Positions 1 to 64,000 of a stretch of DNA of 64,000 bases are shown one piece after another. Numbering within the stretch: the first letter of the stretch is position 1; every line of letters begins with the position of its first letter. The notes below the pieces were generated by a model. It was not told where the DNA came from. It made no database searches and saw nothing but the letters and a program-made list of their open reading frames with translations. Source of the stretch: a virus; IMG/VR virus record IMGVR_UViG_3300037520_001069, positions 1-64,000 of that record; one strand, given 5' to 3'. The position numbers were made by a program, and so were the translations under genes.

Positions 1-185
1 TGGGGGGTGCAGGGGGCATGACGGAAACGGCAGAAATTTTGGCAGGGGGCAGGGTAGTCTGACCCCCCCCCACCGACCGAGGGGGGTACTTTCGCAATCG
101 GGGGTCGGTCGCAAATCGGCCGGAGAACCCATTACCCCTAGATATCTCGTATATTTTTTAGCCTAACCCCCTCACTTTCAGCGCT

Positions 186-261
186 ATGTCGTCATATGTC
201 GTCTCATGTCGTTTTTATGTCGGCTAAAGTGTTGATTATCAATGATTATGTCGATATGTCG
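186..261 (+). repeat. Six ATGTCG direct repeats, partly at helical spacing
   Basis: ATGTCG occurs at 186, 196, 206, 217, 248 and 256. The first four are 10, 10 and 11 bases apart, which puts them on the same face of the helix; the last two are 8 apart. This is the usual look of an iteron or operator array. The bound protein is unknown. Confidence 0.6.
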
Positions 262-362
262 TTTTTTATCTTAGAGTATAGAAAAAAAAAATAAGAGAGA
301 GAGAGAATAGAGAATATATATAAGAGTAGTAGGGAGAAAAAAATCGGTTTTTTGTCATGGAG

Positions 363-370
363 TATATTTG
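363..370 (+). promoter_or_regulatory. Bacteroidetes-type -7 element for the groEL-groES trio
   Basis: TATATTTG matches TAnnTTTG and ends 3 bases before the ATG at 374, so the mRNA would be leaderless or nearly so. No clear -33 element is seen. Confidence 0.6.
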
Positions 371-373
371 TGC

Positions 374-568
374 ATGGTTCCATTTTGGTATTCAAAGGAT
401 GATCCGGGTGTGGTGATACACGTTCATGGCACGATTTTTGTGGTGCTTAAGGAGGATTGGATAGACGAGGATGACGCTCCGATGGACAGTCCGAGAAAAA
501 AATACCCCACAGACGGTGATTTGTGGGTTTTACCCATTAACTTTGAGCCGATATGCATAAAGAATTGA
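374..568 (+). CDS. Small protein of unknown function upstream of groEL
   Basis: A 64-residue soluble, acidic protein with no signal peptide or membrane segment; I do not recognise it. The ATG at 374 is chosen because a TAnnTTTG element ends 3 bases upstream, as at several other genes in this window. Its 3' end overlaps the start of groEL by 16 bases, which suggests one transcript with translational coupling. A beta-rich fold is possible (VVIHVHGTIFVV near residue 12), but no function can be assigned. It could be a chaperonin accessory protein, by position only. Confidence 0.6.
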   Translation: MVPFWYSKDDPGVVIHVHGTIFVVLKEDWIDEDDAPMDSPRKKYPTDGDLWVLPINFEPICIKN

Positions 569-2091
569 ATTTTGGAGCTGAAGCGAGACAAGGTCTGACT
601 TCAGGAATCAAGAAAATGGCCGCAGCTGTCAAGAGTACGCTCGGTCCAGGCGGAAATACCGTCATTTTGGAGTCTAATCAGCATTCGCGGGGCCTGACGG
701 TCACCAAGGATGGCGTAACTGTCGCGAAATCGATCGTTTTGAAGGATCCGGTCGAGAATATGGCCGTTCGGATCATGCGTGAGGCTGCCGAGAAGACCGC
801 GTCGACTGCCGGTGACGGTACGACCACGGCGATCGTGATCGCTGAGGAGATGACGCTGGTTGGTATAGAGAAGGATGTGACTCTTTCGCAGTCCAAGGTG
901 CTGAACCATTATGCCGATGAGGCCTGTGAGATCCTCACCGGGATTAGTCGGCCGGTGACCGGCGATGAGATCGACCATGTCGCGACGATTTCGGCCAACG
1001 GAGACCAAGTCATTGGTGGTCTCATTGCATCGGCCTACAAAGAGGTCGGTGAGAATGGGATCGTGTCGGTGGAGAAGAGTCAGACATCGTCGACCTATGT
1101 CGACACGACCAAGGGCGTCCGGTTCAAGAGGGGTTACAAGAGCAAGTCATTCGTGAATGACCAGCGCCGGGACGAGTGTATCATCGAGAACGCGCGCGTA
1201 TTGGTCTCCGATGTGGATATCACCAATATTTTACAGATTGAGTCGGTGCTCAAGCCGGTCGTGAACAGTCACCAGCCTCTGGTGATCATCGCTGACTGCT
1301 CGGATGCCGTCGTGATGACACTGGCGATCAACGTCGTCAAGAATGGGCTAAAGTTCTGCGTCGTCTCTCCGCCGTCGTTCGGCTACCGAAGGGGCGAACT
1401 GATGGGTGACCTTGCTTTGTTGTTAGGGGCGAAGTATTTCAGTCAATCAACGGGGGACGACCTGAACTTAGCTACCATGGACGATCTTGGCTTCGCAAGC
1501 AAGATTGTGGTCGGCCGTGACGAGACGACCATCACCCGTGGTGATGAGAGGAACAAGGAGGCGATCGACAAGCTGATCTCGGAACTTCATGTGCAGATCG
1601 AGACCCTTCAGCGTGACGAGGAGCGCAGCTTCGTCCTGGAACGCATTGCCGGCCTGGCAGGGTCTATGTCGGTGATCTATGTGGGCGGTGAGACGGACAT
1701 GGAGCAGAAGGAGTTGTACGATCGGGTCGACGACGCGGTCTGTGCGGTCCGGAGCGCGCTGTCCGAAGGCGTGCTGCCTGGTGGCGGCGTGGCATTGATG
1801 TATGTGGCCGAGGAGATGAAGAAGAAGCATAAGGGCCCGGCGTTCGACGCGTTCTACTCGGCGATCCGGGCGCCATACGAAACCATTCAGAAGAATGCCG
1901 GCGTTTCGCACAAGTACGACCCGAAGACACCAATGGAAGGCCTGAACATCCGGACCATGGAAAAGGGAAACATGGTCAACATGGGAGTCATTGACCCGAC
2001 CAAAGTGACCAAAAACGCGCTCATTAGCGCAACGAGTGTAGCCGCCACCCTTCTAGGAACCAACGTAACGATCCATGAAAGCGATAAATAA
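553..2091 (+). CDS. groEL: Phage GroEL-type chaperonin
   Basis: A 512-residue group I chaperonin, shorter than the usual ~545. It should form ATP-driven rings that fold (phage) proteins in the cytoplasm. Seen: a nucleotide-binding segment TLGPGGNTVIL near residue 29, GDGTTTA near residue 84 (catalytic Asp of the GDGTT motif), RVDDA then EGVLPGGG at about 395-415, and a C-terminal DPTKVTKNALISA segment as in bacterial GroEL. The lysine usual in TLGPKG is Gly here, the apical domain is divergent, and the flexible GGM tail is absent. It overlaps the preceding gene by 16 bases and groES by 17, so the three are probably co-expressed. The order groEL then groES is the reverse of the bacterial operon. 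Family assignment is secure; specialisation for phage substrates such as the capsid protein is inference. Confidence 0.96.
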   Translation: MHKELNFGAEARQGLTSGIKKMAAAVKSTLGPGGNTVILESNQHSRGLTVTKDGVTVAKSIVLKDPVENMAVRIMREAAEKTASTAGDGTTTAIVIAEEMTLVGIEKDVTLSQSKVLNHYADEACEILTGISRPVTGDEIDHVATISANGDQVIGGLIASAYKEVGENGIVSVEKSQTSSTYVDTTKGVRFKRGYKSKSFVNDQRRDECIIENARVLVSDVDITNILQIESVLKPVVNSHQPLVIIADCSDAVVMTLAINVVKNGLKFCVVSPPSFGYRRGELMGDLALLLGAKYFSQSTGDDLNLATMDDLGFASKIVVGRDETTITRGDERNKEAIDKLISELHVQIETLQRDEERSFVLERIAGLAGSMSVIYVGGETDMEQKELYDRVDDAVCAVRSALSEGVLPGGGVALMYVAEEMKKKHKGPAFDAFYSAIRAPYETIQKNAGVSHKYDPKTPMEGLNIRTMEKGNMVNMGVIDPTKVTKNALISATSVAATLLGTNVTIHESDK

Positions 2092-2332
2092 GTTCATCGT
2101 CTGCGAACCGATCAATGAGGAGATCCGCACGGACTCTGGTCTCATGCTGTCCGAGAAGGACGCCGACAACATTCGGTACCGGATGGCCAAGGTCATCTCC
2201 CCGGGGAGCGAAGTCTCCGTCATTAAGGAGGGCGACGTGGTGTACTACGATCGGAGCGCTGGGTTCAAGATCATGATTCAGGATCTTCCGTACCTAGTGA
2301 TCTCCGAGAGAGATGTCGTTGTCGTACTCTGA
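2075..2332 (+). CDS. groES: GroES-like co-chaperonin
   Basis: An 85-residue protein, slightly shorter than bacterial GroES (~97), expected to cap the GroEL ring made by the overlapping upstream gene. It starts with KAINKFIVCEP, as GroES starts with a beta strand ending in P. It has a mobile-loop-like region TDSGLMLSEKD whose LML could replace the IVL contact tripeptide, then VISPGSEV...IKEGDVVYYDRSAG (the GD-V-Y core) and a C-terminal ISERDVVVVL like the SESDILAIV end of GroES. Its 3' end overlaps the convergent regulator gene by 62 bases. Confidence 0.88.
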   Translation: MKAINKFIVCEPINEEIRTDSGLMLSEKDADNIRYRMAKVISPGSEVSVIKEGDVVYYDRSAGFKIMIQDLPYLVISERDVVVVL

Positions 2333-2717
2333 CGTTCATATTCTCGATCATTCGCCGGTAGACCTTGTGTGAGTAGGGCACCTTCCGGGCAAAGATCTCG
2401 TTACTGTCGGGGTTTTCTGATATCTCTTCGCCTTCGAGCTTCTTGTAGATAATGGTGACCATAGCCTTGGCCGAAGGCGTTATGGCGAAGAGCTTTTTGG
2501 GCTTCTCCTGGACGACGCCGACAAAACCATTCTGGATGAGTCGTTCCATCCTGTTCCTGTCCCACTTAACGCAGGACTCGATCCCATCGAACATTTCCCT
2601 GGAGAAGTACTTCTCAGAGTAGATGAGCAGCAGGATGTCAAGGTCTTGCTCTTGGATGTTCCATTTAACTTTGGCCCAGTAGCGAACTACGCGCCAGTAC
2701 TTTAGGTAGTCTTTCAT
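2271..2717 (-). CDS. Winged-helix (MarR-like) DNA-binding protein, putative late-gene regulator
   Basis: A 148-residue protein. Residues about 20-95 have the helix pattern and basic wing of a MarR-like winged helix: a helix with DLDILLLIYS, an acidic linker, WDRNRMERLIQNGFV as recognition helix, then a hairpin KPKKLFAITPSAKAMV. The C-terminal tail is basic (VRVRQRHLSRR). The gene is divergent from the virion block; its own -7 element (2725-2732) lies 3 bp from that of the first virion gene. This makes it the best candidate for a switch controlling the structural operon. It overlaps the end of groES on the other strand. The fold is inferred from pattern only; no direct evidence of the operator is seen. 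Confidence 0.65.
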   Translation of the reverse strand: MKDYLKYWRVVRYWAKVKWNIQEQDLDILLLIYSEKYFSREMFDGIESCVKWDRNRMERLIQNGFVGVVQEKPKKLFAITPSAKAMVTIIYKKLEGEEISENPDSNEIFARKVPYSHKVYRRMIENMNVRVRQRHLSRRSLGTEDPES

Positions 2718-2724
2718 TGTTCCG

Positions 2725-2732
2725 CAAAATTA
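2725..2732 (-). promoter_or_regulatory. -7 element of the winged-helix gene
   Basis: On the minus strand the sequence reads TAATTTTG, matching TAnnTTTG, with 7 bases to the ATG at 2717. It faces away from, and almost touches, the rightward element at 2736-2743. Confidence 0.55.
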
Positions 2733-2735
2733 TGC

Positions 2736-2743
2736 TATTTTTG
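2736..2743 (+). promoter_or_regulatory. -7 element of the virion block
   Basis: TATTTTTG matches TAnnTTTG and is followed after 4 bases by the GTG start at 2748. Polymerase cannot occupy this and the divergent element at 2725-2732 at the same time. Confidence 0.6.
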
Positions 2744-2747
2744 CTGT

Positions 2748-3083
2748 GTGAAAGACGCCTGTTACAAAAAGGTCAAAGCTCAGTACGATGTATTCCCATC
2801 CGCCCGGGCTAGCCAGGCCATTGCCAAGTGCCGGAAGGCATCTGGGTCTGTTCGCAAGACTGAGAAAGGAACTGAATTAAAACGATGGGAGAAAGAGAAG
2901 TGGGTCGACCAGAAGACCGGCCGCGCCTGTGGAGCTGGTGGGAAGAACGAGTACTGCCGGCCGAGCAAGCGTGTGTCGGACAAGACCCCCAAGACGAGCT
3001 CCGAGATAGGCCGCTCTACCCTTCGGAAAAAGATCCAGGAGAAAGAGCGCGTGGGAATGGGTAAACGCGTAAAGCCGGTATGA
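2748..3083 (+). CDS. Small basic Cys-containing protein (DUF5872-like)
   Basis: A 111-residue lysine/arginine-rich protein with four cysteines. The central segment WVDQKTGRACGAGGKNEYCR followed by PSKRVSDKTPKTSSEI matches what I remember of DUF5872, a family in crAss-like phages and some large viruses. Such small basic proteins may package with DNA, but no function is proven. It uses a GTG start, chosen because it follows the -7 element at 2736-2743 by 4 bases. It overlaps the next gene by 4 bases. Confidence 0.7.
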   Translation: MKDACYKKVKAQYDVFPSARASQAIAKCRKASGSVRKTEKGTELKRWEKEKWVDQKTGRACGAGGKNEYCRPSKRVSDKTPKTSSEIGRSTLRKKIQEKERVGMGKRVKPV

Positions 3084-3661
3084 TGAAAAACAAATACCAA
3101 AAAGAAGGAAATCAAAGCTGCGTAACAGCGGGTGGGTGTAGTAAGCCAAAGCCCCCCAGGCTTAAGCCAGAAGTGGAAAGATCAGTTGCTGCGTCGATTA
3201 ACCGGTCGGCAAGAAGCGAATCTGAGCGAAGGAATATGTACGAAAGAGCCGGAATACAGTATCAATCTGTATCAGCATCAACGAGACCGGCAAGGACATT
3301 TGATATTCCCGCAAAAAAGACTGAACCAAAAAAAGTAATTAAAAAAAAGCCACAGGAAGAAACAATATCAAAGCCGGACACGACCTATAAGTATTACAAA
3401 AGGTCGAGTGGAGAAAAAGCTTTTCAAGAAAAAAACCTTAAAGCGACGTCAAGTACTCAGTTAACGTCCCCGAATGTATTTAATAAAGGAGGAAAAATGC
3501 CACTAAAGAAAGCATCAGGTAAGGGCAAGGCCGCCGTTCAGAAGGCGGTATCTACCAACATCGCCGAGCTGACCCGGGCGAACCGGGAGAAACCAGCCGG
3601 CAAGAAGCGCAGCAAGGAGCAGATTGCTGCCATTGCCTATTCAGCAGCGAGGAAAAAATAA
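3080..3661 (+). CDS. Basic protein, DUF6496-like C-terminus
   Basis: A 193-residue, very basic and probably disordered protein. Residues 1-135 are Ser/Lys/Arg-rich with no recognisable fold. The C-terminal ~55 residues (from MPLKKASGKGK to IAAIAYSAARKK) resemble the short phage proteins that end in a KQAIAIAYS-type motif (DUF6496-like). An in-frame ATG at 3497 is preceded by AAAGGAGG, so a shorter internal product is possible. It starts by ATGA overlap with the previous gene; a second ATG at 3083 is equally possible. Codon use is more A-rich than in neighbouring genes, so the N-terminal part may be a later addition. Confidence 0.6.
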   Translation: MMKNKYQKEGNQSCVTAGGCSKPKPPRLKPEVERSVAASINRSARSESERRNMYERAGIQYQSVSASTRPARTFDIPAKKTEPKKVIKKKPQEETISKPDTTYKYYKRSSGEKAFQEKNLKATSSTQLTSPNVFNKGGKMPLKKASGKGKAAVQKAVSTNIAELTRANREKPAGKKRSKEQIAAIAYSAARKK

Positions 3662-3664
3662 TGC

Positions 3665-3672
3665 TACCTTTG
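3665..3672 (+). promoter_or_regulatory. -7 element, leaderless arrangement
   Basis: TACCTTTG matches TAnnTTTG; 5 bases separate it from the ATG at 3678. Confidence 0.55.
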
Positions 3673-3677
3673 AGCCA

Positions 3678-3974
3678 ATGAAAAGAGTCGACAAAGAGTC
3701 CATGCCATGCAACAAGCCCCGGCCGTCAACAAGTCCGGGGAAGAAACGTATGGTCAAGGCTTGCGAGGGTGGTCAAGAAAAAATCATCCATTACGGAGCG
3801 GATGGCTATGGTCACAATTACAGCCCTGCTGCTCGAAAGTCATTCAAGGCGCGTCACAAGTGCGCTACAGCCGACAGCAAATTAACGGCCCGGCATTGGT
3901 CCTGCAAAGACTTGTGGGCCGGTAAGGGCGGAAGCACGAAGCCGTCTCCAAAGGGAAGGAAGGGCAAGTACTGA
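3678..3974 (+). CDS. Small basic Cys-containing phage protein
   Basis: A 98-residue basic protein. The stretch MVKACEGGQEKIIHYGADGY followed by a KSFKARHKC motif is the hallmark of a small protein common in crAss-like and other large phages. Cys and His residues (CE..., HYG, RHKC, WSC) could bind zinc, but this is inference. The C-terminus WSCKDLWAGKGG is typical of the family. The start at 3678 is set by the -7 element 5 bases upstream and drops an unlikely N-terminal extension. It is followed by a 1-base overlap with the next gene. Confidence 0.72.
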   Translation: MKRVDKESMPCNKPRPSTSPGKKRMVKACEGGQEKIIHYGADGYGHNYSPAARKSFKARHKCATADSKLTARHWSCKDLWAGKGGSTKPSPKGRKGKY

Positions 3975-4246
3975 TGGGAACCTGTTCGAAGGGGTGCAAG
4001 TGCACCTCATGCAAAGGTGGGAAGTCACGCTCCGCAAAGTATTATGCAGCCAACCCAGAGGCACGCAAGAAAAAAACCGAGTACGATACCAAGTATCATT
4101 CCACTCCAGAACGACGTAAGTACCGCGCGGAGCTCGTCCAGAAGAACAGAGAGATGGGTAAGAAGGGCGATGGGCTTGATGTGTCTCATCAGAAGGGCGG
4201 AAAGTTTATCTTAGAAAAAGCATCCAAAAATAGAGCAAGAAAATGA
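3974..4246 (+). CDS. Small Lys-rich protein with Cys cluster
   Basis: A 90-residue basic protein. The N-terminus has CSKGCKCTSCKGG (four Cys, possible zinc or metal site). The C-terminal half, KYRAELVQKNREMGKKGDGL then DVSHQKGGKFILEKASKNRA, matches a conserved phage/large-virus motif that I recognise but cannot name with certainty. It overlaps the previous gene by 1 base and the next by 4. Its position among other small basic proteins at the head of the virion block suggests a packaged or virion-associated product. Confidence 0.62.
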   Translation: MGTCSKGCKCTSCKGGKSRSAKYYAANPEARKKKTEYDTKYHSTPERRKYRAELVQKNREMGKKGDGLDVSHQKGGKFILEKASKNRARK

Positions 4247-4527
4247 AAGAGTTTCTAATGGACCTCGGGTTCAATATTGGCCTAGCCCTATCGGGCCTAT
4301 TGGGCAGCCTGGTAACGATTTGGCGTTCGAAGAAGAAGATGAACGTCAAGGAGCAGGCTTTGTCAATGATCGCCGGTACGCTATCGGCCAATTACCTGAC
4401 CCCATTGGTCATAAGCTTTATGGACCTTAAGGACAACACCCAGTTTGGTGTGGCCTTTGTGGTTGGATTCGGAGGACTTAAAGCAGTTGAGTATGTCTAC
4501 GAAAAATACTTCACAAAGCAAGGATAA
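4243..4527 (+). CDS. Holin-like small membrane protein
   Basis: A 94-residue protein with three predicted membrane segments: about residues 7-27 (NIGLALSGLLGSLVTIW), 39-60 and 70-88. A basic stretch RSKKKMN follows the first. Size, topology and position upstream of the amidase and spanin genes fit a holin, which would make pores in the host inner membrane. It overlaps the preceding gene by 4 bases. The lysis genes are separated by the 3-kb gene at 4669-7698. The membrane character is seen; the holin role is inference. Confidence 0.6.
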   Translation: MKEFLMDLGFNIGLALSGLLGSLVTIWRSKKKMNVKEQALSMIAGTLSANYLTPLVISFMDLKDNTQFGVAFVVGFGGLKAVEYVYEKYFTKQG

Positions 4528-4666
4528 GGGCTTTGGTGATACGCTGGCCCGTATTTTTACAGTCACCGGTGTCAAAGCCGTTGTGGAAGCTGTTGCCGGA
4601 AGCGACTGCGGTTGCCAAGAAAGACAAGAAGCATTAAACGAACTAATACCCTATAAAAAAGACTAA
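4493..4666 (+). CDS. Small conserved phage protein with CGC motif
   Basis: A 57-residue protein starting at the ATG at 4493 inside the end of the holin-like gene (35-base overlap, different frame). It contains GDTLARIFTVTGVKAVVEAV and then DCGCQERQEALNELIPYK. The pattern 'GDT..+....TG+K..V......CGC..R...LN...PY' recurs in small proteins of Bacteroidetes phages. Function unknown; it may work with the membrane protein it overlaps. Confidence 0.65.
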   Translation: MSTKNTSQSKDKGFGDTLARIFTVTGVKAVVEAVAGSDCGCQERQEALNELIPYKKD

Positions 4667-4668
4667 AC

Positions 4669-7600
4669 ATGGCACTAGAACAAGTATCGACTTACATTTT
4701 TACTCCATCAATAACGCCATCAGGAGGCCAGCAGTATGCTGCTACTTTAGCTATTCCTGGCCGGTGGAATATTGGGCAAATCCGGCGAATTGTTAATGCT
4801 ACAAGGAACAAGTTGATGTATAGCGATGAGAATGAAAAGCTCATTGGTACAATTGCATTTAGCACATACAACCAAACGGTTCCAACCGGAATGCCAAGCA
4901 CCCTTGTGCAAAAAGCTGGTGGTGTAACTACGTTTAATTTACTTATGGACACGTCGTATATGGCAGCGTCGGATGTCCTTGAGATTTTAGTTCAAAAGAA
5001 AGAGCAGATTATCCGACCATTTGACTTTGGAACGGATGCCATTGAGCGCATCCGGGTATCTGACCCCAAGTCAATGATTGACGCTGACTTTGAGTATGGC
5101 TTGCAGCCTACCAAATGGGCGTCTTATGGCTTGAACCGGTACTTCCCATCAATTCTTGAGCTTCAGAGTAATGACCTTGTTGTGACGGCTATTACTGCTG
5201 ACGGAACAACCACATCGTCAACAAACTCTTTGATTACAGTTACAACCTCTGTCCCACATAGTATTGTTGCCGGAAGCCCTATTCACGTTGCCGGAACAAG
5301 TCAAACTGTTGCCCTTGGCGCTGGCGGTGCAGATGGCGGATTTATAGTTGAAACGCTTGTTAACTCAACCCAGTTTACATACAGGGCTAAAACAACCGTA
5401 ACATCGGGCTCGATTTTAGCAGACAATATCGTCCTTCGTAGGTGCGTGTTTGCTACAAATGTCAGTATTCCTGTTTCAAGTGTTTCCCCACTAACGCCTG
5501 CTAATGGTGGTACTTTAACCGTTACAACATCAAGCCCTCACAACCTTGTTCCTGGAACGCCTATTCTTGTTAGAGTTAGCGGAGGAGCATCTTTTCCTAT
5601 TCAGGCCGTAGGTTCATTTTATGTGGTAGGCGTTCCAACAGCGACCACTTTTACATACGCAATTAGGCAGTGGACGAGCGGAAATGGAGGAAGCACTGTT
5701 GACCTTACCGGAGCGACATTCACCATCACCACTAACTCAGATGGACTTGCACAGCCTAGGCCCTGGGATGGTGGCGTTCAGATTTATACAGCTAGTGCTT
5801 CACATGGTGCTTCTATTATTCGAACAACAAAGAAGTACAACCGTTATCAGTCTGGTAAAGGGTATCTGTGGTCATCTGGCGTATTGTTTAGGCCCAACTA
5901 TGACATTCGTAGCATTACCGCTGACGCAACAGCTATTGGCTCTCTTGTTACTGTTACTGTTGATGGAGTGCCCCATGGCCTTCAAGGAACGTCACTTCCC
6001 GCTCTTGGGGCTAGGGTAACTATTGCCGGAGTTAGTACAGCCGGTTACAATGGAACATTTACAGTGAATACGGTCACTAGCCCATATACATTTACTTACC
6101 GTAACACCGTAGCTCTTGGAACGACAACGGGTGTATCTATTCCGGGCACAGACCCAAAAGTCATTGTAACCGAGTGGTCCGGGGCCGTTGTTCGAGCTGG
6201 TCCTTTTGATGACCAAAACGGAATGTTTTTTGAATACGATGGAGCTACATTTTGGGCAGTTCGTAGAAGCGCAGTGTTTCAATTAGCCGGAACATTAGCT
6301 ATAAATGCAGGAAGCACTACTGTTACAGGTACGGCTACTAGGTTTACGCAACAAACCCGCGTTGGCGATAAAATTGTCATTAAAGGTATGACATATTTAG
6401 TTTCGTCTATTGCCAGTGATACATCAATGACTATTTCTCCAGACTATCGACCCAGTACAAGTGCTAGTGGCGTTAAAGGGAGCATTGTTCGTGAAACTCG
6501 TATTTCTCAAGCAAACTGGAACATTGACACTTGCGATGGTTCTGGTGGAGTTAATAATCCAAGCGGATTCCAACTTGACTTAAACACCATGCAAATGGTG
6601 GGCATTCAGTACACATGGTATGGCGCTGGATTTATTGATTGGATGATTCGTGGCGCTGATGGCAACTGGGTAATGGTTCACAGGCTCAAGAACAACAACG
6701 TGAACTATGAGGCGCATATGCGAACAGGTAACTTGCCGGTTCGTTATTCCGTTGAGAATGAAGGAGCATATACCTATTTGACCGCATCGCTTGCGGCTGG
6801 AGCAACTACCGCAACCGTTGCTAGTACGGCTGATTTTCCAAGCACAGGCGTTTTATTGATTGACCAAGAGATTATTTCTTACAGTGGAAAAACATCAAGT
6901 CCGGCTACATTCACAGGACTTACCAGGGCTGCAACCTTGAGTAAGTTTCAAGGGGGTCTATTAAGAAGCTTTACCGGTTCGGGAGATGTCATACATAATA
7001 CGCCAACTCCTAGTGCCACAAACGGACCTGGAGTAGTTCTTATTCGGAACACTTGTAGCCCATCGCTTGTACACTGGGGTTCGGCTCTTGTAATGGATGG
7101 CGGCTTTGATACTGACCGTGGTTATATCTTCAACTATCAAAGACCAAATCCTGCCGTTCCTGCGCCTATTAACTTAACAACGACAACTCAGACGGTTTTC
7201 CTAATCAGATTGGCTCCATCCGTTTCCGCTGGCCTTGTGGGCGTTCTTGGAAACAGGGACCTTATTAACAGGGCGCAATTCCTTTTGCAAGCCGTAGGTA
7301 TTGCCGTTGATAACGGTGTTAATGCTGGCGCTGTAATTGTTGAGGGCGTTGTTAATCCGACGAATATTAGTGCAATAACCTGGGTTGATGTAAATGCTTC
7401 GGCACAGGGCTCACAGCCGTCATTTGCCCAAGTTTCAACGTCTTGGACCGGTGGTACAGCTACTGGTGGTGAGCAAATTTTTGCTTTTGCCGCTCCCGCT
7501 CCATCAGGAACCTCTTCACAATGGGGAGCAGTAAACGACAGGCTTGATTTGAGTCCGTTGAAAGAGTTGACCAATTCGCCGATTGGTGGAGATGGCGTAT

Positions 7601-7698
7601 ATCCGGATGGGCCTGAAGTTCTTGCCATTAACGTAAGGCTTAGAAACGGAACCGCTAATGGAACTGTTTTGCTTCGCTGGTCAGAGGCTCAAGCGTAA
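4669..7698 (+). CDS. Large virion/tail-fibre-like protein with repeated Gly/Thr-rich beta domains
   Basis: A 1,009-residue protein without signal peptide. Residues ~120-165 hold DPKSMIDADFEYGLQPTKWA, recalling structural proteins of T4-like cyanophages. Three similar beta modules follow at about 185-250, 278-330 and 415-480. Each starts with a PHS/PHN/PHG motif ('PHNLVPGTPI') and ends with 'FTYR' or 'FTYA', as in tail-fibre repeats. The C-terminus (FAAPAPSGTSSQW...GPEVLAINVRLRNG) also resembles cyanophage virion proteins. A fibre, baseplate or surface role is likely. Synonymous sites are visibly T-richer (GTT, GCT, CTT) than in the capsid and portal genes, and the gene splits the lysis genes; both suggest acquisition. 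It ends 1 base into the amidase start. Confidence 0.75.
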   Translation: MALEQVSTYIFTPSITPSGGQQYAATLAIPGRWNIGQIRRIVNATRNKLMYSDENEKLIGTIAFSTYNQTVPTGMPSTLVQKAGGVTTFNLLMDTSYMAASDVLEILVQKKEQIIRPFDFGTDAIERIRVSDPKSMIDADFEYGLQPTKWASYGLNRYFPSILELQSNDLVVTAITADGTTTSSTNSLITVTTSVPHSIVAGSPIHVAGTSQTVALGAGGADGGFIVETLVNSTQFTYRAKTTVTSGSILADNIVLRRCVFATNVSIPVSSVSPLTPANGGTLTVTTSSPHNLVPGTPILVRVSGGASFPIQAVGSFYVVGVPTATTFTYAIRQWTSGNGGSTVDLTGATFTITTNSDGLAQPRPWDGGVQIYTASASHGASIIRTTKKYNRYQSGKGYLWSSGVLFRPNYDIRSITADATAIGSLVTVTVDGVPHGLQGTSLPALGARVTIAGVSTAGYNGTFTVNTVTSPYTFTYRNTVALGTTTGVSIPGTDPKVIVTEWSGAVVRAGPFDDQNGMFFEYDGATFWAVRRSAVFQLAGTLAINAGSTTVTGTATRFTQQTRVGDKIVIKGMTYLVSSIASDTSMTISPDYRPSTSASGVKGSIVRETRISQANWNIDTCDGSGGVNNPSGFQLDLNTMQMVGIQYTWYGAGFIDWMIRGADGNWVMVHRLKNNNVNYEAHMRTGNLPVRYSVENEGAYTYLTASLAAGATTATVASTADFPSTGVLLIDQEIISYSGKTSSPATFTGLTRAATLSKFQGGLLRSFTGSGDVIHNTPTPSATNGPGVVLIRNTCSPSLVHWGSALVMDGGFDTDRGYIFNYQRPNPAVPAPINLTTTTQTVFLIRLAPSVSAGLVGVLGNRDLINRAQFLLQAVGIAVDNGVNAGAVIVEGVVNPTNISAITWVDVNASAQGSQPSFAQVSTSWTGGTATGGEQIFAFAAPAPSGTSSQWGAVNDRLDLSPLKELTNSPIGGDGVYPDGPEVLAINVRLRNGTANGTVLLRWSEAQA

Positions 7699-8102
7699 TG
7701 CGAGAGATTAAGAACCTTGTCTGCCACTGTTCCGCTACCGCTAAGAATACTCCCGTCGATGCTATCAAAAAGTATTGGCGGGAGAATCTTGGGTGGAAGA
7801 GTGTTGGTTATCATCGAATAATTAAGACGAATGGCGAGATTGTGGTACTGGCGCCGGATGAGTCTATCGCGAATGGCGTGGCAGGCCACAACAGCAGCAG
7901 CCTTCATGTATGCTATATTGGAGGCAAGGATAAGGACGATAGGACAGAGGCTCAGAAAAAGTCTATGGAACTCGTTCTGAAGGAATGGCTTGCCAAGTAC
8001 CCCAAGGCTAGGATTCGTGGACACCGGGACTTTCCGGGCGTGAAGAAAGCCTGCCCTCAGTTTATTGCAGAAAAAGAATATGGCTACCTCTATACAACTT
8101 AA
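7698..8102 (+). CDS. N-acetylmuramoyl-L-alanine amidase (endolysin, T7-lysozyme-like)
   Basis: A 134-residue single-domain Amidase_2/PGRP-type enzyme that would cut the amide bond between muramic acid and the peptide of peptidoglycan at lysis. Seen: VCHCSAT near the N-terminus (first zinc His), YHRIIKTNGEIV, AGHNSSSLHVCYIGG (His region and core strand), then IRGHRDFPGVKKACPQF with His and Cys ligands as in T7 lysozyme. Its size is that of T7 lysozyme. No signal peptide, so it needs the holin to reach the periplasm. It overlaps the spanin gene by 23 bases. Confidence 0.9.
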   Translation: MREIKNLVCHCSATAKNTPVDAIKKYWRENLGWKSVGYHRIIKTNGEIVVLAPDESIANGVAGHNSSSLHVCYIGGKDKDDRTEAQKKSMELVLKEWLAKYPKARIRGHRDFPGVKKACPQFIAEKEYGYLYTT

Positions 8103-8508
8103 ATTCATTGCTGTCCTGTTCCTATTGTTGGGATGCGGACGAAAGACCATTACCCAGGTGGAGTACAGGACCCGCGTGGACATTCAGCGCGACACGGTCC
8201 AGATGCCGGTGCTTGTGGAGACGGTCATCCCGTCGCCGTGCGATACCGGTGGCATCCTGAAGGATTTTAAGTTCGAGACCCAGGCCGGCCCGGCAAAGGT
8301 CAGACTAGAGACGGACGGAACCCGGATTATCGTCAAGGTAAAGACCGACACGATTGTCAAGGCGTACAGGGTCATTTCGGATACGGTCCGAGTTACTAGT
8401 CATTCCGTGACAACAAAGAAGGTCACGCCCCGTTGGGCCTGGCAGCTCCTTGTGGCCAATGTCATTGTAGCGGCAGGGCTCGTAATTTACCTATATTTGC
8501 GGAGATGA
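8080..8508 (+). CDS. Unimolecular spanin candidate (lipoprotein with C-terminal membrane segment)
   Basis: A 142-residue protein. The N-terminus is a lipoprotein signal with lipobox LLLGC; acylation at that Cys would anchor it in the outer membrane. The middle (~95 residues) is a beta-rich, Thr/Val-rich periplasmic segment, and WQLLVANVIVAAGLVIYLYL near the end is one membrane helix followed by RR, which would sit in the inner membrane. This lipobox-plus-C-terminal-helix plan is that of a u-spanin, which fuses the two membranes in the last step of Gram-negative lysis. It lies directly after the amidase, as expected. The ATG at 8080 is chosen; 8065 in the same frame is possible. It contains the -7 element of the next gene at its 3' end. 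Confidence 0.8.
   Translation: MATSIQLKFIAVLFLLLGCGRKTITQVEYRTRVDIQRDTVQMPVLVETVIPSPCDTGGILKDFKFETQAGPAKVRLETDGTRIIVKVKTDTIVKAYRVISDTVRVTSHSVTTKKVTPRWAWQLLVANVIVAAGLVIYLYLRR
8492..8499 (+). promoter_or_regulatory. -7 element, leaderless arrangement
   Basis: TATATTTG, matching TAnnTTTG, lies inside the last codons of the spanin gene and 5 bases before the ATG at 8505. Confidence 0.5.
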
Positions 8509-8753
8509 AAAAGTCGAGGGTTTATCTGAAGGAGATCCTATCGGCGCCCAAGGTGTTGCCTGGGGTGTTTTCTCACAAGCGGAATCCCATTGACATTATG
8601 GCCAATGGGCGGAAGATTGCTGAGGCTACCGGTGGGGAGTATGTCTTTAACCCGAAGCAAGTATCAACTATGAAGCGTTTGGTCAAGAAAAACGACAAGA
8701 CCGGCCTTCATTCCTATGTTCGCTCACTCATCCAAAAGTTTGAAAAACCATAA
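8505..8753 (+). CDS. Conserved small virion-cluster protein
   Basis: An 82-residue basic protein. The core DIMANGRKIAEATGGEYVFN followed by a short helix (TMKRLVKKNDKTGLHSYVRS) resembles a domain common at the end of phage minor structural proteins ('DIMADGKKIGEMTGGEVVFN...L..Y+..LL'). Function unknown. The ATG at 8505 overlaps the spanin stop (ATGA) and is 5 bases after a -7 element, so this gene may be expressed separately from the lysis genes. Confidence 0.68.
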   Translation: MKKSRVYLKEILSAPKVLPGVFSHKRNPIDIMANGRKIAEATGGEYVFNPKQVSTMKRLVKKNDKTGLHSYVRSLIQKFEKP

Positions 8754-8764
8754 ACCCAACAACC

Positions 8765-8962
8765 ATGAAAAAATACCAAGACGGAGGGAAGACTTCTTCA
8801 GGCAAGATGATCACTAAGCCTTCAAGCAAGCCGGCCACTAAAGAGTCAGGCAAGTTAATCACTAAACCTTCAAGCAAGCCAGCGGCTAAGCCTTCAGACA
8901 AAAAATCAGGCAAAATGCTAATTATGAAGTATGGTGGCAAAATGGGCAAAAAATCCTGCTAA
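8765..8962 (+). CDS. Lys/Ser/Pro-rich repetitive small protein
   Basis: A 65-residue low-complexity protein with two near-identical repeats (SGKMITKPSSKPATKES, then SGKLITKPSSKPAAKPS) and a KYGGKMGKK end. It is strongly basic and almost certainly disordered. Such proteins in virion clusters may bind DNA. Function not known. Confidence 0.55.
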   Translation: MKKYQDGGKTSSGKMITKPSSKPATKESGKLITKPSSKPAAKPSDKKSGKMLIMKYGGKMGKKSC

Positions 8963-8965
8963 GCC

Positions 8966-9088
8966 ATGAAAAAGAAGAAAAAAATGACCGCCGACATGAA
9001 GGCTGTTGCCAAGCATGAGAAGGTCGAGAAGAAGATGGAGAAAGAGGGCTACATGAAGTCCGGCGGAAAAATGAAGAAAAAGTACTAG
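8966..9088 (+). CDS. 40-residue Lys-rich miniprotein
   Basis: An open frame of 41 codons fills the gap exactly between the repetitive protein and the next structural gene, whose ATG follows the stop directly. The product starts MKKKKKMTADMKAVAKHE and ends in SGGKMKKKY. It is strongly charged and helical. It shares the 'GGKM' tail style with the preceding protein. No function known. Confidence 0.5.
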   Translation: MKKKKKMTADMKAVAKHEKVEKKMEKEGYMKSGGKMKKKY

Positions 9089-9640
9089 ATGCCTAAGATA
9101 AGCTCATATGAAGTTGTGGCCCCGGCCAGCAATGACCTCGTTACCGTTACTGACGCAAGCGACAGTAACAACACGAAGAACGTCACTGTTGGAAGTCTTT
9201 CGGCTACGGTTTATAGTGGCGCTTACAAGGAGATCTATGACAATACTTCTGGAGAGATAACGACTATCGCTTCGGCAAACACTTTTGTTCTTTTGTCAGC
9301 GACAACTGTTGCTGGATCGACAAATGACGCTACCTTAACCAGCAATAACGCTGGGAGAATAACGAATACCGGAACATCAAGGACATTTGTTGTCAACTAT
9401 TGCGTTTCCGCTACGGCTGGTAACAACCAGAACTTGATGTTTCGTATTCACATAAGCGGTAGCCCGGTGCTATATTCTGAGTCAGACACTATAACGTCTT
9501 CCGGAGGAAAAGCCACAAGCACATCAAATGCAGCCATCATTACTTTAAACACTGGACAATTCGTCGAGGTGTATGTGGCAAACTCTGCGGTCAACAATGT
9601 GACCTTGGAGCATTTAAATCTCATTTTAAGACAAGTCTAA
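9089..9640 (+). CDS. Small beta-rich structural or receptor-binding protein
   Basis: A 183-residue Ser/Thr/Asn-rich protein. The N-terminal ~40 residues (ISSYEVVAPASNDLVTVTDA) look like a short virion-attachment segment. Residues ~45-183 have the alternating pattern of a jelly-roll head domain ending in 'GQFVEVYVANSAVNNVTLEH', as in trimeric fibre tips or TNF/C1q-like domains. It may be a small spike or decoration. The start directly abuts the previous stop and the stop overlaps the next start by 1 base. Confidence 0.55.
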   Translation: MPKISSYEVVAPASNDLVTVTDASDSNNTKNVTVGSLSATVYSGAYKEIYDNTSGEITTIASANTFVLLSATTVAGSTNDATLTSNNAGRITNTGTSRTFVVNYCVSATAGNNQNLMFRIHISGSPVLYSESDTITSSGGKATSTSNAAIITLNTGQFVEVYVANSAVNNVTLEHLNLILRQV

Positions 9641-9864
9641 TGGACATTCGTAAAATCTCAGTCGGTCACGACTATAAAACAGCGATGCACTACATCGTTG
9701 GCCAACCGGTGTTGGGTGGAGAGTATACCATTCACCTGGTCAAGGTATTGGAAGAAACGGGAGTCACCCGGGTCTACATCATCTCTAAAGCGCAGGAAGT
9801 GCTCCTATGGAAGGAGTTCAACTCTGTGGTTCCAATCTCTATTGAGTACAACATTTCTTTCTGA
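9640..9864 (+). CDS. Conserved small phage protein
   Basis: A 74-residue protein: DIRKISVGHDYKTAMHYIVG, then a beta segment and EVLLWKEFNSVVPISIEYNI. This pattern recurs in crAss-like and related phages just upstream of the terminase genes. No function is known. It overlaps both neighbours by 1 base. Confidence 0.65.
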   Translation: MDIRKISVGHDYKTAMHYIVGQPVLGGEYTIHLVKVLEETGVTRVYIISKAQEVLLWKEFNSVVPISIEYNISF

Positions 9865-10442
9865 TGCAATCGCCGTTTCAGTTCATCGTGCGTCCGCGCG
9901 ATGCGAAACGATACGATAATGTACGGAAGTATGGAGATGTTGATTTTATCGTAAGCGCTTCGCAAGAGGACCACAAATTTTCCAATAGGTACGCCGAAGT
10001 GGTTAGCGTGCCTGTCCAGTACGATGGCCCCATCAAGCCTGGGGACACGCTCATCGTTCACCACAACGTATTCAAGTTCTACTACGATATGCATGGTAGG
10101 CAGAAGAGCGGGAAGTCGTTCTTCCATGACGACCTGTTCTTCCTGGACGAAGACCAGTTCTTCATGTACAAGTCGGGAGAAGGGGATTGGAAGACCCACT
10201 CGAAGTACTGCTTTGTAAAGCCGGGGGAGGTGAGGGAGAAGTTCATCAAGGACGGCTCTTCAGAGGAGATGCTATTTGGCACCGTTCGTTACTCGAATGA
10301 CGAGCTGAATAAGCTGGGCATAAAGGAGGGCGATGCGGTTGTCTATGAGCCGGAAGTGGAATACGAGTTCTACATTGATGGCGAGAGGTTATACCGGTTA
10401 TTCACCGGGAACATTGCAGTAAAGCTCAATGAAGAAGAGTGA
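9864..10442 (+). CDS. GroES-like beta-barrel protein in the virion cluster
   Basis: A 192-residue protein. The first ~80 residues have the GroES pattern: FIVRPRD strand, a loop with SASQEDHKFSNR, EVVSVPV, then 'GPIKPGDTLIVHHNVFKFYY' (compare VKVGDxVLF in GroES). The second half has another 'IKEGDAVVYEPEVEYEFYID' GD-V motif, so it may hold two barrels. It is conserved near terminase genes of other large phages, where it is sometimes called GroES-like. It could help the phage GroEL (553-2091) fold capsid proteins, or be a virion protein using the same fold. The fold is inferred from pattern. Confidence 0.55.
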   Translation: MQSPFQFIVRPRDAKRYDNVRKYGDVDFIVSASQEDHKFSNRYAEVVSVPVQYDGPIKPGDTLIVHHNVFKFYYDMHGRQKSGKSFFHDDLFFLDEDQFFMYKSGEGDWKTHSKYCFVKPGEVREKFIKDGSSEEMLFGTVRYSNDELNKLGIKEGDAVVYEPEVEYEFYIDGERLYRLFTGNIAVKLNEEE

Positions 10443-10707
10443 CATGGACTACAAGCTGCAAATAATTGCAGCGGGTCGAAAGGCTGTTGACCACCTCATC
10501 AAGGTGGCTGAAGAAGAGATCATCACCGGAGGAGACGGGGATCTTAGTGCCGACAGGCTCAAGAACGCGGCGGCCACGAAGAAGATCGCCATATTCGACG
10601 CTTTTGAGATCCTGTCCAGGATCCAGGCCGAAGAGGAAGCGTTATCATTACCGGCAGAAAAGAACGATGGCTCAAAAAAAGGATTCGCAGAAAGGCACTC
10701 CAAGTAG
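10429..10707 (+). CDS. Putative terminase small subunit
   Basis: A 92-residue protein (87 if the ATG at 10444 is used). IAAGRKAVDHLIKVAEEEII followed by 'DLSADRLKNAAATKKIAIFD' is a helical pattern typical of small proteins directly upstream of TerL in Bacteroidetes phages. A TerS would recognise the packaging site and control the motor. It overlaps the preceding gene by 14 bases and terL by 41, so translation is probably coupled. The TerS role rests on position and general pattern. Confidence 0.5.
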   Translation: MKKSDMDYKLQIIAAGRKAVDHLIKVAEEEIITGGDGDLSADRLKNAAATKKIAIFDAFEILSRIQAEEEALSLPAEKNDGSKKGFAERHSK

Positions 10708-12928
10708 CCTATACAGCGTACTCCCGGCGCCACAACGAAAGGGCAAATGGGAGTATGGGTACGACCCTAAGTATGACATCATCGTCATATCGAGGGACGG
10801 GACCCTTGGGTCTGTGTACGAGGTCTCCGGGATAAAGATCGGGATCCCCAAGGCGCCGGCAAAGGTGTACTCAAGAACACCCAAGAAGGAGGACCAGTAT
10901 TGGGAACCATTCCAGTACCCTGAAGCACTCGCCAAGATCAAGAGTATATTCCAGTGGAATGAAAGGCCAAAGGAGTTCAAGGATTCCTGGGTTGACTACA
11001 TCGAGCAGGAGTTCGATCGGAGGGAGAAAGGCTTTTGGTTCATGAACAATGGCGTTCCGACCTACTTGCCAGGCAGCTACTATATGTACCTCCAGTGGAC
11101 CAAGATAGACGTCGGTCATCCAGATTACCGGGAGGCGAACAGGATCTTCTTCATGTTCTTCGAAGCCTGCGTCGCGGATCCGCGTTGCTTTGGTATGTGC
11201 TACCTGAAGATTCGCCGATCGGGATTCTCATTCATGAGTTCGTCGGTTGCCGTAAATATGGCAACCATTTCGAAAAACGCAAGGGTTGGTATTCTGTCAA
11301 AGACCGGTACCGACGCCAAGAAGATGTTCACGGACAAGGTGGTGCCGATCTCGAGCAACTATCCGTTTTTCTTCAAGCCCATCCAGGACGGTATGGACAA
11401 GCCGAAGACTGAGTTGGCGTACCGGTTGCCGGCGTCCAAGATCACCAAGAGGAATATGCACGATGTCATGTCATCGGCAGACGGCGACGGGCTGAACACC
11501 ACAATCGACTGGCGGAACACGGCCGACAACAGCTATGACGGTGAAAAGCTCCTCCTCCTGGTCCATGACGAATCAGGCAAGTGGGAAAAACCGGAGAATA
11601 TCCTAAACAGCTGGAGGGTCACTAAGACGACTCTCCGCGTCGGTAGCAGGATCGTTGGCAAGTGCATCATGGGCTCTACGGTGAACGCCCTTTCAAAGGG
11701 CGGCGCCAACTTCAAGGAGCTTTACGAAGATTCTGACGCCAGGAAGAGGAACGCGAATGGCCAGACAAAGAGCGGTATGTACAAGCTCTTCGTGCCCATG
11801 GAGTGGAACTTTGAGGGATACATCGATAGGTATGGGTTTCCTATTATGGAAACTTCCGAACCGGTTGTCGGCATTGACGGGTCCATGGTCTACAACGGCG
11901 CCATCACGCACTGGGAGAACGAGGTTGATTCTCTGAAGAGGGACCAGGACGCGTTGAACGAGTTTTACCGGCAGTTCCCAAGAACGGAGTCTCATGCCTT
12001 TAGGGACGAGAGCCGGCAGTCGTTATTCAACCTGAACAAGATCTACCAACAGATCGACTACAACGACGGCATGATCATGAGCCACACGCTCACCCGGGGC
12101 TCATTCCAGTGGGCTGGGGGCATAAGGGATTCGAAGGTGATATGGGTACCAAGCAATACCGGGCGGTTTCTCGTTAGCTGGATCCCGCCGGCAGGGCTAC
12201 AGAACAACGTGATCGAGAGGAACGGGAAGAGGCATCCAGGCAACGAGCATATTGGGGCCTTCGGGTGTGACCCATACGACATCTCCGGCGTTGTTGGTGG
12301 CGGAGGATCAAACGGATCCCTCCATGGACTGACGAAGTTCAGTATGTCCGACGCTCCGTCCAATCACTTTTTTTTGGAGTACATTGCCAGGCCTCAGACT
12401 GCGGAGATCTTCTTCGAAGACGTCCTTATGGCCTGCGTATTCTACGGTATGCCGGTACTGGCGGAGAACAACAAGGCAAGGCTCCTGTACCACTTCAAGA
12501 ACAGGGGATACCGGCCGTTTTCGCTCAACAGGCCCGATAAGCCAATGAGCAAGTTATCGCAGACAGAAATCGAGATAGGCGGCATCCCCAACAACTCGGA
12601 AGACATAAAGCAAGCACACGCTTCGGCCATCGAGTCGTACATTGAGAAGTATGTTGGCTTTGACATGGAGGGTCAATTTAGGGATCCGGAAGAGTGTGGG
12701 TCGATGTATTTTACTAAGACGCTTCAAGATTGGGCACTATTTGATATCAACAACAGGACCAAACATGACGCGTCAATCAGCTCAGGATTAGCGATAATGG
12801 CGACTCAGAGGCACCTATATCTGCCTGAAATCAAGAAGAGCAAAATAAGCATTACCTTTGCTAGGTATAATAACTCAGGAAGAGTAAGCGTACTACATGG
12901 AAAAAAGCCAACCGATAGTTCCCTCTAA
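10667..12928 (+). CDS. terL: Terminase large subunit
   Basis: A 753-residue packaging motor ATPase/nuclease that would pump DNA into the prohead through the portal. Seen: the crAss-like signature YLPGSYYMYLQWTKIDVG near residue 130; an ATPase segment KIRRSGFSFMSSS near 183 that stands where the P-loop should be but lacks the GK[ST] lysine; SKTGTDAKKMF; LLLVHDESG near 300 (Walker B-like); and a nuclease-like GAFGCDPYD near 535. The ATG at 10667 removes a spurious upstream extension. Residues 67-72 read VYSRTP and are encoded by a 17/18 copy of the palindromic repeat of the leftward block. It overlaps the portal gene by 32 bases. Confidence 0.9.
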   Translation: MAQKKDSQKGTPSSLYSVLPAPQRKGKWEYGYDPKYDIIVISRDGTLGSVYEVSGIKIGIPKAPAKVYSRTPKKEDQYWEPFQYPEALAKIKSIFQWNERPKEFKDSWVDYIEQEFDRREKGFWFMNNGVPTYLPGSYYMYLQWTKIDVGHPDYREANRIFFMFFEACVADPRCFGMCYLKIRRSGFSFMSSSVAVNMATISKNARVGILSKTGTDAKKMFTDKVVPISSNYPFFFKPIQDGMDKPKTELAYRLPASKITKRNMHDVMSSADGDGLNTTIDWRNTADNSYDGEKLLLLVHDESGKWEKPENILNSWRVTKTTLRVGSRIVGKCIMGSTVNALSKGGANFKELYEDSDARKRNANGQTKSGMYKLFVPMEWNFEGYIDRYGFPIMETSEPVVGIDGSMVYNGAITHWENEVDSLKRDQDALNEFYRQFPRTESHAFRDESRQSLFNLNKIYQQIDYNDGMIMSHTLTRGSFQWAGGIRDSKVIWVPSNTGRFLVSWIPPAGLQNNVIERNGKRHPGNEHIGAFGCDPYDISGVVGGGGSNGSLHGLTKFSMSDAPSNHFFLEYIARPQTAEIFFEDVLMACVFYGMPVLAENNKARLLYHFKNRGYRPFSLNRPDKPMSKLSQTEIEIGGIPNNSEDIKQAHASAIESYIEKYVGFDMEGQFRDPEECGSMYFTKTLQDWALFDINNRTKHDASISSGLAIMATQRHLYLPEIKKSKISITFARYNNSGRVSVLHGKKPTDSSL
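10864..10881 (+). repeat. 17/18 copy of the palindrome in terL
   Basis: GGTGTACTCAAGAACACC on the plus strand differs from the leftward-block repeat (read on the coding strand) at one base. It is in the same reading frame as the others, giving VYSRTP. Only copy found in the virion block. Confidence 0.6.
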
Positions 12929-15332
12929 GGGGTTTCCTGGTCAATTTGTCTCCGATCAAGAAAAAAGAACGGAGACTTATGGCCTAAGAATCGGACAGGC
13001 AATCCAGTACGAGTGGTTCCGGAAGGACTCCGTGGGTGGTAGATTCTACTCCCAGTGGCGCGAGTTCCATCGTTTGAGGATGTACGCGAGAGGCGAACAG
13101 TCTGTCGAGAAGTACAAGAGCGAGTTGTCTGTCAATGGCGACTTGTCCTACCTCAACCTTGACTGGACGCCGGTACCCATACTGCCCAAATTTGTGGACA
13201 TTGTGGTAAACGGTATGTCCGATCGGTTCTTCAAAGTAAAGGCATATGCCCAGGACGCCATGTCGTCCGAGATGAGGAACCGGTTCCAAGAATCCGTTGA
13301 GCTTCAGATGGCCGGGAAACCGCTGTTCCAGGCTCTAAAGAAAAAAATGGGTGTTGACGCCTTCACCATTCCGGAAACAGACATCCCGGAAACGGACGAT
13401 GAGTTGCAGCTGTATATGCAGATGAACTACAAGCCGTCCATTGAGATCGCTGAAGAACAGGCCATATCAACCGTTTTGGAGGACAACCGTTTCCCGGACC
13501 TTCGTAAGCGAGTTGACTATGACTTGACCGTGCTTGGGATTGGTATCTGCAAGCATGAGTTCCATCCCAACGATGGCATAAGGGTTCAGTATGTTGACCC
13601 GGCTAATGTGGTGTACAGCTACACGGAGGATCCCTACTTTAGGGACTGCATCTATTGGGGAGAAGTGAAGACGGTCCCGATTAGTGAGCTTATCAAAATC
13701 CGACCGGACCTCACGAATGAGCAACTGAACGAAATAGCGAGCCGCAGCCAGCAGTGGTATGACTACTACAATGTGGCTCAGTTTTATGACAACAGTCTTT
13801 TCCGGAACGAAACCGCTACGCTGTTGTTCTATAACTACAAGACGACCAAGACCTTTGTCTACAAAAAGAAGAAGACAGAGACCGGTGGATTCCGGGTCAT
13901 AGAGAAGGACGACACATTCAATCCTCCGGCCGAAATGATGGAGGAGCAGGGCTTTGAGAGAGTAGAGAAGACGATCGAGGTTTGGTATGAGGGCATTATG
14001 GTCATGGGCACAGAGATTGTGCTAAGGTGGCAACTCATGGAGAACATGGTGAGGCCAAACTCTCCATCTCAGAACGCCATGCCCAATTATGTGGCTTGTG
14101 CGCCAAGGATGTACAAGGGCAACATCGAGTCGCTTTTGCGCCGGATGATCCCGTTTGCGGACCTCATCCAGCTCACGCACCTCAAGTTGCAGCAGGTTAT
14201 TGCCAGGGTTGTACCGGACGGTGTGTTTTTGGATGCCGATGGTATCAATGAAGTCGACCTGGGAACCGGTCAGTCGTACAATCCGGAGGACGCTTTGCGC
14301 CTTTACTTCCAGACAGGTAGCGTCATCGGCCGGAGCTATACGCAGGACGGTGAATTCAACAACGCCCGGGTGCCAATTCAGGAGCTAAACTCAAGCTCAG
14401 GTCAGCAGAAGATGGCGGCCTTGATTGGCAACTACAACCATTACCTTGGCATGATTCGGGCCGTAACTGGTTTGAACGAAGCGAGAGACGGATCGATGCC
14501 AGACGACAGGACGCTTGTTGGCGTTCAAAAGCTTGCTGCCATGAACTCAAACACGGCCACCAGGCATATCCTTGACGCATCGGTCTACATAACGAAGACG
14601 CTATCCGAGTGTCTTACCTGTAGAATCTCCGATGTCCTTGAGTATGCCCCGTTCCGGGAGGAGTTCATCAATCAGATCGGTAGGTACAATGTGTCTATCC
14701 TGGATTCGATCCGGGACCTTTACATCTACGATTTTGGTGTCTTCATCGAGGTTTCGCCTGATGAAGAGGACAAGGCAAGGCTTGAAGCCACTATTGCTGC
14801 CGCAATTCAGAAGGGAGATATCAACTTGGAGGATGCGATCGACATCCGAGAAATAAAGAACATCAAGCTTGCCAACCAGCTGCTGAAGATGAAGCGGAAG
14901 AAGAACCTCGAGAACGCGCAGGCGAATCAGATGCAGCAGGAGCAAATGCGTATGCAGACTCAGCTTGAGTCACAGAAAATGGCGGCTGACTTGGCGATGA
15001 AGAAGATCCAAGCTCAGGCCATGGCCGACATGGAGCTCGAGAAGATGACTATGACTCTTGCCGTGGAGAAGATGAAGATAGAGGCCGAGGTTAAGGGAGG
15101 CCTTATGGACCGGGAGTTCCAGTACAATATGCAGCTCGCCCAGGCCCAGGCCGAAGCTCTTACGAAGAGGGAGGATTTCAAGGAGAAAGAGAAAGCCAAG
15201 AGGATCGGCATACAGAACACGCAGCAATCAAGATTGATCGATCAAAGAAGGAACAATCTGCCTCCAAGCTCGTTTGAGAGCGATGAGGACAGCCTAGATG
15301 GGTTCGATTTAGCAGAATTTAACCCTCGGTAA
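12897..15332 (+). CDS. Portal protein
   Basis: An 811-residue protein; the portal ring sits at one capsid vertex and is the DNA channel. Evidence is position between terL and the scaffold/capsid genes, size, and the crAss-like portal pattern: an N-terminal ~600-residue domain with 'LNLDWTPVPILPKFVDIVVN' near residue 80 and 'GLNEARDGSMPDDRTLVGVQ' near 525. Residues ~665-785 form a long Met/Gln/Ala/Lys-rich coiled coil (a barrel-like extension), followed by an acidic tail. It starts inside terL (32-base overlap). Confidence 0.87.
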   Translation: MEKSQPIVPSKGFPGQFVSDQEKRTETYGLRIGQAIQYEWFRKDSVGGRFYSQWREFHRLRMYARGEQSVEKYKSELSVNGDLSYLNLDWTPVPILPKFVDIVVNGMSDRFFKVKAYAQDAMSSEMRNRFQESVELQMAGKPLFQALKKKMGVDAFTIPETDIPETDDELQLYMQMNYKPSIEIAEEQAISTVLEDNRFPDLRKRVDYDLTVLGIGICKHEFHPNDGIRVQYVDPANVVYSYTEDPYFRDCIYWGEVKTVPISELIKIRPDLTNEQLNEIASRSQQWYDYYNVAQFYDNSLFRNETATLLFYNYKTTKTFVYKKKKTETGGFRVIEKDDTFNPPAEMMEEQGFERVEKTIEVWYEGIMVMGTEIVLRWQLMENMVRPNSPSQNAMPNYVACAPRMYKGNIESLLRRMIPFADLIQLTHLKLQQVIARVVPDGVFLDADGINEVDLGTGQSYNPEDALRLYFQTGSVIGRSYTQDGEFNNARVPIQELNSSSGQQKMAALIGNYNHYLGMIRAVTGLNEARDGSMPDDRTLVGVQKLAAMNSNTATRHILDASVYITKTLSECLTCRISDVLEYAPFREEFINQIGRYNVSILDSIRDLYIYDFGVFIEVSPDEEDKARLEATIAAAIQKGDINLEDAIDIREIKNIKLANQLLKMKRKKNLENAQANQMQQEQMRMQTQLESQKMAADLAMKKIQAQAMADMELEKMTMTLAVEKMKIEAEVKGGLMDREFQYNMQLAQAQAEALTKREDFKEKEKAKRIGIQNTQQSRLIDQRRNNLPPSSFESDEDSLDGFDLAEFNPR

Positions 15333-15341
15333 AAAACCGTA

Positions 15342-15349
15342 TATATTTG
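15342..15349 (+). promoter_or_regulatory. -7 element upstream of scaffold and capsid genes
   Basis: TATATTTG matches TAnnTTTG. Here 16 bases separate it from the ATG at 15366, giving a short leader of about 10 nt, unlike the leaderless sites. Confidence 0.65.
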
Positions 15350-15365
15350 CACTAAATTTAATCAA

Positions 15366-16442
15366 ATGGATAATATTAAAGTCAGAGTAATGACGGATGA
15401 AGAAATCAAGGCTCCATCTGTCCAAGAGAGGGAAATCCAAGCCCAAAAAGACTTGGAGAAAACTCTCGCCGGCGATGATAAGGGGAACACCCCCCCAACT
15501 CCTCCCGCTGAAAAAACGATTGAAGAGGGTGACGTTCTTTCATTTATTAGAGAGAGGTACAAAAAACCCATCAATTCCATCGATGAATTGATTGAGCAAA
15601 AGTCTTCTCAAGAGCCTCTCCCGGAGGATGTCATGGCGATTCTCAAGTATCGCAAGGAAACCGGTAGGACTCTTGAGGATTACATTAAGCTCAACAAGGA
15701 TTACGATGCCGTTGACCCTGACGAGTTGCTTCTGGAGTACACTGTTGCTACAGAAGAGTTTCTTGACAAGGAAGACGCAAAAGACATTTTGGCGGAAAAA
15801 TTTTCTTACAGCGAGCATGATGATGACGATTCGTCTATCAAGAAGAAGAAAGCCGCCAAGAAAAGAGAATTAGCTAAAGCAAAGAAATACTTCAACGATC
15901 TCAAGGAGAAATACAGGGCGCCACTCGAGTCGAGGGCAAACTCTCTAGAGGATTCAGAGGAGTACAAACAATACAAAGAGTACCTTGACAAGGCTCAAGA
16001 TGAGCAGAAGCAAGCTCAACGCAGGAGCGAGTGGTTTCAAAAGAAGACAGAAGAGGTCTTCGGTCCCGAATTCAAAGGTTTTGAGTTCAACTTAGGGGAC
16101 AAGAGACTCACATACTCTCCGGCCGAGGCAGCTGAGATTAAAGCGCAGAACAGCACCCCAGTGAATTTGATAAAGAAGTTCCTGGATGCCGATGGCCTTA
16201 TCTCAGACGCAGCTGGTTATCATCGGGCCTTAGCGATCGCATCGAACCCGGAAAAGTTCGCCAAGTTCTTCTACGAACAAGGAGTGGCTTCTGCCACGGA
16301 CGATTTTGCCAAGAAGAGCAAAAACGTCAACATGGACGTAAGAACAGTTGGTCAGCCAGCTTCTTCGGGAGGTATGAAGGTCGCAGCGGTAACCCCACCG
16401 TCGTCAGGCAACGGGCTACGCATCAAAGCCTATAAAACCTAA
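15366..16442 (+). CDS. Putative scaffolding protein
   Basis: A 358-residue, highly charged, mostly helical protein between portal and major capsid genes, the usual place for a scaffold that guides prohead assembly. Residues ~155-225 are an alternating Lys/Glu coiled coil (KKKKAAKKRELAKAKKYFND). The N-terminus is acidic, and the C-terminal ~100 residues contain a conserved-looking 'NLIKKFLDADGLISDAAGYH' helix bundle, then a flexible Gly/Ser-rich end. No protease motif is seen. It has its own promoter and leads into the capsid gene after 5 bases. Confidence 0.72.
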   Translation: MDNIKVRVMTDEEIKAPSVQEREIQAQKDLEKTLAGDDKGNTPPTPPAEKTIEEGDVLSFIRERYKKPINSIDELIEQKSSQEPLPEDVMAILKYRKETGRTLEDYIKLNKDYDAVDPDELLLEYTVATEEFLDKEDAKDILAEKFSYSEHDDDDSSIKKKKAAKKRELAKAKKYFNDLKEKYRAPLESRANSLEDSEEYKQYKEYLDKAQDEQKQAQRRSEWFQKKTEEVFGPEFKGFEFNLGDKRLTYSPAEAAEIKAQNSTPVNLIKKFLDADGLISDAAGYHRALAIASNPEKFAKFFYEQGVASATDDFAKKSKNVNMDVRTVGQPASSGGMKVAAVTPPSSGNGLRIKAYKT

Positions 16443-16447
16443 AAATC

Positions 16448-17899
16448 ATGCCAGTTAACGCATCACCATCTTTTCAGCTTCAGCCATCTGCCAACCGTCA
16501 GATCGCTACCACCAACTATATCGGAAGCACTGCTTTCGATTGGACCAACCAATACCTGCCAGACATTTACGAGAAAGAGTTCGAGCGCTACGGTAATCGT
16601 AGTGTATCCGGCTTCCTTCGTATGGTAGGCGCGGAAATGCCTTGTGCATCCGACCTTATCCGTTGGGCAGAGCAGGGCCGCCTTCACATTAAGTACACAA
16701 ACGTAACCGTTACGTTTGCGAATGGTCTTGCAACATTGACCGTTCCGGCGCAAGACACCGTTGCCGGATATCCAACCGGAACTAACGCTCAGCCATTGGC
16801 GGCTGTAAACATTGCTCTTCGCGAAGGACAAAACATTTTTTGTCAACAAGAGAATGGAACGGCCTCTTTTCACGCAAGGGTGGCCTCTGTCACCTACGCT
16901 GCCCCTAACGCCACTACCTCGGTTACTGCTGCTGCATATGAATCGTCCGGCTTGACGAACGGAACGTATACCGTTTGGGTTTACGGATCTGAATTCAAAA
17001 AAGGCGACTCAGGAATGAGTCAGTCTTTGCAGCCTTTTGACTCGTATTTTGCAAACAACCCTATTATTCTGAAAGACCGTTACACCGTGACAGGTTCTGA
17101 CATGACTCAGATTGGATGGGTAGAGGTAACCACCGAGAATGGCGCTTCCGGATACCTGTGGTACATGAAGGCCGAGCACGAATCTCGTCTTCGCTTCGAA
17201 GACTATCTCGAGTCCTCGATGATCGAGGCAATTCCGGCAGCCGGGAACCTGACTAACGGAGCGGCCAACACTGGCTTCAAGGGCACTGAGGGCGTGTTTA
17301 GCGCCGTAACTAGCCGTGGTAACATCTTCAGCGGTGGTTTCCCAACCAGTCTTGTTGACTTTGACGCGATTGTACAGCGTCTTGATAAGCAGGGTGCCAT
17401 CGAAGAAAATGCTATGTTCATAAACCGTGCTGCCTCTTTCGCCATGGATGACTTCTTGGCCGCTCAAAACTCTTACGGTACCGGTGGAACCTCCTACGGT
17501 TTGTTTGACAACAGCGAGCAAATGGCCTTGAATCTCGGCTTCCGAGGCTTCCGCCGTGGCTACGATTTCTACAAGACCGACTGGAAATACCTGAACGACC
17601 CCACCATGCGCGGTCAAGGTACTGCCACAGGTACTGTTGGAGGCGCTGTGAACGGATTGCTTGTACCAGCTGGTACCACCAACGTCTACGACGAAGTAAT
17701 GGGCCAGAATGCCAAGCGTCCATTCTTGCACGTTCGTTATCGCGAAACAGAAGCAGAAAGCCGCAAGTTCAAGACTTGGGCTGTGGGTTCTGCCGGTGGT
17801 GCCGCGAATAGCGATGTTGACAGCATGAGCGTTCACTACTTGTCAGAGCGTTGTGTTTGTGTTCTGGGCGCAAACAACTTCTTTATCTTCCAGTCATAA
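16448..17899 (+). CDS. Major capsid protein
   Basis: A 483-residue protein. The assignment rests on position after portal and scaffold, its own promoter upstream of the scaffold, a very strong terminator directly after it, and the HK97-like alternation of long helices and beta segments. A 'DYLESSMIEAIP'-like helix lies near residue 255. 'QRLDKQGAIEENAMFINRAA' near 305 resembles the long spine-helix region of crAss-like capsid proteins. The C-terminus SERCVCVLGANNFFIFQ is typical of this group. Codon use is biased to C-ending codons, as expected for a highly expressed gene. Confidence 0.86.
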   Translation: MPVNASPSFQLQPSANRQIATTNYIGSTAFDWTNQYLPDIYEKEFERYGNRSVSGFLRMVGAEMPCASDLIRWAEQGRLHIKYTNVTVTFANGLATLTVPAQDTVAGYPTGTNAQPLAAVNIALREGQNIFCQQENGTASFHARVASVTYAAPNATTSVTAAAYESSGLTNGTYTVWVYGSEFKKGDSGMSQSLQPFDSYFANNPIILKDRYTVTGSDMTQIGWVEVTTENGASGYLWYMKAEHESRLRFEDYLESSMIEAIPAAGNLTNGAANTGFKGTEGVFSAVTSRGNIFSGGFPTSLVDFDAIVQRLDKQGAIEENAMFINRAASFAMDDFLAAQNSYGTGGTSYGLFDNSEQMALNLGFRGFRRGYDFYKTDWKYLNDPTMRGQGTATGTVGGAVNGLLVPAGTTNVYDEVMGQNAKRPFLHVRYRETEAESRKFKTWAVGSAGGAANSDVDSMSVHYLSERCVCVLGANNFFIFQS

Positions 17900-17905
17900 T
17901 CACTT

Positions 17906-17940
17906 GGGGCGCACTTCGGTGCGCCCCTTTTCTTTTTTTC
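17906..17940 (+). terminator. Strong intrinsic terminator after the capsid gene
   Basis: GGGGCGCAC (17906-17914), TTCG loop, GTGCGCCCC (17919-17927), then TTTTCTTTTTTTC. A 9-bp GC-rich stem with the very stable C(UUCG)G tetraloop and a T run. Confidence 0.95.
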
Positions 17941-17957
17941 TTTTAAATTAAAATCAA

Positions 17958-18674
17958 ATGCCAAAAGTCTACAGATTAAAAAAAGAGTCAGCCCCGCTGA
18001 CGTTTATGCTTGCAAGCCGTAACACGATCGCTCGCAGGCTTTATCATTTTGACGGAACTCGCAACAGAGAACTCCGTTATGCCAGGAATCAGAAAAGCCC
18101 ATACGTCGATGAACAGGACGGGAATTTTATTCTTGAGCCAATAATTTTTGAGGATGGTTTTCTCACCGTTGAGGACACAAACCTCATCCTACAGAGATTC
18201 TTAGAGGTTCACCCGGACAATGGGGCCGTTTTCGAGGAGGTAGATAGAAAGAGAGACGCAAGCAAGGAACTTGACGTTCTTGAGGTCGAGATTGAGGCTC
18301 TCAATGTCGCTCGTAAGATGGAGATCTCTATGATGGAGAACGTCGCCCGGGTGGCTCTTGAGGTTGATCCGACTCGCATTTCGACTGCTGAGCTTAAGCG
18401 GGACATCCTTGTTTACGCAAGGAACAATCCGGAGGAGTTCTTGTCGATCGCAAACGACCCACAGGTGGCTCACGACGGACTTGTATCGAAGATGTTCGAC
18501 ACGGGCATCCTGGTCACCAAGAAGACAGCGGTTCACTTCAATCTGTCTACCAACAAGTCTAAAATGCTGTCTATTCCACTTGGAGAAACGGCTCGCAGTG
18601 CCACTAGGGCTTTCTTTTTGACAGACGAAGGGGTCGAGATCATGAAGACGCTCGAAAAACACTTGCCCGATTAA
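17958..18674 (+). CDS. Conserved capsid-adjacent structural protein
   Basis: A 238-residue protein. The N-terminal motif LTFMLASRNT, then LRYARNQKSPYVDEQDGNFI with LEPIIFEDG, recurs in proteins just after the capsid gene of many large tailed phages. The central part is a coiled coil (~residues 100-145), followed by 'TAELKRDILVYARNNPEEFL'. The function is not established; a head-tail connector, vertex or internal head role is plausible. It is separated from the capsid gene by the terminator and has no clear promoter, so it may depend on read-through. Confidence 0.62.
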   Translation: MPKVYRLKKESAPLTFMLASRNTIARRLYHFDGTRNRELRYARNQKSPYVDEQDGNFILEPIIFEDGFLTVEDTNLILQRFLEVHPDNGAVFEEVDRKRDASKELDVLEVEIEALNVARKMEISMMENVARVALEVDPTRISTAELKRDILVYARNNPEEFLSIANDPQVAHDGLVSKMFDTGILVTKKTAVHFNLSTNKSKMLSIPLGETARSATRAFFLTDEGVEIMKTLEKHLPD

Positions 18675-18679
18675 TCTTG

Positions 18680-18687
18680 TATATTTG
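18680..18687 (+). promoter_or_regulatory. -7 element of the KFLRI gene cluster
   Basis: TATATTTG, 14 bases before the ATG at 18702. Matches TAnnTTTG. Confidence 0.6.
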
Positions 18688-18701
18688 CCTAAAGTTTAGC
18701 T

Positions 18702-19013
18702 ATGCAAAAGTTTTTAAGAATTGCGAAATCAGTAAAAGTAAGCACCTCGCTTGCTTCAACATTGGTCAACTTAGACCTTGTTGGAGCTGTTAATTCAACA
18801 GCGAATACCGCAGTAATACTGAGGCTCAAAGGCGCGCCAACAAGCGCCCTTGATAGGGTTACTCTTTCTATAACCGCAGATACTCCGTCAAGAAATGCGA
18901 TCATTAACGCTGTGTTTACGGCCTCTTTGGGGAAATCCAGCTCGGCCGTAAGCGCTTTCATTCTTGATTCTTTGCCAACAGCGAATATCACCATCTCAAC
19001 CACAATCGATTAA
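18702..19013 (+). CDS. Small KFLRI-type virion protein 1
   Basis: A 103-residue Ala/Ser/Thr-rich protein beginning MQKFLRIAKSV. Together with the genes at 19015 and 20295 it forms a set sharing the N-terminal M-x-K-(F/Y)-L-(R/K)-(I/F) and a beta-rich body with a helix ('SRNAIINAVFTASLG' here). These are probably small structural proteins, perhaps head decoration or tail-adaptor parts. One base separates it from the next gene. Confidence 0.6.
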   Translation: MQKFLRIAKSVKVSTSLASTLVNLDLVGAVNSTANTAVILRLKGAPTSALDRVTLSITADTPSRNAIINAVFTASLGKSSSAVSAFILDSLPTANITISTTID

Positions 19014-19014
19014 T

Positions 19015-20292
19015 ATGTCGAAGTTTTTAAAGTTCCCAACAGAATTCACGAATAGCAACTGGACTTGCGTTGCTTCAAACAACAACACTAGTTCGCCCAT
19101 CTGGGTTGCCTTGGCTGACTCTGGTCCATTCCGAGTTGCCCGAAGCACGGACGGTGTGAACTGGACTATTATCCAAGGCCTGACTGCTTCTGTGGTGAAT
19201 AAGACATGGACTTCCGTTGCTTTTGGTAACGGTCGATTCGTTGCAGTAGCTAACTCCGGAACAAACAGGATGATGACAAGCACCGACGGTATCACCTGGA
19301 CCGAGGTTACAGCGGCTGCCGGAGGATACGTAGATGGCATCTTTACGGGCATTGCATGGAACGGAACCGTATTCGCTGTAGTGTCGAGTGGAGTTGCGAC
19401 CAATGCGGTTTATCATAGCACAACCGGGACATCCGGGTATACGGGTACTAATGCTGCTACCGCTCAGGCGTGGAATGGTATTGCATGGAATGGTGCCGGT
19501 AATACCTGGGTAATTGTCGCCTCAGACGGAACCACTACGGCTCAAATAAACCGAAACGCGAATGCGACTCCGACTGGAACATGGGCTGCCGCAACAACTG
19601 CTGCCACCACCTCTACATGGCAGTCTGTTGTTGCTAGAGGGACTACGTTCGTTGCTGTTTCTAACTCAGGATCAAACAGGGCCTACGTTAGTACTGATAA
19701 CGGAGTGACATGGACATCAAACGCCGGAATAAGCGCGAGTGTTTCATGGAAATCTTTGGCATCAAACGGGACAAACATTGTTGCCGTTGGACAGGACGGA
19801 GCTCAGTCGGTTCGAATTGCCACAAGCGCTGACGGAACAACTTGGACCGCAGCTGCTGGAGCTACTACCAACAACAACTCCAACATATGGAACGGAGTTG
19901 CCTCATTGGGTACGTCGAACAGTTATGTGGCCGTGTCTAGGTCTGGTGGACAACGAAGGATTTTGTTTACCTCAGACACATTTGCTACCTCTACCATCTG
20001 CAATGATTCGTATCCGCCTACTCGAATTAGCTCGCCTGCGTATCTTAATGTGGAAAGCGTAATTAGTGCCCAAGAGGGTTCTTCCGCTAGCACGACTCTT
20101 GTCTTAAACATTCTCACTCCTAGTGCCAGCTTTGACGTTGTGACTCTCACGTTTGGAGAAGACTTAACGGGAGCAACGCATGAGGTAATTCTTGATGCAA
20201 TTGTTGACGCAAATTCCGCAGTATCAAGCCCAGAGGGCGCACTTACGGTTTCATTACCAGAAAACAGAAACGTAACCTTATCTTTCGCATAA
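19015..20292 (+). CDS. KFLKF-type virion protein carrying a propeller-like repeat domain
   Basis: A 425-residue protein beginning MSKFLKFPTEF. Residues ~15-330 consist of about six repeats of the type 'W..VA..SGTNR...STDGVTWT' (for example STDGVNWT, STDGITWT, STDNGVTWTS). These are sialidase/BNR Asp-box-like blades, so a beta propeller is likely. The last ~90 residues (from AYLNVESVISAQ) return to the same body as the small KFLRI proteins on either side ('HEVILDAIVDANSAV'). It therefore looks like a small decoration-type protein with a propeller inserted after its first strand. The propeller would display on the virion and may bind sugars. Start at 19015, one base after the preceding stop. 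Confidence 0.7.
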   Translation: MSKFLKFPTEFTNSNWTCVASNNNTSSPIWVALADSGPFRVARSTDGVNWTIIQGLTASVVNKTWTSVAFGNGRFVAVANSGTNRMMTSTDGITWTEVTAAAGGYVDGIFTGIAWNGTVFAVVSSGVATNAVYHSTTGTSGYTGTNAATAQAWNGIAWNGAGNTWVIVASDGTTTAQINRNANATPTGTWAAATTAATTSTWQSVVARGTTFVAVSNSGSNRAYVSTDNGVTWTSNAGISASVSWKSLASNGTNIVAVGQDGAQSVRIATSADGTTWTAAAGATTNNNSNIWNGVASLGTSNSYVAVSRSGGQRRILFTSDTFATSTICNDSYPPTRISSPAYLNVESVISAQEGSSASTTLVLNILTPSASFDVVTLTFGEDLTGATHEVILDAIVDANSAVSSPEGALTVSLPENRNVTLSFA

Positions 20293-20294
20293 TC

Positions 20295-20606
20295 ATGGCA
20301 AAATATCTAAGAATTCCTGCTGCATTGCAGACTACAGCCACAAACGGCGACTTTCTTCTTGACGCTGACAATGTTATAAACATCGTCCCCAGCGGTAATA
20401 CGAACGACCTATTGATCCGCCTAAACAGAGCGGCTGATTCAATTTTAACCTTGACTTTCAGCTCTAATGATGCTGACCGTATCACCCAGGAGTTTGTGAG
20501 TAATGCTATTTGTGCCGCATCAAGGGGCGAAAAAGGAGCCACGCCGTTTGATCTTCAGCCATTGCCAGGCGGAAGGACGATCACTACGCTTGCGTTCTCT
20601 GCATAG
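20295..20606 (+). CDS. Small KFLRI-type virion protein 2
   Basis: A 103-residue protein beginning MAKYLRIPAAL, paralogous to 18702-19013 (same length, same layout: 'ADRITQEFVSNAICAASRG' matches the helix of the others). Probably a minor structural protein. Followed by a strong terminator. Confidence 0.6.
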   Translation: MAKYLRIPAALQTTATNGDFLLDADNVINIVPSGNTNDLLIRLNRAADSILTLTFSSNDADRITQEFVSNAICAASRGEKGATPFDLQPLPGGRTITTLAFSA

Positions 20607-20622
20607 GTCGGCTTAACCTTTA

Positions 20623-20659
20623 AAGCCACCCGCTGAATCTCAGTTGGGTGGCTTTTTTT
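20623..20659 (+). terminator. Intrinsic terminator after the KFLRI cluster
   Basis: AAGCCACCC (20623-20631) pairs with GGGTGGCTT (20646-20654) across a 14-base loop; a run of T follows to 20659. The -7 element of the next gene starts 3 bases later. Confidence 0.92.
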
Positions 20660-20661
20660 AT

Positions 20662-20669
20662 TACCTTTG
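20662..20669 (+). promoter_or_regulatory. -7 element right behind a terminator, leaderless arrangement
   Basis: TACCTTTG matches TAnnTTTG; 3 bases separate it from the ATG at 20673. Confidence 0.65.
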
Positions 20670-20672
20670 TGT

Positions 20673-21407
20673 ATGATAAACGAGGTAAGAACGGCTGTTT
20701 TGGCTATCGTAAATAAGAACAACTACGGCTACATCACGCCCAACGACTTCAATCTATACGCAAGGATGGCCCAGACGGACATCTTTGAGGACTACTTTCA
20801 GACATACAACGACCAGGTATACCGGCAGAACTATGGCAGCTTAAGCGCAGCCAAGACGAAGATTTCCGGGGAAGGATATGCCAATCTTAGACAGATCACC
20901 GAGGAGGTTATCGACACTTTCAGCGCTACGGCTACGATGGCATACAATGCCGGTAACTTCTCCGCGCCGGCAGACTGCTACACGATGATCAATGTTCTGT
21001 ACAATGGCAAGATCGTTGACAGGGTATCTCTGAGCAAAATCAATCAGTTGAACGCGTCCAACCTTACGGCGCCATCCACTTTGTTCCCGGCCTACACAAT
21101 GACTGGGACCGGCACCGGCTCTGCCCTGGCCCAAAGGGTCGTGGTCTATCCAAGCAGCATAACCAGCGGCGTGACGGTCCAATACATCCGATACCCAACG
21201 ACTCCTATTTGGGGCTATGCCAGCCTTGTGGGAGGCGAGCCCGTATACAACCCGGCCGCTTCCACGGACTTTGAGTTACCGGAGTCAGACTTCTCTGACC
21301 TGGTCGCCAGGATCCTGCAATATGCCGGCGTGTCGATTAGGGAGCAAGAGGTGGTGCAAATGGCTAGCGCAAAAGAGGCTGCTGACTTCCAAAAAGATAG
21401 AGGATAA
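20673..21407 (+). CDS. Ring/head-tail connector protein 1
   Basis: A 244-residue protein (MINEVRTAVLAIV...). 'YITPNDFNLYARMAQTDIFE' followed by 'DYFQTYNDQVYRQNYGS' is typical of connector proteins downstream of the capsid gene in crAss-like phages; later comes 'ELPESDFSDLVARILQYAGV'. It probably forms a ring under the portal. The ATG at 20673 is 3 bases after the -7 element, and an upstream TTG is rejected. It overlaps the next gene by 1 base. Confidence 0.65.
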   Translation: MINEVRTAVLAIVNKNNYGYITPNDFNLYARMAQTDIFEDYFQTYNDQVYRQNYGSLSAAKTKISGEGYANLRQITEEVIDTFSATATMAYNAGNFSAPADCYTMINVLYNGKIVDRVSLSKINQLNASNLTAPSTLFPAYTMTGTGTGSALAQRVVVYPSSITSGVTVQYIRYPTTPIWGYASLVGGEPVYNPAASTDFELPESDFSDLVARILQYAGVSIREQEVVQMASAKEAADFQKDRG

Positions 21408-22312
21408 TGGCTTACATAAATCAAGAGCAGTACTATACCAATAACGGTAATACGCCTCAAGACGCGAACTGGGGATCCTATCAGTACATCTCGCTGGAGG
21501 ACATCGTCAACAACTTCATGTTGATGTATCAGGGCAACAACGAGATCATCGGAAACATCACCCGGTATCAGGTGGTGTTCTATGCGAAGAGGGCCATCCA
21601 GGAGCTTAACTACGACGCCCTCAAAGAGACGAAGGTCCTTGAGGTGACTGTTGACAGCGCGCTTCGGGTGGTGCTTCCTCCCGACTTTGTCAACTGGGTC
21701 CGCATATCAGCCGAGTCAAACGGCGTGCTTTTCCCATTGAGCGAAAGCACCCAGGCCAATTCGGCATTGGCTTACCTATATGACCAAGGCGGAAACATTC
21801 TGTTCGATCAGAATGGGAACGCTGTTTCGCCCCAGTTCTCCGAGCTCGATTTGGCCCGGATAAACGGCACGGCGCCCGTCCTATTCCAGAACCCACTCAG
21901 CCCATACGATGGGCAGTACGGCTGGTATATTGATGACGTGTGGTACTTCCGATACGGATTGAACACCGAGGTGGCTACCGCTAATCCTACGTTCAAGATC
22001 GACAAGAAGAACGGAGTGATCAACTTCAGCTCGAACATGACCGGTTGTTTATGTGTCATCGAGTATGTCTCTGACGGCATGGAGAACGGCAGCGACGCGT
22101 CGGTTGGAGTGAACAAGTTATTTGAGGACTACATCTATGCCGCCATTAAGTACGCGATCATCAACAACAAGGCGGGGATCCAGGAATACATCGTCAACAG
22201 GGCCAGGAAAGATCGCCGGGCTTTGTTAATGAACGCAAAAATTCGACTTAGCAACATTCACCCGGGTCGCCTTCTGATGAATATGAGGGGACGCGACAAA
22301 TGGATTAAATGA
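21407..22312 (+). CDS. Ring/head-tail connector protein 2
   Basis: A 301-residue protein. 'YISLEDIVNNFMLMYQGNNE' and 'NITRYQVVFYAKRAIQELNY' match a conserved connector family in crAss-like phages and cyanophages, as does 'VVLPPDFVNWVRIS'. 'FEDYIYAAIKYAIINNKAGI' near the C-terminus is also typical. It should sit between portal and tail. It overlaps the muzzle gene by 4 bases. Confidence 0.72.
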   Translation: MAYINQEQYYTNNGNTPQDANWGSYQYISLEDIVNNFMLMYQGNNEIIGNITRYQVVFYAKRAIQELNYDALKETKVLEVTVDSALRVVLPPDFVNWVRISAESNGVLFPLSESTQANSALAYLYDQGGNILFDQNGNAVSPQFSELDLARINGTAPVLFQNPLSPYDGQYGWYIDDVWYFRYGLNTEVATANPTFKIDKKNGVINFSSNMTGCLCVIEYVSDGMENGSDASVGVNKLFEDYIYAAIKYAIINNKAGIQEYIVNRARKDRRALLMNAKIRLSNIHPGRLLMNMRGRDKWIK

Positions 22313-25300
22313 AGAATCCTATAAATTTCAATGCAGGCAAGATGAACAAAGATCTTGACCTGAAGATGATTCCTGCCGGAGAGTATGTAGATGCTCAGAA
22401 CATTAGGGTGTACAATCAAACGCTTCCAAACAATGTTGGAGGATCGGTTACGCCTGATTATGGAACCATACAGATTGCGCCAATTGTAAACCTAACCGGA
22501 TCAGCAAAGACTATTGGGTCATTTAGCGATGAGGCAAATGACACGATCTACTGGTTTGTTGTAGATAGTGGTAGATCGCTAGTCCTGTCTTTCAATGTGA
22601 TCAGTAATTTAGGGGTTGTACATATTGACGACAATTACAGCAAATTTAATTTTTCAGAAGATTACCCAATTGTGTCAGTAAATAAGGTTGATGACCTTTT
22701 GTTTTGGACTGATGGGCTTAACCCTCCCAGGTACATAAACGTAAGGAAGGCGTACGATCCCCTGTGGTATCCGGCAAACGATATTTATGGAGACATTGAC
22801 ACCTACACTTGCGTCATAAAGACTCCTCCTCCGTCTTCACCTACGGTACAGTTAATCAACGATGGAACTGAGTCAAATTACCTGGCGGAAAACATGGTGT
22901 CTTTTGCATACCGTTACAGGTATGAAGACAATATGTACAGTGCGCTGTCGCAGTTTTCATCGGTTGCTTTTGACCCGAAGGATTTTGCGTACAACGCAAA
23001 CACTGGCCTTAACGATGGCATGACCAACACTTACAACAGCGCCGATATCACCGTGAATTTGGGTGGTCAAGCGGTTGTTGGAATTGACGTTGTCTTCAAG
23101 AGGTTTTCATCAAACACGATTTACCTTATTGAGAGGATAGATAAGGCTGACATACCTCCATACGTTTCTCACACGATTCGTTTTCAGAACAATAAGATGT
23201 ACTCAATTCTCCCTTCGGACGAATTGGTTCGCTTGTACGATAATGTTCCGATCTCAGCAAAGTCTCAGGTAATCGCAGGGAATCGATTGATTTACGGAAA
23301 CTATGTTGACGGAAGGGACCTAAAGGACCCATCCAATGTCGACGTAAGACTGGATTACACACCTACCGCAGTTAATCAAGAGATAGGGTCTGTCCAGCAG
23401 CTGACACATACTCTTGGAAATCAGACCATATACGTTGGAAGTCTTGGCCCCACTCTTCCTGCCGCTCAACAAACCTTGGCAAACTCTTTAGCCACGATAA
23501 CTATCCCGGTCGCATTTCAAGGCAATATACTCCCTGGATTTACTTTTGGGTTTTCGGCCAATGTAGTACCAGTTTCTCAAGCGTATAGGTTCACGGGCGC
23601 TGAGACATCAGTTACGCCAACAACCCCGCAGTTTCCGATATCTTTTTCGTTTACGGCTCAGAAGTTTTACGCGAACTTCCTTCAGATGGTGACATCGAGT
23701 GAGTTTTCGGTGGCCCTTGGATCCGATATTGATTATTATGCGGATCCAATAACAAATTGTTCCAGCGGTTATTCTCTTGCCGACAGATTTGCGTGTCAGA
23801 TTACAACCGATTTTAATACAGCTGAAAACAGGAACAAAGCCTATCTAAGCAATTCACTTGGTTTAACCGGTGCCAACCAAGGGCCAAACTATGCCGGTTT
23901 TTCCGTGGGGTCCGGCACCACATCTTCTTCTCTTCAAATATTAATGCCTCAGGTCTCTTATGCGACTGTGAGCAGTGGTGTTTTAACTGGATATGCCCTC
24001 TTTAATTTCGCGAACTTTGTGGCTACGGCCGGCTATCAAAAAGGGCAATTGAGCCTTCATAGCAACAGAGACTATCAGGTGGGAATTGTCTACATGGACA
24101 AAAACCATCGGTCGTCTCCGGTACTCGTTAGCAACGACAATTCGGTATACTTTCAAGCTTCTTCTTCGGTTAGGAAGAACTACATTCAGGTAAGCGTTCC
24201 GCCATCTCAAAGACCTCCGTCTTGGGCGACAAAGTATAAGTTCGTCATTCAACCAACAAAGGAAAGGTATGATACTTTTTACGGAAGGGTGTTTTATACA
24301 GACCCATCTGATAAAAATGTATGGATCAAATTAGAAGGCGAGTTTCAGAAAACAGTAAGCGTAGGGCAAAAGCTGATCGTAAAGAAAGACACGAACGGGC
24401 CCTTGAGTTCATTGGTATATGCCACCGTGCTAGCCACTGAAGTTCAGCCATCAAACTTTATCACAGGAACCACATCGATATCTGAGCTACCTGGGTTTTA
24501 TGCGAAATTCAAAGCCGAAAAATGGAGCGCTAACTACAGTGACACTACCTTCAGTGATACCGGACTAATCAGCAACAGGACCTCGTCCGGAACGGATTGG
24601 TCATTCGTAAACATCCCGTTGTTTACGTTCACATCTCCTAGTTCATATGTAAAGTATGACGTTCCCGCCGGATCAATAGTTGACATATACATTTATTGCG
24701 AAAGAGCCGGAAGGTGCAGCGGAAATCCCCCATACAGCTGCGGAATGACAAAGTCCGTATTCAGCAAGAGATATATTGCCAGCACGAACTATCCTGATAT
24801 CAAGGCGTTCTGGGACGGCGAAGGGGTTGATGTTACAACGGCTATATACCCAAACACATATTGCGTAGATAATGGCGGCGAGAATGGTCAATACTACAAT
24901 AATGTGCTCGCATCATCCGCTCCTTTTTCGACGAGTAACGGAATTCAAGGAAGAAACAGGTACCAGTTTTACACTGACCCCGTAAATGCAAATGCGTTGT
25001 ATTTAGCCGTTCAAAACGGATCAGCACGCTGTGGTATCCCAGGTGCTAGAAATGCATGGATCGACGCTCAGATCAAGATTCAAAGAACTGACTCGGTCAT
25101 TGTTTTTGAAACGCTACCTGAAAACGCGGTTCCTGAATTGTACTATGAAAACGAGCAGTCCTTCGACATATCGCCGATTGATGCCGGTAGCTTTCACCAA
25201 GGAAACGTGCAGAACCAAACAGCAATCCTTCCGGCTATCGTTAACCTATCGTTTGCAAACTGTGTGTCTTTCGGTAACGGTGTAGAAAGTATGTCGATCG

Positions 25301-26997
25301 AGGATTCGATCACGGGAGACTACCTGAAACTTGGCCATAGGGTTCACTCCATATCAACCGGATACAAGCTGACAAACCGGTTCTCCGACATGACATATAG
25401 CGGAGTTTACAATAGAGAGTCTAATGTAAACAACCTGAACGAGTTCAACCTTGGTCTATTGAACTTTAAGACGCTTGAGCCATTCTATGGGAGCATTCAG
25501 TATATGTACCCAAGGGAAAGCGACATACTGGTTTTTCAGGAAGATAAAGTGTCCAAGGTTCTCCTTGGCAAAAACATCTTGTCTGATGCCGTTGGGGGTA
25601 GCACATTGGCAAGCATTCCAGAGGTACTTGGCAATCAAGTTCCAAGGCCGGAGGAGTATGGGATTGACAAATACCCTGAGACATTTGCCGTCTATGGGGA
25701 CAAAATTTACTTTACGGATGCCAAGAGAGGAGCGGTCATTCAGATGATGGGCGATTCAATGACGAGGATTTCGGACATTGGCATGATCTCGTATTTCAGG
25801 AATGCGCTCATAAACAACAACGGTCTTAAGAGGGGAGGATATGATCCGTACATGAGGGATTATGTTTTTCACTACGGAGAACCGGTTGCGGAAATTCAAA
25901 ACATTGAATGCGGAACAACATTCAACTTGAACGAAGCACCAGAAGGATATCCCGGCACGATCATAAGGGCATATTATAGCTTATCATACCCATACCCAAC
26001 GTATGGAACGATGCAAGTAAGTTTTAATTGGCTAGGAGCCGGACGCGTTTATTGGAGAATATTTTATGACGGCACTGAAGTCGAAAGTGGCCTTACCGAC
26101 GATACCACCCCATTCTATCAGACGTCTGTAGGCGGTATCAATCAGTCGGTCAACCCACCTTATGTTGAGGTTGAAATACTAGATTATAATGCCGGAACCG
26201 ACGGATCAGCCAGCATAACGATTGGGTGCCCATCAAACAGCACCATAACTCCAGTAATGGTGGTGTTGTCTGACGGTGCCGATGCCGGGAAAATGGCAAC
26301 TCAAGTGGTTGGTCCGTCTTTGATCCGAAACTATCAATTTGAAACCCAGCTTAGTGGTAGCGGAGAATACATAGATCATTTGGATCCTACCCAATTTGGA
26401 TCGGAGATGTTGCCGGATTCTGTTGGAGGGACCTTTAATATGCACACGATAGTTCGAACGAACGGGTTTTCACCGAACGTGACGGATACTAGGTTTAAGC
26501 TATTGCTTAGCAACACGCTTTATGGCGTGGGTCAGGGTTCCCTTATTTCCTCATTAGCAGGCCAGTCGAGAACCATAGTGGCTGACAATAACAGCTTTTC
26601 CCCGAGCCCATCTTTTGTGTCTGCCACCACTCTTACCCTAAGCTCACTTCCAGCATACGCTTATTATGTATGGGATTACAGAAAGTCTGGAATAGCCATA
26701 AATTTATGCGAAGGAGCCTCATCGAATCTGGCCTGCTGCGGAACTTGTAATGACTCTTGCGTTTATATCAATACCAATGCGGCATATAGCGCATATGGAG
26801 GATACGGCATATGTTCGTCTCTTTACAATCTTGTCATATACAGATCATCTAGCACCGTTGTTGTTGGAAGCAAGTTCATGCTAAATATGTCAGCGACTAT
26901 TCCAGCACTTCCAGGGTGGTATAAGTTTTACGATGGATCAGACAAGGTTGCGCAAGTTGGTTCGCTTGGAAGTGTATTGTTAGTTCAACCCTGTTAA
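22309..26997 (+). CDS. Very large tail muzzle/stabilization protein
   Basis: A 1,562-residue beta-rich protein. The N-terminus (PINFNAGKMNKDLDLKMIP, GEYVDAQNIRV) and 'DDLLFWTDGLNPPRYINVRK' near residue 130 are the marks of the phage 'stabilization' or muzzle family, which closes the short tail; propeller-like folds are usual. 'YRYRYEDNMYSALSQFS' near 205 and 'VGIVYMDKNHRSSPVLVS' near 590 fit fibronectin-like parts. Residues ~1090-1190 carry 'ILVFQEDKVSKVLLGKN', also typical of the family. The Cys-rich C-terminal part (about 1455-1505, CEGASSNLACCGTCNDSC) may be disulphide- or metal-stabilised. Two downstream genes look like detached tail parts. Confidence 0.78.
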   Translation: MKNPINFNAGKMNKDLDLKMIPAGEYVDAQNIRVYNQTLPNNVGGSVTPDYGTIQIAPIVNLTGSAKTIGSFSDEANDTIYWFVVDSGRSLVLSFNVISNLGVVHIDDNYSKFNFSEDYPIVSVNKVDDLLFWTDGLNPPRYINVRKAYDPLWYPANDIYGDIDTYTCVIKTPPPSSPTVQLINDGTESNYLAENMVSFAYRYRYEDNMYSALSQFSSVAFDPKDFAYNANTGLNDGMTNTYNSADITVNLGGQAVVGIDVVFKRFSSNTIYLIERIDKADIPPYVSHTIRFQNNKMYSILPSDELVRLYDNVPISAKSQVIAGNRLIYGNYVDGRDLKDPSNVDVRLDYTPTAVNQEIGSVQQLTHTLGNQTIYVGSLGPTLPAAQQTLANSLATITIPVAFQGNILPGFTFGFSANVVPVSQAYRFTGAETSVTPTTPQFPISFSFTAQKFYANFLQMVTSSEFSVALGSDIDYYADPITNCSSGYSLADRFACQITTDFNTAENRNKAYLSNSLGLTGANQGPNYAGFSVGSGTTSSSLQILMPQVSYATVSSGVLTGYALFNFANFVATAGYQKGQLSLHSNRDYQVGIVYMDKNHRSSPVLVSNDNSVYFQASSSVRKNYIQVSVPPSQRPPSWATKYKFVIQPTKERYDTFYGRVFYTDPSDKNVWIKLEGEFQKTVSVGQKLIVKKDTNGPLSSLVYATVLATEVQPSNFITGTTSISELPGFYAKFKAEKWSANYSDTTFSDTGLISNRTSSGTDWSFVNIPLFTFTSPSSYVKYDVPAGSIVDIYIYCERAGRCSGNPPYSCGMTKSVFSKRYIASTNYPDIKAFWDGEGVDVTTAIYPNTYCVDNGGENGQYYNNVLASSAPFSTSNGIQGRNRYQFYTDPVNANALYLAVQNGSARCGIPGARNAWIDAQIKIQRTDSVIVFETLPENAVPELYYENEQSFDISPIDAGSFHQGNVQNQTAILPAIVNLSFANCVSFGNGVESMSIEDSITGDYLKLGHRVHSISTGYKLTNRFSDMTYSGVYNRESNVNNLNEFNLGLLNFKTLEPFYGSIQYMYPRESDILVFQEDKVSKVLLGKNILSDAVGGSTLASIPEVLGNQVPRPEEYGIDKYPETFAVYGDKIYFTDAKRGAVIQMMGDSMTRISDIGMISYFRNALINNNGLKRGGYDPYMRDYVFHYGEPVAEIQNIECGTTFNLNEAPEGYPGTIIRAYYSLSYPYPTYGTMQVSFNWLGAGRVYWRIFYDGTEVESGLTDDTTPFYQTSVGGINQSVNPPYVEVEILDYNAGTDGSASITIGCPSNSTITPVMVVLSDGADAGKMATQVVGPSLIRNYQFETQLSGSGEYIDHLDPTQFGSEMLPDSVGGTFNMHTIVRTNGFSPNVTDTRFKLLLSNTLYGVGQGSLISSLAGQSRTIVADNNSFSPSPSFVSATTLTLSSLPAYAYYVWDYRKSGIAINLCEGASSNLACCGTCNDSCVYINTNAAYSAYGGYGICSSLYNLVIYRSSSTVVVGSKFMLNMSATIPALPGWYKFYDGSDKVAQVGSLGSVLLVQPC

Positions 26998-26998
26998 T

Positions 26999-28057
26999 AT
27001 GCCAACCAGATACATAGATTCCTCGGACTTCTCCACGGCATCGGCCGTATGGACTTCGGCCGCAAAAACAAGCAAAGCGCCCGACCAGTGGTACTCTTTT
27101 TGCGGAATTGCTCGTCAGCAGGTCAGTGGCGCTTTGGGCCCCGTTTTTGTTTGCGGAAGCGTTTCGGATGGTTGCGCGTCTAGGTGCGCTGAGTCGGTCA
27201 TAAATGGATACTTTGGAACGCGTACAAGACTATATAGCGGGACTCCATATGCGCCCGGTATGTATAGGAAAAGAATCACGGGCACATCTGGAAAGGCTGC
27301 GTTTAGAGTTGAAATAACCGGACTTAATGGGGCGGCTATACCAAATGGCCCTATAGGCGTTCAAATACAACAGACCACAACGCTAAATGAGGCAATAAAT
27401 CCAAACCAGTACCCATTAAGAGGGATTAGTTTTAACAATTTATCCGCAGCATTTTTTGGGGGAGGAGCGGTAACTGGACCCATACAACAAAGACTTTTTG
27501 GGTCCGTAAATGGATGTTACTCGGCTCCAGGAACAACCTCTGTTAACGAATACTTATACAACAAGTCGATATCTGTTAGCTTAGGACTTGACACATTTTT
27601 GCCAAGGGTAAACCCGGTGGTAGCAAGACTTGGGACAAACAGATTGTTCACGACTGATACTGGTAGGGGGGTTTTTTATATGTCGCCATCTGGAGGTGAA
27701 GACATAGACCTGATCATATGGATTCCTTGTAGCACCACTTTTGGGGCAAATGTGGATGTGAATGTCTTCTGTAGCAATACGTTGAGAGAGTTTACGGCGT
27801 ATTACCAGGGAGGAGGCGCTGGTGGGGGATGTACCGGGACAGGATACGATCAGAGAAACATATTCTTAGGAAACGTAGCAAACGCCATTGGCGGCTCAAT
27901 CGGCCTTTACGACTGGGCCTTCTCTGACTTCATGGCTAACGGCGTAAGGGCTGATGGATACTATTGGCTTCCGGTTCAGCCTGGGCTTGCCACTCAAAGC
28001 AAGGCCCGTGTTTTAAATGGTATTATTGTTGAGTGGATTAGCCCTTGTACAACTTAA
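26999..28057 (+). CDS. Tail-associated protein, probable receptor-binding component
   Basis: A 352-residue Gly/Asn/Thr-rich protein beginning one base after the muzzle stop. 'QWYSFCGIARQQVSG' and several isolated Cys are seen near the N-terminus, and beta-rich low-complexity segments with GGG runs follow. No catalytic motif is recognised. Position and composition suggest a fibre or tip protein that varies with host. Confidence 0.55.
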   Translation: MPTRYIDSSDFSTASAVWTSAAKTSKAPDQWYSFCGIARQQVSGALGPVFVCGSVSDGCASRCAESVINGYFGTRTRLYSGTPYAPGMYRKRITGTSGKAAFRVEITGLNGAAIPNGPIGVQIQQTTTLNEAINPNQYPLRGISFNNLSAAFFGGGAVTGPIQQRLFGSVNGCYSAPGTTSVNEYLYNKSISVSLGLDTFLPRVNPVVARLGTNRLFTTDTGRGVFYMSPSGGEDIDLIIWIPCSTTFGANVDVNVFCSNTLREFTAYYQGGGAGGGCTGTGYDQRNIFLGNVANAIGGSIGLYDWAFSDFMANGVRADGYYWLPVQPGLATQSKARVLNGIIVEWISPCTT

Positions 28058-28060
28058 GAT

Positions 28061-28819
28061 ATGGCAGACACAGTAGCTTTTAGCGAAGTCGCTAACGGAT
28101 GGACCTCTCGATTCAGTTACTCTCCCGAGTGGATGACTCACATCAACGGGAGGTTTTATTCTTTCAGCGGGGGAAACCTATACCGACATCAGGACCCAAA
28201 TAGCACACCGACCGTTTACTATAACGGCGGGGTGAGTGGGTCCAACATTATTGTTGTGTCGAACAATCAGCCTCTTGAAAAGAAGAAGTTCAAGGCCATC
28301 GGCATTGACTCAACTAAGAGGCCGACAGTTTCGGTAGTGACAAATGAGTTAGGCGTCATAGATATTGCTCCGGCAAACTTCCTCCTAAAAGAGGGTATGT
28401 TTTTCTCCGATCTTAAGACATCGGTTTCGTCCCCGCCTGACCTTAATTCAAGATCCGTCATGGGGCTTGGGTTTGCGACCACCGCAACGGGCGGAGCCTC
28501 TAAGACATGGACCTTTCCTGCCGGCGTTATTTCCCCGATGATAAGCACCCAGGATACTCTTTATTACACGATTAATCCGGCCGTAAACACATTGAGTCCG
28601 GCTGGACCTATAACGTCCATTACCCCTACAACCATCGTGACATCTTCTGGCGTGCCATTTGCCGGTGGGTCTTATTTTATTGTGATTGTCAAAAACCAGG
28701 TCGCAGAGTCTCAGGGCATCCTTGGCGACTATGCCCAGATAACCCTTGCGTTTGGAGCAGGCCAGCTTCCATTCGAAATGTTTGCGATTGAAGTCGATTA
28801 TATGAAGAGCTTCCCATAA
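28061..28819 (+). CDS. Tail protein resembling the C-terminal part of stabilization proteins
   Basis: A 252-residue protein. 'WTSRFSYSPEWMTHINGRFY' followed by 'SFSGGNLYRHQD' is a segment usually found near the C-terminus of phage stabilization/muzzle proteins, where it continues with 'IIVVSNNQPLEKKKFKAIGI'. Here it is a separate gene, so the usual long protein seems split or rearranged, with 26999-28057 inserted between the parts. It likely assembles into the tail tip. Confidence 0.65.
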   Translation: MADTVAFSEVANGWTSRFSYSPEWMTHINGRFYSFSGGNLYRHQDPNSTPTVYYNGGVSGSNIIVVSNNQPLEKKKFKAIGIDSTKRPTVSVVTNELGVIDIAPANFLLKEGMFFSDLKTSVSSPPDLNSRSVMGLGFATTATGGASKTWTFPAGVISPMISTQDTLYYTINPAVNTLSPAGPITSITPTTIVTSSGVPFAGGSYFIVIVKNQVAESQGILGDYAQITLAFGAGQLPFEMFAIEVDYMKSFP

Positions 28820-28824
28820 AATGG

Positions 28825-28832
28825 TATCTTTG
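28825..28832 (+). promoter_or_regulatory. -7 element, leaderless arrangement
   Basis: TATCTTTG matches TAnnTTTG and is followed after 4 bases by the ATG at 28837. Confidence 0.6.
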
Positions 28833-28836
28833 CATA

Positions 28837-29244
28837 ATGACGATAAGGGCCATTCAGGACGGTGATTACGAGAACATCCTAACCAAGTGGTGGTCGGACT
28901 GGGGATTCCCGGCCCCTCCACCCAAGGAGTCTATTCCTGAGACCTCTTATATCGCATACGACGAGGAAACGCCTGTTTGCTTTTGCTCGTTGTACTTCAC
29001 CAATTCAAGCATGGCATGGCTTACCTGGCTTCTTTCAAACAAGGAGTACCGCAAAAAGCCACACCGTAGGTACATCATGAACGCAATGATTGACTCCGTT
29101 TCTCATTTTGCGAGACAGCAAGGGTGTTCACTGGTATATACAGTATCCAACAACCGGTTTGCCGTAGAGGCCTTTGAGACAGCCGGCTTCAAGAAAGCAT
29201 CATCAAACGCAACAGAACTCATAAAGACATGGGAGCAGAAGTAG
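28837..29244 (+). CDS. GNAT-family acetyltransferase-like protein
   Basis: A 135-residue protein with a GNAT layout: TIRAIQDGDYENILTKWW at the N-terminus, central strand 'ETPVCFCSLYF', a charged acetyl-CoA loop region near RKKPHRRYIMNAMIDS, and 'NNRFAVEAFETAGFKKASS' at the end (the conserved N..A..F+..GF motif). Acetyl-CoA donor; target unknown. Such proteins recur in phage virion clusters directly before internal virion proteins. It has its own leaderless-type promoter and overlaps the next gene by 16 bases. Confidence 0.75.
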   Translation: MTIRAIQDGDYENILTKWWSDWGFPAPPPKESIPETSYIAYDEETPVCFCSLYFTNSSMAWLTWLLSNKEYRKKPHRRYIMNAMIDSVSHFARQQGCSLVYTVSNNRFAVEAFETAGFKKASSNATELIKTWEQK

Positions 29245-29789
29245 CATTAGGCGCCGCAGCAGCAGGCGCTGTAGTAAACATGGTCGGGTCATTTGCCCAG
29301 GCCAATCAGCAGCGGAAACTTGCGGCCCAGGCCCAGGACGCTGCGGCTAAAGCCGTAAGAGAAGCAAGGGCAGAACTCGAGACCAATTACTTGAGCTCGA
29401 TCACCCTTCCAACAAAGGCCTATGAGGCCCAGCGTGAAGCCATTGGGCAGCAGGCGGCAGACCTCATGATGGCCGGTGTTGAGGGCGATCAGAGGGGCGC
29501 AGGGGCCATCGCATCACAGCTAATGGCCGCAAGGACAAAGGCAGAGCAAGACCTCATGGCTCAGATTCAGAAGGACGACCTCGAACGCCAAAAGCTTATT
29601 GCCGGCGAAGAGGCTCGCCTTGCCGGCGAGAGAGCTGGCATCTCATTGCAAGAGGCAAGCGGTGCCGCTCTAGCTCAGCGAGACGCGATGATCGCAAGGG
29701 CTAAGTCTCAGGAGAATGCGTGGGGGTCTATAGCTGATGTTTCTGGCGTTTTTGCTAAATACGGGTTTGATAATCCTTCAAAGAAATGA
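29229..29789 (+). CDS. Small helical internal virion protein (T7 gp14-like)
   Basis: A 186-residue Ala/Gln-rich helical protein. The N-terminal hydrophobic segment ALGAAAAGAVVNMVGSFAQA is followed by long amphipathic helices (AAQAQDAAAKAVREARAELE). This is the profile of T7 gp14-type ejection proteins, which form part of the channel through the cell envelope at infection. It overlaps both neighbours (16 and 4 bases). Assignment is by profile and position before the other internal proteins. Confidence 0.6.
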   Translation: MGAEVALGAAAAGAVVNMVGSFAQANQQRKLAAQAQDAAAKAVREARAELETNYLSSITLPTKAYEAQREAIGQQAADLMMAGVEGDQRGAGAIASQLMAARTKAEQDLMAQIQKDDLERQKLIAGEEARLAGERAGISLQEASGAALAQRDAMIARAKSQENAWGSIADVSGVFAKYGFDNPSKK

Positions 29790-31396
29790 GTTACTTTGGA
29801 TATAAAAGCATGGATGGCCAGGGAGTGGCCGATCTCAGAAAGTCATTGTCTCAGCCATTGGCAGAGGCGGCATCTACTTTTCTTGAAAACGTAGAAAAGC
29901 GCAAGGAGGAGGCATTGACCCTTCAGCGTGAATCGTCTAAAGCGGTCAGGAACTCTCCGTATGGGCTGTCTAAATCGGCCCAACAGGCGGCTCTTACCTT
30001 GGCGACAACGGGTGCCGGAAAGTTGCAGAAATTGAACAAGGACTACAACTCCGGGACCATATCTTTCAAGGAGTATAAGTTTGCCCAACAAAACATCGTT
30101 GATGAGACGTTGTCTCAATACGACGTCTTAACGAAGTCGTCTGCTCTTAGCAAGGCTAAGTATGAGGCTATAGCAAAAGGCGAAGAGGATCCTATGTCGG
30201 TTTTTATCGGAGACAAGCTTCAAAAGGAATCGAACTTGTCAGATTTAACCCCAGACTACACTCCAGAGGGGATCCTGGTTTATAAAAAGTCAGATGGAAC
30301 TGAACTGTCCGGAAGAGAAGTCGTTCAAATGCAAACTTTCAGGCTTCCAAAATTTAACTATCTATCTGGTGTTAATGATTTCATGAAAGAGGTTGGGACG
30401 CAGGAGGCTCTTGGTTTTGGCAAAATAGCAACAACTACATCTGTTTTAAATAACCCAAACTTCAAGGATGCTAAAAAAAAATACATCGAGAGTCAGTTGG
30501 CAAATCCGTATACGGTACAATCAATTCTTGGCCAGACGGCATCCGATTTGAATTCTGTTTATACCGATAATCCGGCAGAAGCGGAAAAGGATCCCAATAA
30601 AATCCTCATTAGACCAGGGCAAAATGCCCTTGGCTTTGAGCCGGTTATCACGGAATACCATAAGGAAAAAGTGAGAAAGGAACTTGAGTCTCAAATAGAG
30701 ACACGCGTATCTAGCGTGCTCCAGTTGAAGCCAGAGGGACAGAAGGCGGAAAATAAGCCGACTGAGGGAGAGCAAAAAATGGCTCGAGTCCAATCAATTA
30801 TCTCAAACGCATATTCTGGCGACAAAAAGGCGCGAGGGGCTTTTATATCAGCCATTTCTAGCGCAAGGCCAGGGATACAGAATGCAAGTTTTGCCAATGT
30901 AAATGGTGTCCCGACATTTACTTACAAGCAGGTAAGCGCATCCCCAACGGGAGGGACAGTTGAGACCAACCATAGCATACCTCTGAGTAGCTTGAATGAT
31001 TTTGCGGTATCAGTTGGGCCACTGTTTGGGGTCACGATTGGAGCTGGAGAAATGACAGGGCAAGGAATGGGATCACTTGAAGAAGTGGAAGTTGGCGGCG
31101 AAAAAGTCGCCAAAAAGCTACCGACAAATTCTACTGCTATCGTAAACATAGATGGAAAGTCATATCGGTTTAACAAATCGATCATAGATAGTGGCGTGAC
31201 CACTTTTTCTGAGAGCCTGAATGATAGGGGGTATCCCGTTGTTGCAAACGTGCAAAGCGGAGAGGGATATTTTACCGTAAAGAATAAAGACGGGTCTGAA
31301 AGAAATATTGCCATAGGCACGGAGGGCACATATCAAGGAACCCGAATTCAAAAAGCCATGAATGAAGTATTGAAACATTACAGAAACCTAAAATAA
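29786..31396 (+). CDS. Internal virion (cargo/ejection) protein
   Basis: A 536-residue soluble protein. The N-terminal ~150 residues are helical (LAEAASTFLENVEKRKEEAL), the middle is mixed, and residues ~385-535 are beta-rich ('STAIVNIDGKSYRFNKSIID'). No enzyme motif is seen. Lying between the gp14-like gene and the giant internal protein, it is probably packed in the head or tail and ejected. It overlaps the upstream gene by 4 bases. Confidence 0.55.
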   Translation: MSYFGYKSMDGQGVADLRKSLSQPLAEAASTFLENVEKRKEEALTLQRESSKAVRNSPYGLSKSAQQAALTLATTGAGKLQKLNKDYNSGTISFKEYKFAQQNIVDETLSQYDVLTKSSALSKAKYEAIAKGEEDPMSVFIGDKLQKESNLSDLTPDYTPEGILVYKKSDGTELSGREVVQMQTFRLPKFNYLSGVNDFMKEVGTQEALGFGKIATTTSVLNNPNFKDAKKKYIESQLANPYTVQSILGQTASDLNSVYTDNPAEAEKDPNKILIRPGQNALGFEPVITEYHKEKVRKELESQIETRVSSVLQLKPEGQKAENKPTEGEQKMARVQSIISNAYSGDKKARGAFISAISSARPGIQNASFANVNGVPTFTYKQVSASPTGGTVETNHSIPLSSLNDFAVSVGPLFGVTIGAGEMTGQGMGSLEEVEVGGEKVAKKLPTNSTAIVNIDGKSYRFNKSIIDSGVTTFSESLNDRGYPVVANVQSGEGYFTVKNKDGSERNIAIGTEGTYQGTRIQKAMNEVLKHYRNLK

Positions 31397-31400
31397 CCTA

Positions 31401-34400
31401 ATGGATCCACTTTTTTTGGCATCGCAGGATGCAGAGCGACGTAGGAAAGAAGAAGAGCGACTCAAGAAGGAACAATTTGAGGCGCGTATGAAAAAGAGGG
31501 AGGCATACTATGCCAACACACCTGAAGCCAGAGCGCAAAGACAGAAGGATGCATTGAAGGAAAGGCAGGCGAAGGAAGCCAACAAGCCCGGAAATATTGG
31601 CAACGCCAATCTGCCGGGCCCAAGGGTAGGCAAATTGCCAGAGGGATCTACGCAAGCACCTATAGCAAGTCAGATAAGGGCGTCGTACCTGGACTACCTC
31701 AAGGATTACAAGGAGGAAGAAGCGCCGGTAGTCACGAAACAAAAAGCCTATGTGCCTCCGCAAGAGGTGGCTGGTCTTTCTTCGCTTGAGAAAGGCGTTG
31801 ATATGGAGCCGTTTGTCAAGGACTTCAACTCAAAGTATTCGAAGTATGGTATCTACGCGAAGTCTGGAACAACGGGCGTTCGAGTATCAACCACTGATGG
31901 CAAGAAATCAATGGATATCCCCGGGGCTCTTGGAAAAGTAGCCGGCGGATCCGATGCCCTCAAGAAATTTGTATCAGAAAATTCGACAAGGGATATTGTC
32001 GGTGACCTTGGTTTTCAAGAAAAGGCCAAGTTGGCCAAACAGCAGAGGCCTGTTGCCAGGTTAAACAAGGATGGATCTGAGAGTACTCATATGTACTCTT
32101 ATGCGCAAGTTGGAAACAAGTTCGTCGCGTATCCAACTCTTTTCCCGAAATCCGCTGAATCAACAAGCAATCCTAAAGACTGGATGGAGCTTGATGGCGA
32201 TAAGGCCTACAGCGAAGCGAAGAGGAGAGGTGAAACCGTTGAGTTTAACGATGAGGCGTCTGCAAAGGCGTTTGCTGCTGGGGCATGGAAGAAGTCGGTT
32301 GATCCGGGCGAAGAGCTTAGCAGAAGGGTTTTCAGGAAGATGGGGCTCGACAACTACGATCAAGTAGCCGCCGCAAAGAGAAGGCAAAACGAAGTAGAAG
32401 AGAATCTAACTGAAATACGCGAATACGAAGAGGCCGGCGTTCCGAGTGCGGCGATCCGCGCGAAGTATGGCAAGGACATAAAGGCAGCAAAGCAAAAGCT
32501 CATCAGTGAGAGAGACGAACTCTATGAGTTCACTACATCTGACAAGGTTAGAGAGGCTATCGAGGAGTCGTCGGCGGAACAAAAGCGAGCCGTGTCCAGG
32601 TTGAGGGCCCAAGCAAAAGAAGAAGCGGCCAGGGCCAAAGAAATGCTTGCCTCAATAAATAAATACACCAAGGGCAAGTATGGTGAGGAATTCGTTGATC
32701 CGAGGAACTTCGAGATAAACAAAAATGTCGAAAGGTTATTGGCTAAAGACCCGATCGAGTATTCTTCAGTGATCAGGAATCTAAATGTCGCCTATAACAC
32801 ATACAAGCTGGCTTCAGATAAGGCGTTCACCGAAAAGACCTACCTAAACGCAACCCTGGACAAGTATGCCCAGGAGAGATATACCGGAGCGATAAATAGC
32901 CTTTACAACTCCACCATGTCAAGCCTCAAAGAAGGTGACATGAAAAGAGTGATGGCTAAGTCGCTTTTGGCTGACCCAAATGCCAATCCAGACGACCCGG
33001 CTTTGGCTTTAGAATTGGCGAAACTTGCGGCAAAAAATGTCCCAAGCGATATTTCGCTAAATCAAAAAAGGCTCAATGAGGCGATGGAGACCAATAACCT
33101 GGAGGGTATCTGGGATGCGATTTCCGAAAACCCATTTGAAGCAGTCGCCGGCGCAGTGATCAGTTCTTTTGCGCAGGTGTTGCCCATAATGCTGGACGTT
33201 ATTCCCATGACTATGGCAGCCGGAGCAGGAGCTGGGGCGGCGTATGGGGCAAGGTTAGGGCTTAAGGGAGCGGCAGCTGGAGCTTTAGCTGGCGGCCTTA
33301 GAGGTCTCACATACGGTCAGTCTATGTCTCAGTTTACTCTTGAGGTAGGCGATGCGATGTTGTCTAAAGCAAGAGAGAAGTATGATCTCACGGACACGAA
33401 TCAGGCCGCCATGGCTTTAAGGGATCCGGAGGTTATTGAGGCTGCCCGGACAACGGGATTAGCGAGAGGCGGAACTATTGGCGCAGTTGACGCACTTACG
33501 ACAGCGCTTACCGGTCGACTCAATCTGGTCAAGCCACTGGCCTCAAGGGCAAGCCGCGTGAGTGGTACTGTATTGGCTAAGACGGCTATCGATATCCCCA
33601 GCGAAATGTTGGGTGAGACTTTGGCTCAAGCAGCCGCCGGTCAACAATTCAGCGCGTCTGAAGTAGCCATGGAAGGCGTGGGCGCCTTTGGGATGAACAC
33701 GCCAACAACGGCTGTTGCCATATACAAGCAGGCCAGGGGCGATTATTACGCGAACATCGCCGACAAGATGTCGAAGTCTCCGTCCTTCATCCGACATATG
33801 GGTGAAGACCTGGGGACCGTTGTCGACTGGACCAACAATATGCGCCAGACCGGACAGATAAATGCAGCGACTCAACAAGACATCCTGATGAATGTGTCTT
33901 CCGTCCGGGAGGCCAGGTCTATGTTGTCAGCGGCTAATCCGAATGTGGCTCAAAGGGCGAATCAGTTGTTCTTTGGTACAGGCACAAAAGCGGAGGACCG
34001 GTTGGCTTTGTTGGTTCGCGCCAAAAACATTCTCTCATCAAACCCGACCGGCAATAAAGCGACGCTATCGGAGATTGATAACGAAATCAATTACACCGTT
34101 CAGAACAAAGAGGTTGCTCCTAAAAGTATTTCCGTTGACCTGTCCTCGATAGTCCCACAGGACACGATGTATATGCTCAACGGGAGATTCGTCCTCGCTG
34201 ATGAGATGGAGAACTTTATTGGCAGCGGCAAGGACGGAGACAAAGACTTGACCGAATCCGATGTCGTTATCGTTGGGGACGATCGTCTCCGCAGCCTTTT
34301 CGCCGAGGCAAAGAACATGGGCGCCGGCGTGAACATCGATGAGTACGAAGACGGAGAGGCGATAACGATTTCGGCCGAAACAAAAGACGAGCTACCTGCT

Positions 34401-37400
34401 CGTTTCCGGGAGAAAGCGAAATACAACGAAAAAAACAAGCGCTGGGAAGCAGTCACTATCAAAGAAGAGGTGAAGGCCGCTCCTGACATGGGGCCCATCA
34501 CGAATGTGGTATCCGATGAGGTGTATGAGGCATTCCAGCAGGACAAGACATCTGTTCCTGAAGATGTGCTGAATGGAGTTGCTATTGCAATGGGACAGAA
34601 CAAACCGCTAAGCGCCAGGCAGGAAGAGATATACCAGGAGTACAAGGATCAAATCAAGGAGTACGAGGATTTGTCCGGCGTGATATCTTCTTCAAAGGCC
34701 GAAATGGAGACGGCAACACAAGCGCTTACCGCTAAAGACCGGCAGGTTTACGCTATCGATCGGCGCACTGGAGATCGATTCTCCGTGTCCAACGCCGAAG
34801 AGTTGGCTAAAGCCGGAGAACGTGGTATGAAGATCGTTACCACCACGAACAAGCTTTCCGGGGCCATCGCCTTTTCCAAGAGAGGGTCTAAAATGGCGGC
34901 CGACGATGTCCGTACGCTTAAGTACGTGAAGGACTTGATGAACCAAGTTGGTTTAAGCAAGTCAAGCTATCAGAACGCTGTTGAGCAAATTGCTAAGGCC
35001 GTAGAGAATGGAGCCGATGTTGACTCCGCAATCAATACTGCAATCAACAACCTGAATAATTCGGTCGGCGTTGGCAGGTGGAACCAGAGCAAGTTCAACA
35101 TGATCATGCGGGAGATCACGGGGACGGCTGTCAAGAAGTCGGCTCCAACCAAGGACATGAGGGTTGATGTGAACATGGGCGAGTCCATGGTGAAACCAAG
35201 GGATGTTACCTACACCAAGAAGGTGTTGAGTATGCTTTCCAAGAAGTTCAACGCTGACGCCAAGGTAATCAACGACCCATCCATAATGAAGAGCGGCTGG
35301 GTGGATTATTCCGGGCCCAAGCCAACCATATACATCAACACAGCATATTCCGCCGTAGATGCCCCGATGCATGAATACGGCCATGTGTTCCTCGATTTGA
35401 TTAGAGAGAACAATCTTAGCCTTTACCAACAAATCCTCCGGGAGACTTTTGGCGTTGGCGCTACAGATCAGAAGGACTTTCAGTCTGCATACGACAATTA
35501 CATAAAAAGCGGAAAGGTAAGCGTTCCTCTCTTTAACTATGTGGACGCAAAGGTTCAGGCAAACCGCGAGAGTGGTCTCGTAGACCTATTCGACGGAATG
35601 TCCAAGGAAGAGGTTGATGTATACAATGCAGTTAAAGACGGCACTGCTGAGTTCGATAGGCCTGAGGTTGTTCGGGAGATGTCTATCGTTGAAAGGCTTT
35701 ACCCTGAATATAACACAAGACAAAGAGACGAAGAGGTTATCGTAAGACTCTTGGGTCAGTACGCGACAAAGGAGCTCGATGAAAGAGCCAAGTCGTACAA
35801 TGCCATCAAGGAGTTTTGGGAGGCGATAAAGACCATGTTGGCTCAGGCCATCAAGATGTCTATAAAAGACATTGGAGCGTCCGTTGACGAGAATCTCATA
35901 AGGGACACCATTGTCCCGAACTCTACTCTACAGTACATCGGTATGCTCATGGCTAATCCGAATCTGAAGTTTAAGGACAAGATTCAGACTCAATTTGCAT
36001 CGACGCAAGATCCTTATTTAAAGAAGATAACAGACGCATACGAGGATGCATCTGAGAGAGCGAGGCTCATGATGTTGTCGCCCAATGCAGCTATTCTTGC
36101 CGGGCAGCCAGATTCGAAATCATGGAACATGATTGTCTTCGAGGATAGGCAGAAGGCAATCGATTCGATGGACAATATGTTGTCTGGCGTTAAAGCTGTG
36201 TTATCAGAATTGGAGTCATACATGAACGACTCGAATGCCGTTTACAGAGACCTCAAAGACTTTGTCGAAAAGGCTGGTCCATTGTATGACCCATATACGC
36301 AAATTCAAAACAATGCATTTTTAGACAACGATGAGTTTTTGAGAATATGTAAGAAGGTGTCCGATTACATCATGGATCCATCTCTCGAAAGGCCATCAAA
36401 TATTGAGATGCTTATAGGGCTGTTCGGAAGCGATACTTCTGCGGCAAATGATTCATTTAGCTCTTTTTTAGCAGCATTTGAGATAGAGAAATCACTTGAG
36501 ACCGGTGTTCCGTTGCAAGATGAGGCTCTTATAAAGTCTTTTGTATACGGGCTTACACCGGGATTTGAGAATTCCTTTCCCGCAATTCGAAAAGACATAG
36601 AATCGACAAACAAAGAGCTTACAACCCAAAGACCCGAGTTCCATTTATGGTCTATGGTTTCAAGCTCTAAGGAATCATCGCTTGGGCGAGCAGCATCGTT
36701 TTTCGGATCAACCACTGGCAATTTCCCGACGGATGCAATTGACCAAAAAGGTGTCGATAACGGTAGGACAAGGGTAATGGCCAGGCAACAAAACCGCCGA
36801 GTGAAATCCGCCAATGATGGAGGGGATTTCCTTGCGTCATCCTTGGTTACCAATCCAATGATGAGAAACTTAAACGAAAGCTTTCTGAATGGAATCGCTT
36901 ACGTTCATATCCCATTCTCTGGAGACATTGAAGGGAAGAGTCTGATAAGAGACTCGAAGAAAGAAAATTTTGGATCGGTACAGACGGGCGGCGCTCAGTT
37001 TATTGTCAGCGGTCTTGCCCCCAATAACGCCACAACGATGGCGTTAGGTAGTCAAGGCGAGGACTTTGTTGGGTTCTTGGACGCAAATGTTGATGCCCAA
37101 ATCAAAAGAATGTCTGCCACAGCGGCCGCTCCAACAGGACAAAAAATATCAAGGTTCACCATTGACGTACCGGGAAGAGGACCAACGGAATATAAGGTTG
37201 AGGCGAATAGGTCTAAAGATGGCTCGGTGTATGTGTCTTTCACGGCTGGGGGTAACTATCCAATGACTGGAAACGCCATGCAATCTATGCCAATGGTGGC
37301 AAGTGAAGTGTTAAGAATGTGGGCCGGAACTCCCGTGACTAAGATAACTTTTTCTGTTGCAATGGGAGGCGGAACAAAGAGGCCTGGGGGCGAAGTTCGT

Positions 37401-40400
37401 GCTGGTGTTTACAATTTAATTGCAAGAAGGATGTTCGGCAAGTACGCCGTTGAGTCCGGAAGTCAATATGAAATCATTGTTCCTGACGCGTTTAGACCAA
37501 TGGTGAGCCTAGACAACAATGCCGTTAAAGACATGAGGGTCGATGGGCCTGGCATTGTACAGAACGACGCGGTCAACTCGACGAAGTACATTATACCAAT
37601 GCTGAAACTCTTGTCAAAGAAGTTCGGTACGAAGTATCAAGTAATAAACGATCCGTCTATCATGAAGAACGGATGGGTCGACTACAATGGGGCTGAGCCT
37701 GTCATTTATGTCAACATGGCTTATCCAACCAAAGATGTGGCTGCTCACGAATATGGCCATATTTTCATTGACCTACTGAAGGTGCATAACCTTACACTAT
37801 ACAAAGATGTAGTCAGGGAAATATTTGGTGGTGACAGGAAAGAAATCATAGATGATGCCGATTATCAGCAATTCCGGGACACCAATAAGGTTTCGACATC
37901 TATATTCAACGGGGCTCAATATCTTATCGCAAAGGGATTGACTGTTGACCCGAGAATGCAAGAAATGTATGATGCGGTAATGAATGGAACCGCTAGCACG
38001 GAAAAGCCTTTGATTGATGCGGAGAGAAGATATGTGGCAAGGAATTATCCTGACTTGAGCATAATCGAGCAAGAGGAAGAGATACTTGTGAGACTTCTCG
38101 GAAAGCTTGCTGCCGATGAGTTTACAAAGCAGTCCTCTCTGTATGAGACGATGATGAAGTTTTGGAGGGGTATCTACGACCTCATCAGGTCTGCAATTCA
38201 ATTGTCTGTAGGAGACCTTGTGGTCCCTCAAAGCATGGGCGCCGACGTAACGCTCGAGTTTTTAGCCAAAGCACTGGTGAACCCAAGAGTCGTGTTTACG
38301 GATAGGCTAAAAGGATTCAATAGATCTACGTCTACGGCAGGTATGCCTCAATGGCTTATCGACATGGAAGACACATATAATAGGGCTCGCATCTCTGCGG
38401 CCTCTAAAATGCAGTCTCCCAATAGCGTCCTCTCAGTTATGGGCACGGATTCAGATGCTAGAGGTCAGGTCGTTGTTTTCGGGGATAAAAGTGAAGCGAT
38501 ATCCGTTGCCGAAGAGTACAATTCAAACATGAATAAGTTGTTTGACATCGCTGTGGACTACGGAAACAACGTCACTCCAGAGCAAATGCTCAGGGATTAT
38601 GAAAATGCAAAGATTCAGTTTTCGGGGCAACATGATGTGAATGAAGTTTCTCAGTCAAGATCTGGATTTTCGATGTCTTGGTACGAAGATATTCAACAAG
38701 AAATCTATTTAGCGTTTGAGGGACAAGGTCAGATGCCTGATGCTTTTCGTGTTTTCGCTCTCATGGTGCATCCTGATGAAGGGGGGGCAGGTATATCTAG
38801 ATTTAGGGGATGGGATTTGGTTAATAGGGTTGCTGTAGGAGATTCCGATATGTCAGCCTTAAAAAACGGGATTGAAATAAGGATCGATTCGGTTAAGGAT
38901 TATCTCAGCCGGGCCCAGAGCAATTTTAACGTTGGGCATAGAGTCAATCCGCTGCATACAGCATCCATGATCGCAGCGACAACCACTAGTAGCGCGGAGG
39001 CATATGAGAGAACGATATTGGGTGTGGCTGGGCAGCAACAGCCTAGTGTACCCGACCAGAGTTTTGCAGAGCGGCGTTTTAAAGCTCCAGACGACTTCAA
39101 TGATAATAACTTCTCTCTGGCACCGGGAAGCATGGTTACTCTTAGAGTGTATATTAATGAACTAGCGTCCAGAATGAGCTTTGTTGCAATTCCAGTGGAT
39201 GCTAGGACCGATATAGAGTTAGCGTTTGTGGGTCCGAGAGAAACCATAAAGACGCAGCCTGGTATTTCGACTTTAAGAACACACATCCTTGAGAATCAAC
39301 AAGGCGATTGGGCTAGAGATAACTCAGCAGCTTTAGACGGACTTGTTGCAGAAACTATTCGACGAGCAAAAAACGCCGTCACTTCTCCGCCAAGTTCTTC
39401 TTCTTCAAGATCTAGGACAAAAGAAATCATGGTTCAGGTTCCTGAACTCAAGGATAAAGACACGGGCGTGGTTACTCCGGCTTATGTAGTGACTTACCAG
39501 GTTCATACCGATCTCGAAAGCAACTCCTTTGGTCAAGGGATAAGCCTTAGATTTAACGTGAAAGGAGACACATACCTGAAATTAGAGAATGCGCAACAGT
39601 CTATGCCGAGCGTTATTCGAGCGGCTATAAGCTTATGGGAAGGAACTCCTTTGTCATATATCACTTTTGGAGTTTCGGGCATAGGAAAAGACAGCTATAA
39701 GCCTGACGGAACAATAAAAAGAACTGCGAAACAGCAAAGGGAGCAGGTTTACAACTTCTTTGGCAGAAAAGTAGCGGGAAAATATTATGAGCAGAGCGGT
39801 AGTGGTACAACGATATTGATCCCCGAAACAATGAGGCCCGTCATAAATAATACCAATCAGGGCATAAAAGACTCAAGGGTAGACCTCGACCTTAGGAATG
39901 ATGGCACCGGGATTATGCTTAATGGAACGCCGGATGAAGAAATGGCTGGGCAAACACTTCCGCCTTCATTTAAAGAGGAACTGGCAAAAACGCCAGCCAT
40001 ATTCCCGGATGAGTACAGAGCGTCTGACGTGTTGGATGAAACTCACGCCAGTGGATCGAAGTTCATTGGTATAATAAAAAAATGGGCGAACGGCGCTATC
40101 AAGTACAAAAAGAAAACTGGCGATGTATCGGTCGAAAAAACCTTCCTTGTCCCTTTTGCCGACAAAAATGTTTACAGTCAACTAGAGAGATTGGAGAGAG
40201 AGATTGACGCCAAAGAGGGAGATGTAGAGGCAAAGACCGAAGAGATGAATACGATCGCAAAAGAGTATTACCAATCCACAATGCTTGGAATGGTTCAGAA
40301 CTTGCTTGCGATATTCGACTCTCTTACCGACGACTTTAAGGCAAAGGCAAAAGACTGGTATATAGGAGCCAACAGGACGGCTAACTTCTTGTCCAATAAG

Positions 40401-43400
40401 TACGGCGTATCGTTGGAGCAATCCTCCGCGATACTTGCCGTCTTCAGTCCGAAGAAAGAGTGGTTCAATAACATTGCAGATGCCGAAAGGTTTCTTGATG
40501 TTATGAAGAACGACTATCAGACCGTATTCACCAAAGCAGATGCAGACAAGGTTATATCAAAGTTGACGAAGGGCAAGGTGAATAGTTTAAAAAGTCGACG
40601 CAAAATCGAAGACAGTCAACTCAAAAAGTTCGCCGAATTGCTGAATGCTCACTTTAAGAAATACGGCGAGGTGTCCATGGAACAGATGGATCGAATGGGG
40701 GTTTCTGAAGAGGTTCAGTCACAAATCGTAAGGGGGCTTATGTCCCTTAACTACCCGAAGAATACATACGGTATGTTTAATCCGGATGGGACTTTTGACA
40801 GGCCATCCACGACCACATATTCCGAGAACAGCTACGATAACATGGGTAAGGCAATGCGGATATACAAGGACGGGTCTCTTCAGAACATACACCAGGAACT
40901 GGGGGCGTACAATAAGATCCGTAATTTCTACAACAACATCGTAGACCCCAATAGCCCAATCCCATATGTAACAGCGGACACCCACGCGCTATCTGGGGCC
41001 CTTGGCATATCAGTATCTGCCGATGAGGCATCCGCCTCTGGTCTTTTTGCCGAGGGGTTTTCGTCCATATATGCCATGACCAAAGAGGCATACATTATTG
41101 CAGCTCAGATCACCGGATATTCCCCTAGAGAGATGCAGTCCATTGTTTGGGAGGCCGTCCGCACTGGCATTAACGACAAAGGTCGTAGTGCAGCGCAAAA
41201 ACAAAAGATATTTAGCACAGCCACGCAGAAAAATAAGAAATCTAGATATGAAAGAACAACCGAAACCATCAATGAAAACCAAAGCAAAAACCCAGAGTGG
41301 GGCGGAGGAAATGTCAAAATCCAGGTTCCTGAATTTTTGCAGGGAGCTGGAGATCGAGCCAAGTCAAGATTACGCGAAATTCTACTTAAATGGAAGCAGC
41401 TCAGAGGAAGAGTCGGGGCCGCTGCCAACATGGGTGGAGGGTCTACCCCTAAAAACAGCGCAAACTACGCCTTCCTAAACTCAAGGGGTAGCATAAAGCG
41501 ATCCATGCAGGTCGTCAGGATGCTACAAAAGGCTTTCCCTGATGCGGTCGTGTTCATGAGCGAGTCAGATTGGAACGAGATGGCTCCAAGCCTGAACATT
41601 AAGGCAAACGGAGCATACGGTGTCACTCAGAACGGAAAGGTGTACATAAATCCAGCCGTTCACAAGGGCGATACGGATATGTTTGAGACTGTAATTCACG
41701 AATTCGGTCACCTTTGGGTTAACTACATCAAGACATACAACAAGGCTCTTTACGGCAGGGGTATTGCGCTTGCGATGGAAGAGCCTGATGTGGCTTCCGG
41801 AAAGATGAGCGCTGAAGAAATGCTTGCAACCATGATCGGACAGAGAGGCAAGAGTGAATTGCTTGTAGCGTCTGAGAAATTTGGGTCAAAGCAGAAATTC
41901 AAGAACTTCCTTGGAGAGCTGTACGATATGCTAAGGAACGCCTTCAGGTTCCTAAGAGGCATGAGTGATGCCGAGATCGCGAGTCTTACGATGGATGAAT
42001 TTATCGGTGGAGCGTTGATGGATTTGTTCTCTGGAGTGCCGATTCCGGAAAGCAGAGAGGCTTTTGAAGCCACATTTTCGGCGGATCCGCAGTTCCGGGA
42101 AACCGAGTCTGTTTACGACATGGTCAGCAGGGCAAGGATTGAAGGGTACAAAGACTCCGAGATCGCAAGGATGCTTGAGAAGAACTTGCCGGCTACTCCA
42201 GACAGAAAGGACATCATCATCGATGCTCTTCGCGTCATGCCGTTTGACTTGTTCAACGAGTTCCCAGATTCGTTTAAGAATCTCCCCGGTGGTATCAATC
42301 TTGGCAAGACCATGCTGACATCGGTATTGGACGAGGTGAAGAAATTCGCCAAGAAAGCCGTTGATGGCAAGAAACCAACCATGGCGAAGGTCCGGCAGTT
42401 TGCTTTGACAGAGCTTGGCAAGAGGGACGCTTTCAAGGATGCTCCTGAGTCATTGCGTATGCAGATGATGATGGACCTCGACTCTATCGTCAACATCACC
42501 GAGAACAAAGCGATCCAGAATCGCATGAAGGAGTACGCCAAGAAGGTGAGGGCGATGAAGAAGGGCGCAAGAGAGTTGACCAAGATCAAGAAAGAAATGA
42601 TGTCGCTCATCAGGGCTGGTCTTCCAAAGACCATGTACACCCGTAGCGATGTGGTTACTCTGTTGCGTAAACTCAACGAGGCCACTTACGCAAACATCAA
42701 GCAGGTCCAGGATGAGGTGTTCGAGTTCATTACGAGCATCAAGGTTCGCGACCTAAAGGAGAAGGTCAAGAAGCAGTTGGACATAGCCACGACAAAAATC
42801 GAGTACAACAAGAGAAAGGGTAAGTCCACGATTGGTCTTCAGGACACCATGGAGTTCATCAACCAGAACATCATGGACGAAAAAGCGTCTCCAGAACAGA
42901 TCAACGAAAGGATCGTGAAGCTGCAAGGCATTATTGACACGGAGTCGAACCCGGACATAATCGCAGCAGCCCAGATGGCTATGAACTACAATAGAGCCCT
43001 GATGCTTGAAGACAACGAGTTCATCAAGTATCAATACTTGAGCGATGTGTCTGATTTCCTCAAGGCGCTTATCAACGAAGACCGGGCGATCTTCAGACAG
43101 ATCATGGCGGAATCCGTGGCCTACTACAACAACTTGAAATCGGCTGCTTTCTTTGACATAACCGGTAACGCTGTCGACTTCAGTAACGCCCAAGAAGTTG
43201 AGGCGGCTGAGGATTCATTGTCCGGCGCACAGGTCGAGCAATCAAGGAGCCGTTTTAGGGCAATCATGTCAAAGGCCGCAAGCTCTCTGTTTGTTGCGTT
43301 TGAATCGATTGAGGGTCTTGTTGAGCGAATCTCTTTCGCGGCAGACGAGATGTTCGGCGGTGTGTTGAGGAGTATGATCACCAATAGATTCGATAACGCA

Positions 43401-45491
43401 AGAAGGACGCATGACATATACAATGCATACGCGTCCAATATGCAGACTGAAAAGGCTATTGAGATATGGGGCAAGAAATACAGAAGCGCGCTCAGGAAAA
43501 ATGCCACTCAGAAGTATGAGATAAAGCTGAAGGATGGCAATTCGATTCGGATGACAATGAACCAGATGTACTACATCTACAATTTGTATAAGGATCCATC
43601 TAATTACAAGGCTCTTGATTCGATGAAGCACTTTAAGGGCGACATCAACGGGCTAATGAGCCAAATCAACAACTACTTCAACACACCAGAGGGTCAAAAA
43701 GTGAAGGAGTGGGCCGATTGGCAAGTCGATGAGTTGTATCCCGCTCTTTACGACATATACAACCCGGTGTACATGAGGATATACCGAACTCGTATGCCAT
43801 GGAATAGGTACTATGCCGGCAGAATCTACAGAGAGGGTGCTACGCAAGATGTTGCTCCTGACCTATTGGGCGATCGTGGCTCATCGTTCATCACTTACAT
43901 TGGCGGAGAGTCGACAAAGATGAGGACAGCGTTCAACGCTCCTATCTATATGGACGCTGATGGAGGAAGAGATGGAGACTCAGTGATGATGGCTTATCTC
44001 AACGACATGAACTTCTTTGCAAGTCACGCTGAGGTCATAAGGGATGTTGATAAAGTGCTGAAAACCAAGCTGATAAAGGACGCAATAGACGTGTATGCCA
44101 GCAAAGATGTGTACGACGCTTTATTGGAGATGATTAAGTCGGTTCAGGATGTAGGATTTAACTACAATAAGTCTGACAAATTGGTAACAAAGATTACAGA
44201 CTCAATATACTCAAAGATTACCAGGGCGAAGGTGGCATTGGTGCCAAGGATTTCTTTGACCCAGTTCACTTCTTTGATTGGTTTTATTCCATACATAGGT
44301 CCCGTTGCTTGGTCCAAGTACCTTGTCGAAGCCATAAATCCTGCCGGGCCATCCTACATGAAGGAGATCATTGAAAATTCTCCGACCATTGCGAAGAGAT
44401 ACGACACCAACGAGATAACGAGAATGCTTAGCGACTTTCAGGCGCAAAGGAACTCGCTTGTTGGACTTAATGAAACGCAAAGGCTTTCAACCATTACTCA
44501 ATCATTCATTAGGTTTGGTGATAAGGCGAGTCTTATTGGCGTACTGCCAAACTACTTGTACTACAAGAAGGAGTTCTTGAAGAAGAATCCCGGGAACGAA
44601 CAAGGGGCCATCAATTACGCATTGTCAAAAATTGAGCCCCAAGTAGACTCCGTAGCACAAAGCTCTGCCGCTAAAGACAGGAGCTTGGCGCAAAATTCGA
44701 GCGTATACCGATATGCATTCCCATTTGTGAGCGCACCATTGGCATTGGCCCGAAGAGAGATGCACGCTATTCGTAACATCTTTAGAATCCTTACCGGCAA
44801 AAAGGCCAAGGGGACTCTTGTTGGGAACATCGGGGCATTGGCAGTATACCACATCCTAATGCCTACTCTTGTAACATTGGCCATAAAACTGCCAACAGTT
44901 TTGTTGGGAGACTGGGACGAGGACGATGAAGATGATGTAAAGGCCGCTGCTACTTTCGGCAACTTGTACCTGCTTGGTATCATTCCGCAAGTTTTCTACG
45001 CAATGATTGAAAAGCTCAGAGGTAAGCCATGGGCTGACGCTGTTGGTCAAAGCATTATTGCCGAGGAACTGTTTAGTGTAGCGGAGATCATCCTAAAGCT
45101 CTTCAACCCAGACACAATGCCTCTCACAAGCGATGACAAGGCCTACATCCGCCAGGAAGGCGGAGATCCAGAGGAGTTTAAGGGGCCAATAGATGAAGAC
45201 AAGCGCAGAGAGGTCGCCATGAAGCTAATCCTCAAGAGCATTGACATGAAGACCGGTGTTGGCGCCGAAAACGCCGGCAGGTTTGTCAAGAATATCAACG
45301 CCATCGCTGAAGGCGAGGTTGAGGATGTTAGCGATATATTTGCGAGGTTGCTTAACCCTCCACCGAGTACCTTTAAGGGAACCGGAAAGTATGACAAGAA
45401 AAGGTACACCGAAGACGACCTCCAATACATGAAGGCCGAAAACCCAGAGCTTTACCAAAGAATAGTCGATGAAAATAGAGGCAAAGAGTAA
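31401..45491 (+). CDS. Giant internal virion polyprotein-like protein with three HExxH metallopeptidase sites
   Basis: A 4,696-residue protein, by far the largest gene here. Order: N-terminal coiled coil (1-120); a segment at 229-298 like the lysozyme-associated 'TH.MSY...K.VAYPTLFP...A..FA.GAWK' motif of phage ejection proteins; a Gly/Ala-rich hydrophobic stretch (580-654); zincin site 1 HEYGH (H1324, H1328, likely third ligand E1444/1445); a helical module; a beta domain (~1830-2035); then a second copy of the same three parts: zincin 2 HEYGH (H2116), helical module, beta domain (~2570-2815). Residues ~2950-3270 resemble DUF7178. Zincin 3 HEFGH (H3433; E3472/3473) follows. The last ~1,100 residues are helical with an LPD38-like part (~4150-4330) and membrane-like segments (~4475-4505). 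Large polyvalent proteins of this kind are injected with DNA. I found no DxDxD, so it is not an obvious virion RNA polymerase. Confidence 0.8.
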   Translation: MDPLFLASQDAERRRKEEERLKKEQFEARMKKREAYYANTPEARAQRQKDALKERQAKEANKPGNIGNANLPGPRVGKLPEGSTQAPIASQIRASYLDYLKDYKEEEAPVVTKQKAYVPPQEVAGLSSLEKGVDMEPFVKDFNSKYSKYGIYAKSGTTGVRVSTTDGKKSMDIPGALGKVAGGSDALKKFVSENSTRDIVGDLGFQEKAKLAKQQRPVARLNKDGSESTHMYSYAQVGNKFVAYPTLFPKSAESTSNPKDWMELDGDKAYSEAKRRGETVEFNDEASAKAFAAGAWKKSVDPGEELSRRVFRKMGLDNYDQVAAAKRRQNEVEENLTEIREYEEAGVPSAAIRAKYGKDIKAAKQKLISERDELYEFTTSDKVREAIEESSAEQKRAVSRLRAQAKEEAARAKEMLASINKYTKGKYGEEFVDPRNFEINKNVERLLAKDPIEYSSVIRNLNVAYNTYKLASDKAFTEKTYLNATLDKYAQERYTGAINSLYNSTMSSLKEGDMKRVMAKSLLADPNANPDDPALALELAKLAAKNVPSDISLNQKRLNEAMETNNLEGIWDAISENPFEAVAGAVISSFAQVLPIMLDVIPMTMAAGAGAGAAYGARLGLKGAAAGALAGGLRGLTYGQSMSQFTLEVGDAMLSKAREKYDLTDTNQAAMALRDPEVIEAARTTGLARGGTIGAVDALTTALTGRLNLVKPLASRASRVSGTVLAKTAIDIPSEMLGETLAQAAAGQQFSASEVAMEGVGAFGMNTPTTAVAIYKQARGDYYANIADKMSKSPSFIRHMGEDLGTVVDWTNNMRQTGQINAATQQDILMNVSSVREARSMLSAANPNVAQRANQLFFGTGTKAEDRLALLVRAKNILSSNPTGNKATLSEIDNEINYTVQNKEVAPKSISVDLSSIVPQDTMYMLNGRFVLADEMENFIGSGKDGDKDLTESDVVIVGDDRLRSLFAEAKNMGAGVNIDEYEDGEAITISAETKDELPARFREKAKYNEKNKRWEAVTIKEEVKAAPDMGPITNVVSDEVYEAFQQDKTSVPEDVLNGVAIAMGQNKPLSARQEEIYQEYKDQIKEYEDLSGVISSSKAEMETATQALTAKDRQVYAIDRRTGDRFSVSNAEELAKAGERGMKIVTTTNKLSGAIAFSKRGSKMAADDVRTLKYVKDLMNQVGLSKSSYQNAVEQIAKAVENGADVDSAINTAINNLNNSVGVGRWNQSKFNMIMREITGTAVKKSAPTKDMRVDVNMGESMVKPRDVTYTKKVLSMLSKKFNADAKVINDPSIMKSGWVDYSGPKPTIYINTAYSAVDAPMHEYGHVFLDLIRENNLSLYQQILRETFGVGATDQKDFQSAYDNYIKSGKVSVPLFNYVDAKVQANRESGLVDLFDGMSKEEVDVYNAVKDGTAEFDRPEVVREMSIVERLYPEYNTRQRDEEVIVRLLGQYATKELDERAKSYNAIKEFWEAIKTMLAQAIKMSIKDIGASVDENLIRDTIVPNSTLQYIGMLMANPNLKFKDKIQTQFASTQDPYLKKITDAYEDASERARLMMLSPNAAILAGQPDSKSWNMIVFEDRQKAIDSMDNMLSGVKAVLSELESYMNDSNAVYRDLKDFVEKAGPLYDPYTQIQNNAFLDNDEFLRICKKVSDYIMDPSLERPSNIEMLIGLFGSDTSAANDSFSSFLAAFEIEKSLETGVPLQDEALIKSFVYGLTPGFENSFPAIRKDIESTNKELTTQRPEFHLWSMVSSSKESSLGRAASFFGSTTGNFPTDAIDQKGVDNGRTRVMARQQNRRVKSANDGGDFLASSLVTNPMMRNLNESFLNGIAYVHIPFSGDIEGKSLIRDSKKENFGSVQTGGAQFIVSGLAPNNATTMALGSQGEDFVGFLDANVDAQIKRMSATAAAPTGQKISRFTIDVPGRGPTEYKVEANRSKDGSVYVSFTAGGNYPMTGNAMQSMPMVASEVLRMWAGTPVTKITFSVAMGGGTKRPGGEVRAGVYNLIARRMFGKYAVESGSQYEIIVPDAFRPMVSLDNNAVKDMRVDGPGIVQNDAVNSTKYIIPMLKLLSKKFGTKYQVINDPSIMKNGWVDYNGAEPVIYVNMAYPTKDVAAHEYGHIFIDLLKVHNLTLYKDVVREIFGGDRKEIIDDADYQQFRDTNKVSTSIFNGAQYLIAKGLTVDPRMQEMYDAVMNGTASTEKPLIDAERRYVARNYPDLSIIEQEEEILVRLLGKLAADEFTKQSSLYETMMKFWRGIYDLIRSAIQLSVGDLVVPQSMGADVTLEFLAKALVNPRVVFTDRLKGFNRSTSTAGMPQWLIDMEDTYNRARISAASKMQSPNSVLSVMGTDSDARGQVVVFGDKSEAISVAEEYNSNMNKLFDIAVDYGNNVTPEQMLRDYENAKIQFSGQHDVNEVSQSRSGFSMSWYEDIQQEIYLAFEGQGQMPDAFRVFALMVHPDEGGAGISRFRGWDLVNRVAVGDSDMSALKNGIEIRIDSVKDYLSRAQSNFNVGHRVNPLHTASMIAATTTSSAEAYERTILGVAGQQQPSVPDQSFAERRFKAPDDFNDNNFSLAPGSMVTLRVYINELASRMSFVAIPVDARTDIELAFVGPRETIKTQPGISTLRTHILENQQGDWARDNSAALDGLVAETIRRAKNAVTSPPSSSSSRSRTKEIMVQVPELKDKDTGVVTPAYVVTYQVHTDLESNSFGQGISLRFNVKGDTYLKLENAQQSMPSVIRAAISLWEGTPLSYITFGVSGIGKDSYKPDGTIKRTAKQQREQVYNFFGRKVAGKYYEQSGSGTTILIPETMRPVINNTNQGIKDSRVDLDLRNDGTGIMLNGTPDEEMAGQTLPPSFKEELAKTPAIFPDEYRASDVLDETHASGSKFIGIIKKWANGAIKYKKKTGDVSVEKTFLVPFADKNVYSQLERLEREIDAKEGDVEAKTEEMNTIAKEYYQSTMLGMVQNLLAIFDSLTDDFKAKAKDWYIGANRTANFLSNKYGVSLEQSSAILAVFSPKKEWFNNIADAERFLDVMKNDYQTVFTKADADKVISKLTKGKVNSLKSRRKIEDSQLKKFAELLNAHFKKYGEVSMEQMDRMGVSEEVQSQIVRGLMSLNYPKNTYGMFNPDGTFDRPSTTTYSENSYDNMGKAMRIYKDGSLQNIHQELGAYNKIRNFYNNIVDPNSPIPYVTADTHALSGALGISVSADEASASGLFAEGFSSIYAMTKEAYIIAAQITGYSPREMQSIVWEAVRTGINDKGRSAAQKQKIFSTATQKNKKSRYERTTETINENQSKNPEWGGGNVKIQVPEFLQGAGDRAKSRLREILLKWKQLRGRVGAAANMGGGSTPKNSANYAFLNSRGSIKRSMQVVRMLQKAFPDAVVFMSESDWNEMAPSLNIKANGAYGVTQNGKVYINPAVHKGDTDMFETVIHEFGHLWVNYIKTYNKALYGRGIALAMEEPDVASGKMSAEEMLATMIGQRGKSELLVASEKFGSKQKFKNFLGELYDMLRNAFRFLRGMSDAEIASLTMDEFIGGALMDLFSGVPIPESREAFEATFSADPQFRETESVYDMVSRARIEGYKDSEIARMLEKNLPATPDRKDIIIDALRVMPFDLFNEFPDSFKNLPGGINLGKTMLTSVLDEVKKFAKKAVDGKKPTMAKVRQFALTELGKRDAFKDAPESLRMQMMMDLDSIVNITENKAIQNRMKEYAKKVRAMKKGARELTKIKKEMMSLIRAGLPKTMYTRSDVVTLLRKLNEATYANIKQVQDEVFEFITSIKVRDLKEKVKKQLDIATTKIEYNKRKGKSTIGLQDTMEFINQNIMDEKASPEQINERIVKLQGIIDTESNPDIIAAAQMAMNYNRALMLEDNEFIKYQYLSDVSDFLKALINEDRAIFRQIMAESVAYYNNLKSAAFFDITGNAVDFSNAQEVEAAEDSLSGAQVEQSRSRFRAIMSKAASSLFVAFESIEGLVERISFAADEMFGGVLRSMITNRFDNARRTHDIYNAYASNMQTEKAIEIWGKKYRSALRKNATQKYEIKLKDGNSIRMTMNQMYYIYNLYKDPSNYKALDSMKHFKGDINGLMSQINNYFNTPEGQKVKEWADWQVDELYPALYDIYNPVYMRIYRTRMPWNRYYAGRIYREGATQDVAPDLLGDRGSSFITYIGGESTKMRTAFNAPIYMDADGGRDGDSVMMAYLNDMNFFASHAEVIRDVDKVLKTKLIKDAIDVYASKDVYDALLEMIKSVQDVGFNYNKSDKLVTKITDSIYSKITRAKVALVPRISLTQFTSLIGFIPYIGPVAWSKYLVEAINPAGPSYMKEIIENSPTIAKRYDTNEITRMLSDFQAQRNSLVGLNETQRLSTITQSFIRFGDKASLIGVLPNYLYYKKEFLKKNPGNEQGAINYALSKIEPQVDSVAQSSAAKDRSLAQNSSVYRYAFPFVSAPLALARREMHAIRNIFRILTGKKAKGTLVGNIGALAVYHILMPTLVTLAIKLPTVLLGDWDEDDEDDVKAAATFGNLYLLGIIPQVFYAMIEKLRGKPWADAVGQSIIAEELFSVAEIILKLFNPDTMPLTSDDKAYIRQEGGDPEEFKGPIDEDKRREVAMKLILKSIDMKTGVGAENAGRFVKNINAIAEGEVEDVSDIFARLLNPPPSTFKGTGKYDKKRYTEDDLQYMKAENPELYQRIVDENRGKE

Positions 45492-46344
45492 GAACATCCA
45501 CATCATACACGTTGACGACGAGCAGGAGTTTCTGCTGATAAGTGATGCGCACTGGGACAATCCGCATTGTGACCGGGAGCTTTTGGAGAACCACCTCAAG
45601 GAGGCCGTCAAGAGAAACGCCATCATCCTCATCAATGGGGACCTATTCTGCTGTATGCAGGGGAAGGCCGATCCTCGTAGGAGCAAGGACGACATAAGGC
45701 CGGAACACAACAACGGCCGGTATCTTGACTCCATCGTGTCAACGGCGGTCGAGTGGTTTAAACCATACGCCAAGAACATCGCCGTAATTGGCTATGGGAA
45801 CCACGAAACCGGCGTGATGAAGAACGCGGAGACAGACCTCATCGCTAGGTTCGTGGACCTACTCAATTACAGCACGGGGTCGGAGGTTTATGCCGGAGGA
45901 TATGGGGGGACCATTGAGGTCGTGATGAACTATGCGGGGGAACGCGGCAACCAATCGTTCGCCATACACTATTTCCACGGGTCTGGAGGCGGTGGACCGG
46001 TCACAAAGGGCGTTATCCAGGACCAAAGGATGATGGCCCAGATTGAGGGGTACGACATGACCTGGCAGGGCCACGTCCATGAGTTGTACCACCACATAAA
46101 CATGATCCATCGGTACGATCGGCTGAAGAAGGCGATCTCAATAAGGCCTATACACCAATTACGCACCGCCACCTACAAGGAGGAATGGGCAGACGGCTAC
46201 ATGGGATTCCATGTGGAAAGGGGTAGGTCGCCCAAGCCCATGGGCGGCTACTGGATGAAGCTGAAAGTAAAAAGGCAGTATTCCGGAAGGGGCCCCGAAC
46301 GATACATCTCCGCAGAATTGAGCCCCTGCTCTGATATGTACTAA
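45469..46344 (+). CDS. Calcineurin-like metallophosphoesterase
   Basis: A 291-residue enzyme with the full binuclear-metal motif set: DAHWDNP (D-x-H) near residue 26, GDLFCC (GD) near 57, YGNHETG (GNHE) near 107 and TWQGHVHE (GH-x-H) near 200. It would hydrolyse phosphomonoesters or diesters; the substrate is unknown (nucleotides or nucleic acid ends are common for the family). It starts inside the end of the giant gene (23-base overlap) and is the last rightward gene; its stop overlaps the stop of the convergent gene. Confidence 0.9.
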   Translation: MKIEAKSKNIHIIHVDDEQEFLLISDAHWDNPHCDRELLENHLKEAVKRNAIILINGDLFCCMQGKADPRRSKDDIRPEHNNGRYLDSIVSTAVEWFKPYAKNIAVIGYGNHETGVMKNAETDLIARFVDLLNYSTGSEVYAGGYGGTIEVVMNYAGERGNQSFAIHYFHGSGGGGPVTKGVIQDQRMMAQIEGYDMTWQGHVHELYHHINMIHRYDRLKKAISIRPIHQLRTATYKEEWADGYMGFHVERGRSPKPMGGYWMKLKVKRQYSGRGPERYISAELSPCSDMY

Positions 46345-46550
46345 CTGCCGTCTCCGTCAGCCTCTGGGTTGACGGTCTGTATGTTGAATGGTGAAGCCTT
46401 TATCTCCGCCAACTGCTGAGATATGGACGCCACGGCAGCCTTGACGGAAATGTCGTCCTCGTCAACTATGGCCTCATACAAGCAGGCCATCTCGTCATAC
46501 ATGGACGAAAGCCTCTTTATGGCTATCTCGGCTCGCTGATCGCTATTCAT
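46341..46550 (-). CDS. Small protein of unknown function
   Basis: A 69-residue helical protein (MNSDQRAEIAIKRLSSMYDE...), acidic at the C-terminus. The ATG at 46550 gives an 8-base overlap with the upstream gene, in keeping with the block; the longer frame upstream is rejected because it runs far into that gene. Last gene of the leftward block, with its stop overlapping the convergent metallophosphoesterase stop. Function unknown. Confidence 0.55.
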   Translation of the reverse strand: MNSDQRAEIAIKRLSSMYDEMACLYEAIVDEDDISVKAAVASISQQLAEIKASPFNIQTVNPEADGDGS

Positions 46551-46800
46551 GATCCAAAGATAATGTGTCGCACCAAATCGGCGTTTTTTCGCCAATATAA
46601 GCGTATCTGACATTGAAATCAAAATAATCCATGGCCTCTTCTTCGGTCATGTCTCTCATGAGAATCTCGATGCATTTGTCAACAGAGTAAATGACCCGCA
46701 TCTCTCTGCGCTCAAGGCCAATGATGGCTTCGTTGAATCCATCGGCGTACATGAGTTCGCCGAAGTACTCATTGATTAGTGTGTCGTACAGATTGCTCAT
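46543..46800 (-). CDS. Small acidic protein of unknown function
   Basis: An 85-residue acidic, helical protein (SNLYDTLINEYFGELMYADG...). I do not recognise it. The start overlaps the preceding gene stop by 4 bases (ATGA), as in most of the block. Confidence 0.6.
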   Translation of the reverse strand: MSNLYDTLINEYFGELMYADGFNEAIIGLERREMRVIYSVDKCIEILMRDMTEEEAMDYFDFNVRYAYIGEKTPIWCDTLSLDHE

Positions 46801-47270
46801 TTTAACCGGAGGATGGTCATGTCTTGTGGCGCCGGTGGGATGCCACCGAAGTATGCGGGTAGCGTATAAGTGATAAGGGGTATGCGCACCTTGAAGGTCG
46901 TAGAGAAATCATTGATATGCACCGAGGCGTTGTTCCCCTGGTTGGAAATCAAACACCGCACCTTCTGCCCGGGATGAACCGCGCGTAGGTAGCGAATCTC
47001 CCGGTGTCCGTTGATGTAAGCGGTGGCGTACATCTTGATGTACTGACCCTCATCGCTCGGCATCCAGCAAATGCGTACCGAGTTGCGCTTGTGGTAAGGC
47101 CAACCGGACACGCCCCAGAGTTTGTTGATGCCATAGCCTTCCATGCCGGTACTCTTGTAAAGGCACGACTCCGTGAACTCATAGTCTCTCCTCCAAATAG
47201 TTCCGATGGTGGGGAGCATTAGGTCATTCTCGGCCCAGTTCTTTCCTTCTTTGATGATGATTCTTTTCAT
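46797..47270 (-). CDS. Conserved beta-rich phage protein
   Basis: A 157-residue protein. The central part, WGVSGWPYHKRNSVRICWMP followed by 'IKMYATAYINGHREIRYLRA', is a pattern I have seen in small proteins of Bacteroidetes phages ('HHKNS.R+GW...I.+YAY.Y.NG.R'). It is beta-rich and may be a jelly-roll-type domain. No signal peptide and no catalytic motif. It overlaps both neighbours by 4 bases. Function unknown. Confidence 0.62.
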   Translation of the reverse strand: MKRIIIKEGKNWAENDLMLPTIGTIWRRDYEFTESCLYKSTGMEGYGINKLWGVSGWPYHKRNSVRICWMPSDEGQYIKMYATAYINGHREIRYLRAVHPGQKVRCLISNQGNNASVHINDFSTTFKVRIPLITYTLPAYFGGIPPAPQDMTILRLK

Positions 47271-47656
47271 GGCTTTATGGTTTGGAAAAGTTGATATTTA
47301 CCGCATTTATCGGTTATGTCTTTTAACTGCGGGCCGAAGCCGTTTGACCTTGATAACACATACTCGCACTTATCCCCCTTCTCCCGAACCTCAATGACCT
47401 TCCAGGGACGCTCGTTGGAGCAGGAGGAAAATGTCATCAGCAATCCAATGGCAAGCAAGCCGCCCGTCTGCTTTACCTTTTCAAGGTACACTACGGCATC
47501 CATCAGCTCTTCTTGAAGGTGCTGAATCCATTGTATCGGAGTTAAGTCATTGCGGTCCATGGTCGTGCCATACTTGGCTTTACCCATGGCCGCCCGGTCG
47601 TGGAACTGCTGTACCACGCTCTCAACAATCGAGTCGCTTTTAGGTGTGTCTTTCAT
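47267..47656 (-). CDS. MazG-like domain fused to a lipoprotein-like tail
   Basis: A 129-residue protein with two parts. Residues ~10-62 match the short MazG-like phage pyrophosphohydrolase family: VVQQFHDRAAMGKAKYGT, then NDLTPIQWIQHLQEELMDAV with the E-E-x-x-D metal site. Residues ~64-80 (GGLLAIGLLMTFSSC) are hydrophobic and end in a lipobox-like FSSC, followed by an ~50-residue soluble tail. One open frame covers both, so either a membrane-anchored nucleotide enzyme is made, or an internal start (a GTG near residue 55) yields a separate small lipoprotein. Both readings are inference. It overlaps the next gene by 4 bases. Confidence 0.68.
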   Translation of the reverse strand: MKDTPKSDSIVESVVQQFHDRAAMGKAKYGTTMDRNDLTPIQWIQHLQEELMDAVVYLEKVKQTGGLLAIGLLMTFSSCSNERPWKVIEVREKGDKCEYVLSRSNGFGPQLKDITDKCGKYQLFQTIKP

Positions 47657-47671
47657 TCTGTTTGTTGTACC

Positions 47672-47688
47672 GGTTACACTTTGTAACC
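47672..47688. repeat. Perfect 7-bp inverted repeat in a short intergenic gap
   Basis: GGTTACA-CTT-TGTAACC lies between the stop of one MazG-like gene and the start of the other. It could be an operator or a small mRNA hairpin. No T run follows on either strand. Confidence 0.5.
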
Positions 47689-47698
47689 ATTTATAGTG

Positions 47699-47992
47699 CT
47701 AATCCTTCACGAACATACCATCCACCATCTTACCGGTGCGATTTTTAATGACATTGTAGGCCGACTCCAAGCAGTCCTGCAAGTCCATGCCTTGCATCTT
47801 GCATTGGATAATCAGCGTTACCATAATGTCGCCAATGGCGTCCTTGATTTCCTCCGGGTTTTCGTCCAGGATAGCATGGCATAGCTCATCGACCTCCTCT
47901 TCGGTCTTCATGGCCTGCGTGAGGGGTGTAGCCTTTGAGAGAATGCCTTTCTCTTCGGCCCATTGTTCTACGAGTTGGATTGTTTGTTTCAT
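47699..47992 (-). CDS. MazG-type NTP pyrophosphohydrolase
   Basis: A 97-residue all-alpha enzyme: EQWAEEKGILSKATPLTQAM near the N-terminus, EEEVDEL (E-x-x-E-type metal ligands) near residue 32, and 'EIKDAIGDIMVTLIIQCKMQ' (ExxD motif) near 50. It would convert NTPs or dNTPs to the monophosphate plus PPi, shaping the nucleotide pool or the alarmone level. The ATG at 47992 gives an ATGA overlap with the upstream zinc-ribbon gene and matches the family N-terminus. A second, shorter MazG-like domain lies in the next gene downstream. Confidence 0.85.
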   Translation of the reverse strand: MKQTIQLVEQWAEEKGILSKATPLTQAMKTEEEVDELCHAILDENPEEIKDAIGDIMVTLIIQCKMQGMDLQDCLESAYNVIKNRTGKMVDGMFVKD

Positions 47993-48207
47993 TGGCCTAA
48001 GCATCCGCAATTCTGGCCACAAGAATCCATGAAGCATCCGTTGCCGTCGTTGCCGGTACATTTTATTTTTTCCTGCTCAATATGTTTAGGCGGTAAGCCC
48101 GTTATTTCTGAAATAATTCTCGCCCCATTACAGGTTGGGCAAGAGCTAAAAAAGGCATCAGGCGTACCACTGCCAGTACCCTTGCAAATTGGACATTTTT
48201 GCCACAT
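47989..48207 (-). CDS. Small double zinc-ribbon protein
   Basis: A 72-residue protein with CPICKGTG and CPTCNGAR (DnaJ-like C-x-x-C-x-G-x-G) plus further Cys at the C-terminus (CTGNDGNGCFMDSCGQNCGC). It should bind two zinc ions. Related small proteins occur in many phages; function unknown. It is coupled to the downstream MazG gene by an ATGA overlap. Confidence 0.7.
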   Translation of the reverse strand: MWQKCPICKGTGSGTPDAFFSSCPTCNGARIISEITGLPPKHIEQEKIKCTGNDGNGCFMDSCGQNCGCLGQ

Positions 48208-48239
48208 AATTTATGGGTTAAGTTTAGGGGTTTAAAGGT

Positions 48240-48455
48240 CTATGCAAGTGTATAGTTATCCTCAAAGAACTTCTTTGAAACAAGCCATTGGTCCGAATGA
48301 TTCTCTGGATTACGAGCAATCATGTCGCCATCCTTTGGGCTACCATTCTCCCTATCTTCTTTTGATATTGAAACGGAATCACTCAAAGCCTCCCCTACGA
48401 TGTAAGGTCGCATTTCGCCTAATTGTTTTTTTCGGTATAGTTTAAAGTCGCTCAT
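48240..48455 (-). CDS. Small conserved phage protein (KYRKKPV/DWI type)
   Basis: A 71-residue protein (MSDFKLYRKKQLGEMRPYIV...KDGDMIARNPENHSDQWLVS...). The plan 'YRKK...MIARNP...W.VS..FFE.NY' resembles a small phage family whose members start 'M+YRKKPV' and end 'I..EIFE.TY'. The ATG at 48455 fits that family; the ATG at 48488 is possible. A promoter and inverted repeat lie upstream. Confidence 0.65.
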   Translation of the reverse strand: MSDFKLYRKKQLGEMRPYIVGEALSDSVSISKEDRENGSPKDGDMIARNPENHSDQWLVSKKFFEDNYTLA

Positions 48456-48480
48456 TGTATTTGGGTTTAGAAGAGTAAAA

Positions 48481-48489
48481 TTATGCACA
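48481..48489 (+). promoter_or_regulatory. DnaA-box-like sequence
   Basis: TTATGCACA matches the box consensus TTWTNCACA. It lies beside the inverted repeat and close to the gene for a DnaA domain IV protein. A second site with 8 of 9 matches (TGTGTAAAT, 48594-48602) lies on the other side. A few matches are expected by chance in a window of this size. Confidence 0.3.
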
Positions 48490-48514
48490 AAGTATTACTT
48501 TTCACTACTTTACG

Positions 48515-48522
48515 CAAAAATA
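48515..48522 (-). promoter_or_regulatory. -7 element beside an inverted repeat
   Basis: On the minus strand TATTTTTG matches TAnnTTTG and runs directly on from the proximal arm of the inverted repeat at 48521-48591, so a protein on the repeat would block it. It would drive 48455 downward. Confidence 0.55.
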
Positions 48523-48591
48523 TACCCTATTGGGTACGGCAAAGTGAAAAGAACGCTAAAAACGCACTTTCGGTTCCCGATAGGGTATAAT
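48521..48591. repeat. Long imperfect inverted repeat, possible operator or origin part
   Basis: TATACCCTATTGGG (48521-48534) faces CCCGATAGGGTATA (48578-48591), 13 of 14 paired. The pairing extends inward imperfectly (ACGGCAAAGTG against CGCACTTTCGG). It lies in the 135-base gap between the DnaA-like gene and the next one. Confidence 0.65.
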
Positions 48592-49040
48592 TATGTGTAA
48601 ATAGACAGAATCCTCTCTCCCGGCTCAAGGTTCATCATGGCCGATTGCTCTGTGTTATACATACCCCTCGCAGATACTCCGTCAAAAATGGTGAAGTACG
48701 ACAACTTGAGTTGTGCCTCCTTCTTCTTCATCGCCTTATCTATGTCAGACTCAATCATTGACATCAACTTGGCAACGCGCTTGTCATAAGAGGATATCCC
48801 CTCAATGGTCTGTAGGCTATACATGACCGTGGTGTGGTTCCTCGCATCAAAATGACGCAGTATCTCCTTGTAGCTCATGTGCATGAACTTGCGAAGCATA
48901 TACATCATTATCTGACGGGCCTCAACGCTCTTGCGAGTGCCAGACCTTCGGCGCAAATCATTCAATGAAACGCCGCAAATTTCAGAGACGATTTCTCGAA
49001 TCATCTCAATCGTTCTTGTAGATCTCTGTTCTAATTCCAT
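48591..49040 (-). CDS. Stand-alone DnaA domain IV-like DNA-binding protein
   Basis: A 149-residue protein. Residues ~18-85 match the DNA-binding domain of bacterial DnaA: EICGVSLNDLRRRSGTRKSV, EARQIMMYMLRKFMHMSYKE, then ARNHTTVMYS, which replaces the GRDHTTV box-recognition motif. The AAA+ part is absent. The C-terminal ~60 residues are helical and unlike DnaA. It could recruit or block host initiator at DnaA boxes, act as origin-binding protein of the phage, or regulate transcription. It overlaps the VRR-NUC gene by 35 bases; an alternative ATG at 49004 would abolish that overlap. Confidence 0.85.
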   Translation of the reverse strand: MELEQRSTRTIEMIREIVSEICGVSLNDLRRRSGTRKSVEARQIMMYMLRKFMHMSYKEILRHFDARNHTTVMYSLQTIEGISSYDKRVAKLMSMIESDIDKAMKKKEAQLKLSYFTIFDGVSARGMYNTEQSAMMNLEPGERILSIYT

Positions 49041-49248
49041 GTTTATTAAGTTCTTCTATTCTGTATTTCTGTAATTCGGAAAGCCGTCCGATCGGGGTTT
49101 TTATTTCGCTGAACAACACATCTGAGTTTGGAGGAATCGCAATGAGGTCGGGTATCCCATTCTTGTTGGTCTTAATCAACTTAATGACATAATACCCCTC
49201 CGCTTCCAACTGCTTTATCCTTTTCGCTTGAATCTGTTGTTCCCTCAT
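49006..49248 (-). CDS. VRR-NUC domain nuclease
   Basis: An 80-residue single-domain protein of the VRR-NUC (PD-(D/E)XK-like) type: GYYVIKLIKTNKNGIPDLIA, with the G-x-PD catalytic Asp, then VLFSEIKTPIGRLSELQKYR with the E-x-K motif. Such phage proteins cut branched DNA (Holliday junctions). Directly downstream of the SNF2-type helicase gene with a 4-base overlap, a common phage pairing. Confidence 0.88.
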   Translation of the reverse strand: MREQQIQAKRIKQLEAEGYYVIKLIKTNKNGIPDLIAIPPNSDVLFSEIKTPIGRLSELQKYRIEELNKHGIRTEIYKND

Positions 49249-50477
49249 AAAAAGTCTCGTCTAAAGTGGTAAATGGTGTAATCCAACTTCTTAGTGACCA
49301 TCTTGTATATCCGGACCTCTATGCCGCCATCGGAAAAAAGCCAGACAACATTGTTCTCAAGCCTATCCATCGTGGTCATCCGGTCTCTTGATTGCCAATA
49401 AGATGTCGCACTGAAATCGATGTTGAAATATACAAGCAAATCGGCCTCCTTTAAAGAAATCCCCTCTCTGCCCGATATTATTTGCAGTGCTATGTGCTTG
49501 TCGGTCGAGTTGAACTCCTCCAAGTTATCGGTCAAGGTGTACTCAAGTACACTCTTCAGCAACTCATACTCGGCTTTGAACTTGTAAAATATGCCAAGTT
49601 TCATGCCCGAAAAGTGAGTTCTGATGTAATGCGCCTTTGCGTAATCAAAACATAGGTGCTTCCCGCTCTCAAAAATTACCGTTCCAGAATAAATCTGGTG
49701 GAGTTTGTTCATCAACTTGACCTCTGTGTCTGCCAAAATAACTTCATCACCAACCCTCACAACCTTGTCCTTCTTCAGTTGCTTGGCGAGTTCGTGGGTG
49801 GCAGGACTCATTTCAACAGACTCTATCCTCTCATTTATGGTCGTCAAAAAACCGGCCTCTTGCTGAGTGAACGATATTGTGTATGGCTCCATCGCTTTCA
49901 GAATGCTCTTGTGCCCATCGCTATAGTCCTTGACATCATAGCCATTTATCTTCTTGGTCTTTAATGTCACATAGTCCCTTGCGAACAGGTAAAAGTTACG
50001 ATACCCAATGAACGGATTTCCAGGGATGCCGTACATCTGATGATAAATCTGAGAGTAAGATTCGGGAGTTGGAGTTCCCGATAGCAGAACAACGCGTAAT
50101 GGCTTATTAGCGTAAATCAGCTTCGCAATGTCAGAAGCCCTCCTGCTTGGCTTGGGAAACGCACCAAGGCAATGGGCTTCGTCCAATACCAAGAAATCCC
50201 ACTTGCACTTGGGTAGTTTGTGGGCAGACTCGTAATTGGTCACCGTCACACTTAATGCCGTTCCGTAATTCTTTATGTCGGCTTGTATACCTGCAACTGC
50301 TTTTTTCTTCGTGAGGAACAATACTTGCCCTTGCCGTAATACTTTCTCACAACACGCAATGCTTGTAAGAGTCTTGCCCGTTCTGACCTGCATGGCCAAG
50401 TAAAGAAATCCGTGGCGACTCAATATCCTTGAGCCCCTATCAGATATGTCTATCTGATAATCTCTCAGCGTGATCAC
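49245..50477 (-). CDS. SNF2-type (SF2) DNA helicase/translocase
   Basis: A 410-residue compact SF2 helicase: MQVRTGKT (Walker A, residues 29-36), VLFLTKKKA (Ia), DEAH (99-102), LLSGTP (motif III), 'ALQIISGREGISLKEADLLV' (motif V) and QSRDRM (motif VI). Similar short SNF2-like proteins occur in most crAss-like phages, probably in replication or recombination. GTG start, overlapping the previous stop (GTGA). It contains one 17/18 palindrome copy (49536-49553), in the opposite orientation to the other copies and reading SVLEYT. Confidence 0.88.
   Translation of the reverse strand: MITLRDYQIDISDRGSRILSRHGFLYLAMQVRTGKTLTSIACCEKVLRQGQVLFLTKKKAVAGIQADIKNYGTALSVTVTNYESAHKLPKCKWDFLVLDEAHCLGAFPKPSRRASDIAKLIYANKPLRVVLLSGTPTPESYSQIYHQMYGIPGNPFIGYRNFYLFARDYVTLKTKKINGYDVKDYSDGHKSILKAMEPYTISFTQQEAGFLTTINERIESVEMSPATHELAKQLKKDKVVRVGDEVILADTEVKLMNKLHQIYSGTVIFESGKHLCFDYAKAHYIRTHFSGMKLGIFYKFKAEYELLKSVLEYTLTDNLEEFNSTDKHIALQIISGREGISLKEADLLVYFNIDFSATSYWQSRDRMTTMDRLENNVVWLFSDGGIEVRIYKMVTKKLDYTIYHFRRDFL
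49536..49553 (-). repeat. 18-bp palindrome, copy in SNF2 gene (17/18, inverted centre)
   Basis: Plus strand GGTGTACTCAAGTACACT: arms match the repeat except the last base. The CA centre is inverted relative to the other leftward-block copies. It encodes SVLEYT on the minus strand. Confidence 0.7.
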
Positions 50478-50614
50478 GCGCTAAAAGAGAAAAAGACAAA
50501 ATGATCCGATCCGATCAGAAAAGTGCTTCCAGTATACCAGTTCAATGTATGTTGAATAGTGTACCCGTAACGAGTCTCAATAAAGTCACTCGTCACAACA
50601 TATGCATAATTCAT
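50474..50614 (-). CDS. 46-residue protein in the gap before the SNF2 gene
   Basis: An open frame of 47 codons fills the 133-base gap exactly. Its ATG overlaps the stop of the upstream gene (ATGA) and its TGA overlaps the GTG start of the helicase gene (GTGA). The product starts MNYAYVVTSDFIETRYGYTI and ends FVFFSFSA; it is beta-rich and neutral. Without it, the only long gap in this packed operon would be unexplained. Function unknown. Confidence 0.65.
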   Translation of the reverse strand: MNYAYVVTSDFIETRYGYTIQHTLNWYTGSTFLIGSDHFVFFSFSA

Positions 50615-50862
50615 TTTACGGGAATGCAGTATGAGATAATAAACTCCGATGCCTGAATGGACGCTTCAGGTTCAGGCAGTTCTCTCCTGAACGCTTCCTG
50701 AACATACATCCTGAATCGGTCAAATTGTTGCTCATCCATATGATACAACTCACGCCAATTCTCTACATCAACGATGTTCTCGCTTGAGACATCATTGTAA
50801 CCGGCAATGACAAACATGGTGTCAATGCAATCAAGCCTTAGTTTTGCTTCTTGTTCTGTCAT
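50611..50862 (-). CDS. Small acidic helical protein
   Basis: An 83-residue acidic protein (TEQEAKLRLDCIDTMFVIAG...). Not recognised. It overlaps the upstream small zinc-finger gene by 32 bases and the downstream miniprotein by 4. Function unknown. Confidence 0.6.
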   Translation of the reverse strand: MTEQEAKLRLDCIDTMFVIAGYNDVSSENIVDVENWRELYHMDEQQFDRFRMYVQEAFRRELPEPEASIQASEFIISYCIPVK

Positions 50863-50989
50863 TTTTAATTACATTATCAATTAGAATACCACAGTACGGA
50901 CAGTACGGGCCTGTCTTAATGTCAATCATCGCTTTGGTCGCCTCATGTTGGACGAGACCATGAACTTTACAAGTGCCTACATACTTCAT
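50831..50989 (-). CDS. 52-residue zinc-finger-like protein
   Basis: A 53-codon frame: MKYVGTCKVHGLVQHEAT... with GPYCPYCGILI. One Cys-x-x-His pair and one CPYC pair could bind a zinc ion. The start follows a TATCTTTA element after 4 bases and lies 14 bases after the primase stop; the frame runs 32 bases into the next gene. Similar mini zinc ribbons are common in phages; the role is unknown. Confidence 0.6.
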   Translation of the reverse strand: MKYVGTCKVHGLVQHEATKAMIDIKTGPYCPYCGILIDNVIKNDRTRSKTKA

Positions 50990-50993
50990 TGTG

Positions 50994-51001
50994 TAAAGAT
51001 A
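50994..51001 (-). promoter_or_regulatory. Near-consensus -7 element, leaderless arrangement
   Basis: On the minus strand TATCTTTA differs from TAnnTTTG at the last base and is 4 bases before the ATG at 50989. Confidence 0.35.
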
Positions 51002-51003
51002 AA

Positions 51004-53394
51004 TTAAAATGGTGAATTTTCTTCTTCTTCCTTACCAAAAATTATCCATCTTCCGCTCATGTCTCTGCCTTCTTCGGGCTGACAATTATACTTGAACTGA
51101 GAGTAAGATGAAAGCCATCTGTAGAACCTTGTTCTGCTTATCGTGAACTTTGACTTCGGAGCATAATCGGGGTTCTCTCTGATGAAATCGTCATACAAAC
51201 TATTCTTGTACAGCCTTCTTCCCTCGGCCAAAACTTCATTCGGCTGTTGACCTGGAAGCACTGCACACCACTCCATAAACTCATGCGATGTTTCTGCGGA
51301 GAATTGACGAACCCTCAAGTTGACAAAAGAACTCTTGGTCAAGCCCGTTGCAAGGTATGACGATAGGTTTTGTAACATATAATTGTCAAACGCCAACCAC
51401 TCGGCATCATCCCAATCGCTGAACATGAGCCTGCCAAATTCGTCAAGTGGCGTAAACTCCTTTGTGTAATACTGATGTAATTCTAACTCCCACTTCCTTC
51501 TCGCAAAGGAATTGCCTGCACCCTTGATGGCATAATTTGTAGTAATCGCAATCTTGGGCGAATTTGCAAACGGAATCTTGATAGCATCCTTGTTCTTCTT
51601 CTCTATGGTCAAGCCTTCGGTTACCGCACTAAACAACCTCTCAAAGTCAAAGTGCTTGCGAACATCATCAAAGCATATCACTTGGGTCTCAGCACTCACA
51701 AGTTGATAGGCGAATGACCTCTCAAAGGTGAACGACTTACCGTCAATCATAATGACCTTCTTCATCTTGGCGAGTCCGTTCATAAGCAATCCCTTACCCG
51801 TTCCTCCCTCCGGGTTATCCGTAATGACTTCATCATTCAGAATGACCGCAGGACAGAAACTCAAATGCTTGTACCCATGCAACAAGAACCCGATGGTGGA
51901 CTGCATTGACTTAATCCTTGACTCTTCCTTGTTGCAGATGTTCTCAACGAACCTCTTGAAATCGCAAGTGGTTACCTCAATTTGCCTAAAGTCCCTATCA
52001 ATAATATGCTCCTTCCAAACATACCCATTCAAGTCAAAGTAGTCTATGCATAATATCTCGTACTCCGAAACTCGTACTGCACAATTTCTGTAATACAAAT
52101 ACGCGTGTTCCTTCGTGTCTTCCATGACATAGACATCAATCGTTGTCAAGAAGGACAGAAATGTGTCCGTGAAATACTTCGTGTTCTCCACGAAGAAATT
52201 GTAAACTTCAATATCGCCATACGAAAGCAGATGGTTCAGAGTGAAATCCTTAATCTTCTGCTCGGATGCGTTCTCAATCAAGTTGTTCGTAATGCGAACA
52301 AAGATGTAATGCTGACTGCCGTGAGGGAAATACTTGTAAAACCCATTGTCTTCCAAAAATTTTTTGAACCCAATGTGAAACATCTTAATGCTCCCCTTCT
52401 CTGTTTTCTTCCAAAATATGTCCTCGTCTTGAGCGATGTCTTGGATGATGGATTCAACTGCTTCGGGGTCAACTCCCTCTTTATCTAATTGACCCCGTAT
52501 TGCTTTTTTTGGTACACCGGCCTTAATCTGATTCTTAATGCTCTCCACCTTCTCTCTGTCCTCGTAATACTTCGTGCCAAAGTTTTGTGTGTTGGAATAG
52601 GCACTATCCACAAGGCGTATAATTTCCATTTGCTTGAAATCGCTTGACATATAACTCAAGCATATGTTCAATGCAGATGATTTGTCAATACCGAAATCGT
52701 TAAGTGCCATCGCCAAGATGTACAAGTTGTGATTCCTTGAGCCATTGACCATCGGATATTTCTTACTCCACCATGTGAGCAGAATTTTCGTAATCTTATC
52801 TTCGTCAGTTATCGGGATGGTTTTGGTGACTTCGGTAATCGTATGCTGAACCGACTCCTCTTCCTCAATTTTATCCCAAACGATAGAGTCCTCATTCACA
52901 TACGCAGATGGGTCATAGGACTCGTAGCAGACACGGGAAATGTTCCCCGTGGCTTTATCAAAATGTGGGTTATCGTAATACTTCATCAATGTCTGAAAAT
53001 AACCCTTGTGGCTATCTATTGATGGCGGAACTTTAACGATAACCTTGATGCCATCGCCCGATGGGGATATGAAAGCACAATAGGTGTACTCGGATTGAGT
53101 TAGCACCTTCAAGTCTTTGCTTAATGCACTTTTGCTTTGATACCCGTCAAAGTCCAAACAAATGTACCCAGAGTGTTGAATGACCGAATGGTCATTCCTC
53201 TTGGTAAAAACACCGCTAAAACAAATAGCAGGTAAGTCTTTCTTCAAAATTCTTCTCTTCTCCTTGTCGCTCTCTGCCCTTATCTTATCAACAAGTTCCT
53301 TTGACGCACCACTCTTAATCCTATCAATGACGAAATCAATAGGCTTATGGAATGGTGTTGTTGTTTCCTTTATGTTCTTGAATATCGTTATCAT
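51004..53394 (-). CDS. Primase-helicase (BT4734/VirE-type N-terminus, SF3/D5-like helicase)
   Basis: A 796-residue replication protein. Residues ~40-165 match the BT4734/VirE-type primase domain: HSGYICLDFDGYQS (metal-binding D-x-D), AFISPSGDGIKVIVKVP and a helix with HKGYFQTLMKYY. Residues ~210-275 look like a primase C-terminal helical domain. The helicase core has EGGTGKGLL (Walker A) near residue 535, VICFDDV (Walker B) near 570 and 'PKIAITTNYAIKGAGNSFAR' (motif C Asn plus Arg finger). It should prime and unwind at the phage origin. A C-terminal winged-helix-like part (~705-780) completes it. Almost certainly the central replication gene here, because no DNA polymerase gene is seen in the window. 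Confidence 0.87.
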   Translation of the reverse strand: MITIFKNIKETTTPFHKPIDFVIDRIKSGASKELVDKIRAESDKEKRRILKKDLPAICFSGVFTKRNDHSVIQHSGYICLDFDGYQSKSALSKDLKVLTQSEYTYCAFISPSGDGIKVIVKVPPSIDSHKGYFQTLMKYYDNPHFDKATGNISRVCYESYDPSAYVNEDSIVWDKIEEEESVQHTITEVTKTIPITDEDKITKILLTWWSKKYPMVNGSRNHNLYILAMALNDFGIDKSSALNICLSYMSSDFKQMEIIRLVDSAYSNTQNFGTKYYEDREKVESIKNQIKAGVPKKAIRGQLDKEGVDPEAVESIIQDIAQDEDIFWKKTEKGSIKMFHIGFKKFLEDNGFYKYFPHGSQHYIFVRITNNLIENASEQKIKDFTLNHLLSYGDIEVYNFFVENTKYFTDTFLSFLTTIDVYVMEDTKEHAYLYYRNCAVRVSEYEILCIDYFDLNGYVWKEHIIDRDFRQIEVTTCDFKRFVENICNKEESRIKSMQSTIGFLLHGYKHLSFCPAVILNDEVITDNPEGGTGKGLLMNGLAKMKKVIMIDGKSFTFERSFAYQLVSAETQVICFDDVRKHFDFERLFSAVTEGLTIEKKNKDAIKIPFANSPKIAITTNYAIKGAGNSFARRKWELELHQYYTKEFTPLDEFGRLMFSDWDDAEWLAFDNYMLQNLSSYLATGLTKSSFVNLRVRQFSAETSHEFMEWCAVLPGQQPNEVLAEGRRLYKNSLYDDFIRENPDYAPKSKFTISRTRFYRWLSSYSQFKYNCQPEEGRDMSGRWIIFGKEEEENSPF

Positions 53395-53455
53395 TTTTTT
53401 TGAAGATTAAAAAAGGGGAGGTTTCCCTCCCCTCAAACATAAGCCATGAGTGATA

Positions 53456-53695
53456 TTAGTAAGGGGCAGACCCCTCGTCTTTTTTCGGTTTGAATGTGCT
53501 TAATTCAATATAAGTCTTGCCATTCTTGGCTTCCTTAATTTCCAAATTAACCCATCCATTGTCTTGGTGTTTATCCAAGAACGCTTTGGCATCTTCAACT
53601 TTTACTGATAGTTTCCCAATCACGAATTGGGGGGCTTTGTCACTCGGATATTTGAATGAAAAGCCGTCTGCGAAAATTTTTTCTGTGTCTGACAT
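53456..53695 (-). CDS. Small conserved protein, possible ssDNA-binding protein
   Basis: A 79-residue protein: FADGFSFKYPSDKAPQFVIG, KLSVKVEDAKAFLDKHQDNG, then WVNLEIKEAKNGKTYIELST. This pattern recurs next to primase and recombination genes in Bacteroidetes phages, and a small OB-like ssDNA-binding role is a reasonable guess. Followed and preceded by short gaps. No motif proves the function. Confidence 0.6.
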   Translation of the reverse strand: MSDTEKIFADGFSFKYPSDKAPQFVIGKLSVKVEDAKAFLDKHQDNGWVNLEIKEAKNGKTYIELSTFKPKKDEGSAPY

Positions 53696-53707
53696 AGTTT
53701 TTAGGTT

Positions 53708-54439
53708 TTAGAGAGTTTGATATATGGTGATTTGGCTTATGTTCTTTTTCTTCGTTGGTGATAGGTAAGTGTTGTAGACTTCAAGGGCCATCTCCACCTT
53801 TTCCCTGCCCCTTGCTACAAACTCATCGGATGCAGTAAACACCCCTATCATCTTGGTCTCCTTGTCAATGACAATGAACTTCATCGGCTTGCCGAATAGT
53901 TCGCCATAGATGTAGGCTTGGCTATCGTAGTTGTAACGATAAGCACTATATCTAAAGTCGGACAATGACGATGTGGTCTTGATGTCATACAAGAAATCAG
54001 AGGCAACAATGTCTGCCTTACCCTTGAATGATTGACCCATAATCGTGCCAATCGCAGGTTGCTCAAACTTGTTCCCTTTATCGTAGATGGTTGAAGACAC
54101 CTCAAAGTTCTGCTTCAGAGCAGAGGCAACCTCCAACATAGCATCCGCCTCGTCCTGCAACAAGAGAATCTGCTTACCGCTATCTGCAACCGCTTGCTTA
54201 TAGATGTTGGTGTTTCGGCTTGATGCTTGGACGATTTGAAACGAAGATGCTTTGTCGGGCTCAAGCATGAGCGTGTGGAGGTATCTACCTTCCACCATCG
54301 CCTTGGTCTCCTCCTTTGGCTTACCAAAGTTCTTCGGGTCATTGATTAGCGTTCCAATGTCAGAATTGGATAACCAATTCGCACCGAACTCTCCATAGTA
54401 GTTGTCATCAACTTTCAGTTTTTCAATTATCGTACTCAT
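53708..54439 (-). CDS. PD-(D/E)XK exonuclease (RecE/ExoVIII-like)
   Basis: A 243-residue nuclease: GRYLHTLMLEP (family His, H55), GKADIV (D143), DIK (D152, K154) and QAYIY (Q174). This is the RecE/YqaJ-like set of the single-domain phage recombination exonucleases, which make 3' single strands. It lies next to and overlaps by 17 bases the Sak3-type annealing protein, the usual exonuclease/annealase pair. Confidence 0.88.
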   Translation of the reverse strand: MSTIIEKLKVDDNYYGEFGANWLSNSDIGTLINDPKNFGKPKEETKAMVEGRYLHTLMLEPDKASSFQIVQASSRNTNIYKQAVADSGKQILLLQDEADAMLEVASALKQNFEVSSTIYDKGNKFEQPAIGTIMGQSFKGKADIVASDFLYDIKTTSSLSDFRYSAYRYNYDSQAYIYGELFGKPMKFIVIDKETKMIGVFTASDEFVARGREKVEMALEVYNTYLSPTKKKNISQITIYQTL

Positions 54440-55043
54440 CTTTTAGGGATTTAATTGCGTTAAGGGAAATGTCATATTTTTCGTTGAATGCTTCAAGCAA
54501 GTCAGCGAAGGGCATACTCTTTTTGTTTGCCTTGAGATAAGCGACTACCTTATCCCAATTTTTGTCACCGACATCAAGACCGACTCGCTCCTTGCTTGGT
54601 GTACTTGAGTACACCCTGCGACCCCTTGGTGTAGGCGTTGGTGCAGGCGTTTCGTCTTTGATATCTGTGTCCTCTCCAATCCACAACTGAATGCCAAGCC
54701 CATGCATGGCAATCGCCTTGGCGGTGCTACGCTGAATACTCTTGTTGACATCAGTTGAGGTAATCTTCTCAAGCGGAAGAGAGTTATTCCGAAAGTCCAT
54801 CACGGGCAACATATCAATATGCTCTTGACCGCCAACGATGATTCCGACCTTCACATAAGCAGTCTTGCCATCCGTAAAGTAATTCAGCCCCGTGTGAGGA
54901 GACTCGTAGATGACCCTTTGGGCATCGGGGTACTCTTGCTTGAGCATATCCCAAGCGTTAGCCCAAGAGAGGTAGTCCATACCGCCCTTCTTCTCAACCT
55001 TGTCCTTGACACCGATTGAATTTAGTTTTTTGTAAGTTGACAT
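54423..55043 (-). CDS. Single-strand annealing protein (Sak3/DUF1071-like)
   Basis: A 206-residue recombinase. Residues ~22-125 match DUF1071: YLSWANAWDMLKQEYPDAQR, AYVKVGIIVGGQEH, then DVNKSIQRSTAKAIAMHGLG. It anneals complementary single strands, working with the adjacent exonuclease. A Pro/Thr linker (residues 131-143) and then VYSSTP (144-149), encoded by an exact palindrome copy at 54598-54615, separate this core from a ~50-residue C-terminal helical tail that may bind SSB. Confidence 0.88.
   Translation of the reverse strand: MSTYKKLNSIGVKDKVEKKGGMDYLSWANAWDMLKQEYPDAQRVIYESPHTGLNYFTDGKTAYVKVGIIVGGQEHIDMLPVMDFRNNSLPLEKITSTDVNKSIQRSTAKAIAMHGLGIQLWIGEDTDIKDETPAPTPTPRGRRVYSSTPSKERVGLDVGDKNWDKVVAYLKANKKSMPFADLLEAFNEKYDISLNAIKSLKDEYDN
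54598..54615 (-). repeat. 18-bp palindrome copy in the annealase gene
   Basis: Exact GGTGTACTTGAGTACACC. Encodes VYSSTP in the linker of the Sak3-like protein. Little extra flanking pairing. Confidence 0.9.
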
Positions 55044-55360
55044 AGTTTTGATTTAAGTAAATTGATTTTTTTAATTGTTCTTTTGCTCGGTTTAATTTGC
55101 TCTATTCGTTCTTCTATTAAATACCTGGCGACAATTCTTACACCCTCAATCCAACCTATGCGGTAGAAGATGGCGACAAATTCTTTTGGCATATCCGTGT
55201 AGTATTCGCAATCGGATATGTTGTAAGAGAATGTCAGTTCTCCCTTCGCATGGATGCACTTGATGTAAAACTTGTAAGCCCACGAAGATTCAGTTCCTCT
55301 GACATACAAAGTTTCGCAATCGGTTATTGCCTCACTCCATATTTCGTCAGTTGTATACAA
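55022..55360 (-). CDS. Protein of unknown function
   Basis: A 112-residue protein (TTDEIWSEAITDCETLYVRG, then a helical C-terminus 'LIEERIEQIKPSKRTIKKIN'). Not recognised. The gene overlaps the annealase start by 22 bases and the next upstream gene by 37. The Lys/Arg-rich C-terminal helix could bind nucleic acid. Confidence 0.58.
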   Translation of the reverse strand: MYTTDEIWSEAITDCETLYVRGTESSWAYKFYIKCIHAKGELTFSYNISDCEYYTDMPKEFVAIFYRIGWIEGVRIVARYLIEERIEQIKPSKRTIKKINLLKSKLCQLTKN

Positions 55361-55653
55361 GGTTCGGTGATTTTATCTACAACTGATTTGAAGAACTTGT
55401 CCTTCGCACACATTTGTCTGCAAGCGTTGACATTGTACCCAAATAAATTCGGGGGCATATCAAATCCTTTACGCTTGAAGAACTCGTAAATATAGATGGG
55501 TTCAATGAGACATTTGTGACAAATGTAGCAGAACGCTTGTCGCCCCCTTGTGATATGGCGTTTTTGCGTTTTGGTAAACAATGTATCAACTGACTCATAC
55601 TTGAACTCTCTCTTTATTTCTTTCAACGCTAAATTAAATACATCATCTCTCAT
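55324..55653 (-). CDS. Possible degenerate DnaA domain IV-like protein
   Basis: A 109-residue basic protein. 'KRHITRGRQAFCYICHKCLI' followed by 'IYEFFKRKGFD' follows the helix order of DnaA domain IV (R..Ar Q..yL......I...F...), and can be aligned by eye to the clear domain IV protein at 48591-49040. The RDHTTV box-reading motif is missing (FGYNVNACRQM stands there), so DnaA-box binding is unlikely. Otherwise unknown. Four Cys could bind metal. Confidence 0.45.
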   Translation of the reverse strand: MRDDVFNLALKEIKREFKYESVDTLFTKTQKRHITRGRQAFCYICHKCLIEPIYIYEFFKRKGFDMPPNLFGYNVNACRQMCAKDKFFKSVVDKITEPCIQLTKYGVRQ

Positions 55654-55657
55654 TTCG

Positions 55658-56356
55658 TTAGTGTTCGTTTATTTTAATGTGCCTATTAGTTTTGACTCGC
55701 CTCCCACTACAAAGTCTACACTTTGAGCAGGTGGACATATAGCCTGCCTCCTTGGACGCAGGACATTGAACCGCATCAACCTCTTGGCCTTCCTTCTTGA
55801 CGATGAAAGCACGGAAGCCAAGTTGAAATGACTCTCTTGCCTCTTCATCGTTATGAGCGGATGCCATAAAGTATTCTGCATAAGGCTGACACCAAGGCTT
55901 ACGCCATTGGTGAGTGTAGCCCGTGTGACACTTGCTGACCTCTACCATGTCCTTTACCAAATCAATGGGCATGAGACTCGGTTCTCCGTATGTGCCAAAG
56001 CGAACATATTTGCCCTTGCACATTTCAACTATCTTCCGCCTCTTCTCATCAGTCAACTCGGTGGTGTCCTTGATAGAGCGGAGCGAAGACAAGAAGCCGG
56101 AATACTGAAGGTACTTGTGCGTGTAGCAACCGCCCTCCCCCGCGTTGCGGGAGAAGGGGCAGTCCATACAATTAGCCTTGTCATGTCCGAAGAAATCAGA
56201 TTGTGTTGTCTTGCCGTTGAGAACTAAATTCAGTTGGTCTAACGAATAGGTGTAGGTCTGAACTATTTGTTCCTTTGGCTCGGCAATCTTTTTGTTGGTA
56301 GTGAACGCAGAACTAACTACGAACAACCTGCTACCATCAGACCAACTTATTTTCAT
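55658..56356 (-). CDS. Conserved Cys-rich phage protein (DUF7227-like)
   Basis: A 232-residue protein widespread in phages. Seen: ANCMDCPFS, GGCYTHKYLQ, 'GKYVRFGTYGEPSLMPIDLV', TGYTHQWRKPW, and a C-terminal VQCPAS...C..CRLCSG. The Cys set suggests two metal sites; the biochemical function is unknown. The ATG at 56356 is chosen over an upstream one because it follows a TAnnTTTG element by 4 bases and gives the family N-terminus (MKISWSDGSRLFVV). Confidence 0.72.
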   Translation of the reverse strand: MKISWSDGSRLFVVSSAFTTNKKIAEPKEQIVQTYTYSLDQLNLVLNGKTTQSDFFGHDKANCMDCPFSRNAGEGGCYTHKYLQYSGFLSSLRSIKDTTELTDEKRRKIVEMCKGKYVRFGTYGEPSLMPIDLVKDMVEVSKCHTGYTHQWRKPWCQPYAEYFMASAHNDEEARESFQLGFRAFIVKKEGQEVDAVQCPASKEAGYMSTCSKCRLCSGRRVKTNRHIKINEH

Positions 56357-56531
56357 GTGACAAAGATAGTTCAAAATCCCTATCAAGTTTAGCCTCATGC
56401 ACTTTTTTCGCAAGTGCAGTATCTACCCTCAAAGGCGATTTGATTTCACAAATGGTCGGGAACACCCGACACTTACGGACTTGGCCTACGATGTAGGCTC
56501 TCCATCTATTGAACTCGGCTACCCTATCCAT
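56337..56531 (-). CDS. Small protein of unknown function
   Basis: A 64-residue basic protein (MDRVAEFNRWRAYIVGQVRK...). It overlaps the upstream gene by 8 bases and the downstream one by 20, and carries the promoter of the DUF7227-like gene within its 3' end. Not recognised. Confidence 0.5.
   Translation of the reverse strand: MDRVAEFNRWRAYIVGQVRKCRVFPTICEIKSPLRVDTALAKKVHEAKLDRDFELSLSHENKLV
56361..56368 (-). promoter_or_regulatory. -7 element, leaderless arrangement (leftward block)
   Basis: On the minus strand TATCTTTG is 4 bases before the ATG at 56356. Confidence 0.6.
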
Positions 56532-57117
56532 TGGCTCTTGATGTCATAAGTTGTTGCAAAAGGGAACATTCTTGAATAAGTTCCTCCAAGGACGAATAGG
56601 TCTCACCATTTCCGTTCAACCTCAACCTCCACTCAAGACCCACTACTTCAGATGCAGACACCTCCTCGCCATCGGGCAACTTGATTGGGTTCTTTATCTG
56701 CTTGAGCGAGACTTTCAGAGGTATTGGGTCTATGCGTTTGCCCTTCACGGCAATGAACACATCTGCGAGTCCATGATAATGGATGGACGCAGGATTGTCC
56801 TTCAAGGTCTGAATCAAGTCCATAGGAGTGTTCCATCTTTGTGAGGCAAAGCCCATTGACCCTTCAATCAAAGTAAAGCGAGAGCCAAACTCTTCGTGGA
56901 AATTGGCGAAATCCCGTTTGATTGACTCTTGCAGAGACGGGGCGATTGCGAGGTTTTTCGTAACAACGGACTTCACATACTCGTCCTTCAACGATAAAGA
57001 CTCGTTGATTTTTGCCATGTTGAAACGCTCGTACCTTTTGGTTGAGGTGGAGTCATTGATGTTTTCAAAGTTCCTCGTAAGGTCATTGATGATTTGTTGT
57101 TGTGATTGTGTTAACAT
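56524..57117 (-). CDS. Protein of unknown function
   Basis: A 197-residue protein (MLTQSQQQIINDLTRNFENI...). The first ~90 residues are helical; the middle ('SIHYHGLADVFIAVKGKRID') is beta-rich, and the end is again helical. I do not recognise it; homologues seem to exist in related phages by style. The ATG at 57117 is used because the frame upstream runs through the palindrome at 57147. Its mRNA leader thus carries that hairpin if transcription enters from upstream. Confidence 0.55.
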   Translation of the reverse strand: MLTQSQQQIINDLTRNFENINDSTSTKRYERFNMAKINESLSLKDEYVKSVVTKNLAIAPSLQESIKRDFANFHEEFGSRFTLIEGSMGFASQRWNTPMDLIQTLKDNPASIHYHGLADVFIAVKGKRIDPIPLKVSLKQIKNPIKLPDGEEVSASEVVGLEWRLRLNGNGETYSSLEELIQECSLLQQLMTSRANG

Positions 57118-57146
57118 TTTTTGGTTTTTAAAAAGTGAAAGAAAAG

Positions 57147-57164
57147 GGTGTACTTGAGTACACC
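57147..57164 (-). repeat. 18-bp palindrome copy, intergenic and terminator-like
   Basis: Exact GGTGTACTTGAGTACACC, with one more G-C pair (57146-57165). On the transcript it is a GGGUGUAC-UCAA-GUACACCC hairpin followed by UUUUCUUUC, so it could be an intrinsic terminator between 57170 and 57117. Confidence 0.9.
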
Positions 57165-57169
57165 CGAAA

Positions 57170-57883
57170 TTAAGATTCTGCAAGCAATAAGGTTCGGTAC
57201 TCGTCTGCCGTCAAGTGCCGGTGGTGTTTGAGCCTTTCATATCCGCCCTTCGGCTTGACAAGGATGCAGTCTCCTTGACGGAGGATGTGGCTAATATAAC
57301 CCTCGGCAATATCGGTGGTGATTGTCCAAGCCACGCAGTCAATAGCATTAACCACCTTCGGGGCTTCTCTTTGCTGACTTGCCCATGAACTCCAAGTATC
57401 TTTTTGTTTCGTCATATACACCGAATAAATATCAACCCATAGCAAATACTCTCGGTCGGTAGAGGTGTCCTTGCAGGTGATGTAGTAGAACTTCTCGCCT
57501 TTATTGATAGGCGACCTCCAATCGTTGTCAATGTCTCTAAACAAGTCCTCGCCATTTAACTCGTACAAGCGGTAGGTATCGTCAAACTTATGCTCAACAA
57601 GTTCACCGCTTTCGGTCACCCACATGGTGGTCTTGGCAATAGACTCTTCGTTGATAAGACGAACATTCAGTTGCTCTTTCATCCGCTCAAGCCCAAGGCA
57701 ATTTAGTGCAACCCTACGGGCCTCCACATTGTGGGTGTCTCGGACGATGTCTTGGAATGTGGGAGGCACGATGCTATCCCAAATGTCTTCAAGCCCTGCG
57801 AATGGCGTGTCGCCATATTTCAATTTAAGTAGACCACATCCGATGTTGTAGTCAAATTCTTGGTTTTGGATTATTATTTTCAT
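57170..57883 (-). CDS. Protein of unknown function
   Basis: A 237-residue protein (MKIIIQNQEFDYNIGCGLLK...). Mixed alpha/beta; 'DREYLLWVDIYSVYMTKQ' and 'AIDCVAWTITTDIAEGYISH' stand out as conserved-looking. I do not recognise a family. The upstream gene overlaps by 4 bases; downstream lies the palindrome hairpin. Confidence 0.55.
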   Translation of the reverse strand: MKIIIQNQEFDYNIGCGLLKLKYGDTPFAGLEDIWDSIVPPTFQDIVRDTHNVEARRVALNCLGLERMKEQLNVRLINEESIAKTTMWVTESGELVEHKFDDTYRLYELNGEDLFRDIDNDWRSPINKGEKFYYITCKDTSTDREYLLWVDIYSVYMTKQKDTWSSWASQQREAPKVVNAIDCVAWTITTDIAEGYISHILRQGDCILVKPKGGYERLKHHRHLTADEYRTLLLAES

Positions 57884-58515
57884 AGTTCTCTATCTTGTGT
57901 GATAAAATATCTTGTTTGGAAATTGCACTCTAATTTGTCATTGCTTTCGTATTCAAACGATAAGCCTTCATCGTGTAACTCAATATCGTCTCCATACCCT
58001 TGCTCAATGTCAAAGTTATGGTTCAGTAGTTGGGTTCTGATAGCATCAATGAATACACTCAAAGCCTCTTCGTCCTTGTCGGTCAAAATGCAGTCGCCCT
58101 TGTAGTTGACCTCGCACTCGCCCCCATTGTACGGATTGCCACTCATTGAGTCAATCTTCGCAAGGATGGATTCTTTGACCCAATCATCCACCTTTACCTC
58201 TTCAGCATTCGTAGCGGTTTCTTCGTATTCCGACCTTGAGGACTTGTTAAAGTACAAAGTTTCGCCATCATCCTCCATTCCGATAAAGACATCGCCATGC
58301 TCACCAAGATAGTGCCCGTCACTGCACTCGTAAAAGGTCACTTGATTGTAGACCTCATTTGATAGTAGGTCTTCCAATTCCGTGTCATGTATACGCTCTC
58401 CGCCCTCATTGTATAGGGCCATTTCCGTATCATTCATGGAGTCGCCCCCTGCCGAAAAGGTGAACTTCGCCTCATCCACATTCAGTTTTTTCCATAGTTC
58501 TAAAATCTTATCCAT
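57880..58515 (-). CDS. Acidic protein, weak DUF6878 resemblance
   Basis: A 211-residue, very acidic protein. 'EAKFTFSAGGDSMNDTEM' near the N-terminus and 'SDGHYLGEHGDVFIGMED' later recall the 'F.G.GDSGQIE' feature of DUF6878 proteins of phages and plasmids. The last ~75 residues include ECEVNYKGDCILTDKDEEAL. The acidity could suit a DNA-mimic role, but that is speculation. Confidence 0.55.
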   Translation of the reverse strand: MDKILELWKKLNVDEAKFTFSAGGDSMNDTEMALYNEGGERIHDTELEDLLSNEVYNQVTFYECSDGHYLGEHGDVFIGMEDDGETLYFNKSSRSEYEETATNAEEVKVDDWVKESILAKIDSMSGNPYNGGECEVNYKGDCILTDKDEEALSVFIDAIRTQLLNHNFDIEQGYGDDIELHDEGLSFEYESNDKLECNFQTRYFITQDREL

Positions 58516-58906
58516 TTTGTAGTTTTTGAATTAAGTTAGTTGCGTTAAGTTTTGATTCGTCATTGTCAATCTCCTTCACCCCGTTGCACATCCACGGCTG
58601 AACCTCAAGGTGCTTGAGATAGTCCTGCGGTGTAGGTACGAACTTCATGCGGAAATCTTCTGCTATGTGCAACATGGCAACATCTATCGTGTCCACCCTC
58701 TTGCCGTCAGCATTGGTCAAGTTGTACCCGAATACCTTGGGGATAATCGTGTACGCAAACCATGTGTTGTGAGTCAGAGCCCTTGATGAATTATTGTTCA
58801 TCGTGGCCTTCGGTGAGTCAATCAGTTCATGGATGGGGAGGTAGTCTTCTACCTTACCTCCCCACCGCTTGACCGATGATTGCGAGTGAATGAGTGGGTT
58901 CGCCAT
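58508..58906 (-). CDS. DUF6915-like protein
   Basis: A 132-residue protein starting MANPLIHSQSSVKRWGGKVE. The plan 'M.HPL.HA.SS.+.+GGK.EDY..IH...D..K' followed by a helix, 'IPKVFGYNLTNADGKRVDTI' and 'HIAEDFRMKFVPTPQDYLKH', ending in PWM, is that of DUF6915. The ATG at 58906 fits the family start and lies just after the upstream stop (58908). His residues could form a metal site. Function unknown. Confidence 0.75.
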   Translation of the reverse strand: MANPLIHSQSSVKRWGGKVEDYLPIHELIDSPKATMNNNSSRALTHNTWFAYTIIPKVFGYNLTNADGKRVDTIDVAMLHIAEDFRMKFVPTPQDYLKHLEVQPWMCNGVKEIDNDESKLNATNLIQKLQNG

Positions 58907-58907
58907 G

Positions 58908-59168
58908 TCAATCCCAAACTCTTGTAATGGTGCGACTGAACGGGTTGTACTCCACTTGTTTTCCGGTGATGTACTGACCCTTCTCAACTCGGAGCGATTG
59001 ATGTTCGGCAAACTTACCCGAAGGTGTCTCATGCCTCAAGACCGAATCCTCGGCAACATCAAGCGTGATAGTTTCGCCATCCTCTCGGTGAGAGAAATCT
59101 CCGTAGAGCGTGTGTTGGTTGACCCCCTCACCCTTGAGGATGGTCAGTTTATTCTTGGACTTTGTCAT
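58908..59168 (-). CDS. Small beta-rich protein of unknown function
   Basis: An 86-residue protein (MTKSKNKLTILKGEGVNQHT...) with His-rich beta strands ('VLRHETPSGKFAEHQSLRVE'). Not recognised. It overlaps the upstream gene by 20 bases. Confidence 0.6.
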   Translation of the reverse strand: MTKSKNKLTILKGEGVNQHTLYGDFSHREDGETITLDVAEDSVLRHETPSGKFAEHQSLRVEKGQYITGKQVEYNPFSRTITRVWD

Positions 59169-59394
59169 AAGGTAAGTAGTTAAAGTTTTCTTCTAAAATC
59201 GGGTCACTCGGTTCGCAGTTAAGTTCAATGGCAAGGAATTGTTTGGCATCGTCAACGCTCGGAAATTGCATGAGTTCATCGTTATCGTTCAGCAGAAACT
59301 CAAGCCCATTGATGCATATTCCCTCAATGTAGCGACCGATAACAAAAGAAGGGGGTGTACTTGAGTACACCCCTTCTTGAGAAGGATTAGTCAT
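59149..59394 (-). CDS. Small protein with VYSSTP near its N-terminus
   Basis: An 81-residue acidic protein. Residues 9-14 are VYSSTP, encoded by an exact palindrome copy, so the first ~15 residues may have been added by repeat insertion. The rest (IEGICINGLEFLLNDNDELM, then FPSVDDAKQFLAIEL) looks like a small conserved domain, not recognised. The gene overlaps both neighbours (20 and 8 bases). Confidence 0.6.
   Translation of the reverse strand: MTNPSQEGVYSSTPPSFVIGRYIEGICINGLEFLLNDNDELMQFPSVDDAKQFLAIELNCEPSDPILEENFNYLPYDKVQE
59354..59371 (-). repeat. 18-bp palindrome copy in a small gene
   Basis: Exact GGTGTACTTGAGTACACC. Flanks extend the pairing (GAAGGGGTGTAC with GTACACCCCCTTC, one bulge) and a T-rich run follows on the transcript. 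Reads VYSSTP. Confidence 0.9.
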
Positions 59395-59713
59395 TGGTCT
59401 TACGCCTTACTTCAAGACCCTTAATCATGTCAGCCAAGAGGCTATCGCCATGTTGAGCCAAAAGCCTCTCCATGATTTTACGCTCGGCAATGACCACTCC
59501 CATGTGGAAGCCACTCATGTACACCTTACGCTCGTACTCGGTCAACCCTTCGGTCTCGCCAAGTTCATCGTGGTGTAACCCGTTGAGGTGCGTCTCAAAC
59601 ATATCTGAAACCTTGTCCTCCTTGTCCCAAGACTTGAAGGCTTGGGCTTTGCTTTCATACGCCCACTCATCGGTGAGGCCAAAAGCGACTGCAACTGAAT
59701 CATTGTTTTCCAT
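59387..59713 (-). CDS. Small acidic helical protein
   Basis: A 108-residue protein (MENNDSVAVAFGLTDEWAYE...) with 'GLTEYERKVYMSGFHMGVVI' and a helical end. Not recognised. It overlaps the downstream gene by 8 bases; a 48-base A/T-rich gap lies upstream. Confidence 0.58.
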   Translation of the reverse strand: MENNDSVAVAFGLTDEWAYESKAQAFKSWDKEDKVSDMFETHLNGLHHDELGETEGLTEYERKVYMSGFHMGVVIAERKIMERLLAQHGDSLLADMIKGLEVRRKTND

Positions 59714-59761
59714 TTTTCTAATTTTTTATGGAGTGAAACAAATAAGATAGGGTTTGCGGAT

Positions 59762-60088
59762 TTAAGCCTCCGCAAGGGGCTTGAAATAAATCTTCTTGGG
59801 CATATAGCCGAAGACGAATGAGGTGACCTTGCAGAGCCATAGCAATTTATTGTTATGGCGGTAAGTCGCACCGCCAATGAATGGCGTGTTGACAATCTTG
59901 GTCAGTACATCGCACCCGTCAAAAGGCTCGGTGTCAAGAGTGAGGGTGATTGTGGGTCGCCCTTCGGATAAGCGGTCAAGGAGCGTGTCTGCTCCTGCGA
60001 CCATAGCAAGGTCGCCTTTTGCTCCTCGCCATTCGGGAAGGTCAATATACCATTGACCGCCCTCGTTGTTGAATGTGTATTGTGTCAT
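59762..60088 (-). CDS. DUF6717-like protein
   Basis: A 108-residue protein: YTFNNEGGQWYIDLPEWRGA, KGDLAMVAGADTLLDRLSEG, then LLWLCKVTSFVFGYMPKKIY. This W-Y-D-LPE-W...GAD..LD..S pattern and the WLC motif match what I remember of DUF6717. Function unknown. It has its own upstream promoter (60097-60124). Confidence 0.68.
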   Translation of the reverse strand: MTQYTFNNEGGQWYIDLPEWRGAKGDLAMVAGADTLLDRLSEGRPTITLTLDTEPFDGCDVLTKIVNTPFIGGATYRHNNKLLWLCKVTSFVFGYMPKKIYFKPLAEA

Positions 60089-60096
60089 GTGTTTTA

Positions 60097-60124
60097 CGAA
60101 GATATTGCAATAATTGTGCCAAAG
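60097..60124 (-). promoter_or_regulatory. Early promoter module, copy 2
   Basis: On the minus strand CTTTGGCACAAT (60113-60124), then TTGCA and TATCTTCG (60097-60104). The same parts occur at the same spacing at 63939-63966. The -7 element deviates at one base (TATCTTCG for TAnnTTTG). It would drive 60088 downward with an 8-base leader. Confidence 0.55.
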
Positions 60125-60129
60125 TGTTT

Positions 60130-60348
60130 TTATAGTTCAGAAATAATTAAATCGGACAAATAGTCATACTCGGCATCTGACAAAATGTCCTCATCGTCAA
60201 AGTGTACAACCTTGTGCGTAGTGCATGAGCCATCGTGCATTTCCGTAACAATATATGCACCCGTTACAAGTCGCCCGTCCTCCATGCGTAGGGAAAAAAC
60301 GCCATCAGTCCTTGTGGACTCATGCTTCATGTTTAGGTCAGTTATCAT
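60130..60348 (-). CDS. Small protein of unknown function
   Basis: A 72-residue acidic protein (MITDLNMKHESTRTDGVFSL...). The ATG at 60348 overlaps the previous stop by 4 bases (ATGA); the longer frame is rejected on that ground. Not recognised. Confidence 0.58.
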   Translation of the reverse strand: MITDLNMKHESTRTDGVFSLRMEDGRLVTGAYIVTEMHDGSCTTHKVVHFDDEDILSDAEYDYLSDLIISEL

Positions 60349-60659
60349 AGGTTGTAGTCTTGAAATAGTGTATCGTCCTTGATAACTTTCTGCGACCATG
60401 CACTACTCCAATAGGATGGGCTGATGGAGGCAAGGATGTAGTCATCAAGGATGGTCGGGTCAACCTCGGTGTAGAGGTAGAAGGTGTCCTCGCATTGCTC
60501 AAGTGCTGATAGTGGATTATCCATCGGGCAATCCTCAATAGACATTGCGTAGTATGTTATGGTGTGACCATTGCCATCGGGTTTGCAGATGGCAACCTCG
60601 CCCATGTCCGTGACGAAAATAGATGTGTTATCGGGTTTGGTTATCTTTCGGTATTTCAT
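60345..60659 (-). CDS. Small protein of unknown function
   Basis: A 104-residue protein (MKYRKITKPDNTSIFVTDMG...), acidic in its second half. Not recognised. ATGA overlaps at both ends. Confidence 0.58.
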   Translation of the reverse strand: MKYRKITKPDNTSIFVTDMGEVAICKPDGNGHTITYYAMSIEDCPMDNPLSALEQCEDTFYLYTEVDPTILDDYILASISPSYWSSAWSQKVIKDDTLFQDYNL

Positions 60660-61045
60660 GTTTGGTGTGTTTTCTTCTCTTCAATTAAACGCTCTACTTG
60701 TTTCATTGGGGCAGTAAGAATTAGTTGACGCAACATTTGTCCATCCATCCCAATGGCCCTTAGTATATGCTCCATTGTTTCTCCATCTACATCTTGTAGC
60801 ATTTCAATGGCCTCATTTTCATTGTAGGCTTTGGCTTGGTAGTCATCTTCGCAGGGCTTGGGTCGGTTGTCTATGATTTTTCCATCCGAATCCTCCCAAT
60901 AGATTTCATTACCTTGAGAATCCCATTCACGCCTTACCCAACCTCCCAATGAGTTCTCAATGTAGATTATGTTATGGTTCTTGTCTTTGATTATCAAATA
61001 TTTATTGGTCTCAAAGTTCCAATTAATTTGTTGTGCGATTGTCAT
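60656..61045 (-). CDS. Small protein with YD-repeat-like N-terminus
   Basis: A 129-residue protein. Residues ~12-60 (HNIIYIENSLGGWVRREWDS, then GNEIYWEDSDGKII) look like two short beta-hairpin repeats of the 'G.W...+D..GN.IY.E.S.G' kind. The C-terminal half is helical ('AIEMLQDVDGETMEHILRAI'). No family recognised. ATGA overlaps at both ends. Confidence 0.58.
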   Translation of the reverse strand: MTIAQQINWNFETNKYLIIKDKNHNIIYIENSLGGWVRREWDSQGNEIYWEDSDGKIIDNRPKPCEDDYQAKAYNENEAIEMLQDVDGETMEHILRAIGMDGQMLRQLILTAPMKQVERLIEEKKTHQT

Positions 61046-61350
61046 AGCAGTTGGTTTAGTTTGTGTTCAAATTCTTGGGTCATGCCCTCAACATCGTACT
61101 CGGTTGTGCCATCCTCGTCCGTGCAGAAGGCGATGTCAACAACGATTGTGCTTGGTGGTGTACTTGAGTACACCTTGTCCATGAAGGCATGGATGCAGTC
61201 AAGTTCGCTCACGCTTAACTTGTTAAATTCGGAGGACAAGAAGTCTTGGTAGAGACTATGGGCTCTTTGCCATGTCTCGTCAAGGTCAGCATAACGCTCT
61301 TGCTGAAGGATGCGTGATGCCACGCAGAAAACGGGATAGTAGTGGTTCAT
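61042..61350 (-). CDS. Small protein with internal VYSSTP
   Basis: A 102-residue protein. Residues 1-58 are helical (VFCVASRILQQERYADLDET); VYSSTP (60-65, palindrome copy at 61157-61174) marks the boundary to a beta-rich, acidic C-terminal part (TIVVDIAFCTDEDGTTEYDV). Not recognised. ATGA overlaps at both ends. Confidence 0.58.
   Translation of the reverse strand: MNHYYPVFCVASRILQQERYADLDETWQRAHSLYQDFLSSEFNKLSVSELDCIHAFMDKVYSSTPPSTIVVDIAFCTDEDGTTEYDVEGMTQEFEHKLNQLL
61157..61174 (-). repeat. 18-bp palindrome copy in a small gene
   Basis: Exact GGTGTACTTGAGTACACC; reads VYSSTP. No extra flanking pairing of note. Confidence 0.9.
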
Positions 61351-61655
61351 TTTTCAAAACGGATTTTAGGAATTGGAAGTGAAGGATTGAATGCAACGGA
61401 GCGACCCCCCTTGGTGTAGCCAAGGACAACGCCTATCCCCTTGATGATGGTGTCGCCAATCATAAAGGATTTGGAGTCTTGGACATAGAGACCCTCGTCA
61501 TCTACCCACAAGTCATGTCGGTCGGTTAACACAACTCGGTCAACATACTGACATCCGATGGTCTTGTAGAGCGATTGAAGGATGTTGTCTTTGCCTCCAT
61601 CTATCTCGGTGATGGTGGCGGTCTTTTCGTTTGGATTAATTACAAGTGCTTTCAT
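61347..61655 (-). CDS. DUF3846-like protein
   Basis: A 102-residue protein: MKALVINPNEKTATITEIDG, a helix, then LTDRHDLWVDDEGLYVQDSK and 'GVVLGYTKGGRSVAFNPSL'. This is the layout of DUF3846 ('M+AL+I.P........+.......DDEGL......F.....P+.G.+++.G'). Function unknown; common in phages and plasmids. The ATG at 61655 is used, and the longer frame through the palindrome is rejected. Its leader carries the hairpin at 61680-61697. Confidence 0.75.
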   Translation of the reverse strand: MKALVINPNEKTATITEIDGGKDNILQSLYKTIGCQYVDRVVLTDRHDLWVDDEGLYVQDSKSFMIGDTIIKGIGVVLGYTKGGRSVAFNPSLPIPKIRFEK

Positions 61656-61679
61656 AGTTATAGTTTTAAGAAAGGGAGA

Positions 61680-61697
61680 GGTGTACTTGAGTACACC
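61680..61697 (-). repeat. 18-bp palindrome copy, intergenic with long extended stem
   Basis: Exact GGTGTACTTGAGTACACC; the stem extends to GGGAGGGGTGTAC with GTACACCTCTCCC (one mismatch), followed by TTTCTT on the transcript. It lies 25 bases upstream of the DUF3846-like start, so it could be a terminator, attenuator or operator. Confidence 0.92.
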
Positions 61698-61714
61698 CCT
61701 CCCGTGGTAACCCC

Positions 61715-62590
61715 TTACCACATTTGTGAGTATTTGGTGTCTGATTGAATGGATTGAATGATTTTGGCAATCGTCTCCTTGGTGAACTCTGCCGTTGACT
61801 CTTCCTTGTGGAAGCATGGCAAGTCACCCGCAGGAAGTTCAATGACTATCTCCTCTTTGTCTACCCCGACAAATCGGAGGAGGGCTTCGTCCGAACAAAC
61901 TCTGTGCCTATCCTTGCCCGTTTGCGAGCAACCATAAGAAGCGGAGAACGATGCTTCCTTGAGGTATTCGCCCAAGCCCTCAAGCCATGCGAATCCGATA
62001 CGCCTAAAGAAGGACGGGTGGGTGACCGCACCAAGGCGTGGGATGTCTAAAGGCTCGCAGTAGTCTTTGAGCCCGAAGATGTTCATGCCCTTGTCCTTGT
62101 AAACCCATGTGTTAGCGAAGTAACCGCTTATCTTGAGGTCGCAGGAGTCAGCCAAGAACTCGCAGATGCTTGCCACCATGCCACCATGGTTGATGAAGGC
62201 ATTGGCGGAGTGCCCTGCCGTGCAGTTGGATGCGAAGAGCAGATGTACCTTGGGCATCTTGTCGGTGTTGACCCTACGCCAATAGCATTTTTCCTCGCCT
62301 GCAATGAATGAGGCCATGTCAAGGTCATCGCCCTCCTCCGCAAGGATGTAGCCCTTGCGTGGTGCGGTCAGCGTGTCCACAATGTAGTCACGGGCTCGGA
62401 TGATTTCCTTGGCATTGTAGCCGTCATAACATCGGTCAACCATCTCTTTGAAATTCTTGGCATCACCATAGAATCTCTCGTCCTTATCCTTGCTATGGAT
62501 GGACTCCGTGCCCATAGCCTTGGCTAATTGCACGAACTCATCAAAACCGCACTCGGTAAAGGTCAAGTCACCCTCTTGTTCCCACCTCAT
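61715..62590 (-). CDS. AAA-ATPase partner protein (DUF7192-like, vWA/CobT-type)
   Basis: A 291-residue protein encoded just downstream of, and overlapping by 4 bases, the CobS-like ATPase. 'ERFYGDAKNFKEMVDRCYDG' near residue 38 and 'VHLLFASNCTAGHSANAFIN' near 115, then 'SICEFLADSCDLKISGYFAN', resemble the DUF7192 partner of phage CobS/MoxR ATPases, whose core looks like a von Willebrand A domain. Here the usual D-x-S-x-S metal site is not obvious (SNCTAGHSAN stands near it). The pair may remodel an unknown target complex. Confidence 0.68.
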   Translation of the reverse strand: MRWEQEGDLTFTECGFDEFVQLAKAMGTESIHSKDKDERFYGDAKNFKEMVDRCYDGYNAKEIIRARDYIVDTLTAPRKGYILAEEGDDLDMASFIAGEEKCYWRRVNTDKMPKVHLLFASNCTAGHSANAFINHGGMVASICEFLADSCDLKISGYFANTWVYKDKGMNIFGLKDYCEPLDIPRLGAVTHPSFFRRIGFAWLEGLGEYLKEASFSASYGCSQTGKDRHRVCSDEALLRFVGVDKEEIVIELPAGDLPCFHKEESTAEFTKETIAKIIQSIQSDTKYSQMW

Positions 62591-63696
62591 AGGTCAACCC
62601 CCTCCGTGAGTCTTTTTACAACATCGGATGCGAGTCCGTTAAGGATGGAATACTCAAGGGCTTTCTTGATGGAATGCCGACCCGTAGCCACCAACTTGGT
62701 GGTGTGGATGGTTTGGCGTGGGCTGATGAGCAGATGGTCATAGCCCAACTCCTTGGCCTTGGCACGAATCTTCTGCACCGCACGGATGCCCTGCTCAACC
62801 TCGGCAATGGCCCGATACCTATTGGGCTCGGTCTCTGAGAAACGCTTGTCAATGTACGGCAGGGCTTGTGCCATCGCCACCTTGACCTCCAAAGCCGTGT
62901 CAATGTTCCAAATAATCCGGCTGAATCGGGTCAATGAAGAGCCGTCCTGCCGTTGTGCGGATGCATACGCCTTGGATGACCCGTGGCCCGTGGTGTTCTG
63001 ACAAGCGACCACACGAAAGTCGGGGTGCTTGTCCACAAGTACGCCATCCGCAAAGGTGAACCGACTGCCCTCAAGCAGGCCGTTGAGCATGATGGTGACA
63101 TCCGAATTGCCTCGGTCATACTCGTCAAGGATGACAAGACCGCCCTTGGTATAGGCATCGTACAAGGGCGTGGCCTTGTAATTGCCGTGCGGGTCTCGGT
63201 AGCCGACAAGAGAGGAGGTGGACATCATGCCGTTGAACGGCTGAAAGTAAGGAGTGAGCCCAAGTGCCTCGGCACATTGGAACGCACCGAAGGTCTTACC
63301 CGACCCTGCCTCACCGATGAGGGCGACATTGAGCCCCAAGTTGATTTGGTAGCACAACTCCTCAAAGTTCTCATGGGCATGGTCAAACTCTGCCGTTGCA
63401 CCCGTGGGTGATATTAAACGGGTGACACGGGCACGGGGCAACTTATCAAGAGCCTTGGCGGTAGCCTCGCTGACATCTTGCTTGATGATTTGGGCAAGGC
63501 GTGGGTCGGCAAGGATGGAGGCCATAAGTGACTCGGTGTCTATGGCAGGTGTACTTGAGTACACCTCTGCCTCGCCCGATTCAAGGGTCTCACGCATGGC
63601 TTGAGCAACTGCGTCTGCCAACTGCGTCTGCACTTGGGCTTGGGCTTTGGAGGTCGCTCTTTGTAGCAGAGCCTCCCATTGGGGATTCTTGGACAT
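62587..63696 (-). CDS. CobS/MoxR-like AAA+ ATPase
   Basis: A 369-residue AAA+ protein: GEAGSGKT (Walker A, residues 128-135), VGYRDPHGNYKATPLYDAY, LVILDEYDRG (Walker B, 187-196), 'FRVVACQNTTGHG' (sensor 1 region) and 'RFSRIIWNIDTAL' with Arg. This is the phage 'CobS-like' family, related to cobaltochelatase and MoxR remodelling ATPases. The N-terminal ~85 residues are helical; VYSSTP (45-50), from an exact palindrome copy, lies in a linker there. It is coupled to the DUF7192-like partner by ATGA overlap. It probably acts early as a remodeller or inhibitor of host functions; no cobalamin genes are nearby. Confidence 0.88.
   Translation of the reverse strand: MSKNPQWEALLQRATSKAQAQVQTQLADAVAQAMRETLESGEAEVYSSTPAIDTESLMASILADPRLAQIIKQDVSEATAKALDKLPRARVTRLISPTGATAEFDHAHENFEELCYQINLGLNVALIGEAGSGKTFGAFQCAEALGLTPYFQPFNGMMSTSSLVGYRDPHGNYKATPLYDAYTKGGLVILDEYDRGNSDVTIMLNGLLEGSRFTFADGVLVDKHPDFRVVACQNTTGHGSSKAYASAQRQDGSSLTRFSRIIWNIDTALEVKVAMAQALPYIDKRFSETEPNRYRAIAEVEQGIRAVQKIRAKAKELGYDHLLISPRQTIHTTKLVATGRHSIKKALEYSILNGLASDVVKRLTEGVDL
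63548..63565 (-). repeat. 18-bp palindrome copy in the AAA ATPase gene
   Basis: Exact GGTGTACTTGAGTACACC; flanks extend the stem (GGCAGAGGTGTAC with GTACACCTGCC, one bulge). Reads VYSSTP. Confidence 0.9.
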
Positions 63697-63702
63697 AATG
63701 GT

Positions 63703-63915
63703 TTAGGGGTTTAAGGGTGAATAGGAATAGATTGGTGCTTGAGCCTCAATAAGGTCATCGGGGTTGGAGGTGAAGCCGTAGCGGTAGCCTCCGCCAATGT
63801 CCACGCACCACACTCCATTGCGGAGGTAGGCATCAGACTCGGCAAAGTATTGATACTCGCCATCACGGGCTCGCATGAACATCATGCCTTTCTTAATCTC
63901 GGATACTTTAATCAT
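63703..63915 (-). CDS. First gene of the leftward block, unknown function
   Basis: A 70-residue protein (MIKVSEIKKGMMFMRARDGE...). It looks like a small beta-barrel ('GVWCVDIGGGYRYGFTSNPD'), perhaps SH3-like. Not recognised. It is preceded by the strongest early promoter in the window with a 23-base leader and is the first early gene transcribed from it. Confidence 0.6.
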   Translation of the reverse strand: MIKVSEIKKGMMFMRARDGEYQYFAESDAYLRNGVWCVDIGGGYRYGFTSNPDDLIEAQAPIYSYSPLNP

Positions 63916-63938
63916 GGTGTAGGGGTTTAGGTTGTTTA

Positions 63939-63966
63939 CAAAGGTAGTGCAAAGATTGTGCCAAAG
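63939..63966 (-). promoter_or_regulatory. Early promoter module, copy 1 (start of leftward block)
   Basis: On the minus strand: CTTTGGCACAAT (63955-63966), TTTGCA, then TACCTTTG (63939-63946), a perfect TAnnTTTG. TTTG elements upstream could serve as -33. The shared upstream half with 60097-60124 suggests a common activator or sigma contact. Confidence 0.7.
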
Positions 63967-64000
63967 TCAAAATCGGACACATTGTCATGACATAATGTCA
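63967..64000. repeat. TGTCA/TGACA palindromic sequence at the right edge
   Basis: TGTCATGACA is a perfect palindrome, with a further ATGTCA at the very end. It lies upstream of the early promoter and resembles the ATGTCG repeats of the left end in part. It is cut by the window edge. Confidence 0.4.

Follow-up and report, generated by a model that had tools for sequence, protein, structure and literature searches.

Dispersed palindromes in a podovirus genome as probable operators of an HTH-like protein encoded by the first early gene

What role could be played by an 18-bp palindrome that recurs, almost unchanged, inside and between the genes of a single phage? The question arises from a 64,000-nt stretch (the window) of IMG/VR record IMGVR_UViG_3300037520_001069, which itself extends to 65,966 bp and, as it carries a 127-bp terminal repeat, is probably complete. 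The original prediction had listed six exact copies of the 18-mer GGTGTACTTGAGTACACC and one copy with a single change, all of which were recovered at their positions, and its judgement that the repeat exceeds chance is borne out by shuffled sequence, where only 0.03 matches are expected at up to three mismatches. The six exact copies, read on the plus strand, are located in the linker of a Sak-type single-strand annealing protein gene (54598-54615; gene 54423-55043, minus strand), in the intergenic space directly past the stop of gene 57170-57883 (minus strand) and ahead of the probable start codon (ATG) of the gene that follows (57147-57164), between or at the start of two early genes, where a long extended hairpin with a T-rich tail looks terminator-like (59354-59371), within early gene 61042-61350 (minus strand; site 61157-61174), past the stop of a DUF7192 gene (61715-62590, minus strand) and before the start of a DUF3846 gene, whose Pfam domain starts downstream of the site (61680-61697), and in an AAA ATPase gene (62587-63696, minus strand), in the stretch ahead of the AAA domain (63548-63565). 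The one-change copy (49536-49553, minus strand) lies in a helicase gene (49245-50477, minus strand).

A further copy with one mismatch, overlooked originally, occupies 10864-10881 (minus strand) in the terminase large-subunit gene, and four more exact copies lie to the right of the window at record positions 64261, 64422, 64725 and 65698, which brings the genome to 10 exact 18-mers. The palindrome is found both inside genes and between them, as had been described. The shared orientation reported for the six exact copies holds within the window but not across the record, where the copies at 64261, 64422 and 64725 are inverted and the overall ratio is 7:4; the site is symmetric apart from its two central bases. 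Flanks were said to lengthen the stem at four copies, and they do so at 59354 and 61680 but hardly at 57147 and 63548, with further clear extension outside the window at 64261 and 64422. Three copies were thought to be followed by T-rich runs; in this genome, only 59354 combines stem and T tract in the manner of a terminator.

Homologues of the terminase and portal of this phage occur in Flavobacterium and Cellulophaga phages, and its gene content includes groEL/groES, the Sak-type annealing protein and a BT4734-like primase. Late genes are read to the right and early genes to the left, diverging from a region at the ends of the record; of the early block, the window includes the section nearest the promoter, at 62587-64000 (minus strand). 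Its nearest relative with annotation, MW202828.1, has a terminase 68% and a primase 62% identical; site-bearing relatives are podoviruses related to Flavobacterium 'elemo' phages, their hosts are probably Bacteroidetes, and the subset of genes scanned included neither an integrase nor an immunity gene. Counting the motif in related phages, a check suggested at the outset, revealed that the palindrome belongs to a set of 16-bp sites of the form GTGT-NN-T-YR-A-NN-ACAC, which are scattered through this phage and more than 70 relatives, 6-18 times in most relatives that have them. In de novo palindrome counts, relatives yielded GTGTCTT, of which most genomes hold 6-18 exact copies, as well as GTGTCGT and GTGTACT, the version of the present phage. 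The central step is pyrimidine-purine (YR) in 231 of 232 sites, and such YR-centred symmetry is as expected for a DNA site bound by a dimer. MW202828.1 carries 14 exact copies of GTGTCGTTAACGACAC, of class GTGTCGT, across its early block, several of them 3 nt past stop codons and shortly ahead of the next ATG, and one in the annealing-protein gene, the same gene that holds the 54598 site here. Moreover, 22 of 26 contigs picked by the motif alone, a choice that favoured long or multi-copy ones, encode the portal of this phage group.

Otherwise the exact 18-mer does not rise above background: IMG/VR has 5 stretches with it, and among 84,980 prokaryote genomes there are 26, with one site apiece. 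On the latter count, a host-derived site was rejected. Three actinophage-like contigs (L006, L008 and L009) contain GGTGTACTNNAGTACACC in copies restricted to a single HTH-type gene, and these are probably unrelated. No description of the sites was found in the limited open literature searched.

Proteins predicted from 58 genomes and contigs were clustered, and families were compared between site-bearing and site-less genomes, which three families separate. Two of them (amidoligase-like and GATase/GGACT) are enzymes missing from this phage and were rejected as binders. The third, designated f34, was detected by profile searches in 17 of 17 near-complete genomes with at least three sites and in 0 of 8 without, a pattern shared by no other family (Fisher p=9e-7, ignoring shared ancestry). 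On the portal tree, f34 presence is scattered, with at least six changes forced by well-supported branches, and neighbours differ in both traits, as in G054 and G035, which bear sites beside G033, which has neither f34 nor sites. On this evidence, a single common ancestry does not account for the co-occurrence. In the present phage, f34 is the first gene of the early block (record 64,769-65,503, minus strand, just outside the window), assigned from a profile match (E=7.5e-7) plus its syntenic place; it is very diverged (~20% identity) and is flanked by the sites at 65698 (upstream) and 64725 (downstream).

As a blind test, IMG/VR was searched with the f34 protein alone, yielding 72 loci, 59 of them on previously unused contigs. 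GTGTxxT palindromes are carried by 57 of these 59 contigs, a few with a single copy in the available DNA, versus 0 of 46 other phage loci taken as background. The test also brought a further class, GTGTCCT. The remaining two contigs have variant palindromes around f34: in L617, a divergent f34 is accompanied by GGGTATT-YR-AATACCC at -151 and +655, and in L604 a one-half-site variant pairs GTGTCTT with GTGTCTA at -54 and +650 of f34. At least four site classes and two divergent forms, with matched regulators, can be distinguished. In most genomes the f34 gene has an upstream site, one a short way downstream, or both. At about half of the loci a site lies 90-280 bp upstream, and many loci also have one just past the f34 stop.

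Members of the f34 family are ~200-245 aa long and contain an HTH-like stretch. An AlphaFold model (pLDDT 82.5) places this stretch among three N-terminal helices, followed by an acidic linker modelled with low confidence and then a beta-alpha domain at the C-terminus. Searches of the PDB by sequence and by fold returned no match, comparison with Pfam and PHROGs gave nothing consistent, neither a curated family nor a repressor family, and the HTH is therefore read from sequence and model only; BFVD yielded four unnamed relatives. The recognition-helix sequence differs between site classes, within a weakly resolved class tree, and at its many places the site sequence changes symmetrically, in parallel with this divergence. 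It is very likely that f34 is the protein that binds the palindromes. Among the options originally listed, repressor or stoperator sites are favoured, given that both the presence and the sequence of the palindrome go along with a single HTH protein encoded by the phage, and we put at roughly 0.7 the probability that the copies are dispersed operators of f34 in an autoregulated roadblock circuit.

Of 228 sites, 91 start within 30 nt past a stop codon versus 9.8 expected; many lie within genes, deep in coding sequence, or 10-40 nt ahead of start codons inside operons. After-stop sites across relatives are mildly biased in orientation (38:16, p=0.004, shared ancestry uncorrected). In-gene sites are conserved at the nucleotide level and in differing frames: three genes each have a fixed codon column for the site, shared by 16-18 genomes for terminase, 16 for helicase and 12 for a small late protein, the three columns use three different reading frames, and the palindromes are built with synonymous codons next to flanking third positions that are free. 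Four in-gene exact copies in this phage (54598, 59354, 61157 and 63548) read V-Y-S-S-T in frame; selection for the peptide VYSSTP was nevertheless ruled out, since relatives use all three frames and encode other peptides (VSSKT, CLQRH, VFEDT). In the small late protein, the residues around the site are nearly identical in G032, which is without f34, whereas palindrome-forming codons occur only in f34-type genomes. The terminase column follows the site class, holding a GTGTACT palindrome in the GTGTACT-class contigs G067 and G068 and GTGTCTT in others, with both arms changed. Genomes without f34 lack the column sites, the exception being a lone helicase copy in G076. In the present phage, the 10864 copy, a one-mismatch GTGTACT, is shifted by one base (at most 1 nt) from the terminase codon position at which relatives carry an exact site of their own class, and the 49536 copy lies ~20-30 nt off the helicase position used by most site-bearing relatives.

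An alternative is that f34 and its sites constitute a system of genome organisation or segregation, parS/ParB- or Noc-like, and not a transcription regulator. The f34 HTH stretch resembles ParB/KorB HTHs by eye, one member matches a ParB-like PHROG (E=0.0035), and the sites extend into structural genes over the whole genome. However, no ParA-like family was seen tracking the sites in the clustered proteins of the 58 genomes and contigs, the N-terminal CTPase-type domain of ParB was not recognised in f34 (no Pfam hit, a helical N-terminal region in the AlphaFold model and no PDB fold match), and the sites concentrate near f34 and past stop codons, which makes this explanation unlikely.

It is also improbable that the palindromes act mainly as RNA hairpins, whether intrinsic terminators, attenuators or processing sites. 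After-stop sites do have extended stems (3.7 outward pairs vs 2.5 in a swapped-flank control), and a G+C-rich stem with a terminator-like T run is present at 20 of these 91 sites, mostly one orthologous terminator, vs 1 of 118 other sites. In most site-bearing relatives, one copy forms the hairpin tip of this conserved intrinsic terminator, after a capsid-type gene. In-gene sites, however, show no stem extension (1.94 vs 2.06 in the control), relatives without f34 also have a terminator at this place but with a different tip, and the 14 copies of MW202828.1 have flanks without a T-run. The symmetric limitation of the centre to YR steps, and copies that track a protein of DNA-binding type, likewise argue against a function in RNA. 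The originally listed option of intrinsic terminators thus survives for one copy in most relatives, the terminator tip, but not for the in-gene copies, while RNA processing sits poorly with identical codon columns in diverged genomes, arms that change together and the absence of sites where f34 is missing.

Equally little probability attaches to f34 being an activator, antiterminator or replication initiator at the sites. Where a site stands 90-280 bp ahead of f34, as at about half of the loci, it is close to a hairpin-bearing, AT-rich possible origin, but the many sites shortly before intra-operon starts or deep in coding sequence are unlike activator or origin placement. DnaA boxes were rejected separately, as they are not palindromic. 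It is very improbable that the binder is the MarR-like winged-HTH 'repressor' encoded beside groES (2271-2717, minus strand), a conserved protein of DNA-binding type found in this phage and nearly all relatives, but also in 7 of 8 near-complete genomes having no sites. The idea that a mobile palindromic element, or else a neutral repeat, has multiplied across the genome can be practically dismissed: in-frame, in-gene copies in linkers are known from Rickettsia palindromic elements, but the present sites span only 16-18 bp, occupy identical codon columns over diverged genomes in three frames with partly synonymous codons, change both arms together with their class and are absent without f34.

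In the favoured operator reading, an f34 dimer would bind the 16-bp palindrome and bend the DNA at its central YR step. Made early, f34 would bind upstream of its own promoter, resulting in negative autoregulation, and as it accumulates it would fill the sites past early-gene stops, within the operon, at the late-operon terminator and inside long genes. Bound f34 would then obstruct RNA polymerase as a roadblock or stoperator, shutting down or insulating transcription. Such repression by roadblock, as opposed to activation or DNA organisation, is the probable outcome, although the orientation bias of after-stop sites is unexplained by a fully symmetric dimer. A further point against this reading is that four f34-bearing genomes (G000, W01, G044 and G074) have ordinary site-less terminators at the end of the capsid gene. 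That a change in the DNA preference of f34 brings with it a change of the scattered sites points to a previously undescribed phage-wide control circuit, as inferred from sequence alone.

The nearest known parallel is the stoperators of cluster A mycobacteriophages (L5 gp71, Bxb1 gp69), in which a phage-encoded HTH protein recognizes 24-34 sites in each genome, most of them between genes or at their ends, with an operator at the early promoter, a consensus that is not the same in every phage but varies only at certain positions, and a proposed roadblock to RNA polymerase (PMC3029335, PMC5712189). As in these phages, one short site is dispersed here in many copies, often at gene ends, and by analogy the f34 system would work like a stoperator system. 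Unlike the 13-bp asymmetric, uniformly oriented L5/Bxb1 sites, however, f34 sites are 16 bp long and two-fold symmetric with a YR centre, occur in mixed orientation, and in several cases occupy fixed coding positions or a terminator tip; f34 has no match to a known repressor family in Pfam or PHROGs, and the hosts are probably Bacteroidetes, with no evidence of lysogeny. Because the asymmetric-site and single-orientation features are lacking, the system is not classed as a stoperator member. It also resembles KorB/OB of plasmid RK2, in which one global regulator serves many palindromic operators over a ~60-kb replicon, and the f34 HTH looks ParB/KorB-like. KorB is, however, a CTPase sliding clamp that acts together with KorA (PMC11790492), whereas f34 has neither a recognised CTPase domain nor a detected ParA partner. 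Like the f34 sites, which are short and often just before start codons, the SAS/ESAS elements of cluster K mycobacteriophages are short, partly palindromic repeats that closely precede many start codons. In ESAS, however, imperfect repeats come in pairs and are coupled to a start-site motif, and SAS/ESAS have no known link to a co-varying phage protein.

The observation is judged to be real and weightier than it first appeared. It would add a genome-wide control circuit, together with a new family of regulators, in phages of which viral databases contain many. The site classes and divergent forms, with their regulators, may provide a natural record of coordinated change in protein-DNA specificity. 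Since conserved genes, too, have sites at fixed positions, it becomes testable here how a regulator shifts its specificity when at least ten sites must follow, and also whether roadblock regulation exists in phages without sign of lysogeny. More broadly, the chances are about even that f34 represents a new family of global regulators controlling a large group of aquatic podoviruses through operators at its own operator region, at gene ends, at a terminator tip and within codons, with the whole site set rewritten several times together with the regulator, in which case the site class may set compatibility during co-infection.

At 553-2332 of the window, adjacent phage-encoded groEL and groES genes overlap a leftward winged helix-turn-helix (HTH) gene (2271-2717), a layout also kept in the closest annotated relative, MW202828.1. 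The structural region closes with a single 14-kb ORF (31401-45491) encoding 4,696 aa, which is internally repetitive, with similar stretches recurring, and has a partial homologue in a very long MW202828.1 protein. In nearly all site-bearing phages, f34, the HTH protein gene opening the early region, is accompanied by two further genes, one amidoligase-like and the other fusing a class-II glutamine amidotransferase to a gamma-glutamyl cyclotransferase. This pair is found at 15925-18925 of MW202828.1 (L012) and in relatives; the window's phage carries neither.

Two early proteins (48591-49040 and 55324-55653) possess DnaA C-terminal-like DNA-binding domains, the match being weak for the latter. 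In the related genomes G054, G056, and G058 (L492-L498, L508), the near-palindrome AGGTCCTNNAGGACCT recurs alongside sites of the GTGTCTT class. A relative without f34 (G076; L533-L536) retains a single exact GTGTCTT site, located in its helicase gene and with none elsewhere, which is possibly a relic. Three unrelated phage contigs (L006, L008, and L009) contain GGTGTACTNNAGTACACC-like repeats clustered within an HTH-type gene, an arrangement that recalls an origin situated inside an initiator gene.

In L262, L251, and other relatives, a second small hairpin, comprising a purine run, TTAA or CTTAG, and a pyrimidine run, often lies directly past the palindrome upstream of f34 and is followed by an AT-rich stretch. 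This hairpin and AT-rich region could represent an origin or a leader structure.
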